DNA of 64,000 bases, taken from assembly GCF_026210795.1 (NCBI RefSeq), contig NC_089453.1:1118501-1182500 (forward strand), read 5' to 3'. The notes below the pieces were generated by a model, which saw only the letters and a list, made by a program, of their open reading frames with translations, ran no database searches and was not told where the DNA came from. The position numbers and the translations under genes are program-made. This document shows, piece by piece, positions 1-64,000 of this stretch; the stretch's first letter is position 1; each line of letters begins with the position of its first letter. The DNA comes from Rhizophagus irregularis. Taxonomy: Eukaryota; Glomeromycota; Glomeromycetes; Glomerales; Glomeraceae.

Positions 1-3000
1 TCAAAATGAAAGTCGTGCAAAGGTGTATCTAAGATAGACCATATGGTAAGTGAAGAAAAATAAATTCCAAGAAATTCTGTGAGGGATATCGGTATAAGTC
101 CTCGTGTGAGTCTCAGGCAGGAAATTGAAGGAGGGTCACAATCCCAACAATCAAGAGCCGTAAATTCTGCAACAAAAGAGTCCGGTAAAGGTAATAAAGG
201 TGACGCGGAAAGGAAATTATCAAGATAAGTAGTCTGGAGAGCCAATAGTAATGTTTTGAAAGTATTTAAAGGGCTAAATTCTGGTAAGATATAAGGACAA
301 ATCCACAAGTGGTCTAAAGTCTCAGGAGAAGAGTTACATTGAGGACAAAGCCAAGTCGGATTATAAAGATGAGGTTTTCGTCTTTGAAGAGTTGTAAGCG
401 TCGGAAGCATATCCAATAGTAGTTTGATACGGAAACCACAAAACTTGGAACGGCCATTCTGATGAGAGATGAATTGCTTATTGTTATTGAGACAAAATTT
501 GGTGCATGCCCAATCAATATCAGAGGTTGGAGAATAAGAATTAGATCTTATTAATACAGCAAGAGTTAAAAGACTCTTAGCGTCAAAAATATCTCTAATA
601 AATTTCCGGATATTCATATCCACAAATAAAGAATTAAATTGTAAAATGCAAGGAGCCAGCAATTCCAAGGCTGGACGAGAAGAAGGATGTGAATCAGTAT
701 GAGCGGCTTTGGCCAATGCATCCACATGATTATTCAAAGGGTCATCAGCGTGAGCAGGAACCTTGATCAAGGTAACATCCAGATTCTTTTGTGACATAAT
801 AGTTTGTATGGAGGACCACAAAAGGTGGTTGGATTCTTTAAGCATTTTGGGAATAAAAGGAGCATCCACATACAAAGACCATAAAGAAAGTAATTGAGCA
901 CAATCAGTGGTGACAGTAATCTTTGAATTCCGAGGGAGGGAGTCCAATCCGTGCAATAAAGCAAAAACTTCTGAGCGTAAAGCAGAAGGAAAAATGGAAG
1001 AAATGATATTATAGTGAGATTCCAAAATAAATCCATCAGGATCTATAGCAGTCCATGCATAAGCCATCGAAGATACTGAATGGCTAGAAGGAGGAAGGAA
1101 GGAACCATCAATATAAAGTGTAGACACCGAAGAAGGAAGTTGGATATCAGAAATCCTAGACTCTTGGTTATTCATAGGAGGTAGTCGAACCGGAGCAAAG
1201 AAATGAAATAGTAAAAGAGATTTGGCAAAGCCTAACGACGCAGAAAGTAAGACTGAACGAGTGTCCGCATGTATATAAGTACGAGGTTTCGTAGGATAAC
1301 GGATCAAACTCGATAACAGAACATAAGAAAAACATCCTTCAGAGGGACATCGTTTAAGTAAAGTCTTAGAAGTAGAGGATCGCGGGATAGCAGAAGCACA
1401 ACCTTGGCATGCAGTAAATTCAGAAAGCATATCATCAACAGGTGACGCAATCCAATGTGAAATAAGAGTTTTATTACGTGGAGCAGATAGGTAGTAATCA
1501 CACGGCCAACGAGGAAAGAGTTAGTATTACGATTAAAAGAAATAGCCCATTGAGGGTTAAACCAATAATTTCGACTAATGTCTATAAAAGAAATAGAAGC
1601 TACAGTATGAGAGCTAGGAATTTAAAATAAAAAAAGGTGAATTAGGAATAACAATAAGATTAGACAAATAATTAAACCAAGCAGGCACAGATCCTTTGTT
1701 CGATACTCGTTTAAGAAAGCATAAATCTTTCCATGAAAGAAGTCGAGAGCCACACGGTGTAATCAATTGGGCAAGATAACGAGTACAGAAATTCTTCCGA
1801 ACGTTTTTCATGGAAGTAAATAAATCTTTTGGTAAAATAGACCGGAGTGGTATCGCCGGATGTAGATCTTTCCTTGGAGGTCGGAACATTAAAGACCACG
1901 TGATGTTCAATCGAGAAGAGAATAATAAAGAGTTGAACAAAGAATGTGTCCGCAGGGGAAAGGTATGAGACCATGGTTCCAAATCAATAATAGAAGGATA
2001 GGCATCACAGTCCAAAAAACCTTGCAAATAAGTAATCATATAATTGGCAAAAAGCTTATACGAAGGGTGAGAGAAAATTTTCTGCCATGAGGCCACATGA
2101 GATGATAGAAATCAGCCAAAAGCTTGCTGAATTGAGAACAGTAACAATGTAAAAAATGCAGGAAGAGGAGTGACTGAAGCAAAACCAGCCTTTTGTCGAA
2201 TAAGAGAAAGCATCAGAGAGACCATGCGATTAATGGTAGATTCGGCAAAAAGTGTGGTTTGTAGGCGAAATTCCAATCTCGGAAGTAATACAATATTATA
2301 AAGATAAGTCACGTGTTGTGCCAAGAGTTTCTTAGGACTGAGTAGAGTGGCCATATCCTTAACCATGCAAGTGGTTTGATTGTGAACAAAGCTAGAAGAA
2401 ACCGAAAGACAAAACCAAACACCTAAAAAACGGAAAGATGTGGATAAAGCTAACGCTTTTAAAGTAAGAGTAGGACTTGAGATTAAGGGGGAGGGAGAAA
2501 GATCAAACATTACAGTTTGAGAAAATTGTTCAGAAGAAAGAAGGATATATTTTGCTGAATTTGCTTGAGTATTATTTAAAGTATAAAATTCAGCAGTAAT
2601 GGAAAGGCGATCTTCAATTCCTCGTTTAGATGAAGCAATCAAAGTAGAGTCATCCATAAATGTAATATGAGAAACAGGCAAATTATATTGTTCATAATCA
2701 ATCGGAGAGTAATCCAATAAAGCAGAGGATTTCAAAATAAACAGATCACAAGCTTCTTGATTAAGTGTTGTAAGCAAAGGATCTAAATAAATCACCCATA
2801 ATAACGGAGAAATAATTTCACCCTGGTCAATACCGATTCTAACTCTATATCCAGAAGTATCACCATAATGAGTAATAATTTTATTATTACGTCTAGTGAA
2901 AAGATTAATGATAAATTTGATCAACAAAGGTGGGATATGCAAACGAATTAAAGCCAATTTAAGCATATTTAGGTCAATCGAGTCAAAGGCCTTAGAAATG

Positions 3001-5170
3001 TCTTGAGAGACAATCCATAACTCTTGGTCATCACTTTTGTCAAAGCGTCGTTGATGAATTATAGCATCAAGCATCTTAATAGGAATATCAGTAGAACCAC
3101 CTGGTAATCCAGCAAAATTACCACCTTGAAGCACTTGATTGTCAGCTAGGATTTTTGAAAGTCGAGTTGTAACGACCTTAACCACACATTTCCGTACAGT
3201 TTCCAACAAAGTGATAGGCCGCGTATTTTTTAATTGGGCATCAAATTCATGAGGCTTTGGAATGGGATAAACAAGCGCTTCATGCCAATCAGCAGGAATA
3301 TCGCCTTGGTTAAGACAGGCATTAGCTAAAATAAGAGACAAATTAAAAGCTTCGCCAGTTAGATGTTTGAGCATCTCATAAGAGATCTTGGAAGGACCAG
3401 AGGCTTTATTATTAGGCATAGAATTGAGAGTGCTCTTCCATTCATCTTCCAGGATAGGGGACATGACCGAGTTATATAAGGACGAATCAATATCAGAAAG
3501 AGGAGTATACGCTCTTTGCCAACGTGGAGGAAATGAATCTGTAGAAGAATACTGGACCAAAGGAGGAGTAACAACCGATTGGAAGTGTTTAATAGCAGCT
3601 TGTTTGATATCTAAAGGATCAGTAAGTAATGTGGGTTTGGAGTCAATAACAATCAAGACTCTATCAAGAACGATAGAACGATGTTCCACTGATAGGGCTG
3701 AAGAAATAAAGGAGCCCGGAGACGTAGAGAAATGTTCATCTCTAAGAGCAGTATAATATTTAATGGAATCTACATGATGTTGATGAAATTGCGTGGAAAG
3801 ATAAGCTGAGACCAAAGCTTTTTGTGAACACAAAAATGTGACAAAAATAGGAAGTAGTGTTGTACTATAAGAAGGTATAGTATAATCTGTTAAAAGAGAT
3901 TTAAGAAGGATCAAATGGGTAGATAAAGAATTAATCATTTGTGAAATTTGAGCAGGATGACTAGGCCTAGATGTGGTCAATTTAAATAATAATCTATCCA
4001 GAAATTTGTTGATAGCAATGAGCTTTGTAAGCTCTGGAGAATACTTATGATGATGTGTATTGGATACGTGTTGGAATGGTAAAGCATCAATGGCACCACC
4101 AAGAATAGAACGTTTAAGAGCGTGCCAAAGTTTGTCCAAAGAAAGAGCTGAAGGTGAAGATATAGAAGGATGATGTGTGGCCAAATACAACCCAAGACGT
4201 GAGTTAACTTCATTGGAAAATTTGTCCCAAATATCTTCTTTTAAATTTTTGTACAGAAAAATGGTGCGTTGTTCGCTTTTTTGTTTTAATCTAGCTTTAG
4301 CTAGAGTAGCAAAACAAGAGCTAAAATCGAAGGCTGTAAAAAGGACACGGTGATCAGTAAATTGATTATTATTCAACTTAGGACAAGATTCAACATGAGA
4401 GAAAAGACCGGGAGCAGGAAATCCAGGGGATGACCAAATATAATCAAGTCTTGAAGAACCATTCTGATGATAAAAAGTAGGACTAGGACCTGAAAATGAA
4501 GAAATATGGGATTGATGATCCGTAAAATATCGAGAAGAGAGTGATCGTAAAATTTTTAAATGATGTTGGGGAAGATGTGAATGGGAAAGTTCATCCGCAT
4601 TAAAGTCACCAAGGATGATTACATGATAATTATTAGAACGGGCTTTATCAAGCCATAAATTAAGTTGTGCAAAAATAGCATCACGTTCTTTGTAATGAAT
4701 AGAATGATAAGGAGGAATATAGACAGAAATAATGGAGATCTTTGTTTGATGGAAAAAAAGATCCAATTTTAAAAGACGACCTTTCCAAGGATCAATCTTT
4801 TGAACATGTTTATGTAAAGGATGACGAAGTAAAAGACCAACACCATCATGTGGTCGTGAATTAGAAGGGGAAGGAGCCCAATAGGACTTAAAATTATATT
4901 GAGAATGTTCATTTTGATAAATAAATTTAGCATTAGAAGAAGTAAGACGAGTATCATTTAAAGATAAAACGCCGAAAAAAGAATGGAGAAAATAATTTAA
5001 TAAATGCAGTTGTCGGATAGGGAACACAAACCATTAACATTGATTTGTCCAAAATTAATAAGAGGGGAAGAAGAAGAAGAAGGATTATTAAAACTATTAA
5101 TATTAGTTTTCGCACTAATACGGAGAGGAAGTCCCTGTGATACACCCAATATAAATTGGTGTTCAATCAT
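1..5170 (-). pseudogene. LINE1 ORF2: endonuclease, reverse transcriptase and RNase H, broken
   Basis: The start is an ATG at 5170. A frameshift near 5000 separates FGQINVNGLCS from the rest of the endonuclease (LNDTRL, GDFNADEL, RLDYIW, FTDHRV). The reverse transcriptase follows (RPITLLETVRK; VSQDISKAFDS motif A; GIDQGEIISPLLW motif B; ITFMDDSTL motif C). An in-frame TGA at 2112-2114 replaces what is Arg in LINE2. A frameshift near 1610 precedes a Cys cluster (CQGC...C...C) and an RNase H domain around 700-1135 (YIDGSF, LRSEVFALLHG, TTDC, VPAHADDPLNNHVDALAK). The C-terminal CPQC-x8-H-x4-C zinc element falls near 310-360. The ORF runs off the window. The family enzyme performs target-primed reverse transcription. 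Confidence 0.92.
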
Positions 5171-5318
5171 TGGAAGGGGAGGGTTTTGAGGGAGAGAAGG
5201 AGTCCAATTTTTCCATAATCGAACCAAGTTGGGCAGAAAGATTCTTTTGCGTATTAGTGACATTAGAGATTTCCAATTGCAGACGGGAAGTATTAGCATC
5301 GGGGGCAATAATAGTAGG

Positions 5319-7295
5319 TCAGGAGTTAGGTAAGGGGACATGTCTTCTTGATAGGACGGAGTTAGGGTCCAGAGCTGAGAAGGATGCATCAGGAGAAGTG
5401 TCCATAAGAGAAGGGGGAGTATGGGAAGGAAGATTGAATCCAGAATTTGTGTCTTGGGTTGGGGCATCATCCCATCCATTATCATAGGAATGATTTTGAT
5501 TTTCATGATCATCACGAGGTGGATACAAATCAGAGTCTCCAGGGGCATCATAATTCATCATTAATTCAAGCTCAGATAGCCTATACTCATGGGCCGTGAT
5601 AGTATCATTCATCCAAGAGACAGTTTCCTCTAGAGTATTGAGGGTAGTAGCAATTGCTTTGATCTGCACCTTTAACTCATCAATGATGTGTTGAGGAAGC
5701 GTACAATTAGGGTTGTTATTCGGAGGAGTAGATGAAGTATTGTTAGGACTAAGATTGTGTGGAGATTGGATAGAACCAGAAGAATTTGCATTGTTCCTAG
5801 AATTGGTATTATTGATACTGGACTGATTGTTACGGTTAGGAACATTGGGACGGGAAGTATTAATATTATTATTGTTATTGTTGGATCGGGATGAAAACGA
5901 ATTATTACAGGATCTGGAGGTAGATCTCGATCTTGAGCGGGAAGTGGATTTATCACGTGATTGACGTGAATCCTGATGACCACGTCGAGGACCGGCGTTA
6001 AAACTTAAAACGTGAATATAGTTTGTTAAGGCGATCATCCACTTTGCGTGTAGGATGAGGGTTACATACAGAAGGAGAGCAACCCGAACGTCCACAAACA
6101 TGACATAGGGTGTGAGCTTCATTAGGAGGATGCCATGTTAAACCTTTGCCGCAGAAAGCCACAGATAATTCTTTTGCGGCCTCGAGAGTATCAAACGAGG
6201 AGAAATTTAAATATACATAAGGTTTGGGCTTGTAGGAATTGATAGAAAGGGGGACATTAAGAGCCTTAGCGTTAACTTGAGTAGCAATTTCTAGAAGGTT
6301 AGCTTCTTTGATATTTTTCAGAATACCGGCAAGGATGGCGACATGTTCTCTTCGGCTGTCACGTTGAAATTTTGAGAAAGATGCCGGACAGACGCGTAAT
6401 AAATTACCTAGGCAAATGATCGCCCAGATATCGTTAAATTGGGTAATTGCATCCACGGAGGAAAATTGGATATGTCCATTATAGTAATGTTTTTTAGGAG
6501 TGAGTTTGCACTTGATCACAGTGCCATATCGGGAAAATGCTTGGCGGACTTGCGTCTCGTTTAGGAAAAGTGGGATGTCGGTGTCAAACAAAGACTTCGC
6601 TTCGTTACTGAGTTTGGCATTTGCAGGGGAATAGTGAGTGAAGACTAAATTGAGAAGATCTGCACGTGGGAGCTGACACAATCGGTAAAATCATGCTGAT
6701 CATTAAAGAGGACAAGGATCTTTTTGTTATCGCCTGATCCATCGCAACGTGCGCGGGTGCCATAAGAAGGATATCGGGAGAGTGAACGATCCACTTCATC
6801 ACACATGGAGCGATTGGTAGTAAATTTAGCTTTGAACGCGTCAGGCGCATCACGTAGATAGGCCGCAGCATGATAACGAGAAGGTGCGGATTTTATAGCG
6901 GCAGCATTACCATCGGAAGATGGCCGACGTTCAGGGACATCGAAGGCAACTGTTTTACCTTTGTCATTAGGGGAAGGATTTGTAGAGACGGGAAGGGGGT
7001 GGGCATGTATAAAAGATTCTAAAGACATGTTAGTAGAAGGAAGTTGAGTAATAACTGGAACTCTGTTAACAGGAAGGCCAGAAGGAACGGTGGGAGTGAG
7101 GTTGGGAGCAGGAGCAGAGGGTGAAGTTATATCAACATTCATAGCGTCATCAGAGACAATACGCGAACGTTTGTTAGGCGTGCCAGCGGTATTGGTAGGA
7201 GACAAAGGTCAGTCTCCAGACGGAGCAGAAGTGTCAGGACGCGGTGGCGGCGGAATATCTGGGTTAATAACAGAAGGAGCTGGGGATGTAGTCAT
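5319..7295 (-). pseudogene. LINE1 ORF1: RRM-like, CCCC zinc knuckle and RS-rich RNA-binding protein, broken
   Basis: The first ATG is at 7295. After 28 codons an in-frame TGA near 7211 interrupts a Pro/Ser-rich leader. A frameshift near 6690 and another near 6005-6120 split the rest. Joined by eye, the order matches LINE2 ORF1: disordered leader, two RRM-like segments (DIPLFLNETQVRQAFSRYG; YVYLNFSSFDTLEAAKEL), a C-x2-C-x4-C-x4-C knuckle (CHVCGRSGC...C), an arginine-serine tract, an Asn-rich stretch and a predicted coiled coil near 5590-5680. Known ORF1 proteins of this type bind their own RNA in a ribonucleoprotein. The arginine-serine tract is unusual and recalls splicing-factor tails. The breaks make it a pseudogene. 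Confidence 0.85.
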
Positions 7296-8063
7296 GGTTA
7301 AAGCTCAATAAAGAGGAAAGCAACTGGGGAAATATTAGTATTTAGAACGAGCACTTAGAAATTTTCGAACGAAAATTTCAAAAATAAATTTTATTAGTAT
7401 TTTCAAAAATTCAGGAAAGAGTTGCGATGATCCTCATATTTGGTGATTATAAAGAGATGTGACTATATAAAAAATTTCTTATATTTGTATATCATAATTC
7501 CGGCCAAAAATTAACATAATTTTAGCCAGAATTATACCTAAAACTTTATTGTATTGTAACTTCGCCAATATTAATCGTAGAGAGATGATCTTACCGCCAT
7601 TCAATTCGTCTTGATGAGGCGGTTCTAATGGTATAAAATACGTCGAAATCCAATCACTAGCTTAATTTCCGAAATTAAAAAAATATTAATGGTTATTGTG
7701 TAATAACTCTGTCAATATTGATCCTAGAAAGACGATCTTACTACCATTCGATTCGTCTTGATGAGACGAATCTAATGGTATAAGATACATCGAAATCCAA
7801 TCACTAGATCAATTTCCGAAATTAAAAAATATTAAATAGTTTTTAAGTAATAACTCCGTCAATATTGATCACAGAGAGAGATGAGCTTACCACCATTCGA
7901 TTCGTCTCGATGAGGCGATTCCAAAGAGCTATAAATCGTCTTTTTACAATCACTAGGTACCGAGAAATCTAGCAAAATGTTAAATGGCGCAGTAAACATA
8001 AATCAAGAAATATTATAATGCCGATGTTTAACATTTTGTTGAATAACTCGTCAGCCAGTGATC

Positions 8064-8079
8064 GGAAAAGGATAAAACT
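8064..8079 (+). repeat. LINE2 5' target-site duplication
   Basis: The 16 bp GGAAAAGGATAAAACT occur here, again at 15918-15933 right after the LINE2 3' end, and a third time at 16902-16917 after the SINE. In the uninterrupted element X (about 50958-50983, reverse complement) the same bases occur once, which shows the pre-insertion state. Confidence 0.93.
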
Positions 8080-8225
8080 AAAAAAAAACTTAAAAACTCT
8101 CTCCTGTTGTCTTCACGACAATATTGCACCAAAAAATAAAAAAGATTTTTTTGAAGTATTTTTATTATTTACTTCGCGTTACTACTAACTATTACACATT
8201 TTAGTTCTCCCTTCCACTTTTAGCT

Positions 8226-10223
8226 ATGACTAACAAACGAAATAATAAAGCTTCTGGTACTTCTGCTCCAAAACGTCCTGCCCAGAGTCCTCCTTCTGGC
8301 AACGTTCAAGGTCAAGGTTCTTCTGCTTCTACTTCCGGTCCCACTTCACAACCTTTGACCGACAACTCTGCAAAATGCACACGGGTTTCTTCTGAACCCG
8401 TTATGGACCAAGACAATATTTTGACTCCTCCTGCTCCTCAGGATAATACTTCAACTTCGTCTCCTCCTCCCGTTAATACCAACGCGTCCCCTTCGGCTCC
8501 TGACTCTGGTACCTCCCTTGATGACTCCCAACACTCTCCCTCTAACTCTGCAGACAAAGGAAAATCTGTAGAAATTTTGCCTCCTGAACCTGAACGCGCC
8601 GTGTCTCCTGACGCGTCTACTGCTGCTATACAATCTTCCCCCTTCTCTTTTATGCTGCGGCTGCGCCCTCTACTATCGAAGACTTTTGGACCCACTTTAA
8701 ACCAATCGTGAAGCTTGTGACGTGACTGACCGAGAATTCTCCTCTTTTTCCTCTTATGGTAGTAAAGCTACCACTCAAGGATCAGGCGATAATAAACTTA
8801 TCGTTGTCTACTTTCGTTCCAAACCCGATATGGAAAAAGCTATCTCTGCGCCTATCGCCTCCCTGCATGATCTACAGTTTCACGAACATGACCCATCTGC
8901 TAAAAAGGCAGATGAACAACTTCGTACTCTTGTAGTTACTGACATCCCTCTCTTTGTTACTGATGCACAATTAAGGGGCACTTTCTCCCGTTATGGTATT
9001 GTTACCCACTGCCGCACGCGTCTTTCAAAACTTTATCGCACTGCGTATATAGTTTTTGACTCCGCCACCTCCATGGATCAATTTGAAAACACGTGGGCTG
9101 TACTTTGTACTGGACACTACTTACGCGTCTGTCCTGCCTCTCATTCACCTGATCAACGCGCTGTCAGACACGCCCATGTAGCACTCCTTGCCGGCCTCCC
9201 TCGCGGTTCTGTTGCCGCTGACCTTTCTGAAATTGCCGAAGAAGTTTCTGCTAAAAGCGTCAACATTCCTTTCTCCTACAACTCATATAATCCTAAGCCA
9301 TACGCATACGTGCACTTCTCCTCCGCTGCCACTAAAGAATCAGCTATGGGGATTACTTGCGCTCTCAAATCTATTGGCCTTACTTGGCATGAACCTGCCG
9401 AAGTCTCCTCTCTTTGTCATCATTGTGGCCGCCCTGGTTGTAATCCGGACAAATGTGCTTCATCACGTGCTCCGCAACGTCCTTCTCGCCCATGGTCTAG
9501 CAATGATAAATTACGCGAATTATACAACAAACACTTACCTCCTTCCCACCCTGCTAAACGTCATAATCGTTTCGCGCGCCCTGCTAATTCTGAACAAAGA
9601 TCTTATGCTGATGCCGCTGGTAGAAAAGTTCCTTCCCGATCCCATTCTCACCCTAGATCTTCACGTTCACGCTCTCGTCCAAATAATCGTCGTCATCCTC
9701 ATCGTCCTCCTCAATCTGATTTGGATCACGACATCGCTGCTATGGATGTTCCCCTTTAATGGATTGATAGTATATTACTGAACAAATCACTGCCATACTT
9801 GAAGAGATTACTCACCTTACCACTGAATTTGCTCAACTTCAAAATCGAGTTAAATGGCTAGAAGACCACTATTCTTCCCCTCCTATTTCAAGGTCCCAAC
9901 TACCTCAAGCTCCTCCTATCCCCGAAATTGAATCGATGAACCAAGGATGGGATAATATTGAACCCTCTGATCCTAGACGCCTTAGTGATAATCTCATGGA
10001 TTTTACTTCTCCTGTTTCACCATCGAATGGTCCCAATTTCACTGCTCATTCACATATTCCTCTCCCTCCCCGTATGAGTTTGATCCCCGGCCCTGCCACT
10101 TCACCACAAGACCGCCTCTCCTCTCTTACTGCTACAGTTACTGAACTCACCAAAACAGTTCAACAAGGCATGGCTCAACAAAAACAATTCTTGGCTGCTC
10201 GCGATAACGCGATCTCCCAATAA
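8226..10223 (+). pseudogene. LINE2 ORF1: two RRM-like domains, CCCC zinc knuckle, RS tail and coiled coil
   Basis: The ATG at 8226 follows the short 5' UTR. A Pro/Ser/Thr-rich disordered leader runs to a frameshift near 8650-8720. The second frame (8722-9759) has RRM-like segments (LVVTDIPLFVTDAQLRGTFS with RYGIV; PYAYVHFSSAATKESAM), a C-x2-C-x4-C-x4-C knuckle (CHHCGRPGCNPDKC) and an arginine-serine tail (RSHSHPRSSRSRSRP). A further frame break near 9760 leads to a predicted coiled coil (LEEITHLTTEFAQLQNRVKW) and an acidic, Pro-rich C-terminus ending at 10223. The knuckle has Cys where gag-type knuckles have His; LINE1 shows the same. Its likely role is RNA binding and chaperoning for target-primed reverse transcription. 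Confidence 0.88.
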
Positions 10224-10280
10224 TTATTGATTCCCAAATTTTCCTTTACTACTTACACCTTTTATCATAGTGTAGTAATG

Positions 10281-13200
10281 ATGGACAATAACAAACACGA
10301 TTTTTCTCCTCACCCTTCTCCCCTTATTAAATTTGGTCAAATTAATGTTAATGGATTATGTTCTCCAGTTCGACAACAACATTTGCTTAATTTCTTTCTT
10401 CACTCTTCTTTTGGTGCCTTGTCTTTAAATGATACTCGCCTTTCTCCTTCAAATGCTAAATTTATTTTTAATAATGAACATTCCCAACATCATTTTAGGT
10501 CCTATTGGGCCTGTTCAACTTCTTCTCATCATCATGATGGTGTTGGTATTTTGCTTCGTAATCCCCTTTATAAACATGTTCAAACAATTGATTCTTGGAA
10601 TGGTCGCCTTCTTAAATTAGATTTGTTTTTTCATCAAACAAAAATTTCTATTATTTCTTTATATTATCCTCCTTCTGGTTCTGTTCATCAATTTATTTGT
10701 AATGATCTTATTGCCAAACTTCTTTCTTGGCTCGATCATGCCCGTGCTAATAATTATTTTGTAGTTATTCTTGGCGACTTCAATGTTGATGAAGTCGCTC
10801 ATTCCCACTATTCATCCAATCATTTCAAACTTCTTCGTTTACTTTCTTCTCAGTTTTTTACCGATCATCAAGCTCACTCTTCTTCTGATGGTCCTGATCG
10901 TACCTTTTATTATACCAATGGTTCTTCTAGACTAGATTATATCTGGTCTTCACCTGGTTTTCCTGCTCCTGGCCTTTTTTCGCAAGTGGTTGCTTGTCCT
11001 AATCTTCTGGATCGTCCTTTTACGGATCACAAAGTTCTCATAACTCTTTTTGACTTCAGTTCTTGTTTTGCCATTTTGGCTAAATCTCGGCTCAAACAGA
11101 CAAAAGAAATGCGTACCATTTTCTCTTATACTTCCACTTCAACTGAACAATGGAATAATTTTACTGCTGAAGTGGATAATTCTCTTGAAGTTTATTTAGA
11201 TAGACAATATAATTCTCGTCTTGATTTCTCTTCTCTCTCTCTTGATCGTATGTGGCATGCTTTAAAAGCTGCCATACTTAGTGCTGCAATTGAAACTTTA
11301 CCCTTTCAAAAAGTCTCTAACACACACCAACATTCATACTCTCCTGAATTAACTAAACTTATTGCTATTAACAAGTTTTTAGATCGATTTTTATATCGCC
11401 TTACTACTCGTCGTTCTAATCGGCCTACTCAAATTGCGCAAATGATTGCTGCTTTACCTTCTCATCTTGAAAATCTTACATCCTTGCTTCCTGATTATTC
11501 AATCCCTACCTATTCCACAACTCCTGTATCTGTATTCAAATCGTTTTTACGATCACAGAAGAATTTAGTTTCTGCCTTCTTATCTACTAAATTCGCCCAA
11601 CATCTTACGGACTCTGTGGAATATTATACCGCATTACGTGACAAACACTTTTCGAATTCGCTTGGCACCTTTATAGACTCTGCTCTATCGATTGAAAAAC
11701 GTTTGATTGTTCTTGACCGCGTCCTGGTTGTCTTGGACTCTACTCCTACTCTTTTAACGGACCCTTCGGATATTAAACAAGCTGTTATTACTCATTTTCA
11801 AACAATTGTTTCTCCTCCGTTGGTCCGTCATTCTTCCATTGCTTCATTTCCTGCTCGGTGGCAACAAGCTTACACCCTCTTCCTGGTGTCTCCGCTTCTT
11901 TGTATGATCCCGTTTTAGCGCCTATTTCTCTACAAGAATGGTCCGCTGTGATTTCCTTCATGCCTAATAACAAAGCTTCTGACCCTTCAAAAATTTCTTA
12001 TGAGATGATTAAACATTTGTCCGGCGAAGCTTTAAATTTTTCTCTTTTACTTGCCAATACCTGCCTTTCTCGCGGTGATATTCCTGCTGACTGGCGTGAA
12101 GCCGTGGTTTATCCCATTCCTAAACCTCATGACTTTGATGCTCAACTTAAGAACACTCGACCTATTACTCTTCTGGAAACAATTCGCAAATGTGTAGTCA
12201 AGGTCGTCACTAATCGTCTCTCCAACATCCTTGCTGATAGTAAAGTTCTGCAAGAAGGCAACTTTGCGGGTTTACCTGGTGGTTCCACTGATGTCCCTAT
12301 CAAAATGCTTGATGCGATTATCCATCAGCATAAACATGACTCTTCTGATGATCAGGAATTATGGATCGTTTCTCAAGATATCTCTAAAGCTTTTGATTCT
12401 ATGGATTTGAATATGCTTAAATTAGCTTTAGTTAGATTACATATTCCTGCACTTTTAGTGCAATTTATTTTGAAACTTTTTACACGACAAAATAATAAAA
12501 TTATAACTTGCCATGGCGATACAGCTGCTTATCGAGTGCGTGTTGGTATCGATCAAGGAGAGATTATTTCCCCTTTACTCTGGATTATTTACTTGGATCC
12601 CCTACTTACTGTTTTGAATCAAGAAGCACGAGATCCCTTTGTTTTGAAATCTTCAGCTCTTTTAGAATATTCTCCACTTGAATTTGAACAACATTCTTTG
12701 CCAATTTCACATTTGACTTTCATGGATGATTCTACACTTGTAGCTTCTTCAAAAACTGGAATTGAAGATCGTCTTTCTATAACTGCTGAATTTTATACTT
12801 TGAACAATGTTCAAGCTAATTCAGCTAAATATGTTCTTCTTTCATCTTCTTCCCCTTCTTCGAACATCATTTTTGATCTTTCACCTTCTTCTTTAGTTTC
12901 TGATTCGTCTCTTTCCCTTTTCTCTTTGTCTTCGAACACTTCATTTCGCTTTTTAGGTGTTTGGTTTTCTTTATCCGCCTCTTCCCAATTTGTGCTTAAA
13001 CAAGCGCGTTCTATGGTTAAAGATATGGCTGCTCTGCTTGGTCCTAAAAAATTATTGGCGCAACATGTGGCCTATCTGTACAATGCTGTCCTTCTCCCAA
13101 GATTGGAATTTCGTCTTCAAACAGCTCTCTTTACAGAAAACATTGTTCAGTCAATTGTTACACCTATGTTTTCAGTCCTTAGAAGAAAAGCTGGCCTTGC

Positions 13201-15664
13201 CGCTACAACTCCATTAGCTTTGCTCTACTTGAAACTTCCTTTCTCTATTCAAAATGCCTTTTACCGATTTCTCTCTTCTCATGTGGCTTCTTGGCAAAAA
13301 ATTTTTACTCATCCAGATTTTAGAGACTTTGCCAGTTATGCTCTTTCATATCTTCAAGGCTTTTTGGGCGCGGAGAGTTGCCCGACAGTTACTAATTTAG
13401 AACCATGGTCGCAAGTTGTCTCTTTACGGACACATACTTTGTTTAACATCCTTTTGTTTTCTTTACGACAAAATATCGCATGGTCTCTTTCTTTTCGACC
13501 TCCGAGGCGTGATTTACAACCGGCCATGCCGCTCCGATCCATTTTACCACATTATATTTTTCAATCGAGTTGGAAACTTTGGAAAAATTTGAATATATTT
13601 GTGCTCGCTCAATTGATTTCTCCTTGTGGACGTCATCTTATGAATTGGCCTGATCTTCGGTACCTCGGTATCGTTGGTTGCAAAGGACGAATCCCCGTTT
13701 GGTTTAATTTTATTAAAAATAATTTACTTTCTTCTTCTTCTTCTTCTTTACTTTTGTCTTCATATTTTATTAATTCTTCTTTTGCTTCAGCTTCTCCTTG
13801 TTTATTAGATCATACTGTTAAAGATTATCATTTTTATCCTCAATGGGCTATTAACTTTGATTCTGCTACCCGAACTCTATCTGTTGGCCGTGTGTGTATC
13901 ACCTACAAGAAACAAAACTCAGCTATCATGTCTCATTGGCTTCCTGTATCCACCTCGGCTGATGAACGAACCTATAACCCTTGTCCTGGCTGTGCTTTTA
14001 ACATTCCAGCATTATCCAAGAAATCTGCCATTAAACAACGCTGTAATAGCGAGAAGTGCTTTTTTAATGTAATCCTATCGGAAACTGTGGGCTATCCTAC
14101 CAGGAATGCCAAAGTATTCGCGGCTTACCTTCCCATTACTTTATCTACTTCGTAGAGTTATGCCACTTCTTTGGCCCTCGTTCATTTGACAAACTCGCCC
14201 CCAACCGCTTCTTTCACCCTCTCTCCTCCCGTTAAAGACAGGATAAAAGATGATATTTTGCCGCCTTCTGTGCAATCTTTGTATACCGATGGTTCTTTCC
14301 GTCCTGACAAAGATTCTTTACCTTCTTCCATGGCTTCTGCTTGGATTGCTCTTGATGATGATGGATTTATCCTTGAATCTTCATCCCTGCATCTTCCTTC
14401 TTGTTTCCCTTCAGCTTTACGTTCTGAAATTTATGCTGTTTTACTAGGATTGAACGCCCTCTCCCATGACTCTTCAATCTTTATTTATACTGATTGTAGT
14501 CACTTGATTTCACTGTGGACACGTTTTGTTGATTCTCCCTTTTCACCGAAGTTGCTTCGAGAACCTAATCATCTTCTTTGGCTTTCTATTCGGCAACTTA
14601 TTATGGACCATAATCTTACTGTTGATTTGAATAAAGTCCCTGCTCATGCCGATGACATCTACAATATACAAGCGGATTCTCTGGCAAAAGATGCTCATTT
14701 GTCTTTACAACCTACTGTTTCACCTTTGGCATTTTGTTATGCTCCATGCTTGTTAACTTTTAACTCTTTGCCCATTGACATGAATATTCGTCATTTTTTC
14801 CGCTCTATAGCAGATGCTCGTGCTCTTTTATCTTTTTGTTCATTGGCACGTTTTACTGCTCTTGGTTCTCCTTCGCTTTTTGATTGGGCTGGTATATATT
14901 TTTGCCTTTCACAAATTAAAGGTTTTGCTTCGCATAAGGATGGTCGTCCTGAATTCTGGATCTTCCGTATCAAACTCCTTTTGGATATGTTGCCTACTTT
15001 AACTACTCTTCAACAACGCAAACCCTATTTATATTCTTCCGATTGGCTTTGTCCACAATGCAACTCAGCTCCTGAAGATTTGAATCATCTTTGGACTTGT
15101 CCTTATATTCTTCCAGATTTAAATCCGTGTTTAACACATCGTTCTGAAATTATTAAATTCAGAGATTCCTGCTTATCTTCGTTCTTATCTCTGAAGCCTT
15201 TGGATATTACCTTCCAAACTAAATTCTCTGCTTTAGATTGCTGGAATTATGAATCTCCTTCGCCGTCATGCCTTTGGCTTACTAGAGGACTACTACCTGT
15301 GCATTTGACGACATTTTTGAATCAACACTTTCCTTTTTCTGTTATATACAAGTATATTTCTTCTCTTCTTAACGACTTCCAAGTTGCTCTTTATGGTGAA
15401 ATCTGGTTGTGTCGGAATGTTCTTTTTCATGCTTGGGAAGAGTCACAGGGTATCTCGACTGCTTCCAAATTACGTGGCCCATCTATAAATTCTTCTTCTA
15501 TTGCTATTTCTCCACAAAATCACAACTCTTCTTTGGCGACAGTTTCTCAGGATTCCTGGATTTCTTGGATATCCTCTTCTATAATTCGGGGTGGATCATG
15601 GATCTCGCACTTGGATTTTCTGCGCCGCTTAACAGTTCAACCTCTTAGGATTTCTTTCTGGTAA
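10281..15664 (+). pseudogene. LINE2 ORF2: endonuclease, reverse transcriptase, Cys cluster, RNase H and zinc element
   Basis: The start is ATG at 10281 (MDNNKHDF). The EEP endonuclease has FGQINVNGL, LNDTRL, GDFNVDEV, RLDYIW and FTDHKV. A frameshift near 11870 splits RWQQAYT from PLPGVSAS. The reverse transcriptase has RPITLLETIRK, VSQDISKAFDS (A), GIDQGEIISPLLW (B), LTFMDDSTL (C) and FRFLGVW. A Cys cluster (CPGC-x15-C-x4-C) lies near 13980-14060. An in-frame TAG at 14153-14155 precedes RNase H (YTDGSF, LRSEIYAVLLGL, IYTDC, VPAHADD...ADSLAK) and a C-terminal CPQC-x8-H-x4-C element near 15055. About 1790 codons. Two lesions keep it inactive, but the catalytic motifs are otherwise intact. Confidence 0.93.
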
Positions 15665-15917
15665 CGGACTGGATTTTTGGATGTTGGATAGTTGACTCAC
15701 ACTGGCCTTCGGGTAAAGTTGGGGTATGCGATTCTGTAATAGTTTAGTTTTTCTTTGCTTTAATTTATTTTAGTATAGATTTCTTTACTTGTATGAGTCG
15801 TGAAGCTACTCTTTTTATTTTTTATTAGTTTATTTTCTTATTTTTGTAATATTGTTCGATTATATTTTCGAAATTTAAAATATAAATAAAAGATAAAGTC
15901 ATAAGACTGTTTGCACA

Positions 15918-15933
15918 GGAAAAGGATAAAACT
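15918..15933 (+). repeat. Target duplication shared by LINE2 (3') and the SINE (5')
   Basis: GGAAAAGGATAAAACT sits exactly between the LINE2 3' end and the first base of the SINE, so it serves as the 3' duplication of the first and the 5' duplication of the second. Confidence 0.9.
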
Positions 15934-16901
15934 GGGTTGGTCACCCTATCTTGGTGGTTAGTCACTGAGACCCTCATTAAACCTGAGTATGGTGAGGTCG
16001 CAGGTTCGATTCCCATGACCACGGAAATAAAAAGAATTTTACTGCGGACGCTACAACCAATAGCGTGAAGGTACAGGGATTAGTGTAGTTGGACTGCATC
16101 ATGGTGAATTAGTGTGTACAGTTAGGCCGCACATTTCAACTAAGGGTCATGGTGTCTTTCTAATGTTCCCTATGAGGCCATTGGCATGTGCGCAGTCCTC
16201 ACTACTATACCTTGGGGAGGACTTCCTGTCCGGGTGGTCACTCTACGATACCGCTTGGGGTCAGTAATGGCTAGATGGTCGTCCTAGATGGTAAAGCTGA
16301 GGGTGCAATGTCTTAGTGGTAGTTAGACCTTCTGTTAGGTCTTAGACCAACCAAGGTGTTCGTGCACAGAACAGGTAGCATGGCTATGGGGTTCGATTCC
16401 CTACTCCTTGGGTCCTGGTTGGTGATACCTGGTGGTTGATACCCACCATAAGGGGTGATCCTGGACAGATGCCTGCTACTTCCTGTCTGAGTGGTCACTA
16501 CAAAGTATACCACTTGGGGTAAACAACTGTACTATCGGTGCTAGGTAATCGCGGGCTGTAGTGGTCTTTGAGTGAGACTTAGTACCTAAAATGGTAGTAT
16601 GGAAGGGTACTAGATGGTTGATGTTACCTGTCGAAAGTCCTCCATGAAAGTAGATGCTCTCTAAAGGTCGTTAAATAAATTGAGTATCAGTATCATGCAA
16701 TGGGTATAGGATGAGTAGGCGGCGTGTACCTAGCTTCAGATCAGCCTAAAATGGCCCGATGGGGGATGTCTTCTATAGTGGTGCTGTTACCTGAGGAATT
16801 AAGTACTCGGTATAATGGTTGCCCATTGAAGATGATAGGACACAGACCCGAGATTAGTCTCATAAGAGGCAATGGGTGGTCTGGCCGTAAACACTTGTAA
16901 A
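15934..16901 (+). mobile_element. Long composite tRNA-like SINE with two promoter heads
   Basis: The segment lies between two copies of (A)GGAAAAGGATAAAACT, is clearly less AT-rich than its surroundings, and has no ORF. It holds two pol III-like heads. Head 1 has an A-box-like TTGGTGGTTAGTC at 15951 and a B box GGTTCGATTCC at 16003. Head 2 has TCTTAGTGGTAGTTAG at 16311 and a B box GGTTCGATTCC at 16390. Each is followed by a shared module, CTTCCTGTCCGGGTGGTCAC near 16222 and CTTCCTGTCTGAGTGGTCAC near 16480, ending in CTTGGGGT. That makes a dimer plus a 380-bp unique tail. It is not a functional tRNA: no plausible cloverleaf was found. At 968 bp it is long for a SINE. Confidence 0.7.
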
Positions 16902-16917
16902 GGAAAAGGATAAAACT
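16902..16917 (+). repeat. SINE 3' target duplication
   Basis: The third copy of GGAAAAGGATAAAACT. It continues directly into X' sequence (ACTACCATTCGATTC), as in the uninterrupted X copy near 50950. Confidence 0.9.
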
Positions 16918-17204
16918 ACTACCATTCGATTCATCTCAGTGAGACGATTCTAACAAGCTATGACACATCTTTGTACGATTATTAGATGCCAAGTTATTTA
17001 ATATATTCTTTATATAACTGTGATTATAAACTGTTCTTTTTAATATAAGATTTTTGAGGATAGGTGTGATAGTGACTATAGATAGATTGTGACTATATAG
17101 GGTAGATTTTAATAATAAAGTGTTTTGAACATTCAACTGGTTACTGGTATGACTATATAGTAGAATGTGACTATAACGGGAGTGACTATAGAGGGAGTTG
17201 ACTG

Positions 17205-17372
17205 TACTATTACCATAAAAGGTATATTGTAATATTTGATTGCAGGACCTGACCCCCACCCACCCACTAAATCACGTAATTTCTGGCACACCCTAATGCG
17301 ATAGGCATGAAAAAATAAAGCAAGTTACCTATAGTGCAAATGCAATCTCAATACTCAAATCCAAAATATTAT
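17205..17372. other. Intergenic spacer
   Basis: A short AT-rich stretch with a C-rich patch (CCCCCACCCACCCACT near 17254). I see no gene or repeat in it. Confidence 0.5.
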
Positions 17373-18173
17373 ACACAAGCCTACAATAAATTACCGGATT
17401 TCTTTAAAAATGCTTGGTAATTTTCACATTGCATAAAAATACATAAGTTTTTGATGAAATCACTTAATTTTTTTTTTATTTGAAAGATAATCCTTCGTAG
17501 ATTTTATATCTTAAATAAAAAAAAATGTTTATAAGATATAAAAAAATTATCTGATTATAAAATATGATAACTTTTTGAGGTTATTTTATATATTTATTTG
17601 CACATAAATAACTTTTAAAATTTCAAATATGTCAACCATTTTTATTTGCATTTTTAACAACTACAATTGATTATCTTTCAAATAAAAAAATAATTATTAT
17701 AATCTGTTAAAATTTGACAGACTTGTATATATCTTAAAAAATGCCTATTTTACTATATTTTACTATTATTTTTCAAGTTTATTAGTAATTTTCAGTAAAA
17801 TTGGCATTTTTCTAGATATACAAAAGTCTATCAATTTTCAATAGATTTTAATAATTTTTTTTATTTGAAAGCTAATCAGTTGTAGTTTTTAAAAATGTAA
17901 CTAAAAATGTTATATAATTGACATTCTAAAACCTATCTATGTAAATAAATATACAAAATAATTCTAAAAAAGGCTATTATAATTAACAATTAGACAATTT
18001 TTTTCCATACTATAAAATATCCTTTTTTTATTTAAAATTTAAAATCTACAATGGACTAGCTTTCAAATAAAAAAAAATTTGAACGATTTCATCAGAAATT
18101 TATAAACTTTCATGCAATATGAAAATTACCAAGTATTTTTAAAGAAATCCGGTAATTTATTGTAGTCTTGTGT
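17373..18173. mobile_element. Palindromic MITE-like element, about 800 bp
   Basis: The left end ACACAAGCCTACAATAAATT returns as its inverted complement at the right end (AATTTATTGTAGTCTTGTGT), and the similarity continues inward for about 150 bp, including a poly-T/ATTTGAAAG block. No ORF is present. A target duplication could not be fixed. The whole unit could fold as a long hairpin, a likely small-RNA source by analogy with other palindromic MITEs. Confidence 0.7.
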
Positions 18174-18247
18174 AAACTATGTGCTTTCTAAAGTAATCAC
18201 TGGTGATCATTAGAATCCAAAAAACAATCAGGTTAATGCATCAGAGG

Positions 18248-18491
18248 TAAGGTTGCTTGTCTAAACCTCTTCAAAATCCTACGATTAGTTTCGTCAAAAT
18301 TTTACTATAGATTTATTATAGTTTCGGCAGAGTTTCGGCAGTTTCGGCATTTATAATAAGTTTCGGCAGTTTCGCCATTCTCCAAAGTTTCGCCAGTTTT
18401 TTAATATAACTTTAATATAGTTTCGGCAGAATTTCGCTTTTCGGCGAAACGCCATCTTGCCTAAACCCCTAGGTTTCGGCAAGCAACCTTA
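18248..18491 (+). mobile_element. MITE family A, copy 1 (244 bp)
   Basis: The ends are TAAGGTTGCTTG and CAAGCAACCTTA, flanked by the perfect 8-bp duplication ATCAGAGG (18240-18247 and 18492-18499). The body is rich in TTTCGGCAG/TTTCGCCAG words. Three more copies lie at 45193, 59807 and 62381. Confidence 0.93.
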
Positions 18492-18537
18492 ATCAGAGGC
18501 ACAAGAGCAAAGTTTAGGTTCAGCTGAGATAAATGTC

Positions 18538-18822
18538 TTATCCATACCTACTGAATCCCAAATCAAAAAGAATGCTTATCTGTCTATATCTCTCTGAATC
18601 AAAATTTGGAATTTTATCAGGCTTCAAAGCCCAAAATGTAATATCTTCACAATATGGTTTTGGGCTATTTGCAATTATTTGATACGCTGATTTAAAATAT
18701 AAATATTTTGGCTTTTTAAGATAGTGACTGATAAGGACCAAATCGTCATTTTTTATATAGCGTATTCCTCCCTTTTTACCATTAAACATGCAATAAAGCT
18801 TATTCCTTAATAATAGGTTCAC
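18538..18822 (-). CDS. Unrecognised ORF fragment, 94 codons
   Basis: Open for 94 codons, rich in Tyr, Lys and Ile, with no motif I recognise. It lies upstream of the integrase-like pseudogene and on the same strand; the bases between them contain many stops in all frames. It may be a remnant of the same old element. Function unknown; it may not be a gene. Confidence 0.25.
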
Positions 18823-19554
18823 GACTTCATTAGTTCTTCCTAAATTGGTATGACCACTGATTAGTAATGTAAAGGGTCATTAAGGGGTTAAATTCAATCC
18901 ATTAAACCTTTTTGCATCTTTAATTTTATCAACATGGAGAATAATTTTTTCTGCTGGATCAAGCTTTTCAACTTTTATATTATTGAGACTAAGTATTATT
19001 AATATTATATCAAGCGAAGTAAAATTTTTTAGTGAAATTTCAGCGAACTTAGTTTGCATAGGCTTTAGCTAGTCTTTTTGGAATCACTTTACTCCATTCA
19101 AGAATCCTTTCTTGATTAACGTATGTTTGATATAAGAAAAAAGATCAGTGGTATACGAAACTTTGATAAGGCATATGCCTTGTTCCTTGCATATATCTTA
19201 CTTCTTCTGATCACGTATCTTTTGTATTTCTAAAGTTTCATTCTCGCAATAATATAGACTATTGTAATGATAGTATTAGGAACCCTGAAATTTGAATGCA
19301 AGACGCAATTTCTCATTATATTCATCGAGTTGCATTCCATCCAAAAAATCTGGCCTGTGTAATGGAAATTTCTTACCTAGCAAATCTTCAAAAATATATC
19401 AACACTTGCACTTATCACTTGTATGATAGCATAGCAGATACCATTTAAATTTTTTCATAATATATTTTAATGGATATTCCTATTGGTGTGATTCACTTTC
19501 ACAGGACCAAAGAAAGATATCATGACCTTTTATTTGACCAGTTTTACCAAGGCA
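18823..19554. other. Degenerate coding-like spacer
   Basis: Short stretches on the minus strand look coding, but stops and frame changes are frequent. Nothing could be assigned. Confidence 0.3.
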
Positions 19555-20834
19555 TTATCTATTACGTTTTTCAGCATATTCTTGTGCTTTTATTAGCATT
19601 TTATCGGCAATTTGAGTGAAGTAAACAAATTTAGAATTGTGGTATTTCCACATAAAATTATCCAGTAAATACTCGATTTTATCAGATTCCTCAATTACTT
19701 GAAGTTCTTCATATTTAAAGAGCCTTTTGAGATTTCGTCCTATCAGATAAGCAGTTAATTTAATGGGTTCATTCTTAAGATAATATAAGACCAGTTGTGG
19801 TAGATTCTTTCCAATAACAACTTGTTTGATTTTATAAACACGTAATGACCAGTATGGATCAGTGATCCTGCCTTCCAGTTCACCAGGTTTTAATAGATAT
19901 CTAACAGCTGTACTCTTTTTTAGCTTTATCTCTTCATGTTTTCCAATTGCCTGCTTAGCTTTACTAGAAGGTTTCAATTTAACTTTATCTAATATTATAG
20001 CATGGGCTGGCACTATTCCAATAAGACGGGTCTTGCATTACCCCAAATATTACTAAAAAAACTCAGATCTAAATTTGTATAAACCTTATAATTAATTTCT
20101 GTTCCAAATGTATAAAATTATATGTAGATTTTAGACTCAAAATTTGTCTTTAGCTTGTTAGATTCATCTCAACGAGACAAACATTTTGATATGTAATTCA
20201 TCTTTTTAAATGTAATATTGACTGAGATATCGCATTTTGAAATTTTAGTTACACAGGATCTGAGTTGTTTTAGTAATATTCAGGGTCCTGGTCTTGCTAT
20301 TATTCATAAAATTGATGTACTTCTCAAGGATTTTATTCCATAGCCTTGATCGCTCCCTTTCAGCCAATCGCCATATTGGACTTTATATATTAACTTTGCT
20401 AAATTTTTTTTGAACGATTTAATCAAAGCTAAGCTCTCAAAACTATAAATGTCAACAACATGTATAGTGTCATTGTACTGTTGCATCCTTTGTAAAAATG
20501 CATCTCAAAATGAAGCATCACCATCAGTCATTAACAATGTTGGTCATGTGAGAGGGTTAAAAGGATCCTCATATATTTCTTTCACCGCAATTCAAATTTC
20601 TAAACTATTTCTTGATGTTAATAAATGCCCAGCCTTAAAATGTATTGCCACATCTATAACTAGAAAACTACAAACAAATACCTTTCTACCATCCTGATTA
20701 TCATGTGTATGGAGCAAAATATCATACTGGTGAACCTTATTTGGGATTTTAATTTTTGAGAAACCTGCCTCAGCTTTACATGGTAATGGACTCCTATTTC
20801 TAAAAAAAAAAGCAAAATTTAAAGTTGCCGTCAC
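19555..20834 (-). pseudogene. Integrase-like (DDE) pseudogene, split by a MITE
   Basis: Read on the minus strand from 20834, pieces show VFVCSFLVIDVAIHFKAGHL (first Asp), TLLMTDGDASFW (second Asp) and YSFESLALIKSFKKNLAKLI, where a DDE integrase normally has its Glu but Lys is present. After the 253-bp MITE at 20037-20289 the frame resumes as RLIGIVPAHAIILDKV and RITDPYWSLRVYKIKQVVIG, resembling the C-terminal part of retroelement integrases. In-frame stops occur near 20590 and elsewhere. Removing the MITE with one GGTCTTGC joins the halves in frame (NNSKTRLIG). Family assignment is from motifs only; it is certainly inactive. Confidence 0.6.
20037..20289. mobile_element. 253-bp MITE of the AGGACCC group
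   Basis: The right end reads CTGAGTTGTTTTAGTAATAT and TCAGGGTCCT. The left end is its imperfect complement (ATTACCCCAAATATTACTAA). It is flanked by the perfect 8-bp duplication GGTCTTGC (20029-20036 and 20290-20297). It interrupts the integrase-like pseudogene. Confidence 0.85.
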
Positions 20835-21537
20835 AGGATGACTAATCCCGCTTGAAAAATATTATTGAGAAATTTATTGAAAAGTTGCTTAATAAAAAGT
20901 TTGGCGCCATTATAGTCTTTTTTCAATCGCAAAATTCTGCTTTCAAAATACTGGTTGATGGTAGAGATAACTCTACTTCGAATATTCCTGAAACTCCAGA
21001 CTCAGATGAGAAGGACAAAATTCTAAATAAACTTATAGAAATTGATTTTGTTCAGAAAAAAAATCCTGTTACTGATGTTATTACTATTTACTATTAAGTG
21101 TAAAATCAAGTGTCTAGTTATTCCAGATGCTGTAGTTAATCTTAATGCTAATTTTGCAATTATAACTGATGATATAGCCAAATGATTAAAACTAAAAATT
21201 GATACAAGTGAAAGGCATGATCTTAAAGGCGTTGCTACAATTCCTATAAAGTCGCTTGGTACAGCTAGAAATGTACCAGTATATTTTGCTCTCAGATGCA
21301 CCATATATTCTGATTTTACAGTAATCAAAAACCATCTTAGGAAGTTGATACTAATTTTACCTAATACTTTACTTGATAAATATAATTATGATTTACTTGC
21401 ATCAAAATGAGAATTGAAACTAGAGTGTAATGGTAAGGAATTTTTTATCCCAATTAATATGCATAAGGTCAACAATAAACTTGAGATGAATTGTGCAAAA
21501 ATTACTCCTGAATGTAATGATTCTTTGACCCTGGACT

Positions 21538-23095
21538 ATACATGAAACCAAAATTGGTTAATTTTGACCTCCAAAATGGTCGAAATGGTCAAAATGATTT
21601 CGACTTGGGCCTCTCTAAAAGTCAAAATAGTCAAAATTACGTCATAGTCATATGATTTTATAGTAAATAATAATATTAAAATTCAAAGTTAACGAACTCC
21701 GCATCCAGTGATTCGATTTTTATGATCTTTACGCGGTTGGATTCAGCTCATTGAGAGGATTCCAATGATATGTATTTCATATTTGTAGCATTAATATTGA
21801 CAGAGTTATTCACGTTTAAATTTTGGTATTAAATAGTCTTATAATTTTTATAGTAAACAATAAATTTAAAATTTAAAGTTAACGAACTCCGCATCCAGTG
21901 ATTCGAGGTTTATGATCTTTACGCGGTTGGATTCAGCTCATTGAGAGGATTACAATGATATATATTTCATATTTGTAGCATTAATATTGACAGAGTTATT
22001 CACGTTTAAATTTTGGTATTAAATAGTCTTATAATTTTTATAGTAAACAATAAATTTAAAATTTAAAGTTAACGAACTCCGCATCCAGTGATTCGATTTT
22101 TATGATCTTTACGTGGTTGGATTCAGCTCATTGAGAGGATTCCAATGATATGTATTTCATATTTGTAGCATTAATATTGACAGAGTTATTCACGTTTAAA
22201 TTTTGGTATTAAATAGTCTTATAATTTTTATAGTAAACAATAAATTTAAAATTTAAAGTTAACGAACTCCGCATCCAGTGATTCGATTTTTATGATCTTT
22301 ACGCGGTTGGATTCAGCTCATTGAGAGGATTCCAATGATATGTATTTCATATTTGTAGCATTAATATTGACAGAGTTATTCACGTTTAAATTTTGGTATT
22401 AAATAGTCTTATAATTTTTATAGTAAACAATAAATTTAAAATTTAAAGTTAACGAACTCCGCATCCAGTGATTCGAGGTTTATGATCTTTACGCGGTTGG
22501 ATTCAGCTCATTGAGAGGATTACAATGATATATATTTCATATTTGTAGCATTAATATTGACAGAGTTATTCACGTTTAAATTTTGGTATTAAATAGTCTT
22601 ATAATTTTTATAGTAAACAATAAATTTAAAATTTAAAGTTAACGAACTCCGCATCCAGTGATTCGATTTTTATGATCTTTACGTGGTTGGATTCAGCTCA
22701 TTGAGAGGATTCCAATGATATGTATTTCATATTTGTAGCATTAATATTGACAGAGTTATTCACGTTTAAATTTTGGTATTAAATAGTCTTATAATTTTTA
22801 TAGTAAACAATAAATTTAAAATTTAAAGTTAACGAACTCCGCATCCAGTGATTCGATTTTTATGATCTTTACGCGGTTGGATTCAGCTCATCAAGAGAAT
22901 TCCAATGATATGTATTTCATATTTGTAGCATCAATATTGACAGAGTTATTCACGTTTAAAATTTTATATTAAATTATAATTATAAAAATCACATGACTAT
23001 GATGTAATTTTGACCATTTCGACTTTAATTTTGACTTTTAACCTTCCCAAGTCGAAATATTTCTACTTTTGGGCTTTAATTTTGACTTCATATAT
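21538..23095. mobile_element. Mutator-like non-autonomous element carrying a 190-bp satellite
   Basis: Degenerate long terminal inverted repeats of about 130-150 bp are visible (ATACATGAA at the left, TTCATATAT at the right; inside both, GTCAAAA/TTTTGAC words and GTCATAGTCATATGATTTT against its complement). The flanks share ACCCTGGACT (21528-21537 and 23096-23105), a 9-10-bp duplication typical of Mutator-like elements. It contains no transposase. Most of the interior is the tandem array at 21691-22970. Confidence 0.75.
21691..22970 (+). repeat. 190-bp tandem satellite, 7 monomers in an A-B-C-A-B-C-A order
   Basis: AACGAACTCC recurs at 21691, 21881, 22071, 22261, 22451, 22641 and 22831, a strict 190-bp period. 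Variants mark monomer types: A has GATTTTTATG with ACGCGG, B has GAGGTTTATG with GATTACAATG, and C has ACGTGG. The order A-B-C-A-B-C-A gives a 570-bp higher-order unit. The last monomer is diverged (CTCATCAAGAGAATTCC). Confidence 0.95.
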
Positions 23096-23584
23096 ACCCT
23101 GGACTGTATTTCACAGGATTTAAGTGAAGATGATACATTAAAAAAAAAGTGAATTATGAAGAGCTTAAAAAAATGCTATATAGCACTCGCTCTTAAGTAT
23201 AATTCAGAAATCAATAAGTTTTATGAAAGTTTTCTTAGGGAATATGCGAGTTATTTTCAGGATAATGCTTCTTTTTTTCATCTAAAATTTTTGTCCATCT
23301 TCTCATATAATACATTTATATTATTTGTATTCTTCTTTGAAGCTGGATCCTGTAGTGAAAAAATCCTCCAAATGCTTTCTAAAGTTAAAACGTATCTTGC
23401 ATCTAGATACACATCTTGATCTTATCAATTGGTTCAGCTTGGTTTAAAATTTGACTATTATTAGGCCAGTTCATAATTGTTCAATCAGCTTTTTTGGTCA
23501 TGTTACACTAATCTCATGATCAAAGTTCAATTTTGAGTTGGTTTAATTGATAAACATAAGGCAACCAATAGTTATGGCTTTGTT

Positions 23585-23627
23585 AGGACCCCGAATATCT
23601 CCAAAACAGGTCATAAGTTACACTTTC
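23585..23627 (+). repeat. Truncated end of a family B MITE
   Basis: AGGACCCCGAATATCTCCAA and the following CAGGTCATAAGT match the left end of the elements at 26806 and 53839. No right end is present. Confidence 0.75.
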
Positions 23628-23954
23628 ATTTTAACAAAGCTGCGCTTGAATTTTATTAATTTTTGCCACAAGTTACTTTAGAGAATACCAGGTATTCAAA
23701 AAAGAACTGCAACAAAGTGCAGAACTAATCTAATACAAAAACGATAATCTTCCAAGAAAAAATACATAAAGAAAAATGCAAGATTATAAACCCAACACCC
23801 AAGTTACACTTTCAGGCAAACATGGCATAGCAGCCTTTATCTTTATTAATTATTTATCAAACTTCACAAATTTACATACATAAGAAAATAGAAAAATAAA
23901 ATAAAAACTAACTAAAAACAAAGCTATATAGTCTCCTAGAATAGACCTCTGAAT
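23628..23954. other. Intergenic AT-rich spacer
   Basis: No ORF, repeat or regulatory signal could be supported here. Confidence 0.4.
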
Positions 23955-24765
23955 GGGTCAGGTCAGGTCAAGTTATATCAGGTTGTCTGTTTGACCTGAT
24001 CTGACCTGAAACCTGAAAAATTTCAGGACTATTTTTATTAAAGTATTGAAAAAAAACGGTATAAAACTTTTTTTTTTTAATATAATATTATGAAAAAAAA
24101 TGTTTTTGCAATGTTTTTTATTAAAATATTGAAAAAAAATATTGCAAAACGTTTTTTTTAATATAACATTATGAAAAAAATGTTTTCACAACGTTATTAT
24201 TGAAATATCAAAAAAAAAACGTTATGAAACATTTTTTTAATATAATATTATGAAAAAACATTTTCGCAACATTTTTTCTCGAAATATTGCGATTCAACAT
24301 TTTTATATTAAAATCATATAAAAAAGTGAATCCCAATATTGCAATTCACTTTTTTTATATTGATTTTGTATAAAAAAAGTGAGTTGCGGTATTGCGATTC
24401 ACTTTTTTATATAGATTCTATATAAAAAAAGTGAGTTGCGGTATTGCGATTCACTTTTTTATATTGATTTTGTATAAAAAAAAGTGAGTTGCGGTATTGC
24501 GATTCACTTTTTTTATATAGAATTAATATAAAAAAGTGAATCGCAATATCGCAATTCACTTTTATTATATAAAATCAATATAAAAAAATCGCAATACTGC
24601 AACTCACTTTTATTATATAGTAGAATCAATAGTTTCAGGTCAACAGGTCAATCAGGTCAGGTCAATCTTCATACCTAACCTGAATTTTTTTTAAAAATCT
24701 CATACCTGACCTGAATTTCAGGTCAGGTCAGGTCAGGTTACCTGAATTTGGCTGACCTGTTTGGA
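23955..24765. mobile_element. AGGTCA-bounded hairpin-repeat element
   Basis: The ends are clusters of GGTCAGGTCAGGTCA and TGACCTGA words in inverted arrangement. The interior is a run of short palindromic units: first alternating poly-A/poly-T with AACGTT or TTTTTTTAATATAATATTA, then at least five units of AAGTGAGTTGCGGTATTGCG with ATTCACTTTT. There is no coding capacity. It is probably a palindromic non-autonomous element; boundaries are approximate. Confidence 0.6.
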
Positions 24766-24917
24766 GCTCTATCCTAGAAAGAAATTAAAATTAAAAGAAA
24801 ATTCAAAAGAAAAATCGCTAATACTAACACTTCCTAGATCTCCCCCCTTGATATATTTCAACCAAAGTAGAAGCAACTATGCTAACATAATAACGAATGA
24901 CACGCCCACTATTAAAA

Positions 24918-25659
24918 TCAACATTCCATCCTGCAAAAGCTGTTATTAAGTAGCACCGTTAGACAACGCATAAAACCTGACATGTGATTAAACCAAAATA
25001 ATTCATATTTCATCGAGTTCATTAACCAATTGGTTTTGGAGTCACGTGAATCAACATGGGTCAGAGGTGGTAAACATGAGTAAGGTAAATAAGAAGATTT
25101 GAACAAACCTTTAGGTTTTGAGGACTGTTTAAGTTTTGAAGTAATGTTCATCACATGTTCCCATATGCCTTTATCATACGAGCATGAATTCCAAATTCGT
25201 TTACAGAATTTGTTGATAAAATTGTTGTGAATGGCAGCGACCACATTTATGGCGGTAAGGCGAGAAATACCTGAATTTTCAAAGGATTCTGAGAAAGCAG
25301 TGGGCAGACAGCCTCAGACCAGACTATAGGAGAACCAGTTGTTAGACAAGAAAGTCCAACAAGGGAGGGAAGTGATCCTATCGAGTTGAGAGGAATAATC
25401 ACAATTGGCGTTATCACCCGCTTCTTTAAGTTTTTAGGTAAGATGGTTGAGATATGATGTCAAGATTTGTTGTAATTTAGGACAGCGTTTATTGCACATA
25501 AATAAGTGCATAAAGTCTTCAAGTTGGTCTTCACAAGAGCGACAGGTAAGAATTTCTATATATAAGTCAGGTCGCGTCCTTTTAAGGGATTTCAAAGTAG
25601 GTAAATCCTCCAAAAAGAGTTGAAATTTCATCGTATAATGTCTGGAAATATTTTTCTTA
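24918..25659 (-). pseudogene. LINE4 ORF2 C-terminus (downstream half)
   Basis: Reads FLEDLPTLKSLKRTRPDLYI followed by a C-x2-C-x7-H-x4-C element (CRSCEDQLEDFMHLFMC), matching in position the CPQC..H..C element of LINE2. A second block (24918-25244) continues the C-terminal region. Its upstream half is at 62103-62407. With one TTA kept, the codons join as ...NSFT / KKNISRHYT... without a frame change. Stops inside (for example near 25430) show that it was already decaying. Confidence 0.8.
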
Positions 25660-26255
25660 CACTGGTCAAAATCAAGGTTATCGGTTATATATCAGGTACC
25701 CGATATGTGTGCAATATATGTGATATACACTGGTAAAAAAATGATTTATCCTACACATATCTTACACATATTGGGTACTCAAAATGTAAAAAATCATACA
25801 CAAATAATACACATATCATACACATATCGGGTACTAATATATATATCATACATATATCAGGTACCTGATAGGTATACTATATATATAAATACCCGATATG
25901 TGTATGATATGTGTATTATTTGTGTATGATTTTCTACATTTTGAGTACCTGATATATGTAAGATATGTGTAGGATATGTGTAGGATAGACCATTTTTTTA
26001 CCAGTGATATGTGTATGATATTTAACAATACTACATATATCGGGTGCCCGATAAGTGTAGTAGAAATGTAGAAAATCGGTGACATATATTGTAAACATCA
26101 TGTACATATCTTATACATATCGGGTAGTCAAATATCAGTCACATATCATAGATTTATCAGATACCTGATATATTATAGTAAAATATCGGATAGATATCGT
26201 ACATTTATCAGATAGTGCCGATATACATGTCCAAAGTATACCTAATAGGCTTAAT
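25660..26255. repeat. Outer element left subterminal repeat zone
   Basis: Repeated words such as GGTACCCGATATGTG, ACACATATCGGGTA and TATCAGGTACC occur in both orientations from the left terminus inward. CACTA elements typically have such clustered subterminal motifs as transposase-binding sites; the binding itself is inference. It contains the small CACTGG element at 25728-26006. Confidence 0.8.
25728..26006. mobile_element. 279-bp CACTGG palindromic mini-element
   Basis: Ends CACTGGTAAAAAAATG and its exact complement, flanked by the 3-bp duplication ATA (25725-25727 and 26007-26009). Nearly the whole body is palindromic and made of the subterminal words of the large elements, so it looks like two fused element ends. 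It is a candidate substrate for the TNP2 transposase. Confidence 0.8.
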
Positions 26256-26720
26256 CACTGGTCAAAAAGAGATTTATCGGGTACCTGATATGTGTACGAT
26301 TCATATTTTATAATACTCCACATATTGGGTACATATCAGATAGTTTTCCAACCCGGTAACATATCATATACCTGATTTTTTTCCATAAACGTACACTTCC
26401 GAAAATATAAATTTCAGACTCCCGATATCCCTTCTAATAGTCACTAATATACCTGTCGGACCCCGATAGATATCAACAATTTATCTTATACATATCAAAT
26501 ACCCGATCCGATGTGTGCAATATTTATTTTTTCTTATATATTATACATATCATCGAATAGACTGTATATATATCGGCGCATTTTTTATACTTTAGCAACA
26601 TATCGAATACCCATAACATGCACATCTTAATTCTTAAAATATGTTTAAAAGTTATAAAGTACCAGGATTGATATATATCGGGTACTGATATGTGTACAAA
26701 AAACATATTAATTCTTTATT
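26256..26720. repeat. Inner element left subterminal repeat zone
   Basis: The same GATATGTG, TATCGGGTACC and CGATAT words as in the outer element start directly after the left terminus and fade by about 26720. Confidence 0.75.
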
Positions 26721-26805
26721 ATATCTTTGTATTTAATTTACTGTAATCCGCAACTCTCTTGATTTATAAATATATTATAATAATATATGCGTTGTTTGTT
26801 ATAGT

Positions 26806-27101
26806 AGGACCCCGGATATCTCCAAAACAGGTCATAAGTCACACTTTCGGCAGATTGGCCCATTTTTCAGGGCTCAAAAAATCGTTTTTTGTAAATATCT
26901 CAGCATCCAGTGGTCCAATTTTGATGAACATTTTTTTAAATTGTAGAGCTAAATGAGGGCTACAAAATAAAAAAAAGTTCATTAAAATTGAATTACTGGA
27001 TGCTGAGATATTTACAAAAAACGATTTTTTGAGTTTCAGCAAAAAGGGGTGTTTTTGGCCAAAAGTCCATTATGACCTTTATATTAGATATCCGGGGTCC
27101 T
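26806..27101. mobile_element. MITE family B, copy 1 (296 bp)
   Basis: Perfect 16-bp inverted ends AGGACCCCGGATATCT, flanked by the perfect 8-bp duplication GTTATAGT (26798-26805 and 27102-27109). The interior is itself an inverted repeat (AAAAAACGATTTTT, TACTGGATGCTGAGATAT). There is a second copy at 53839. Confidence 0.94.
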
Positions 27102-27529
27102 GTTATAGTAGTACAGAAAACGGAACTTTCATAAGCAGGATGCTCAAGTATTACGATCAGTTGAATTAAAAATGAATAAAACTCATATATTCTAAATTCT
27201 TATTGGTATTGCTATAAATCATAATCTAGCTATAAAAGTTAGTGTGTAATAAAAAAGCACATATCTAACTTACAAATTCTTCGTCTGATCGTTATTCTTG
27301 TTAGCAAGAACATGTCAGCAGTGTACTGCTATAAGAAAGTTAACACAATAACATAAATCGATCTCATTTTTGTCTCTGTCGATTAAAGAATATTGATCAG
27401 AATATTCCATGACTAGTCTGATTTAATTGGTAAATTCTTACGGCAATTTTTTCTATCGTTTATTTTTTTTTTTGAGCTGAATTTCAGTGGGTAAATAAAA
27501 TTATTTATTTTATTACAAAATGAGGGCTA

Positions 27530-27672
27530 ACATTTTATTCCTTTCCTTGTGAAAGGCTTCCTTTCGGCTAACATTTATTAATTCCTTTCATTGCTAAAGG
27601 CTAACATTTAATTCCTTTCATTACGAAAGGCTAACATTTAAAATTCTTTTCATTGCGTCACGAAAACTAATA
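27530..27672 (+). repeat. Hairpin minisatellite upstream of the RRM-A gene
   Basis: Four to five units of about 30 bp, GGCTAACATTTAATTCCTTT plus CATTACGAAA. Each can form a short stem (CTTT..AAAG). A diverged array of the same design precedes the paralogous gene near 43280. Confidence 0.75.
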
Positions 27673-27715
27673 TTTTATCTTTTTTTATATTAAATAAAAA
27701 TAGGAAAAATAAAGA

Positions 27716-28509
27716 ATCCTTGCTGCCATAGAAGTAATCTACATAAATTATCTCTATTTTTCGGATTGATGATTAAGGATATAAAATCAAAAGAGATTAA
27801 TGAGTGGATGAAAGCTACATTCAAATATGACTTTAATCATGTTAGAAAAGATCTTACCAGGGGTAGTAGTAAAATAATTAAAAAGTTAATCGATATTTTA
27901 ATAATAATTATTAATAAAATTTAATGAATTATTTTAGTTACGGATTTATTCATTTTAAGTCTGTCGAACAAACAAATAAATTCTTTAATTTCGTAAAGAA
28001 AAAAGAACTTATTGGGCCACATAGGAAATATATTAAGTTTAAATTATCAACGGCAAATCCAACAGAAATTAATATTGGTGACATAGTAAGTTATTTAATA
28101 TATATATAAGTTTATAAATTTTTTTCTAATATATATATATTTTTGTTTTAGGAATTTGTTGGTCCCTCGAAAAAAAATCAAATAGAATTAAAGATAAATT
28201 CATTTTTCAAACAATCAAAAGGAAATACAGCGTCAAATAAAAATAATGCACAAAATTCATCTATTGATAAAGGAAATATGGCGTCAAACAATGCACAAAA
28301 TCCATTTATTGGTAAGTTAAGTTTAAATAATAAATATACCGTATAGTAACTAAATAATTTTATAGAGATGGAATGAAAGATCTTAGAGTTAAGATTAAAA
28401 AAACAAAATCTAGAAATTGAATTATATAAACAGGAAGAAAAAATTAAAAAAATTAAAGAAAATCTTCAAAAAGTCGAAGATCTTAAAACTTTGATTCAAT
28501 TTAAGTAGT
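27716..28509 (+). pseudogene. RRM-A: RRM protein with a C-terminal coiled coil, broken
   Basis: Homologous to the N-terminal part of the gene at 43283. Coding similarity begins near PCC..., then KLSLFFG (RNP2-like strand), a helix (EINEWMKATFKYDFNHV), an intron at about 27863-27937, and YGFIHF (RNP1-like) with FFNFVKKKELIGP. A second intron near 28087-28151 leads to an Asn/Ser/Lys-rich linker. The last exon (after 28365) encodes a Lys/Glu heptad coiled coil ending at 28509, with an in-frame TGA at 28374-28376. The exact first exon and the first splice phase are uncertain. An RNA-binding role is inferred from the fold. Confidence 0.6.
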
Positions 28510-28852
28510 AAGTTTAAAATTTATAATAATTTAATATACGTTATTTCTCATCAAATGAAAACTCCATATAAATTGTATCAAAAGGTTCTTGTAATACAGC
28601 TTTATATATATATATAGCTTGAACATATAAACTTTTTGCATTAATATAATTAATTAATTGTAAATAAATATTTGATTTTTTTAATAAATTTTATTAATTT
28701 GGTTTTTTAAAAAAAATGGATTAATTTCAATCAAATATTTTAATTAAGAAATTATTAAGTATTCAAAAAAAATATAGCAGAATTTGATTCTGCCGACACC
28801 ACATAAATTTCAATTTTTTTTAGTTTAGTGCCCAACCCTATACACTAAAAAT

Positions 28853-30743
28853 TTAATTTTCGCCTAATAAAACTTGCAAATCTTTCTTCAACTGAGCTTC
28901 ATCAATATTCGAACTCTCATTAGATTGCTGCTCCTCAAAAGCTTGAAATATTAAGTCACGTTTTTCTTTTGAAGTTCAAACACGCGGTCCTCAATTGTAT
29001 TTTCAATAAAAATTCTAAAGACAGAAACTGGTCGAGTTTGACCAATTCTATAAATTCGATCTATAGCTTGATCCTCAATACTTGGATTCCACCAAGGATC
29101 CATAAGAAAACATTGATTAGCTGCGGTAAGATTCAATCCCAAAGACCTACATTTCAAACTAATTAAAAGAACCTTTATTTCTGGATCATTGTTGAAATTA
29201 TTTACTGCCTCCTCTCGCTGATTACGAAACATCTTGCCATCAAATCGAACAAATTTGACATTTGCGTCTTTAAAAGCAATTTCAATCAAATCAAGAAAAG
29301 ATGTCCATTGGCTGAAGACTACTGATTTATCATCATCATTATTTTGATTTAAAAATTCCACCAAAGCTTCAATTTTGGAACTTATCTTAAAATCATTTAA
29401 ATTTCCAATTTCTTCTTTGTTATCAATTCCATTTATTTGATTTATTTGTCTCTTACAAAGAAGTTGTGTGTGATTACAAATTTGCCTTAGTCTAAGAAGC
29501 ATTTCAAGGAATGTTACATAATTATTTTTTAAATCGCCATTTCTTGATTCTTTCCAACTTCTAAATTGTTCTTTTGTATCACTTTCCATTTTATCATAAA
29601 TCTTTTCTCGTCCGTCTTAAACTTAATTTTATGAGTATAGAAATTAATGGGAGGAAGACATACTATAGGATGTTCATTGAATTTCATGTCCTTTGTCCTA
29701 CGAAGACAAACGGTTTTCATTAAGTTTCTTAAGTCGTTAAGACGACTGTTATTATTGTTTTTAAATTTCATTGTTTTGTTGTTAAATATAGTATTCCATG
29801 TTTCAAAATTATCAAAAGGAGTGAATCTTAAAAATTTAATTAAAGAATACATATCATTTAACTCGTTCATAATTGGGGTTCCTGTGAGAATCCATCTTCT
29901 CTCAGCATTCAAATTACATGCAGCAATACTTTGTTTTGATGATTTTGTACAAATAATATGTCCTTCATCTAAGATAACTCGAAGCCATTTAATAGCGAGT
30001 AATCCACTCCTTTCTTTTATATCTGATTGTGCAAGAATAGCATATGTAGTAATTATTATATCGTGATCTTTAAGGAATTCTGGATCATTATTTCGATTAA
30101 TACCATGAAAAACGTAATAAGAAAGAGACCCTTTCTTAACATGTATGTTGATTTGGTCAACCCAATTGTCAAGCACACTTAAAGGAGTAACAATCAGAGT
30201 AGTTTTAGAATATGTGGAATCTAAATTGATTGCAGGTTTGGAAGCTATCAAAGCAATCATTTGTATCGTCTTGCCAAGACCCATATCATTAGCGAGTATT
30301 CCACCTCTGTTAAGATTAGGGTGTGCTATTGTTGCAAATCTTGCTATTGTATTATAATAGCGTGTTTTTTTCGATTGATCCTCCTTTTGAATCCAGAATT
30401 GAACTTCTTCATCGATAGTTGGCTCTTTAGGGTGTTCATTTGATAACATCTAGCCAAGGCCTTGTTTCTGATATGGAAGTAATTTCGTAATTAATGTTTC
30501 TGATTGTGGTGCTTCTAGAAGATTTACTAGAAATTCAGCTTCTGATTGTGGTGCCAAATCCAATTTTTTTGTACTTCTTTTAAAATCTTTGGAAATTTTA
30601 AATTTTGGTAATCCAACAACTGCACTGCTCTTATTTTTTTTATAAAATTTTTGAAGAGTATTGTTATCTTCATTGTTGTTGACTCGTTTAATTCTAAATT
30701 TTGGTAGTCCTCCTGTATTATTGTTATTATTTTTGGTAGACAT
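28853..30743 (-). pseudogene. SNF2-family DNA-dependent ATPase (RAD5/HLTF-like), three lesions
   Basis: Start ATG at 30743. The helicase motifs are all visible: NDMGLGKTIQ (I), TTLIVTPLSVLDNW (Ia), LDEGHI (II), LTGTPIMN (III), SVVFSQWTSFLD (IV), VRFDGKMFRNQRE, LGLNLTAANQCFLMDPWWNP (V), and IDRIYRIGQTRPV (VI). DEGH, rather than DEAH, is usual for the RAD5/RAD16/HLTF branch. The RING finger normally found before motif IV in that branch is absent. Lesions: an in-frame TAG (30450-30452) where QKQGLxWML expects Trp, and single-base deletions near 29580 and 28965, after which the frame runs to a stop at 28853. Such proteins remodel chromatin or act in DNA-damage tolerance. Here it is cargo of the inner transposon. 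Confidence 0.9.
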
Positions 30744-30865
30744 TGAGATTTTTATTTGAATAATTTTTATTTTGTTTGAGAATATTTATAAAAAAAAAAT
30801 TATTTCTAATTAGTATATTATTAAATGGGAAAAGAAACCAAAGTTTCTAATTATTAATAAAAAAA

Positions 30866-31255
30866 TCTACTTACGTAGTGGTAAAACTGTAGAAAAAAAT
30901 GTACTTACGTGAATATATTAAAACTGTGGAAAAAAATGTACTTACGTGAATATATTAAAACTGTGGAAAAAAATGTACTTACGTGAGTATATTAAAACTG
31001 TAGAAAAAAATGTACTTACGTAAGTATATTAAACCTGTGGAAAAAAATGTACTTACGCGAGTATATTAAACCTGTGGAAAAAAATGTACTTACGTGAGTA
31101 TATTAAAACTGTGGAAAAAAATGTACTTACGTGAGTATATTAAAACTGTGGAAAAAAATGTACTTACGTGAGTATATTAAAACTGTAGAAAAAAATGTAC
31201 TTACGTGAATATATTAAAACTGTGGAAAAAAATGTACTTACGTGAGTCTCATACA
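30866..31255 (+). repeat. 37-bp minisatellite upstream of the SNF2 gene
   Basis: ACTTACGTGAGTATATTAAA followed by CTGTGGAAAAAAATGT recurs about ten times with a 37-bp period. Each unit holds TTACGTGA or TTACGTAA. The array starts about 120 bp upstream of the SNF2 ATG, in its presumed promoter. Confidence 0.9.
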
Positions 31256-31365
31256 CTGTGATAAAAAATATGGATATTTTTCTCCACAAGTAAAAAATAA
31301 TTTATACAGTTTATTTCGTTACAGGCATTTAAATAGTAAATATTCATATGACTAGGAAAAAAAAG

Positions 31366-31488
31366 GCATTTAAACAATTTGCATGTATAAATAAATGTCG
31401 ATCCTATTCTATATGCGCTAACACGTGATCGTTTTACAATTGTGTTACATTAGAAAGTGTACGCAAATTGTTAATTAAATTTGAATGC
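31366..31488. repeat. Degenerate GCATTTAAAC inverted-repeat element
   Basis: Starts GCATTTAAACAATTTGC and ends near TTGAATGC. The interior matches, in opposite orientation, the element at 36684-36817 (AATGTCGATCCTATTCTAT). The two copies flank the 32-36-kb segment as an inverted pair. Confidence 0.7.
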
Positions 31489-32129
31489 AAAAAAAGGTTA
31501 TAAATAAACCTTTATCTTGTTTATCTGATGTATCACAAATTTATTTAATCTGATGTAGCACGAAATTTCCGGATATCTTTGACATAACATATATAGTCCT
31601 TCGCTTCGCTTCGGACAATAAAATCTGTACCACAATAATTCGTTAAATCAAAATTCGTTATAACGCGAGCTGACTGTATTATAAACGTAATAATTATTAT
31701 ATATATGGTGGTAGTTTCATCCTTCTCATCTGTCATCCGGAAAATCTGGCAAATTACGGATACGGATATATACTGTACTTTATTAAGCATTTATTTATTA
31801 TTATTAAAAGTGTTAATAGTTTTAACTCACTATTTACGATCGAATCGTACGTATATAAATTTTTAAACCGTTAGTTACATTTTAAAATCCTATTTAATAA
31901 ATAAAAAAAGTTGCTATAATTTATTAAGAAAAATACTGTGAGGTACATCAAACTCACGGCTATTTTATAAACTCTTTAGTAGTAAATAAAATTTATAACA
32001 TGTGTTTTGTGAATAGTAAATAACGATTTATTTATTATATTGTATTATATTATTATTTATAGAACTAAAAGATGGAAAATAAAAAATATACACATTTTGT
32101 TATAATAATAATGAAAGATATTTATTTCC
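31489..32129. other. AT-rich intergenic region
   Basis: Lies downstream of the RG-rich gene. A short 81-codon open frame (31545-31790, minus) has no recognisable feature. Nothing else is supported. Confidence 0.4.
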
Positions 32130-34090
32130 TTAGACTACTTTTTCCTTTCCTTTATCACTACTACTACCAGCTTTATTCCCTCTTCCTCTTCCCGTTCCCG
32201 TTCCCGTTCCTCTTCCCATTCTCGTTCCTCGTCCTCTTTCCCTTCCTCGTCCTCTTTCCCTTCCTAGTCCCCGTCTCCTTCTACTTCCACTTCCAATATT
32301 ATTATTACTACTACTGCTGCTGCTACTACTGTCGCTACTACTACTGTCGCTACTACTACTGTCATCAATAACTTCCTTCTCCTCCTCCTGCTGCTTTTGG
32401 ATATCCTTATACTCCTGATGAGTATAATAGATTCCTTTTTCGATTATTGTAAACCACCGTTCCGCACTTTCTTTACTTGGTAGTCGTTCAAATAAATTAG
32501 GTGTGAGAACAGTTATCAAATCGAAAATCGCAAAACTTTTATTGCATGTATTCCACAACCTATTTATTCTTTCGGCTGAAGTTTTGTAACTTCTCCATTG
32601 TCTTTGCGTTAGTTTTTCTTCAGCTTTTTTTAGAAACTTTTCTAATTCAGTTTCTTCTTCTGTTTCTTTCATCTCCCCCTCAAGTTTTTTCTTAGCTTTT
32701 AATGCATTTGTTTCGCCAAATTTTTTTGGCTCTGAAGCGACTGTTTCTAATATCATCTTATATAATTCGTAAAAATACGCGTATCTTCTTGCATTTCGCC
32801 GTCTTGTCAATTCGGTTATCTCATTTTCTGATTTGATTTTGTCTAAGACTACAAGCATGTCTTCTATCAACGAAGACATATTGCCAACGTCTATTTTGTC
32901 AGGAATGGAATTAATTCTTAAATTAAGATTATTATCATCATCAATATTTCTCACAAGAGGAATAGCTCCATTTATTTTGGAACCATCAAATTCCATTCCT
33001 TTATTTAAATAATTGTCAAAGTATTCTTAGAGGTTTTGTACATATTTTTTACTGTTATAATTGGGCTGCATTATTGGGGGGTTATAAGGTAGACGATCTT
33101 GGACCGTCTTTAAATGATGTATTAACCATGCAACGGCTAATGTATCTTCCTTAAGATTTTCACCAGTTATCTTTTCTTTATATAAAAGTTCGATCCCTAT
33201 TGTTGTATTATTGTTGCTATTGTCTGAATCAGCAGGTAATCGCTTAAGTATATAGGGATTGTTCTCAAATCTCTCCTGTTCCATTTCTATAAAATTTTTC
33301 TCGGACATGTAAAATGTCGGTTTTATGTTAAGAGATCCTGACGGAAGAACGGCAGTTAATTTTTGCTTATCTATATCTAAGATAAGTTGTTTACAATTTC
33401 CGCCATTCATGCTCTTTAGAGCAACTAATCCGTCTTTCAAAGCATTAGCGGGAATCGTTTCTAAGAACTGTTGGACTTCGTAATGATCTTCTGAAAGAAT
33501 TTTGATTGTGTCTGATGAATAAAAAAAATTAATAATAAATTTATATAATGTGAGATAGTTCTCGACTTTTAAAATAATAATATATATAATAATAGTATAT
33601 ACTTTTTACCTTTTTCTTTCGGGTTGTCTGCCGGGGTTAATTTGGCCTTTTTTGCTTCTTTGCTTTTAGTGGACTCTTCGTCCTTTCTTTTCCTCGGTGA
33701 TATAATTTCAGACGGACCTGCCGTCGTCGTAGTTTGTACATCAGACGGACCTGCCATCGTAGTTTGTAGTACATCAGTCGGACCTGCTGTCGTCGTAGTT
33801 TGTACATCAGACAGACCTGCCATCGTAGTTTGTAGTACATCAGTCGGACCTGCCGTTGTTGTAGTTTGTACATCTGACGGACCTGCTATCGTAATATTTT
33901 CTAAGGTTGGAGAATATTTTGGAGAATATTCCAATGGAATTATATATGGGAAATATCTATGTTTGGTTCTTTTCCGAGAGACCTTAGAACTAAACCTTTG
34001 ATCTAATTCAGAAAATGAACCACTTTCACTTTCTGAATTGACCTCATTTTCTGAATTGGATGATTTATCTTCTGGCGAAAGTTGAGACAT
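32130..34090 (-). pseudogene. Two-exon gene with repeat-rich N-terminus and RG-rich tail, one in-frame stop
   Basis: ATG at 34090 (MSQLSPEDKS). Exon 1 (33610-34090) is acidic/Ser-rich, then has a tandem peptide repeat (AGPTDVLQTTMAGPSDVQTT) and a basic patch (PRKRKDEESTKSKEAKKAK). A GTAAAA..CAG intron (33512-33609) joins in frame to exon 2 (32130-33511). Exon 2 has a TAA at 33027-33029 between KKYVQNL and EYFDNYLNKG, a charged helical region, a poly-Asp/Ser run and an RG-rich tail (RRRRGLGRERGRGRERGRG). RG tails usually bind nucleic acid, and the basic patch suggests nuclear location. I do not recognise the family. It is cargo of the inner transposon. Confidence 0.65.
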
Positions 34091-34205
34091 TTTAAAAAAA
34101 TTCAAATTTCTTGATTATGTAAAATTGTTGTTTTATTACGATGACTTTTCTGATTTTTCTGAAAAGGAATTTTATCTCCTTTTATATATATTTTTTTAAT
34201 TGTAT

Positions 34206-35048
34206 TATTATATATATTATATATAATATAATAAATACCGTTCGATTAAATAATATGTGCACTCATCTAGGAAAATTAGACTAAACCATGTAATCCTAGA
34301 GTAGAGTAATAATATAATTACGCAAGTAATTAAAGTAACAAAGATATTTTTAAATAATGTAAATTAATTGGAAAATTTTTTTAATGCACCACATAATAAT
34401 AAAATTTGACACATTTAATAATTTAAATTATTAATTGAATGTATATAGTATGTATAATAAATATATAAGACTCCTCTGAATAATCGCGCTTCAAGGTACA
34501 GACAGCAATGGGAGAAATTCATTACAATATCAATTAATTATTTAGTCTGAAAAATATAAATATTTCAATGATTCTGATGTAATAATAAATAATATAAATA
34601 TCAAAATTGTAATTGGTTAATTTCATTTATTATATTATATTATATATAATGTAATAAATACCGTTCAATTAAATAATATGTACATTCATCGAGGAAAATT
34701 AGCCTAAACCATGTAATCCTAGAGTAGAGTAATAATATAATTGCGCAAGTAATTAAAATAATGAAGATATTTTTAAATAATGTAAATTAATTGAAAATTT
34801 TTTTTATGCACCACATAATAATAAAATTTGACACATTTAATAATTTAAATTATTAATTAAGTGTATATAGTATGTATAATAAATATATAAGACGCCTCTG
34901 AATAATCGTGCTTCAAGGTACAGACAGCAATGGAAGAAATTCATTATAATATCAATTAATTATTTAATCTGAAAAATAAAAATATTTCAATGATTCTGAT
35001 GTAATAATAAATAATATAAATATCAAAATTGTAATTGGTTAATTTCAT
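34206..35048 (+). repeat. Tandem duplication of a 422-bp AT-rich segment
   Basis: 34206-34627 and 34628-35048 align nearly base for base (for example ATGTAATCCTAGAGTAGAGT and AGGTACAGACAGCAATGG in each). The copies differ by scattered substitutions. No ORF. Confidence 0.88.
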
Positions 35049-36180
35049 TCAGTTTACACAATCAATAATAATAATAGATTAATTTAAATTATATTACAAT
35101 TGTTACATGCACCAAAAATTTAAATTTTCTTGCTAGATAAGAACTTAATTTAATAATAATAATCATGATATCCTTTCTTTATTTCCTGTGTAATTCAAAT
35201 AAATTAATCGGAAAATTAAAATATTAGATTTTTGTACTATTTATAAAGTGTAGTGTTTCACCCATATTTAAAAAAGAAAATTACGACAATAAATGATCAG
35301 CAAGTGCATTTGTTGTAATTTCCTTTTTTGAATATGTCGGACGTGCACACAAGTATATAATAATTTAAAGAGCACACTTTTTTTTGTGTAATAGTAATAA
35401 ATTGATCAACATACACGGGATCAGTGTTGGGAGCTGATAGTCACATGATTTGTACTATACCACTTCGAATTAATTGCGGCATGAGTTAAAATTTTATTTA
35501 TGATATCATAATACGATTTTTTATAATGTACATATAAACGGAAATCATTTTCCCAATAAATTATCCGAAATCTTTAAAATTTAATAACTTACGCTTTATT
35601 AGCATTCAAGTAACGCCGTAAAGTTGAATAGATACATGATATCTTCAAGAAACATAAAATACCTTGTTTTTTTCAAAACTTACGAAAAAAAAGTTTTATT
35701 ATGGTTAGAAAATTTAATTTATTAATTTCGAAGTATTAATGACTTTTTTTAAAAAAAAAAAGATATTTCGTGAAAGAGACAGATATTTGGAGTAATTTCG
35801 CAAAGTTTGAAATGAAAATGTTAAGAAAGATCCAGAGTTATTAAAGAATGAAAATATAGCTTCGTTAATAATAAATTTATTATAAAATAGTTTAATACGA
35901 AAAAATCTTCAATGGTAAATTTTATTATAAGACTATACATAGTTTTGATTTAATTAGTTGACAGTGCACCCCAAGTAGAAGCTTTTTATAAATTACCTAC
36001 CATTTACGAGGTAAACGGTTCGTTAAGTCCGGAGCATAAGTGTAACTAAATGAACCACTAATTATATGGCATCGACTCAACTCTTGAATATATATATATA
36101 GTCTTCCGGAGTAACAGTTCTTTGAGTAATTTTAAAAATTCATATAAATTTTCATATAAAGAAAACAATGAAAGCCAGTT
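35049..36180. other. AT-rich intergenic region
   Basis: About 1.1 kb downstream of the TNP2 gene with no ORF of note, no terminal repeat and no structured repeat that I can support. Confidence 0.45.
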
Positions 36181-36189
36181 TACAAAAAT

Positions 36190-36640
36190 AGTCACAGTCG
36201 CAAAATCTATTGGGTAGCATCACGAGAATATTTTTTAAAGGATGGCATTCGAATGCCTTCCTTACGGGTAATTAATTAATAAAAAAAGGTCACAGCCACG
36301 AAATCTATTGAAATCTATTGGATGGCATCACGAGAAAATTTTTTAAAGGATGGCATTCGAATGCCTTCCTTACGGGTAATTAATTAATAAAAAAAGGTCA
36401 CGGCCTCGAAATCTATTGAAATCTATTGGATGGCATCACGAGAAAATTTTTTAAAGGATGGCATTCGAATGCCTTCCTTACGGGTAATTAATTAATAAAA
36501 AAAGGTCACAGCCACGAAATCTATTGAAATCTATTGGATGGCATCACGAGAAAATTTTTTAAAGGATGGCATTCAAATGCCTTCCTTACGGTAATTAATT
36601 AATAAAAAAAAAGGTCACAGCCACGAAATCCATTGGATAG
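36190..36640 (+). repeat. 108-bp minisatellite with internal palindrome
   Basis: GGTCACAGCC recurs at 36288, 36396, 36504 and 36613, with one partial unit on each side. Each unit contains the palindrome GGCATTCGAATGCC, broken by one base in the last full unit. Confidence 0.9.
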
Positions 36641-36683
36641 AATTTGATATACACCTATCAAAGATCAACATTTTCGTGTAATA

Positions 36684-36817
36684 GCATTTAAACAATTTGC
36701 ATACACTTTCAAATGTAACACAATTGTAAAGCGATCACGTATTTGTGCATATAGAATAGGATCGACATTTATTTATACATGTGCACGTGATAAAGTGTAT
36801 GCAAATTGTTTAAATGC
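36684..36817. mobile_element. 134-bp MITE with 26-bp perfect inverted ends
   Basis: GCATTTAAACAATTTGCATA continues into CACTTT and returns as its exact complement at the right end. It lies just downstream of the TNP2 stop codon (36845). No clear target duplication was found. Confidence 0.8.
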
Positions 36818-36844
36818 ATTTCGAATAGATAATAGATTATTCTT

Positions 36845-39800
36845 TTATAAATTAAATCTTCTATTCAAAGGAACTATAGAAAAATATTTTTGTTGATTCT
36901 GTTGGTTCGGTCTTTTCATAACGTATTTGAGTTTAACAGCTTTGCATAGTATTCTATAGACTGCTAATAATGAATCACTCCCTTTCTGAAAATACTCAGC
37001 TTTCCATAACTCTGTATTGGATACTTCTGATTCCATAAAATTATGTTTAAATCGAGTAGCTGAAGTAGTGGCAGGCTTATACCATTTGACGTACGCCAGA
37101 AGGTGTGTCCTCGATCCCTCAGGAAACCTAATTGTATGTTCAAAGTAATATTGAGCTTCTCCTGGATATATATCAGTTGACTCATCGTTATTTGCTCTCC
37201 ATTTTGCAAGTATAGTCGCATTGTTTTCATGTCGACCTACTATCATAGATCCGAATATTTCTGCACCGATTTGCAGTCTTGCATGCTGATTCATGTGCAA
37301 ATCCATAAATTTTAACACGTCTTCCTTTTCCTTCTCATATAATATTGCATACCATTCACATAGGAATCCTCGCAATTCCAAAGGCATAACAACATTGATA
37401 TATGATGGCTTAAGCATTTGACCAGGTATTGGTTCAGTACCATATATTTTGAAAAGCATAGATGTATTATGTCTCATAAGTAGAAAATGTTGTAGCTCTT
37501 CCCTTTCTGCTGTGAGTGCTAAACTTCCTACAGCTTTTTTTGGCATAAGAAGGTAAAGAGATTCATCTAGAAGACCAGATGACCATCTACGTGATAAATG
37601 ATAATCTACAAAAGTGTTTTTAAGGACGATTTTCATCAGTTCGGAGCTCTATTTGCCGGTTACTATTAGGATATGATCCTGAATTTAGGTGAAAATGAAT
37701 TTTTTTTTTAAAATATAGTCTACTGTATACTTTAACCCAAAAATCAAAAAATCAAAAATCTCACCTATATATCCATTAAGTCTCTAAAATGGAAAAAGCC
37801 AAAAATTATATATAGGACCGTAATCACAGCAACAATCAGGAATATGAAGAGCAAGATGGATATTACTTGTTATGAATTCGGGACCATATGTATTTTCTAT
37901 GAGGTAAGCCATATCTTTTAATTTTTCTTGCGCCTCTTTTAAATCATCCTCTGTAATAAATCTTGCCACTAAAAGATTGCATGCCCGAACAAAATGTCCT
38001 AAAATTTTTCTATCATTATCATCTAGCATGTCCCACAAGATAGTTGTAGAATAAATCATAATAAATGTCTTCCATTGATCGGCAGTTAGGTTGGAAAACC
38101 CATCGTTTCCAATTGCAATTTTTGGAGGAATCCGACCAATGTCAGGAGGCAAGTCAACATGATCCATTCTATTTTGTGCAATGTGAAGTTGTTCCATATT
38201 TAATTTATTTTGATTTATAAAAATGGATTTTATTATCCATTTTGCGACGTCAAGGAAGAGACAATACATAGGATCTACTACAGCAAATCGTATAGGATCC
38301 ATATATGGCAATCGTAACAACTCAGACCATCGTACGCCATGTTCTTTAAAATGTGCTTCCCTAGAAGCCTTTGAGAAACACCGCAACCATTTGTGAGCAT
38401 ATTGCCTATGTAATAAAGGATTTGCAGGTCTTGTTACCCATTTATTATAGTCTTGCATTCCTCCATAATGAGTTTTTTTATATTCTCTACTATAGGTACT
38501 ACGTTTTTCACATCTATTACATTTCATTGCTGCAGATCCATGGCCAAACAGCTTTCGAGTGGCAGGTATATCTGATGATCCAACAATTAATGCAACTTTT
38601 ATATCCAAACCATCAGGACACCTATGGGTCTTTGGTACTCTCCAGCCCTTCCAAAGTTCTAAAAACTCATCTACAATAGGAGCTAAATAATGATTGATTC
38701 GTTCTAACCCCACCTCTTTCGGCCCCGGCAAAAAACCTAAATATATAATATTTTCAGGTTTATTCCTTTCCGATCTTGGAAGATTACAAATAGATGCATA
38801 AAGAGCACCAGTACTGTGTTGTGTGTAAGTAAATGGTTGAAACCAATCAAGATTAAAAAGAAGGCCTAAATGAGTGACTGCGGTTTCTGTTGTAAAAAAG
38901 CTGCTACCATCATCAAATGGAAAAGTTTTCCATACTCTGCCATCATAAATATCTGAATAGATGTTAGAGTTACTATTTTTTTGAGCCCCTGATAGCTGTA
39001 GCATATCTTCAAATCCAGGCCTTTGATAAAGCATGCTCAACTGCTGACGAATACTCAGTTTTGGATAGAGCATACGAGGTACAGCAATTATTCCATTTTT
39101 ATTTTTCTTGAGAGCGGAGAGTGGATTATTACATTTATTGCGACGTTTTAATATCAGATTGTCTGCGAATTCCTCATGCAAACAATTCATCACAGCAAAA
39201 TTTCCTTCCTCCTGATATGCAATAATATCTTTAGCGCTGTGTAATTTATGACAACTTGTACACACAGCCATACACATCTTTGGTTAAATGACTCCTAATA
39301 GTTTCTTTACTTTATATATTGAGGTAGGGAATCCTTCAAATTGTGATTTATTAATTCGTATAAGAAGAATATGTAAAAATTTAATTAACGCTTCAAGTGC
39401 AATATCGGAAAGCCGATATCTTTGCTGAAATTTAAATGCCCACAGAATAATCTCGGTATTTATGGAATCATCCAAATTTCCTAATTCAAAAACTTTCTTA
39501 TCACTATCAATTATAGGAGATGCAAACAAACCTTCTCCCTCCTGATCTATGTTATAAATATGATATTCCTCATCATCATTATCACTATTGTTTTTAGGTG
39601 AACTTTCTTCCTCTTGATTTATGTTATAAATATCATTGACATCATACTCCATTTCCCAAATATTATTATTATCATACTCATTATTATTTTCATTGTTAGA
39701 TTCTGGATCATGAAAATATGAGGTTTTGGGCTTTGATGCATCATTTACCATGTTATCTAATGTAGTAGTATCCGGTTGTGGATTTTTTGGTGTAGCCAAA

Positions 39801-40165
39801 CTTGACGACATAATGGGACTTAAAAATGAATTTGGGATACTCGAATCGGCTGAGTTTTCAATGGGTGATATTTGCTGATTGTCGTCTCTTTTGCGTTTCT
39901 TAATTGAGCTGGCTCCTACAAGGTTTTTTTCAACTGAGAGGATAATATTAGGTTTGTTTTGTTTTCTTCCTGCAATAGCATTCATTTGATTTCTTCTTGA
40001 ATCATAATCATCTGATCTCCATAAAATATTATCTCTTGTATGTTTTTCTTGTGTACGGGGATCAACTTCTGCGCCTTTACAAAGAACGCAATGACATGGA
40101 TATACATACTTCTTTTTGGGCTTTAATAAGTCAGCTATAGACTTTTTGGTATTATTATTACTCAT
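36845..40165 (-). pseudogene. TNP2-type (CACTA/EnSpm) transposase, inner copy, three lesions
   Basis: ATG at 40165. The N-terminus is basic, then a compact Cys/His motif (PCHCVLCKGAEV...EKH) and a long acidic disordered region. A TAA at 39284-39286 replaces Gln of the other copy (FQPKM). The core runs GSSDIPATRKLFGHG (likely first catalytic Asp), CNRCEK, then VVDPMYCLFLDVAKW, where the outer copy has DPMHCLFLG. A TAG at 37784-37786 replaces Glu in FPYERLNGYIG. An intron (about 37685-37757) and a one-base insertion near 37650 (RQIE-PELM) precede the C-terminal exon 36845-37640. About 1070 residues when joined, typical of TNP2 proteins. It should cut at CACTG ends and generate 3-bp duplications. 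Inactive as it stands. Confidence 0.9.
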
Positions 40166-40620
40166 TTTTTTTGTTAATTATGTGTTACTAAAAATGGCTA
40201 ATTATTTACAGAATATTTTTAAGAAACGCAGGTTGAAAGAAATCAATATAATTACTTTTTTTAGTCATACGCGCTTTGAAGGAACTTATTGCTTATATTT
40301 GTTAATACGTGCTCTAAAAGATCTTGTTAATCGTACGAACACGCTTTGGAAGATCTTGCATTTATTTTTACGCATTTACGCGATTACATTTTTTATATAA
40401 AAAGGGGTACGTCTTTTTTTGGGAAGACTTCAGACTCGAAACTTTTTTACCAAGTACAAATATCGTCAACCTATATATAATAATTATTAAACAAGTGCCA
40501 GGTAAAAATATATTTTTATATATGCGCTAAAGATAACAGCTGTTAGTTAAGTCCGTGACAATAATTTTCATTGAAGAGTTTTTTATTCCTATATAATAAA
40601 TAAGTAGGATCGAAATAGTA
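40166..40620. promoter_or_regulatory. Bidirectional intergenic region of the inner TNP2/partner pair (455 bp)
   Basis: The two ATGs face away from each other, 455 bp apart. The outer pair has 457 bp (56908-57364) with the same orientation. The segment is AT-rich; no specific factor site could be supported. A shared promoter is inference from the conserved spacing. Confidence 0.55.
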
Positions 40621-42079
40621 ATGGCGAAAAAGAATGTGCACAGAAGAAATAGAATCAGCAGAACTGATTCTTCATCATCTAAAGATGATGAATTTGTAAG
40701 CTCATCATCATCTTCTGAAGAAGAGTCTGCAAGTTCATCATCTTCTGAAGAAGTTGTTAAGTATTTAGACTCAAGATCGTACAAAAGACTTAAGGAAAGT
40801 ATTTATTTATTATTATACGATTTTTTTTATTAATTAACAATTGATTTTTTATTATTACATATATTTTATAGAAAGAGGTGTTTATCTGGATCGATTCCGA
40901 CCTAAAAGATGTATTTGAAATAGATGTAAAAATTACTTGGGCAGAACAGAAGGATAATATAGTTACGAAGCTACTTCCAGCGCTTCACAAACTGGTTGAT
41001 AAAAGATATAAAGTAACGAATAAAGAACTATTAGACATGCTTTATAGACGTTGGCGCTCTTGCCATCGAGAATATAATATTAGAATTCAAGGCGAAGAAA
41101 AAATAAAGAGTAACAAAAGAAGAACCACAAAGAACTCAAAAATGCAGGATGTAAGTAGCAAAAAAAGAGCAAAAATTAGGATACTGGAACTTAACCAATA
41201 ATAATTTTTTTTTTTATATATGTATGTTATTTATTATATAACTAGAAAAAGAAAAGGAGAGTTATTGCCACGAATTATCTTATTCAAAATAATGACAAGT
41301 ATATTAATAGATATCCTAAAGAAGATTTAGTCAACATATTGAAAGAAACAGGATACCATTCAGAGGAATGGGAGGAGATGGATCCAGAGAGCGAATGGCC
41401 AGTCGTAATACCGGTGGTAATTGAAAAGATTAGAGAACTACTAAATCCCGATGATGATCCAGACGAGATAGATCCTAATGATCTGGAATTGTGGTTGGAA
41501 AAGGATTTAACTATTAAAGAAGCGGTCAAAAACAAAACAACGTCTATATAAATATATGATAAATGGTGGCGTTCCCCAGGAGTATGTATTACATTATTAC
41601 TTTTACTAATTTTTTAATATATTCGTATACACGCAAACAAGACTTATCAAAGAAGACTGAGATATTAATAATTTAAAAATTTTAATTTTAATTTTATTAT
41701 ATTTAAGCTTCGTCTTTTATTACATAAAAGAACTGATCCAACGGTCAATTTGTTAAAAACAAAGCAAGCAACTTTAAAGTACAAAAGGATTGATGGTTAT
41801 GTACAAGAAACCGGAATGCCACCTATAGGAGCACCTAGTTGGTGTCTAAATAAAGTAGCGCTAGAAAGGCTTAATCGTTCGACTGAAGAAGTTCCGATTT
41901 ATGACTGGGATTCTGAAGATGGTAGCTATAATGGGGATGATAATTATGATGATGACAACAATTCTCCTGACGATATTGATAACAATAACAGAGCAGAAAG
42001 TTCCAAAACCCATAAGAGAAAGAAAAGAAAATATCATAAAAAAGAATCAAAAAAACGTAAATCAAAAAAATCAAAATGA
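40621..42079 (+). pseudogene. TNP2 partner gene, inner copy: Ser-rich/acidic N-terminus, basic tail, four exons
   Basis: Exon 1 (from ATG 40621) encodes a basic start and Ser/Glu runs. Exon 2 (about 40882-41150) has VFIWIDSDLKDVFEID..ITW, KLLPALHKLVDKRYKV and LYRRWRSCHREYNI. Exon 3 (41246-41581) has KKKRRVIATNYLIQNNDKYI and TGYHSEEWEE, with a TAA at 41549-41551 before WWRS. Exon 4 (41708-42079) has MPPIGAPSWCLNKVALERLN and a strongly basic tail (KRKKRKYHKKESKKRKSK). Splice sites are GT/AG; the first junction needs an AAAG acceptor to stay in frame. Exon sequence and boundaries match the copy at 57365-61574. A TNPA-like DNA-binding partner of the transposase is the likely role, by position only. 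Confidence 0.7.
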
Positions 42080-42894
42080 TATATCTTTTGCTTACATAAT
42101 AATACAAAATGTAGTTGGTTTCTTTATAAAAAAATAAATTTCAAATAAATATGTAGTTTAAACCAAAAAGATCCAAGAAATGAATTTTATAATATATCTA
42201 AAAAAGACTAATTAAGTTTATTTTCGTGCGTTACATCAATTACAAAATTTTCACATTACTCGCGTCGGACAAAATCAACTGATCACACAGTGTGCAAAAC
42301 GAAAAACCCGAAAAAATTCTGCACAGGGCCGGCCGGCACTATGGGCGTTATGTGATAATTAAATCCACTTCTTAATATGCCATCATTAGGGTTGCGTCAA
42401 TACTCAATACGTCAATGTAGTAAGGTAGTAATTTTGACTTTAACTCTGGCCAAATTGTAATTTGGCCAGAGTTAACTGTGACAATCACCATTTGTGATTG
42501 GTGATTTCTTGAAGTGACGTATGCTATCATCATCAATTTTTTTTAGTAATGGCGCGTTTTTTGCTTTTTTTAGCGTGGCTTTTTTCCTTTTACGCGGTTC
42601 TTATTTTTTTTTAATTTATGTGTTTATACACTAAGCCTTATAAACATATATAAAAGCTTTCAAAGCCTTCTTCAATCTTCAGCGATAAACAAATAAATTC
42701 TTTCTTACTTATAAACATATATAAAAGCCTTCCGGCAAAGCCTTCCTCAACGATAAACACAAACAAATAAATAAATATATTCTTTCTTTCACTTGACCAC
42801 TTGACCAATGATGGGTAAATATATATATATGTGGTTTATTTCACTCGAAGAAAATTACTACTTTATACCTTCTTTCTACCTTTTTTTTCTTTCT
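42080..42894. other. Intergenic region with a GC-richer patch
   Basis: Mostly AT-rich. A short GC-rich stretch (GGGCCGGCCGGC near 42327) and a palindrome (AACTCTGGCCAAATTG..CAATTTGGCCAGAGTT near 42440-42475) are present. No gene. Confidence 0.4.
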
Positions 42895-43206
42895 TAGGAG
42901 GTTACCTTTTTTCCTCCTTTCCTCTCCTCTCCCTTCACGGGAGGTTACCTTTTTTCCTTCCATCACGGGAGGCTATTTTTTTTTCCTTCCTTCACGGGAG
43001 GCTATTTTTTTCCTTCTTTCACAAGAGGTTATTTTTTTTTCCTTCCTTCACGGAAGGCTATTTTTTTTCCTTCCTTCACGGGAGGCTATTTTTTTTCCTT
43101 CCTTCATGGGAGGCTATTTTTTTTCCTTCCTTCACGGGAGGCTATTTTTTTTTCCTTCCTTCACGGAAGGCTATTTTTCTTTTTTCCTTCCCTCACAAGA
43201 GGATAT
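42895..43206 (+). repeat. Hairpin minisatellite upstream of the RRM-HSP20 gene
   Basis: About eleven units of GAGGCTATTTTTTTTCCTTC plus CTTCACGG, 28-32 bp each. CCTTC..GGAAGG or CCTTCACGGGAGG can pair. It is the counterpart of the array at 27530-27672 in front of the RRM-A paralog. The long ORF read through it is a repeat artefact. Confidence 0.85.
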
Positions 43207-43282
43207 TGAGGTATTTTTTTTTCTAATGAAACCTTTTTATCATTCCCTATTTAAATTAAATAGCAAATAAAAAATATCCCTG

Positions 43283-44482
43283 TTGTCAAACAGAGTCTAA
43301 GTTGTCCATTTTTTTGGGAGGAGTTACTCCGAATGAACTAGAAGGGATAAAGGCGACCAATATAGCCGAGTTTTTTAGATCTACATTGCGTTATAATTTT
43401 AAACATGTAAAAAAAGAAGTCAACTGGGGTAAGTAAATAAATAGTGTCCCTGTGTGTAGTATATTTTAATTTACAGTAATTCTAATTAAATGATTATATT
43501 ATTATTATTTATTTATAAGTATGGCTTCGTACATTTCGAGAATGAGAGTGAGAAGGAAGTTTTTTTTAATTATGTGAAGGATCATCCCCTTCAAGGACCA
43601 CGCGGCAAAATATTAAACTTCAACTGAGCAAGAACTAAAGCCGTTCACAATAGAGACGAAGATGTAAGTTACTTTTTAGTTGATAACAATATAATTCTTA
43701 GATGTCTTCTGTATTAATAATTAATATTATTTTCAAAATTCAGATCGAGGAACAGCCATTATTGCTGGTGGGCCCGTCGCAACTCCAAACCCAAACGCAA
43801 CCCCAGCAACTCCAAACCCAAACTCAAACGCAGTCACAGCCGCAGCAACACCAAACGCAAACCCAAACGCAGTCACAGCCGCAGCAACACCAAACGCAAA
43901 CCCAAACGCAAGCCCAAACGCAGTCACAGTCACAGTCGCAGCAACTCCAAGCGCAAGCCCAAACTCAGTCGCAACCGCTTCCATATCCGCAGTACAATAT
44001 ATTTGAATCAAGGTATTGAAATTATTTTATTAGTTAGGCTATATATATAATTATTTAGCATTGATTAAAAATTTTTATTTAATGTATTTTAATATAGTGA
44101 CCAATTTATCATTTATGTTGAAGCATGTGGCGTTGCAAGAAATACTATCGAAATCGAGGTCAACAAGTTTGATGCGCAACGTATTTATATCAAATTTAAT
44201 TACGACCAAGACATTGAAGATGGATTACATTGTTTAAAAAGAAGCTTTTTTGTTCCAAAAGACGAAATAAAAATGTTGATACAGCTGCCTAAAAGGTAAT
44301 TTTTTTTTTTAATTTAAGATTTTAAGAATTTAATAATGAATTTACAATTTTTAATCTTTCATAATTTTTCTAAAAGCTTCGACCCCGATAAAGATGCGAA
44401 AGTCGAATTACTTTGTGGAATGATTAAAATTTCACTAGGAAAATTGGAAAAACTAATTACGAAGAAATTTAAAATTTATTAA
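43283..44482 (+). pseudogene. RRM-B: RRM, Q-rich linker and HSP20-like domain, five exons, one stop
   Basis: Exon A (to 43428) has KLSIFLGGVTP (RNP2-like) and helix NIAEFFRSTLRYNFKHV. Exon B (43520-43663) has YGFVHF (RNP1-like), FFNYVKDHPLQGP and a TGA at 43625-43627 where the paralog has Leu. Exon C (43744-44012) encodes a QTQTQSQPQQ-type linker. Exons D (44098-44294) and E (44377-44482) encode YVEACGVARNTIEIEV, RIYIKFNYD, CLKRSFFVPKDEIKM and LLCGMIKISLG, the strand pattern of an HSP20/alpha-crystallin domain, ending at TAA 44482. The A/B splice phase is unclear and the true start was not found. An RNA-binding plus small-heat-shock fusion is unusual; the HSP20 call is by pattern, not by search. 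Confidence 0.6.
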
Positions 44483-44669
44483 TTTTTTATATTTTTGTTT
44501 ATTTTTAATAAAAATTTTATTATAATTATTTAAACCCAAATTATTTAATCCAAATTATTTATTTATTATAATTTATTATATAAATTTAAAAATTAATAAT
44601 ATCGCGATTTATACATAAAATCTATAAATCTGTAAAGTAATATTATTTGTATTGGTTTGCTATATTGCT

Positions 44670-45545
44670 ATAATATCTGATCCATATGATGACTGCACCA
44701 TATAAGGTGAAATGTATTAAATGTATTGTAATATCTATAATATTTATCCCGAATTTACGTATAAACACTACACAAATCTGATACCCCGATATGTGTGTGT
44801 ATTGTGTATATTGCATATCATGTACCTATACCACACATATCAGGCATATATTGGGTACCGGGTATCTGATAAACTGTTGATACTATGATGAAATTCTGCA
44901 TTAAACACTACAAATTGGATACCCGATACGTGTGGGTATGTTGCTATTATTAGTATATTTTACATATTATTTAAACTAGTGTCTGGTATTTATCGGACAT
45001 ATAGCAAATATGTATTGGGTAGCTATCGGCACTACCTGGTATCTATCTGATATTCATTATAATGTATCGGGTATCTAATAAATGTATGATACATGTCTGA
45101 TATTCTACAGTATGATATATATGTGAAATGTGTGCAATGTCTATAGTATATATTCCCGAATTTATGCATAAATGCCACACGTATTGGGTACCTAAGGTTA
45201 CTTGTCTAAACCTCTTCAAAATCCTACGATTAGTTTCGTCAAAATTTTACTATAGATTTATTATAGTTTCGGCAGAGTTTTGGCAGTTTCGGCATTTATA
45301 ATAAGTTTCGGCAGTTTCGCTTTTCTCCAAAGTTTCGCCAGTTTTTTAATATAACTTTAATATAGTTTTGGCAGAATTTCGCTTTTCGGCAAAACGCCAT
45401 CTTGCCTAAACCCCTAGGTTTCGGCAAGCAACCTTATGGGTACCCGATATGTGTGGATATGTTACATATCATAGGCGTATCTCATACATATCAGACACAT
45501 ATCAGGTACCCGATACGTGCATGACAATATCGATTTTGACCAGTG
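44670..45545. repeat. Inner element right subterminal repeat zone
   Basis: Clustered GGTACCCGATATGTG, CATATCAGG and TATCGGG words run up to the right terminus TTTTGACCAGTG at 45545. A family A MITE is inserted at 45193. Confidence 0.78.
45193..45436 (+). mobile_element. MITE family A, copy 2 (244 bp)
   Basis: Ends TAAGGTTACTTG and CAAGCAACCTTA, with the perfect 8-bp duplication TGGGTACC (45185-45192 and 45437-45444). It landed in a subterminal GGTACC repeat. Confidence 0.93.
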
Positions 45546-46060
45546 AATAGGCTAATAGCTATAATTTACTGATTTTATTATTGAACGCATATCAAAAATA
45601 ATATTTATTTAATGCAATAATATGAATGCTAATAAATTTATAATTTAAATTCAATTATAATATTAATTTATTTATTTAATTGTTAATTAATTACAAATAA
45701 ATAAAATTACAAAAAATCATAAAAATTATTCTAGCTGTATAAAAAATTAGAATTATGTGTAAAATAATGTGTTCACTTATTTGCTGCATATTTTTATCTG
45801 TTTAATATTTAAAAGAAAGAAATAGAAATAGTAAAGTATTTTAGTAATAAAGATATTAGTATGAATAATGTTAAACGAAATTATTAAAGAAAAAAAATGG
45901 TATTAGAAAATGTTAGTAAAAAAAAAGAAAAATAAAATGGATAGAAAATGTTAGTATGTTTAGTAGTATTAGTAGAAACAAACGTTAGATTAGAAAAAAA
46001 AAAGAGTGTTAAAAAAAATATTAATAATATAAATAAAAATTAGTAAAAAATATACCTTTA
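45546..46060. other. AT-rich outer-element sequence
   Basis: Resumes the outer element after the nested copy. Only A/T-rich tracts; no gene or repeat supported. Confidence 0.4.
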
Positions 46061-46069
46061 TATTTATTC

Positions 46070-46410
46070 CAGTTTTATTCCACCTCTTTTTTCGAAGTTT
46101 GCTATTTAAAGAGAAAATAGATCTTGTTATTATATTTTTTTAATAAAATAAAAAATAAATATTTAAGTTACCTTGATATGCGTTACTATTATATTCTTCT
46201 GAAAATACATTATATCTTCTTTTTCCTTGGGTTTACTGTATATAAACCAAATTAATCTTTGATTAAATTTTTTTAAAAAGAATGCTTAAATTACCTTGAC
46301 ATGTGTTGGTTCCAAATTCTTTTGATTTAGATTTTTTTTTCTTGAATTCGCAGATATAGGATTACCGCCTTGATGTACAGTATCAAAAAATGTCCGCTCT
46401 TGATGTGGAA
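46070..46410 (-). CDS. Possible small exons of an unrecognised gene
   Basis: On the minus strand three short open blocks end in donor-like sites (TGTCAAG/GTAATT at about 46294, TATCAAG/GTAACT at about 46171) and begin after TAG/CAG acceptors. Two read as similar Lys-rich peptides (KSKSKEFGTNTCQG and KRRYNVFSEEYNSNAYQG), suggesting exon duplication. Phases do not join cleanly, so this is only a hint. Confidence 0.25.
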
Positions 46411-46580
46411 GGTACTTAGGAACTACCTCTTCTCCCGATTAATGAGACCCTAAGTCAGAGGAGGCTAGCCTATCAGGCAGGAGTACCCTACAACTTCATC
46501 CCTAGGTAGTCAAAAACCTCGGGTGTTCCAGACCACAGCGTACTACATGATTAGTCTTTGGACATGTTGGGATTTGATAA
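46380..46580. other. GC-richer unassigned segment
   Basis: About 200 bp of balanced composition in AT-rich surroundings (for example GAGACCCTAAGTCAGAGGAG and AAAACCTCGGGTGTTCCAGA). No ORF, and no B box as in the SINE. It could be an ncRNA or SINE remnant. Confidence 0.3.
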
Positions 46581-46844
46581 GTGAGAGAAAAAATAACTCC
46601 AGCGCCAGCGTTTTGTAAAGAATAATAAAATAATATTTTTAAGTTAGTTCTTTCTTTATTAAATTTTTGAAAAAGTTTTGTTTCTTAAAATCATAATATT
46701 GTAAAAAAATGCTGGTTGCTACAACTGACGGACAACGACAAATTGTCAGGTTACCCCCGGACAAAGTAATTGGAAGGCAGAAAATGTCATAAAATATCCA
46801 GCCCTATTTCATAATATTTTCCTCCAGGCTAAAGCAAATATTAC

Positions 46845-47010
46845 AAAAGAAATTGCAAATATATTTAACAAGCAATAGATACATGGCCATTGAAAAATAT
46901 ATTCACACTTCATATTGTAATACCACAGTCTAACAAAGAAAGACAAGAAATTGCAAATATATTTAACAAGCAATAGATACATGGCCGTTGAAAAATATAT
47001 TCACACTTAT
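46845..47010 (+). repeat. Short direct duplication (about 65 bp, two copies)
   Basis: AAATTGCAAATATATTTAAC through ATATTCACACTT occurs at about 46849 and again at 46948, differing by one base in GGCC(A/G)TTG. Confidence 0.85.
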
Positions 47011-47269
47011 ACCACAAAGAAAGACTCAAACCACAACATATTGTAAAGAAAAATATGAAAAATACGTGTATATCCTATTTTCATACCTTGCTTAACAGCT
47101 CCACTATTTATTTTAAATCGGCTTTTCTCTTTTTTGTATGTGGTAGGTGGGCATATTATTTCCTTTCTTTTATTCTTTTCTTTTGAATGAGTTGGTGGGT
47201 ACATTTTTGTAAGTTTTAATAAGAAAAGAATTGAAAATAAACAAAAAAACAATCACACGATTTTATCTA

Positions 47270-47930
47270 TTTTTAGATATCACATGCATGTAATCATAAT
47301 GATCCTAATTGGTTAATATATATCAATAACAATGATGATTATCTGTTATTGGAGAATTAAGTTGATTTATAATATTATTGATGTAATTATTTATTGGACG
47401 AACTTATTAATAATTATTGAGAATTTTTTTTATTTATGTATATAATTTTATATCATTTTTAATATTTTTAAATATTACAGAATTAATTTTTTTATTATCT
47501 TAAACAACATCGACGTGACATAAATAAAATTACGTTGATAAATTTATATTTCAAAATAATCTGATTGAATAATCATACGTGATATACATCCAATATTCAA
47601 TATGAATAAATTTAGCCGCTGCTTTGCATCAGGTATTAATTGATTAATAAGCTTATGATAGATCACGGGCGATGGTCGCAATTATAATTTATTTATACAG
47701 ACTAAATGTTTAATTATATAGATTCTAGATGGCATAATAATGAAGATTGAGGATTATCATTTTTGTTTATTCGCATAGCTTTTATGTTTATCAGTTGTTT
47801 TTTATAAGCCCAAAAATCAAAAACCAATTAACAATATTATATTAAAAAATAAGAAAATTTGATATAAGAATATTGTTTATTATTATAATAAAAAATATAA
47901 TAAAAATAATAAACCAAAATAAAAGATTAA
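47270..47930. other. AT-rich intergenic region
   Basis: No open frame of interest and no repeat supported. Confidence 0.4.
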
Positions 47931-47939
47931 AAATGATGA

Positions 47940-48150
47940 TTTCAGGAGAAAAGAAGAAGGGGAAGGGGAAGAGGAAAATGAAAGGGAAGGGAAGGGGAAG
48001 GGGAAGGGAAGAACGAAAGGTAAAAGGAAAAATGAAAGGAAAGGGGAAGGGGAAGGAAAAGGGGAGAACGAAAGGTAAAGGGGAAATGAAAGTGAAGGAA
48101 AAGGGGAAGGGGAAAGGAAGGGAAGGGAAAACGAAAGGAAGGGAGGATCT
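47940..48150 (+). repeat. Polypurine minisatellite (GGGAAGG/GGAAAAG)
   Basis: About 200 bp with almost only A and G on the plus strand. ORFs on both strands through it (KGKGKGRGR and SLPFPFPF) are artefacts of composition. It could adopt triplex DNA. Confidence 0.85.
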
Positions 48151-48361
48151 ATTTTTCGCAAAATTCATGGAATAAGATTATAGTTTTACGCATTAGTGAT
48201 ATATATCCATCTAATTATAAATTCATGATTAATTAGTATTTACCTTAATTCCTATTTCTTCTTCTTCTATTTCTTTTTCTTCTATTTCTTCTTCTCCTCC
48301 TCCGATCGCTGCTGCTGCTTCTGTTGCTGCTGCTGCTACGGCTTTGGGAACGACGCTGGCG

Positions 48362-49088
48362 TCATTTCCTATACCTATAGGTCTGTCGATCCACTCTCTG
48401 CTGCAGATACGCCTTGCGTAACCTGTCTAAAATAAAAAGAAAAAAATGTAAATATAAATTTAATGAATCAGTAATATATACAAAGTATCATAATTAAGAT
48501 CGAATCAATTACTAGTTTGCAGCCAGAATTCATCGCTTAATTCATTAAAAAAGCGAATATCGTAATTGCTGGGAGAGTGGATCGGGTGACCATCAGGATT
48601 TCCTAAAATAAATAAAATTGGTTTTATGTGAATTGGTTAAGAAATTTAACGTTAACCTCAAATATACAAACCATTATTAATCCTGGTCAAATTTTCGAAA
48701 CCTATTATTAATTAAATATATTAATAAAGTATTTACTAATATTCACAAATTAATTACAAATGGTAAAAGATTCACCTCTCTTCAATGCCCTGTATTTATT
48801 GCGGCATTGATTTTATGTGACAATAAAGTTATAATTGTTGCTTATTCTCCTCGCTATTCTTGTCCATATTATTGAATGATCTCGGATCGAACGATCTTCG
48901 AAAACATCATAGTACAAGCGCCGGTATCTAATTAGTATAAATAAAGTTACTATTTTAACTTTCCACTTTTTTTTATTGTAAGATTTATCAGTTATACAAA
49001 TTTACCTAATTAATGCCCTGGTGGCATCGAACGGCCAGTTGGAAAGTACGTTATTTATGTTAACGTTTAAAATATTAAGATTGGCCAT
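48362..49088 (-). pseudogene. SANT/Myb-like DNA-binding protein, five short exons, one in-frame stop
   Basis: Spliced by eye on the minus strand: exon 1 49006-49088 (ATG at 49088), exon 2 48776-48927, exon 3 48672-48701, exon 4 48513-48602, exon 5 48362-48426. All four introns are GT..AG and phases agree throughout. The product has IIWTRIARRISNNYNFIVT, then an in-frame TAA, NQCRNKYRALKR and FENLTRINNG. The W-x2-IA-x2-I...VT..QC..K+..L spacing is that of SANT/trihelix domains. After the terminal TGA the same frame continues with an arginine-serine-rich stretch to about 48240, so that TGA could itself be a mutation. The gene lies in the outer transposon and may be cargo or a regulator. Confidence 0.65.
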
Positions 49089-49930
49089 TTATTATAAATA
49101 AAAAATTGATTTATTATGATAAAAAATTGGGTTAAAAAGATTGATTTATTATGATGAAAAATTGGGTTAAAAAGATAAATAAAAAAAATTCGATAATTGC
49201 CTTATTTATGTAAAAAAATATACCACTTTTCTGCGCATAATCATAATATAATTTGATCTTAATTGTGATTATTTCTATTATTTCTGTATTACGAATCAGA
49301 GAAATAATTTTGTATACTCTTAAAAAAATCAGTTTTAAAGTAATCAATTAAATTGATATGTTTGATTGATACAGGTATTACACAATTAAATGATACAAGT
49401 ATTATATCATTAAATTCATTATACAGAAAACAATTTTAAGAACTATAATATATCTAACGTAAATAAATTAAATATTCTCCTTGCAAGTTAAGTGAACGTC
49501 ACGAGAAAAAAATTTATAAATTTATTAAATCAGTCTTTATTTAAATTTTATTTTTTTACAAATACAATTATGACCGACACTGACCGATTATCGGTGCGGT
49601 ATGATACCAATGATTGTTATTTAATAATGTTAATGTATTTCGTACATGATTTGCATACAATCAATTTTAATTGTAAAGTAATTGTAAAAATTTGCGTTTG
49701 CATAATTAAATATTAATCGCGAATTAATTATCGGTAGATCTTTATTCTATATAAGGTTAATTTTGACTTTGTCTACGAGCAAAATTTAATATTGTCACTT
49801 AACAAATTTAGCAATTTATGATTTATCAATTTTAATTATTATAAAAGGAAATTTTATTATTGTATTCTGTATGACCATATTACCTTTATTATCGAATGTA
49901 ATACAATGAAATGTTAATTTTTAAAGAAAT
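49089..49930. other. AT-rich intergenic region
   Basis: Lies between the SANT-like gene start and the TNP2 stop. Short ORFs here show no family feature. Nothing supported. Confidence 0.4.
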
Positions 49931-51608
49931 CTATAAATTAAATTTTCTATTTAATGGTATTATTGACAAATATTTCCTTTTTTCTACGCACACACTTTTG
50001 AATTTTGTAGCTCTACATAGTATTCTATGAACAGCTATTATTGAATCACAACCTTCCTGAAAGTATTCAGCTTGTCATAGTTCGGTATTTGATATCTCTG
50101 GTTCTATGAATCTATGTTTAAACCGGATATCAGAGGAAGGTGCACTTTTATACCACTTAACATATGCTAGAAGATGTTTTTTTGGTCCTTCAGGTAATCT
50201 AAGTGTATGTTCAAAATAATATTGAACATCTCCTGGGTATATATCAACTGAATCATCATTAGACGCTTTCCATTTTGCAAGAATAGTTACATTTTTTTCT
50301 TGATGACCCGAAATCATAGATCTAAATATTTCAGCACCAATTTGTAATCTTGCGTGTTGATCAATTACCAGGTCCATAAATCCTAATATTTCATTTTGTT
50401 CTTTTTTATATAATATAGAATACCATTCACATAGAAATCTACGCAATTTTAAAGGTATAATAACTTTGAAACATGAAGGATTAAGCATTTGATCTGGTAA
50501 TTTCTCAGTACCATATATTTTGGAAAACGTAGATGTATTATGTCTCATGGACAAAAAGTGTTGTAACTCATCCTTTTCTGCCGTAAATGCCAAATTACCA
50601 CAGCTTTATTTGGCATAATAAGACTAAGAGATTCTTTTAGAAAACCAGATGACCATTTATAAGATAAATGATAATCTATTAAAGTACAGTCAACTCCCTC
50701 TATAGTCACTCCCGTTATAGTCACATTCTACTATATAGTCACACCAGTTGAATGTTCAAAACACTTTATTATTAAAAACTATCCTATATAGTCACAATCT
50801 ATCTATAGTCACTATCACACCTATCCTCAAAAATCTTATATTAAAAAGAACCATTTATAATCACAGTTATATAAAGAATATATTAAATAACTTGGCATCT
50901 AATAATCGTACAAAGATGTATCATAGCTTGTTAGAATCGTCTCACTGAGACGAATCGAATGGTGGTAGTTTTATCCTTTTCCGATCACTGGCCGACGAGT
51001 TATTCAACAAAATGTTAAACATCGGCATTATAATATTTCTTGATTTACGTTTACTGCGCCATTTAACATTTTGCTAGATTTCTCGGTACCTGGTGATTGT
51101 AAAAAGACGATTTATAGCTCGTTGGAATCGCCTCATCGAGACGAATCGAATGGTGGTAAGCTCATCTCTTTGTGATCAATATTGACGGAGTTATTACTTA
51201 AAAACCATTTAATATTTTTTAATTTCGGAAATTGATCTAGTGATTGGATTTCGATGTATCTTATACCATTAGATTCGTCTCATCAAGACGAATCGAATGG
51301 TAGTAAGATCGTCTTTCTAGGATCAATATTGGCAGAGTTATTACACAAAAACCATTAATATTTTTTTAATTTCGGAAATTAATCTAGTGATTGGATTTCG
51401 ACGTATTTTATACCATTAGAACCGTCTCATCAAGACGAATCGAATGGCGGTAAGATCATCTCTCTACGATTAATATTGGCGAAGTTACGATACAATAAAG
51501 TTTTAAGTATAATTCTGACTAAAATTATGTTAATTTTTGGCCGGAATTATGATATACAAATATAAGAAATTTTTATATAGTCACATCTCTTTATAATCAC
51601 CAAATATG

Positions 51609-52365
51609 TCTCTCATCGGAATGGCCGTTCCGAGTTTTGTGGTTTCCGTATCAAGCTACTTTTAGATATGCTTCCAACGCTTACAACTCTTCAGAGACGA
51701 AAACCTCATCTTTATAATCCGGATTGGCTTTGTCCTCAATGTAACTCTTCTCCTGAGACTTTAGACCACTTGTGGACTTGTCCTTACATTTTACCAGAAT
51801 TTAGCCCTTTACAAACTTTTAAAACATTACTATTGGCTCTTCGGACTACTTATCTTGATAATTTCCTTTCCGCATCATCTTTAATACCTTTACCGGACTC
51901 TTTTGCTGCTGAATTTACGGCTCTTAATTGTTGGGATTGTGACCCTCCTTCAATTTCCTGCCTGCGACTCACAAGAGGACTTATACCGATATCTTTGACT
52001 GAATTTCTTGGAAATTATTTTTCTTCACCTACCATATGGTCTATCTTAGATACACCTTTGCACGACTTTCATTTTGACCTTTATGTTCAAATCTGGTTGT
52101 GCCGATCCATTTTCTTTCATCATTGGGAATTAGCTCAAAGCATTACAAAAAAAATGAAATCGTCAGCTCTTGGGCCTTCTTTTATTCTTCAACCTTCCTC
52201 TAACATTCCTCTTGACTCTTCGACACCTTCCTTGGCGACAGCTTTCTTGGATTCCTGGGTTTCTTGGGTTTCCTCTTCTATAATCCGTGGGAGATCTTGG
52301 ATTTCGCATTTGGATTTTTGGCGCCGCTCAACAGTTCAGCCTCTACTTAGGATTTCTTTTTGGTA
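51609..52365 (+). pseudogene. LINE3 ORF2 C-terminal fragment
   Basis: Open to the TAA at 52363-52365. Contains MLPTLTTLQRRKPHLY and the C-x2-C-x8-H-x4-C element (CPQCNSSPETLDHLWTC). The sequence is closer to LINE1 than to LINE2 (SCLRLTRGLIPISLTEFLG). There is no catalytic domain, as only the last 230 or so codons are present. Confidence 0.88.
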
Positions 52366-52631
52366 ACGGATTGGATCTTAGGACATGCTGGATAGTTGAC
52401 TCACACTGGCCTTCGGGTAAAGATGGGGTATGCGTTTCTGTAATAGTTTAGTTTTTCTTTACTTAATTTTATTTTGTTTAGATTTCTTTACTTGTATGAA
52501 TCGTGAAGCTAGTTCTTTTTATTTTTTATGTTTATTTTCTATATTTGATATTTGTAATATTGTTCGATTTGTTTATTGTACTTTTCGTTTAAATTTAATA
52601 ATAAAAGATAAAGTCATAAGACTGTTTGCTC
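51609..52631 (+). mobile_element. LINE3: 5'-truncated LINE insertion
   Basis: 1023 bp with a 16-bp duplication ATAATCACCAAATATG (51593-51608 and 52632-52647). It starts inside the RNase H-distal coding region and keeps the full 3' UTR, including GTCATAAGACTGTTTGC. Its site and orientation within X are the same as those of LINE1 within X'. Confidence 0.93.
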
Positions 52632-53838
52632 ATAATCACCAAATATGGACTGTCCCAAATGTGTGACTATAAAGAGAGTTGACTGTATTCTTAAGAACGA
52701 TTCGCATAAGTTCAGGCTCTATTTGTCGATTACTATTAGGGTATGATCCTGGATAATAATAATAGATTTATTTGTATTCTTTATTTTTAAAAAATATTAA
52801 CATAACAACAAACATCTTACCAATATATCCATTAAGTCTCTCATATGGAAAAAGCCAAAAACTATATATAGAACCATAGTCACGGCAACAGTCGGAAATA
52901 TGAAGTGCAAGATGTATGTTGCTTGTTATAAATTCTGGCCTATATGTTCTTTCTATAAGGTGAGCCATGTTCTTCAACCTCTCTTGCGCTTCTCTCAGAT
53001 CATCTTCTGTAATAAATCTTGCTACTAAAAGATTACATGCTCGAACAAAATGTCCTAAGATCTTTCTATCATTATTATCTAGCATGTTCTATAGTATAGG
53101 CGTGGAATAAATCATAATAAAGGTTTTCCATTGATCAGCAGTTAAATTTGAAAAACCTTCATTTCCAATTGCAATCTTTGGGGGGATTCTACCGATATCA
53201 GAAGGTAATTCAATATAATCCATTCTCTTTTGTGCAATTCGAAGTTGCTCCATGCTTAACTTATTTTGATTAATGAAAATGGATTTGATTATCCATTTTG
53301 CTATACCTAGAAAAAGACAATGCATTGGATCCACTATGGCAAATCTTATGGGATCCATATATGGTAAGTGAAGCAACTCGCTCCACCTTACACCATGTTC
53401 TTTAAAATGTGTATCTCTGGAGGACTTCGAATTGCATTGCAACCATTCATGAGCATATTGCCTATGTAATAAAGGATTTATGGGATTTGTTACCTATTTA
53501 TCATATTCTTGCATTCCTCCATAATGAGTTTTTTTATAAACTTCACTATAAGTACTACGCTTTTCACACCTATGATATTTCATTACTGCTGAGCCATGCC
53601 CAAATAACTTTCATGTTGCTGGTGTATCTGATGATCCAATAATTAATGCAACTTTTATGTCTAAACCTTCAGTATATTGGTAGATCTTTGGAACTCTCCA
53701 GCCCTTCCAGAGTTCTAAAAGCTCATCCACAATAGGGGCTAAATAATAGTTAATACGTTCCAACCCTACTTCTTTCGGTCCTGGCAAAAAACCTAAGTAA
53801 ATAATATTTTCGGGTTTATTCCTTTCTGTTCTCAGAAG

Positions 53839-54133
53839 AGGACCCCGGATATCTCCAAAACAGGTCATAAGTCACACTTTCGGCAGATTGGCCCATTTTT
53901 CAGGTCCAAAAAATCGTTTTTTGTAAATATCTCGGCATCCAGTGGTCCAATTTTGATGAACTATTTTTTAAATTGTAGAGCTAAATGAGGGCTACAAAAT
54001 AAAAAAAAGTTCATTAAAATTGAATTACTGGATGCTGAGATATTTACAAAAAACGATTTTTTGAGTTTCAGCAAAAAGGGGTGTTTTTGGCCAAAAGTCC
54101 ATTATGACCTTTATATTAGATATCCGGGGTCCT
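53839..54133. mobile_element. MITE family B, copy 2 (295 bp)
   Basis: Perfect inverted ends AGGACCCCGGATATCT with 8-bp duplication CTCAGAAG / CTCGGAAG (53831-53838 and 54134-54141; one mismatch). Inserted in the TNP2 exon at the NLPRTERNKPEN motif. Nearly identical to the copy at 26806. Confidence 0.93.
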
Positions 54134-54173
54134 CTCGGAAGATTACAGATAGACGCGTAAATAGCACCAGCAC

Positions 54174-55335
54174 AGGACCCTGAAGAATACATATAATACT
54201 GGGATCCAATTTTGTATAAACTTACTATGTAATTTCTTAATAAGTCATATGTTTGAAATTGTATAACCAAATAGCAGTTACGCAAAAAGTCAGATTTTTA
54301 TTTGTATAACAATAATGATTTTTACAATAAGTAAGAATTTCATTTTGTATAACGGATATTAGAATTTTTTTTTATATACGTTTAAAATTTTTTAAAGTTT
54401 TTTTTTATTTTTTGTTTAAGAAATTTTTAAGATATTTTTTAATAAAGAGTTTTTTTATTTGTTTTAAAAAACACTTGAAATATTTTTTAATAGAAATTGT
54501 TTTTTGTTTAAGAAGTTTTTAAGGGTTCGTTTAAAGACATTTTTTTAATAAAAATGAAGAAATTTTTTTAAAATTCATTTACAAAATTAAAAAAAAATAC
54601 ATTTTATTATATATCTCAGCATCCAGTGATCATAGAGAAATGAAACACAGCTTATTAGATTCGTCTCAATACGATGAGTCGAATGGTGGTAGTTTCATAT
54701 TTCTAGGCGCGATAGATGCCGAGTTATGTGATAAAATGTAAAAATGCACAGTAGACGAAAATACAAAGTGCCGATGTGTGGTATAGCTCATCATCTATCA
54801 CACCTAGAAACACGAAACTACTACCATTCGATTCGTCTTGTCAAGACGAATCCAACGAGCTGTGTTTCATCTTTTTACGATCACTGGGTGGTGAGATATA
54901 TAACAAAATGTATTTTCTTTTATTTTGTAGTATACACCCAAATTTTTGCATAAAACTTACTATATTATACATATTGGGCATCAATATCTATCGGGTATTT
55001 AAAATTTTAACATGCAATTTTGTTTAAAAATTTTATTTAAGTTATTTTTTAATAATTTTTTTTAATAATTTTTTTTAAAAAAATTTTTTAAGTATTTGTT
55101 AGAATTTTTAAATAGTTTTTAATAATATTTATTAAAATTTTCAATAAAATTTATTTGAAATTTTTCTTTAGAAATTTTTTTTTTATATAAACTCAGATTT
55201 ATAATTGTATAATTTATAATAAAATTTGAACTTATGTGATGATTTTGTATAAAGCTTCTAATAAAATTAGGTGTATAAAGTTATATTAAAATTTTGGGTC
55301 TGGATCTGAGTTGTATATGTATTCTTCGGGGTCCT
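54174..55335. mobile_element. 1162-bp TIR element of the AGGACCC group
   Basis: Left end AGGACCCTGAAGAATACATA, right end TATGTATTCTTCGGGGTCCT, with 8-bp duplication ACCAGCAC / ACCAGCAT (54166-54173 and 55336-55343). It interrupts TNP2 between HNAG and AIYASICN. The centre holds two inverted modules with GATTCGTCTC/GACGAATC and GCATCCAGTGATC, like the X units. No ORF. Confidence 0.9.
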
Positions 55336-56689
55336 ACCAGCATTGTGTTGAGTATAGGTGAAAGGTTGAAACCAATCAAGATTAAAGAGAAGGCCCAGGT
55401 GTGTTGTCGCAGTTTCTGGTGTAAAGAAGGTATCACCATTAAATGGGAAAGTTTTCCATACCTTACCATCATAAATATCTGAATAGGTATTAACCCCTCC
55501 TCTTTGAATTCCTGATAATTCCAGCATATCTTCAAACCCAGGTTGTTGGTATAACATACTTAATTGCTGACGAATACTTGGTTTAGGATAAATCATACGA
55601 GGTACAGCAATTATTTCACCCTTTCTTTTTTTAAGAATAGAAAGTGGATTGTTGCATTTATTATGACGACTAGGTACTGGATTATCTGGGAATTCTTCAT
55701 GTAGGCAATTTGCAATAGCAGCTTTTTCTTCTTCTTTGTATTCAACAATATTTCTAACATTATACAATTTATGACAATTGTTGCATACAGCTAACTGCAT
55801 TTTTGGTTGAAAGATATTTAACATTTTTTTTGCAAGATATAAGGATGCTGGAAAATTTTTAAATTGTGATTTATCTAAACGAGTAAGTACAATATGTAAG
55901 AATTTTATTAATACTTCAAGTGCTATATCTGGAAGTCTAAATCTTTGTTGAAATTTGAATACCCATAGAATAATTTCGGTTTCTATAGAATCATTTAAAC
56001 TTTCCATAACGTCAAATACTTCATCATTACCAATTTCAGGAGATGAAAAAAATTCTTCTATATCCTCCTCCTCCTCCTCATCATCTCCATCATCATCATC
56101 ATCATCTTCTTCATTATAATCGCCTTCATCTTCACCACCATTATTTTCAGCACCATTATTCTCATCGCCATCATCCTCATCACCGTCATCCTCATCACCG
56201 TCATCCTCATTATCATCATTTTCTTCTTCTTCATTGTAATATATATATTCATCGTTATCCTTATTTTCATCAGATGCTGGAATATGAAAATAAGAAGGAT
56301 TTGGCAATAATGGTGATGATGAAAATAATGTATGTATGTTTTCATTATTATTTGGTTGGAATGAATCAGTATCTTCATTGAAAGGATTAAAGCCACTATT
56401 ATGTTGGGAAGAATCAAGATTAAAACTTGATGCCCTTTTTCACTTTTTTGTAAGATTTACATCTTGAATAATGATTAATCTTTTTTGTTTTCTTGCTGTA
56501 ATAGTATCTTCCTGATTTTTCCTAGTATCCTCTGAGTTCCACAAACTTTCATCATTTGTATGATTTTCTTGAGTGCGAAAATCAACCTCTGCGCCGTCAC
56601 AACGAATACAATGGCATGGATACAAATACCTTTTTCTGGGTTTTATTAAATCGGCCATTTTTAGTTTTTTTGATTTTATTGAATTGGTC

Positions 56690-56895
56690 GTTTTAGATTT
56701 TATTAAATCAGATACAGAGGTAGAGATTTCAATTTTAGTTTTTTTGGATTTTATTAAATCAGACACGGAGGCAGAAGTTTCAATTTTACTTTTCCTGGGT
56801 TTTACTAAATCAGAAACAGAGGTAGAGGTTTCAATTTTACTTTTTTTGTGTTTTACTAAATCAGACACAGAGTTAAAGGTTTCAATTTTACTTTT
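56690..56895 (-). repeat. 60-bp coding minisatellite in the TNP2 N-terminus
   Basis: Four tandem units encode about 20 residues each (KSKIET-STSVSDLVKPR pattern). The inner TNP2 copy has no such array; its first 15 residues correspond to about one unit. Confidence 0.85.
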
Positions 56896-56907
56896 TTTAT
56901 TATTCAT

Positions 56908-57364
56908 TTTGTATTTTATGAAATAGCTAAGAAAGTTAAGGTTACAATTACTTAAATAAAGTACGCTTATTAAAAAATTTTCAAAAAAATTATCAATTCA
57001 ATTTTTCCAAAATCAGGTTCTTCAATCACTTTTTTAGAATCAGGAACAAGTTCGCGTTCAATTCTTCAATTTCGTGTTCAACCTTTCTTTTAGGATCAGA
57101 TACACATTCAATTCTTCCTTAAGATTAAGATTAGTTTCGCGTTTAATTCCTATTTCAAAATCAGTTTCGCGTTTTTGGTAAGATAAAATAAACGTTTAAT
57201 TATTCTTTTAGATCAGATTCGCATGCAGTTCTTCAAAATCAAGTTCATATATCTCGCATCACTCATTCGCGTAGTCAAATCTCAACAACTTCAAAATCTA
57301 TAAATTTGCTCACAAATCTTTTTTCACAAATTCCTCTTCTCAATCAAAGCAATCAAAGTAGGCA
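56908..57364. promoter_or_regulatory. Bidirectional intergenic region of the outer TNP2/partner pair (457 bp)
   Basis: Separates two divergent ATGs by 457 bp, against 455 bp in the inner element. It contains TTC-rich repeats (TCAATTCTTC, GTTTCGCG) whose role is unknown. Confidence 0.5.
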
Positions 57365-57779
57365 ATGATGGATAGTGATTAACACTGGTCGGAAAAGTCC
57401 ATTTTGGCAAAATTTTAAATTGCCGAATGTTGAACGAAATTTGGTCTGACCTTAGCCGATCAGTACCAAAAAAATCGGCAACTAATTTTATAAACGATTT
57501 GCACCGTAACGCCTGCTACTTATCAACAAATCGATCAGTAAAAATTGGCAACAAATCGGTAAAATCAAATTGGCGATTATTAATAAACCTAATAATTTAT
57601 TAACGATTTTTGTACATTTAACTGATTACTGATTTTAATTTTATAATAATTTATTAATTAAATTTTATTAATTCGTTTTATTAAAAATTACATATTAAAT
57701 TAATATATAGCTATCTATCATCTATATACACCATCCACCATCCACCATCCACCCATCATCCTCACATAACCTGATAAAA

Positions 57780-58630
57780 ATCCGTAGAAAACCTACAAAA
57801 AAAAGGAGAAAATGGTTAGTAACCTATTTTTTAAATAAAAAAATTGAAGTTTCAAAAGAAACTTACCCGATCTGATAAAATCCGAAGGGGAAACCTACAA
57901 AAAAAAGTAAAGAAACGGTAAGTTCATTTCTTTAATAATAATAAAAACTGAAGTTTCAAAAAATTTGAAACTTACACAATCCAATAAAGTCTGAAGGGGA
58001 AATCTACAAAAAAAAAAGAAGAAACAATTAGTTTAATGTTTCTTCGATAAAAAAAAATAAAGTTTCGAAATATTGAAACTTACCCCCAAATCGATAATGG
58101 AAACCTACAAAAAAAAAAGAAACGGTTAGTTCGTTTCTTTAATAAAAACTTGAAGTTTCGAAAAATTCGAAACTTACCCACCCATCCAATAAAATCCGAA
58201 GGAGGAAATCTATAAAAAAAAAGAAGAAACAATTAGTTTAATGTTTCTTCGATAAAAAAAATCACAAAGTTTCAAAATATATTCGAAACTTACCCCCTTA
58301 CCCCAATTCGTTAATGGAAACCTACAAAAAAAAAATAAAGAAAACGGTTAGTCCGTTTCTTTAATAATAATAAAAAATAAAGTTTCAAAACACACATCGA
58401 AACTTACACGTCTATTTCTCAATAATAGTATGAAGAATAACCTACAAAAAAAAATAAAGAAACGGTTAGCAACCCGATTCTTTTATAAAAAAAAATCTCA
58501 AAAAGTTTCGAAATATTTCGAAACTTACCTGATCCATCAGCCTGAAGTGAAAGCCTACAAAAAGAAGAAAGAAACGATTAGTAAATCGTTTCTTTTAAAG
58601 TTTCGAAATTAACCCAACTTCGAAACTTAC
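57780..58630 (+). repeat. Two-hairpin tandem array, about 8 units of 100-115 bp
   Basis: Each unit has CCTACAAAAAAAA, then a stem of the form GAAACG-GTTAGTT-CGTTTC, then AAGTTTCGAAA..TTCGAAACTTAC. The loop TTAGT is nearly constant while the stem bases change together between units (GAAACAAT..TGTTTC, GAAACGAT..ATCGTTTC). A further solitary stem of this form is near 59609. Confidence 0.8.
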
Positions 58631-58650
58631 CAGTCATCTCTTATTTTGAT

Positions 58651-59505
58651 GCATCCTTAATCTTTTCTTTCACCAAGCGCGCTCGTGCTAAACAGCTCAA
58701 CCGAAATCGTCATAGAGTTTTCACGCTGGATTCTGTGTCCGCTTCTCAATGGGATGATTTTTCCACTCTATTAGACTCCTTTTGTGATGTTTCTCTTGAT
58801 GATTTTAAGTCTTGGCATCTGAATTGAAAATGTGAATTTCTTCATTCTCAGATTGTTAAGGCTGCGATCAAGATCCTCCCTAATAGTCATGTCTCAAATC
58901 AATTCACTCCCAAGGTCCCAAAGGACTTGGATTTGCTTACTCACATTTATCGCTTTGTTACAAAAGTTACTGCCACCATACGGTCTCTTACTCGACGACC
59001 TGATGATTTTTCCTTTGTGCACGAATCCAAATGGTCACATTATCTTCCAAGACTTGCCGCTATCCTTGCTCGATACAAGAGTGTTTTTGTGGACGCTCCT
59101 CCTTTACCGAATTTTCTAGCTTTTTGCACCTCAGATTCCTTTGCCTCTTTATTTTCTTCTCTTTCTCACATTTCTAAAACGTTGCGTGGTTTGCATGTTT
59201 TGAAAGAATGTGAATTTCAAGAAATATCCATTACTGCACATATTGATAGATGTAATGAGAACTTTGAGTCAGATATCTCTTCCTTTATCAACTCATCCCT
59301 TTCTAGAACCTGGAGATGTATTGTTTTAGATCGTGTATTTATTGATCACCCTACTTGACTGCATTTGGTCACTGATCCGAAAGACATTATGTCTGAAGCT
59401 GTTAACCATTTTCAAAATTATGTTCCTATTAACCTGCCTTTCACCAGTGAACCTTCTTCTTTACCTGAGCATTGGGCTAATGCTTATGCCCTTTGGATTC
59501 GGTAG
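58651..59505 (+). pseudogene. Captured LINE ORF2 slice (between endonuclease and RT)
   Basis: Reads TKRARAKQLNRNRHRVF, SASQWDDF, VDAPPLP, SLSRTWRCIVLDRVFI, DPKDIMSEAVNHFQNYV and EHWANAYALW, which align with the linker of LINE2 ORF2 (KSRLKQTKEMRTIF .. SIEKRLIVLDRVLVV .. PARWQQAY). TGA near 58826 and TGA near 59357 break it. It starts after the endonuclease and stops before the RT. It is a different LINE family from LINE1-3. Confidence 0.7.
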
Positions 59506-59806
59506 ATGCTTCAATCTATGATTCTTTATTGGACCATCAACCAATTCATGCCCTAAACCCTAATATCTATTATACTTTGAGGGCGTCTTGAACCTACAAA
59601 AAAAAGAATGAAAACGTTAGTAAACGTTTCGTTAAATAAAATTTTTAAAAAAATCTAACTCTCCTACCGAAGTACCCATGCGTCTAAAAGCCGAATAACT
59701 AAAAAAAAAAAAATTTGAAATTAGTTTATTAAGGCGAAAACGAGGGAAATAAAAAAAATTAAAAACTTACCGAAATACCGTATCCAAAGAGCCGAGGCGT
59801 CACCTA

Positions 59807-60050
59807 TAAGGTTGCTTGCCGAAACCTAGGGATTTAGGCAAGATGGCGTTTCGCTGAAAAGCGAAATTCTGCCGAAACTATATTAAAGTTATATTAAAAA
59901 ACTGGCGAAACTTTGGAGAAAGGCGAAACTGCCGAAACTTATTATAAATGCCGAAACTGCCAAAACTCTGCCGAAACTATAATAAATCTATAGTAAAATT
60001 TTGACGAAACTAATCGTAGGATTTTGAAGAGGTTTAGACAAGCAACCTTA
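59807..60050 (-). mobile_element. MITE family A, copy 3 (244 bp)
   Basis: Opposite orientation to the other copies, with the perfect 8-bp duplication GTCACCTA (59799-59806 and 60051-60058). Confidence 0.93.
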
Positions 60051-61574
60051 GTCACCTAAAAAGAAGGAAGAGGGAATGGACGAAAGAAAGGGGAAAGGGA
60101 AAGACGAAAAAGTGAGAGGAAAGGGAGACGAAAGAGTGAGTAGAAAGGGGAAGACGAAAGGGTGATGAAGGAGTGTGTGGAAAAGTAAAGTGAGTGGAAA
60201 GGGGGGAGACGAAAGTGTGAGAAAAAAAAGTTTAAATAAGGTTAATATATAGTAGTATCGCGTAATGCACGTGATACATAATTACAAAATATCGACCAAA
60301 AAGTTATTGGTCGATTTTTTTTCATTGATTTTACCGATTTTTGCCATTGGTCAAAAAATGTGACGAATCACATGACCAATCGGCAAAAATTATGCCGAAA
60401 GCTCTTAACGGTCAAAAGTTTTGATTTCGACCAGTGTAAGAATCTACCTCCTCATCTTCCTTATTATCTTTTACCTATTCATCTTCGTCCTTGTCAGACA
60501 ATGCTATTCATTTGAATCAAAATATGTACTATCGAACAATTAAAGTAAGTATTTTTTTATTATCTGTCATTGAATTTTCCCAAATATTTACGTTTATTTA
60601 TTATTTATAGAAAGAAGTCTTTATCTGGGTAGATTCTGAATTTAAGGATATATATGAGATTGATAGTGATCGTACGTGGCTTGAGCAAAAAGAAAATATA
60701 ATTACAAAATTACTTCCACCGCTTTATAAGTTAGTCAACAAAAAGTATAATGTTTCGAATAGTGACATCTTAAAGATGTTACATGGACGTTGGCATTCAC
60801 GCCATCGTATAAGCAATATAAAGAAGCAAGGAGACGACAAAATGAAAATGGATAGGAGAAGATTAAAGAAGAATTCAAGAACTATGGACGTTAGTAACCA
60901 TTTTATTAATATGAAGTGGGAATTTAGTTAATTTTATTTAATTTTATAATTATTTATTATTATAGAAAAAAAAAAAGAGCTCAAGCGGCAAACTATTTAA
61001 TAGAAAATAATGATAAATACATTCGTAGATACCCGAAGAAGAAGCTTGTACGAATTTTTAAGGAATCTGGTTATCATTCAGAGGAGTGGGAGGAAACCGA
61101 TTCTGATGAAGAAAATGATATAATTGGTAAAGAATCTGCTGTTAAAGAAAAGACAATATCAATTCATATATATAAAACATGGTGGCGTTTTTCTGCAGTA
61201 TGTACTATATATTTATAATTATTTTTTTTATTTTATTTATTTTATTTATTAATAGTAATTATTTATTAAAGCTTCAGCATTTATTACATGATTGGATTGA
61301 TCCGACCGTTGAAAAACTGAGGAAAAAACCTCGAATTCTAAAAATTAAAAGAGTTCAAAGATGTAAAACAACAACAAGTATGCCTCCAGTGGATACACCA
61401 AATTGGTGTCTGACTGATGAGGTTCTTAAAAGATTTAATCGTTCAACAAATGAAATTCCAACATATGATTATAATACTGATCAAGATGAAGAAATTGACG
61501 AATATCATAACGATGAATATGAAAATAAAAAAATAAAAAATAAAAAAAACAAAAAAAGCAAAAAAAGGGGGTAA

Positions 61575-61898
61575 AAAAACATAAAAATAATTAAATATTA
61601 TGATTAAATACTTTTATTAGGTTATTCTTATCAATTGGCATTTATACAAATTGATTAAAATAAAGTTGTATGTAAGATTAATTTGAACATTCAATCCAAT
61701 TAATTTTAAAATAAAATATGTATATTTTTAATATTTTCGTCAGTTATTCGTGATATCAGAAAAAATAAAAAAAAATTGAAAATAAGGGGTTTTATATGAA
61801 TAAATGATTATCTTTAATATTAAAATACTTTTTTTAGTAATAATTTTAATATACCTCTTTGAATTATATAATACAAATACAATAAATAAATATTTTGC
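61575..61898. other. Outer element 3' spacer
   Basis: AT-rich and without features between the partner gene stop and the subterminal repeats. Confidence 0.4.
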
Positions 61899-62102
61899 AT
61901 ATCGGTACCCGATATGTGTAAGATTGATTCAGTGTTACATATCAGTGACTAATCGTTTAGATATCGGGAATCCAATTTTTAGGCATATTTGATATGTTAC
62001 ATATCGGGTACCCAATATGTAATAAATGTCTGATATGTATCTGATTAGTTACTGATATATAGGTACCCAATATGTATCCGATAGCATCAATTTTGACCAG
62101 TG
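61899..62102. repeat. Outer element right subterminal repeat zone
   Basis: CGGTACCCGATATGTG, ATCGGGTACCCAATATGT and related words lead to the right terminus ATTTTGACCAGTG. Confidence 0.78.
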
Positions 62103-64000
62103 TTAGTAAAAGAATTATCATATTTAGGTTGGAACATTAACGTATGCCAAGTAAGAGCCCAATCGACCAGATACGGAGATGGGTCCGTTAATAAGGAAAT
62201 AAAACTAAAATGAGAAAGATCTAAAAGGTCTTTCATATATATCATTTGATAATATTGCTTAAGCAAATGTCTTGGATTAAATTCACAGACCACGTCATCA
62301 TAGACCAAAATATAATTATGAACTGCGGCTAGATCAAGGCGAGAAATAAGAACAACGTCCTCAGATGTGTGTGCTGTATTTAAGGTTGCTTGTCTAAACC
62401 TCTTCAAAATCCTATGATTAGTTTCATCAAAATTTTACTATAGATTTATTATAGTTTTAGCAGAGTTTTGGCAGTTTCGGCATTTATAATAAGTTTTGGC
62501 AGTTTACCTTTCTCCAAAGTTTCACCAGTTTTTAATATAACTTTAATATAGTTTCGGCAGAATTTCGCTTTTCGGCGAAACACCATCTTGCCTAAACTCC
62601 TAGGTTTCGGCAAGCAACCTTAGCTGTATTAGCTAAAGAGTCAGCAAAGTCATTCCAATAAAAATTAGAGCGCGCTTTAACTTTGAAGGGTAGAACTGAA
62701 AGGTTTTTGTCTACAATCAATTTTTGAATAATAGCCCAAAGTTCAAAGTTGGTGGTCTTATAATAAAGACGGAATCTAAATAATCAGATAGGAAATAATG
62801 TTTCAAACCCTCAATGGAAGTCTGTGAATCAGTATAAATATAAATAACAGAATTTGCAGGAGAAGCTGACAAAGCTGCATAAATAGCAGCAGCTTCGGCT
62901 CGAGAAGAAGAAGACCAATCGTGAATAATACCCTGTTTATAAGTGGCAATGGAATTAAGGAAGCCAGAATCTTTAACAATTTGAACCCAGCCCCAACCCA
63001 TAGAGACATCATTAGTTCCTAAATTAATAAGAGAACCATCAGTGTAAAGGTATAATGTGAATCTGAAGAGAGCACAACCGATGATGATGCAGCAACATTG
63101 CCAGCCGTGAGTAAAGGTGAAGCAGGTGAAGCCATGTCAACAGTGCCAATGGAAGTACAAGAAATATCAGCAGCTAACGTTGAGCAAGTGGAGAGATTAC
63201 AATTTGAAGTAACATAATCCATAATTTCAGCCCATGACACTGTAGCAGACAAACAGGATGTGTGATTTGTAATGGATAATTTCTTCATAGGTAAAATCTA
63301 TGACTGACGAAGAGTGACCGAATAGGAGTAAGCCACAGAACTAGTAGCAACTGATTTCTTTGAGTAGGAAGATTTATTTATATTCAAATTACAGCCAGGA
63401 TAAGGTTGTGGGGGGTTTCGCACAAAGGTATCATAATCTATATTATTGTTCATCATTATTGCACTATGATAAAAATTACGGGAAGAAAAGAAGGGATAAC
63501 AAATTAATCAGACGAAATCTTATTGACTTGGTCTGAGGAAGAGCCACCAGAAATGGAGCTAATAAATCTTTCAATAGAGCTGGATAAGTGATTGAATTTA
63601 TTATCTAAAGATCGTTGAAAGAAATAAATTTCAGCGCGTTCTTTATTGATAGTATCTTTATCAGCAGTTACGGAGATGGAAGAAAAGGAAGTGATAGAGC
63701 GGGGAGCTGGGATCGTTGGAGGAGGAAGGACCAAACCAGAAAAGGACATGTTCAAGGTAGGCGGGTTGGATTGTGTTATATAAGGGGGTGCTTTGGTGAT
63801 TGTCAACTAGCATGTGTGGAGAATCATTTGGATCAGGCGTGAGAACATTGTCTTGCTTATGTCCAAAAACACAGAGTTCCAGCTGAGATATTCTTTGGTT
63901 AGCCAATTCGAGAACATGTATTCTAGCACGTACACTAGCCATATCTTCTTGAAAGCTTTTGAGCACTGAAAGAATCTCTTGAATTTGGAAGCAATTGGGA
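62103..64000 (-). pseudogene. LINE4: RNase H-containing LINE remnant (upstream half)
   Basis: From the right on the minus strand: an ORF1-like Ser/Pro-rich and coiled-coil part (63507-63966, RIHVLELANQRISQLEL) and a short leader (63298-63460, NNIDYDTFVRNPPQPYPG). The sequence then passes directly to RNase H near 63060-62650 (LYTDGSLIN, SSRAEAAAIYAAL, IYTDS, NDFADSLANTA), so endonuclease and RT appear deleted. A family A MITE (62381-62622) interrupts LANTA. The rest (LDLAAVHNYILVYDDVVCEF .. YLVDWALTW .. PKYDNSFT) runs to 62103 and resumes at 25659. It is a different family from LINE1-3. Stops and frameshifts make it dead. Confidence 0.75.
62381..62622 (+). mobile_element. MITE family A, copy 4 (242 bp)
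   Basis: Perfect 8-bp duplication GCTGTATT (62373-62380 and 62623-62630), inserted in the LINE4 RNase H region. Slightly diverged inside (TTTTGGCAG, CACCATCTTG). Confidence 0.93.

Follow-up and report, generated by a model that had tools for sequence, protein, structure and literature searches.

Analysis of the 64,000-nucleotide stretch of Rhizophagus irregularis DNA (the window) reveals that its 36-kb CACTG-ended block, initially annotated as one very large transposon, is almost certainly a stack of cut-and-paste insertions, in which a LINE holds element B, and B in turn holds element A together with four smaller insertions (M, F, E, and D) (Table 1; C numbers denote contigs). In particular, we directly observe the ends and target duplications of B and A, an empty site for each, a sister copy of A, and linkage of an SNF2 gene to the left end of A. 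A belongs to a small SNF2-carrying CACTA lineage, and the block is otherwise ordinary CACTA nesting.

Table 1. Coordinates of the elements, inserts, genes, and target duplications in the window.
Feature	Position	Strand	Remarks
Split LINE, downstream part	24772..25659	-	CX2CX8HX3C motif
TTA target duplication, left of B	25657..25659	.	
Outer CACTG element B, as found	25660..62102	.	36,443 bp; TTA flanks
Insert M	25728..26006	.	279-bp inverted-repeat MITE; CACTGGTAAAAAA ends; ATA/ATA flanks; not in C2 copy
AAT target duplication, left of A	26253..26255	.	
Inner CACTG element A, nested in B	26256..45545	.	19,290 bp; ends CACTGGTCAAAAA / CACTGGTCAAAAT
SNF2 (RAD5/HLTF-like) gene of A	28954..30785	-	broken: one in-frame stop, one frame change
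Second cargo gene of A, RG-rich tail	32133..34114	-	interrupted in A; relatives in C23, C16, C5
TNP2-type transposase of A	36848..40177	-	in-frame stops; 90 genome rows
Second core gene of A	40872..42076	+	divergent from transposase; three exon-like ORFs
AAT target duplication, right of A	45546..45548	.	
TNP2-type transposase of B	49997..56997	-	split by inserts F and E
Insert F	50687..52684	.	~2.0 kb; holds LINE pieces; site empty in C2 copy
Insert E	53840..55335	.	~1.5 kb; GGACCCCG...CGGGGTCC ends; not in C2 copy
Insert D	57383..60436	.	3,054 bp; CACTGGTC ends; TAA/TAA flanks (C2 copy: CAA)
Second core gene of B	60611..61571	+	
Split LINE, upstream part	62103..64000	-	245-bp repeat, ~62381-62622
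TTA target duplication, right of B	62103..62105	.	

The outer block has perfect 13-bp inverted ends: positions 25660-25672 read CACTGGTCAAAAT, and positions 62090-62102 hold the reverse complement; the match stops at base 14, the first mismatch, and the flanks read ...CTTA and TTAG..., confirming to the base the ends and TTA duplication reported in the first-pass annotation. Calculated by summing the squares of the 3-mer frequencies, a 3-bp flank match has a ~2.3% chance in the window. Genome-wide (146.7 Mb), there are 257 copies of the 13-mer, 124 of them forward and 133 reverse, versus 6 occurrences of the pattern read backwards. Pairing of 97 CACTG ends on contigs C1-C9 gives 25 convergent and 3 divergent arrangements, with 9 same-strand neighbours within 40 kb.

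When a single TTA is retained, the LINE frame on the minus strand is stop-free across the joint (...PKYDNSFT-KKNISRHYT...CRSCEDQLEDFMHLFMC), as had been claimed. CRSCEDQLEDFMHLFMC and CPQCNSSPETLDHLWTC, the latter from the ORF at 51581-52363, share C-x2-C-x8-H-x3-C spacing. LINE copies continuous across the joint, for which the first-pass annotation had suggested a search, were found with a query of 354 nt of joined flanks. Specifically, scoring of the best 40 of 135 candidates gave 41 rows, 38 of which span the joint at 75-92% identity, 37 of the 38 with at least 100 nt on each side; the non-spanning rows are the window's own two halves and one row that ends before the joint. In the best empty-site copy (C6), the flanks overlap by exactly 3 nt where joined.

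The interior of the block contains a second element, A, having its own inverted ends, which agree at 12/13 bases (13/13 for B), and its own AAT duplication. Alternative pairings of 25660 with 45545 and of 26256 with 62102 were rejected, since their flanks disagree (TTA/AAT and AAT/TTA, respectively). A sister of A at C23:572565-595224 has identical boundaries and TTA/TTA flanks, and occurs without B. Uninterrupted B is present across the insertion point of A in 14 of 55 rows (best 40 of 199 candidates), including seven full-length copies at 96-99% identity and two at 71%, the remaining rows being one-sided. One of the seven, the B relative at C2:6032206-6044459, is flanked by CTA/CTA and has a single AAT at the insertion point of A; none of A, M, F, E, and D is present at the corresponding sites. 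The piece lengths sum to 36,443, with B pieces accounting for 10,317 after removal of A and the four smaller inserts. The size that had been considered unusual for one element is therefore the sum of B, A, and four inserts, and the interior is not one inherited unit among copies, contrary to the claim that all 36.4 kb moved together.

Entry of a single 36.4-kb CACTG element into the LINE in one event, or of a composite that already had A inside B, would fit the intact outer ends, the intact TTA duplication, and the clean LINE joint. An ancestral single element is excluded, given that A has ends and a duplication of its own, that A occurs alone at C23, and that B occurs without A at many loci. 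Against a composite jump, no second A-in-B junction is present among the matches listed, and the D-in-B junction is spanned only by the window itself, in 1 of 40 rows (best 40 of 108 candidates). We consider entry in one event unlikely. Among the matches listed, the left end of A is found at five loci, and the four outside the window show no match to B. Insert D is a separate family, and the D and B halves of its junction are found apart elsewhere in the genome. An assembly artefact is exceedingly improbable: each of the two insertion points has an exact short duplication and is unoccupied in independent copies elsewhere, a pattern not expected of a misjoin.

Stacked insertion, the reading we prefer, would have proceeded by entry of B (~10.3 kb here without inserts) into the LINE, duplicating TTA; entry of A (19.3 kb, same superfamily) into B close to its left end, duplicating AAT; and landing of M, F, E, and D in B. 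The two elements are of similar, young age (transposase dS 0.016 between A and C23, 0.021 between B and C2), so the order LINE-then-A is not readable from age; we infer the order of some of these events. By analogy with the CACTA/EnSpm family, a TNP2-type DDE transposase would recognise both the CACTG ends and the subterminal repeats containing GGTACC (putative binding sites), cut out the element, and join it to a target cut with a 3-bp stagger. In 25660-62102 the reading frames of the transposases and of SNF2 are broken, so the window copies could now move only with proteins from intact relatives; as the outer ends remain intact, joint excision of B and A is possible in principle.

B and A are CACTA/EnSpm-type (CMC) elements with TNP2-type transposases, based on their CACTG inverted ends, 3-bp duplications, Transposase_21 domain, subterminal repeats, and second ORF, in line with the earlier assignment of a CACTG/TNP2 element with a 3-bp duplication in the LINE. 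In particular, the middle ORF of the A transposase matches Transposase_21 (3.4e-10, 39.9 bits) and so does the 797-aa open transposase of the C2 copy of B (7.3e-11, 42.1 bits), each above the Pfam cutoff of 28.6; the two outer ORFs of the A transposase, and the window B fragments 55270-56439 and 56443-56997 each searched alone, gave no Pfam match. The first ORF of the second core gene of A has 82 genome rows, several ~3 kb from a transposase match, and B has a counterpart of the gene (57%). Modelling the fold of the second ORF gave helices only, at low confidence (mean pLDDT 69), and its exons, in a difference from the CACTA/EnSpm family, have no Pfam family match; a PDB search gave no useful match. 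GGTACC sites cluster at the ends, with 4/4 sites in the C2 copy of B ≤200 bp from an end and 3/4 in the C23 copy of A ≤110 bp from an end. The 3-bp target duplications are TTA (B), AAT (A), TTA (C23), CTA (C2), TAA (D), and AAT (an element nested at C5).

Lineage A differs from the CACTA/EnSpm family, with which it shares host-sequence capture, in adding an SNF2 gene and an RG-rich gene. The SNF2 gene of A matches SNF2-rel_dom (1.2e-59) and Helicase_C (2.7e-22) in Pfam, with RAD5 as top PDB match (6l8n, 2e-36). A same-genome relative at C32:1353671-1356667 has the full HLTF/RAD5 set of HIRAN, SNF2, RING, and Helicase_C, whereas element copies align to its SNF2 and Helicase_C parts only and lack HIRAN and RING. 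SNF2 adjoins the A-type left end at 4/5 loci, and the cargo genes belong to A only, whereas they had been assigned to the whole 36.4-kb element in the first-pass annotation. Of the chromatin and RNA-binding cargo reported in that proposal, one chromatin-type gene, SNF2, stands by its Pfam match. The RNA-binding label is unsupported for the RG-rich gene, for which Pfam gave nothing or matches below threshold (best PF10500, 17.8 bits versus a cutoff of 40) and a PDB search gave no useful match; an RG-rich tail by itself could bind RNA.

Selection on SNF2 was measured by Nei-Gojobori counts with bootstrap and simulation, the neutral simulations assuming kappa 2.5 and an A+T bias. The gene shows weak past constraint. 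A passive-passenger view, on which SNF2 and the RG-rich gene were captured a single time by the ancestor of A and are decaying with no role, is somewhat favoured: the window SNF2 is broken, the C16, C5, and C19 copies contain stops, pairwise dN/dS between element copies is 0.54-0.81, the dN/dS confidence intervals of C19-C23 and A-C23 include 1, 27/300 neutral simulations are as low as C5-C23, and capture of host fragments is described for plant CACTA elements (PMC8978399). Against this, the order SNF2, RG-rich gene, transposase, second gene is kept in window A, C23, and C16; omega of C16-C23 is 0.61 (95% 0.46-0.82), with 5/300 neutral simulations as low; and all six helicase motifs examined are present in the C23 copy. 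The host fungus is thought to methylate its transposons. It is possible, albeit doubtful, that among the four genes of lineage A the RAD5/HLTF-type SNF2 ATPase, which lacks RING, is functional for the element, opening or protecting the element's own chromatin or aiding post-excision repair. The lineage A ancestor would have acquired the SNF2 and RG-rich genes, both of which copies retain, and the weak constraint hints that the SNF2 protein may once have helped the element.

Such a role would parallel that in fungal EnSpm elements that have CAC..GTG ends, duplicate 3 bp of target, and carry an additional gene related to chromatin, TET/JBP, thought to counter silencing (Kojima 2025, PMC12730594). 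Lineage A shares the class, ends, duplication length, and a chromatin-related extra gene with these elements but differs in having an SNF2 ATPase in place of a dioxygenase and in fungal group, the TET/JBP hosts being rusts, mushrooms, and morels and truffles (PMC12730594). Plavaka and CMC families are reported in R. irregularis (PMC11075540, PMC8647823), the latter reports sharing with ours CACTA/CMC-class elements in an arbuscular mycorrhizal fungus; the CACTG..CAGTG ends of A and B differ from the Plavaka ends, TGT..ACA (2-bp duplication) or CATCA..TGATG (PMC12730594). The word cargo is absent from the main texts of PMC11075540 and PMC8647823, as is SNF2 from the main text of PMC8647823, and the literature searches listed no earlier report of an SNF2-bearing CACTA lineage. 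The giant transposon falls away, and a size or cargo claim based on the outer ends alone would be wrong; the SNF2-bearing CACTA lineage is the cleaner lead, through which one can test whether chromatin remodellers, like TET/JBP enzymes, are recruited by fungal DNA transposons.

Several smaller observations concern neighbouring and related loci. The ends of E and F were set from a single comparison copy (C2), in which the E site has ~23 bases that are missing from the window, making E an unclean insertion relative to C2. C8:2428379-2433088, a candidate second A-in-B copy, was rejected: it contains a 4.1-kb insert with CAGTCAGGCG ends and a TTAA duplication, the TTAA target overlaps the AAT of A, and the insert has no window match among the matches listed. 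Only repeats are present at C25:1182501-1187500. A 270-bp piece of SNF2 lies in C18:36001-46000 with no element ends, and a genome search places further SNF2 fragments at C4:1975502 and C32:2662826. Nesting of CACTG elements occurs at least once more in the genome, at C5.

Sequence checks bear out the outer ends that the first-pass annotation gave for element B (25660-62102, 36,443 bp as found), together with its TTA duplication, the joint of the minus-strand LINE that it splits, and the comparison of zinc motifs. In the genome (146.7 Mb, 32 contigs, C1-C32; the window lies at C25:1118501-1182500), the end 13-mer occurs 257 times, versus 6 for the reversed pattern, a strong over-representation. 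On contigs C1-C9, where all ends were listed, neighbouring ends within 40 kb form 25 facing pairs (spacing 2.2 to 21.0 kb, median 7.6), 3 pairs facing apart, and 9 same-strand pairs. The empty LINE site that the annotation had proposed to look for is common, with the joint spanned in 38 of the 41 matches listed; in a LINE copy on C6, both flanks join with a 3-nt overlap. Same-strand CACTGGTCAAAAT end pairs spaced 248-297 bases, start to start (C2:998636/998884, C8:580468/580765, and C9:4593027/4593324), look like duplicated element ends or one element inside the end of another.

A scan for end motifs inside B reveals a further pair, at 26256 (plus strand, preceded by AAT) and 45545 (minus strand, followed by AAT), and three tests show that the 19,290 bp between them are a separate element, A, nested in B. 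Specifically, a sister of A at C23:572565-595224 has identical first and last bases and TTA/TTA flanks, with B absent around it (96-98% identity to A in long blocks, falling to 94-95% in certain short, repetitive ones); B with A cut out is unbroken in 14 of the 55 matches listed (7 full length, 96-99% identity); and C2:6032206-6044459, a whole 12,254-bp copy of B with CTA/CTA flanks, holds a single AAT at A's site. The earlier reading of a single 36.4-kb element thus gives way to A nested in B, with a sister without B and copies of B without A; no further copy among the matches listed in the genome searches supports a joint move.

Four smaller inserts also interrupt B (table). The B pieces total 10,317 bp, and pieces plus inserts make up the 36,443 bp; one of the 7 full-length copies, the end pair C9:3187020-3197435 (10,416 bp), is close to this summed length. 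The C2 copy has inserts of its own that are missing from the window, one of them F-like at a different position. Insert D belongs to another family than B, and the halves of the B-D junction are found apart: among 40 matches listed, the window alone spans it, 6 have the B half, and 33 have the D half. In a B copy at C8:2428379-2433088, a different element (4.1 kb, CAGTCAGGCG ends) has inserted nearly where A did, and its TTAA duplication overlaps A's AAT; the coincidence may be accidental or may mark a small hot spot for insertion.

Smaller inserts in B, compared with the B copy at C2:6032206-6044459
Insert	Window position	Ends	Flanks	C2 copy
M	25728-26006			absent
F	50687-52684			absent
E	53840-55335			absent; unclean insertion, ~23 different bases there
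D	57383-60436	CACTGGTC	TAA/TAA	absent

We class A and B as CACTA/EnSpm elements. Both contain a TNP2-type transposase gene and a divergent second gene. The A transposase has a Transposase_21 match in its middle ORF, and in-frame stops; for B, the match is in the C2 counterpart, the window gene being split by F and E, and its fragments searched alone gave no Transposase_21 match. Transposase relatives comprise at least 90 matches, from scoring the best 86 of 766 candidates; many of them have long open frames, so open-frame relatives exist. A second transposase group (C12:5088043 and 43 others, 44 of the 90 listed matches) is 45-51% identical to that of A; its open frames span 518-866 aa, and many are stop-free across the matched part. 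In this family, the transposase binds the ends, the element is excised, and a 3-bp duplication is made (PMC8978399, PMC12730594); A and B would have moved likewise, and the GGTACC repeats clustered at element ends are consistent with CACTA/EnSpm subterminal repeats. The anatomy requires that B existed before A inserted into it; A could have arrived before or after B entered the LINE.

EnSpm elements that carry an extra chromatin enzyme are already published from fungi, the enzyme being TET/JBP (PMC12730594), whereas in lineage A (A and relatives with an SNF2 gene, RAD5/HLTF-like, and an RG-rich gene beside the transposase) it is SNF2. A limited literature search found no earlier report of an SNF2-bearing EnSpm/CACTA element, and we class lineage A as a CACTA/EnSpm variant, new as far as that search goes.

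SNF2 relatives comprise 29 matches from 32 candidates. The left 309 bp of A match at five loci (window, C23, C19, C5, and a broken copy at C2:119-121 kb); SNF2 adjoins this end in the first four, and none of the SNF2 matches listed lies in the broken copy. Copies with both ends number two here (window and C23), since C16, with the order second gene, transposase, RG-rich gene, SNF2, yielded no element ends in the stretch examined, which extends to the contig end; the C5 copy is split by an 8.3-kb CACTG element (C5:1470909-1479173, AAT/AAT duplication), a second example of nesting; and the 20 kb examined on C19 yielded only the left end and part of SNF2. The C5 copy continues past the stretch examined, and has no transposase or second gene among the matches listed. 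For the RG-rich gene, good relatives lie in C23, C16, and C5, C1 has a 38-residue piece, and the other matches are distant. Six distant, repeated RG-rich-like open frames of 226-397 aa (C1:2101337, C14:4920891, C32:76251, C1:1536551, C4:4934629, and C21:1289768) have nearly equal scores and 27% identity over query residues 32-217. A 37-bp tandem array (30859-31247, 10.6 copies) lies directly upstream of A's SNF2 gene.

The nearest ordinary-looking SNF2 gene, C32:1353671-1356667, encodes HIRAN, SNF2, RING, and Helicase_C in an open frame of 999 aa, and the end motif is absent from the 10 kb examined there. Its residues 1-352 (HIRAN) and 750-808 (RING) find no alignment in any of the 5 element SNF2 copies, and this shared absence suggests that the element copies have one origin. 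SNF2 dN/dS (Nei-Gojobori) is 0.22-0.29 between element and C32 relative and 0.54-0.81 between element copies: 0.61 (0.46-0.82) for C16-C23 and 0.61 (0.42-0.93) for C5-C23, with 5/300 and 27/300 neutral simulations as low (assumed kappa 2.5 and A+T bias), and intervals including 1 for C19-C23 and A-C23. Transposase values are ~0.22 for A versus B, 0.47 for A versus C16, and, for recent pairs, 0.76 (A-C23) and 0.96 (window B-C2). These ratios hint that SNF2 was in use during part of the life of lineage A; the copies examined are mostly decaying.

Elsewhere in the window, a 245-bp repeat in four differing contexts (18248-18491, 45193-45436, 59807-60050, and 62381-62622; 94-98% identity) is probably a young short mobile repeat. 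A 190-bp tandem repeat occupies 21644-22974 (7 copies, 97% matching), and LINEs at 2112-5033 and 8701-15664, in opposite orientation, share ~70% identity across 3.3 kb, the latter including an ORF with an RRM domain (8701-9759).
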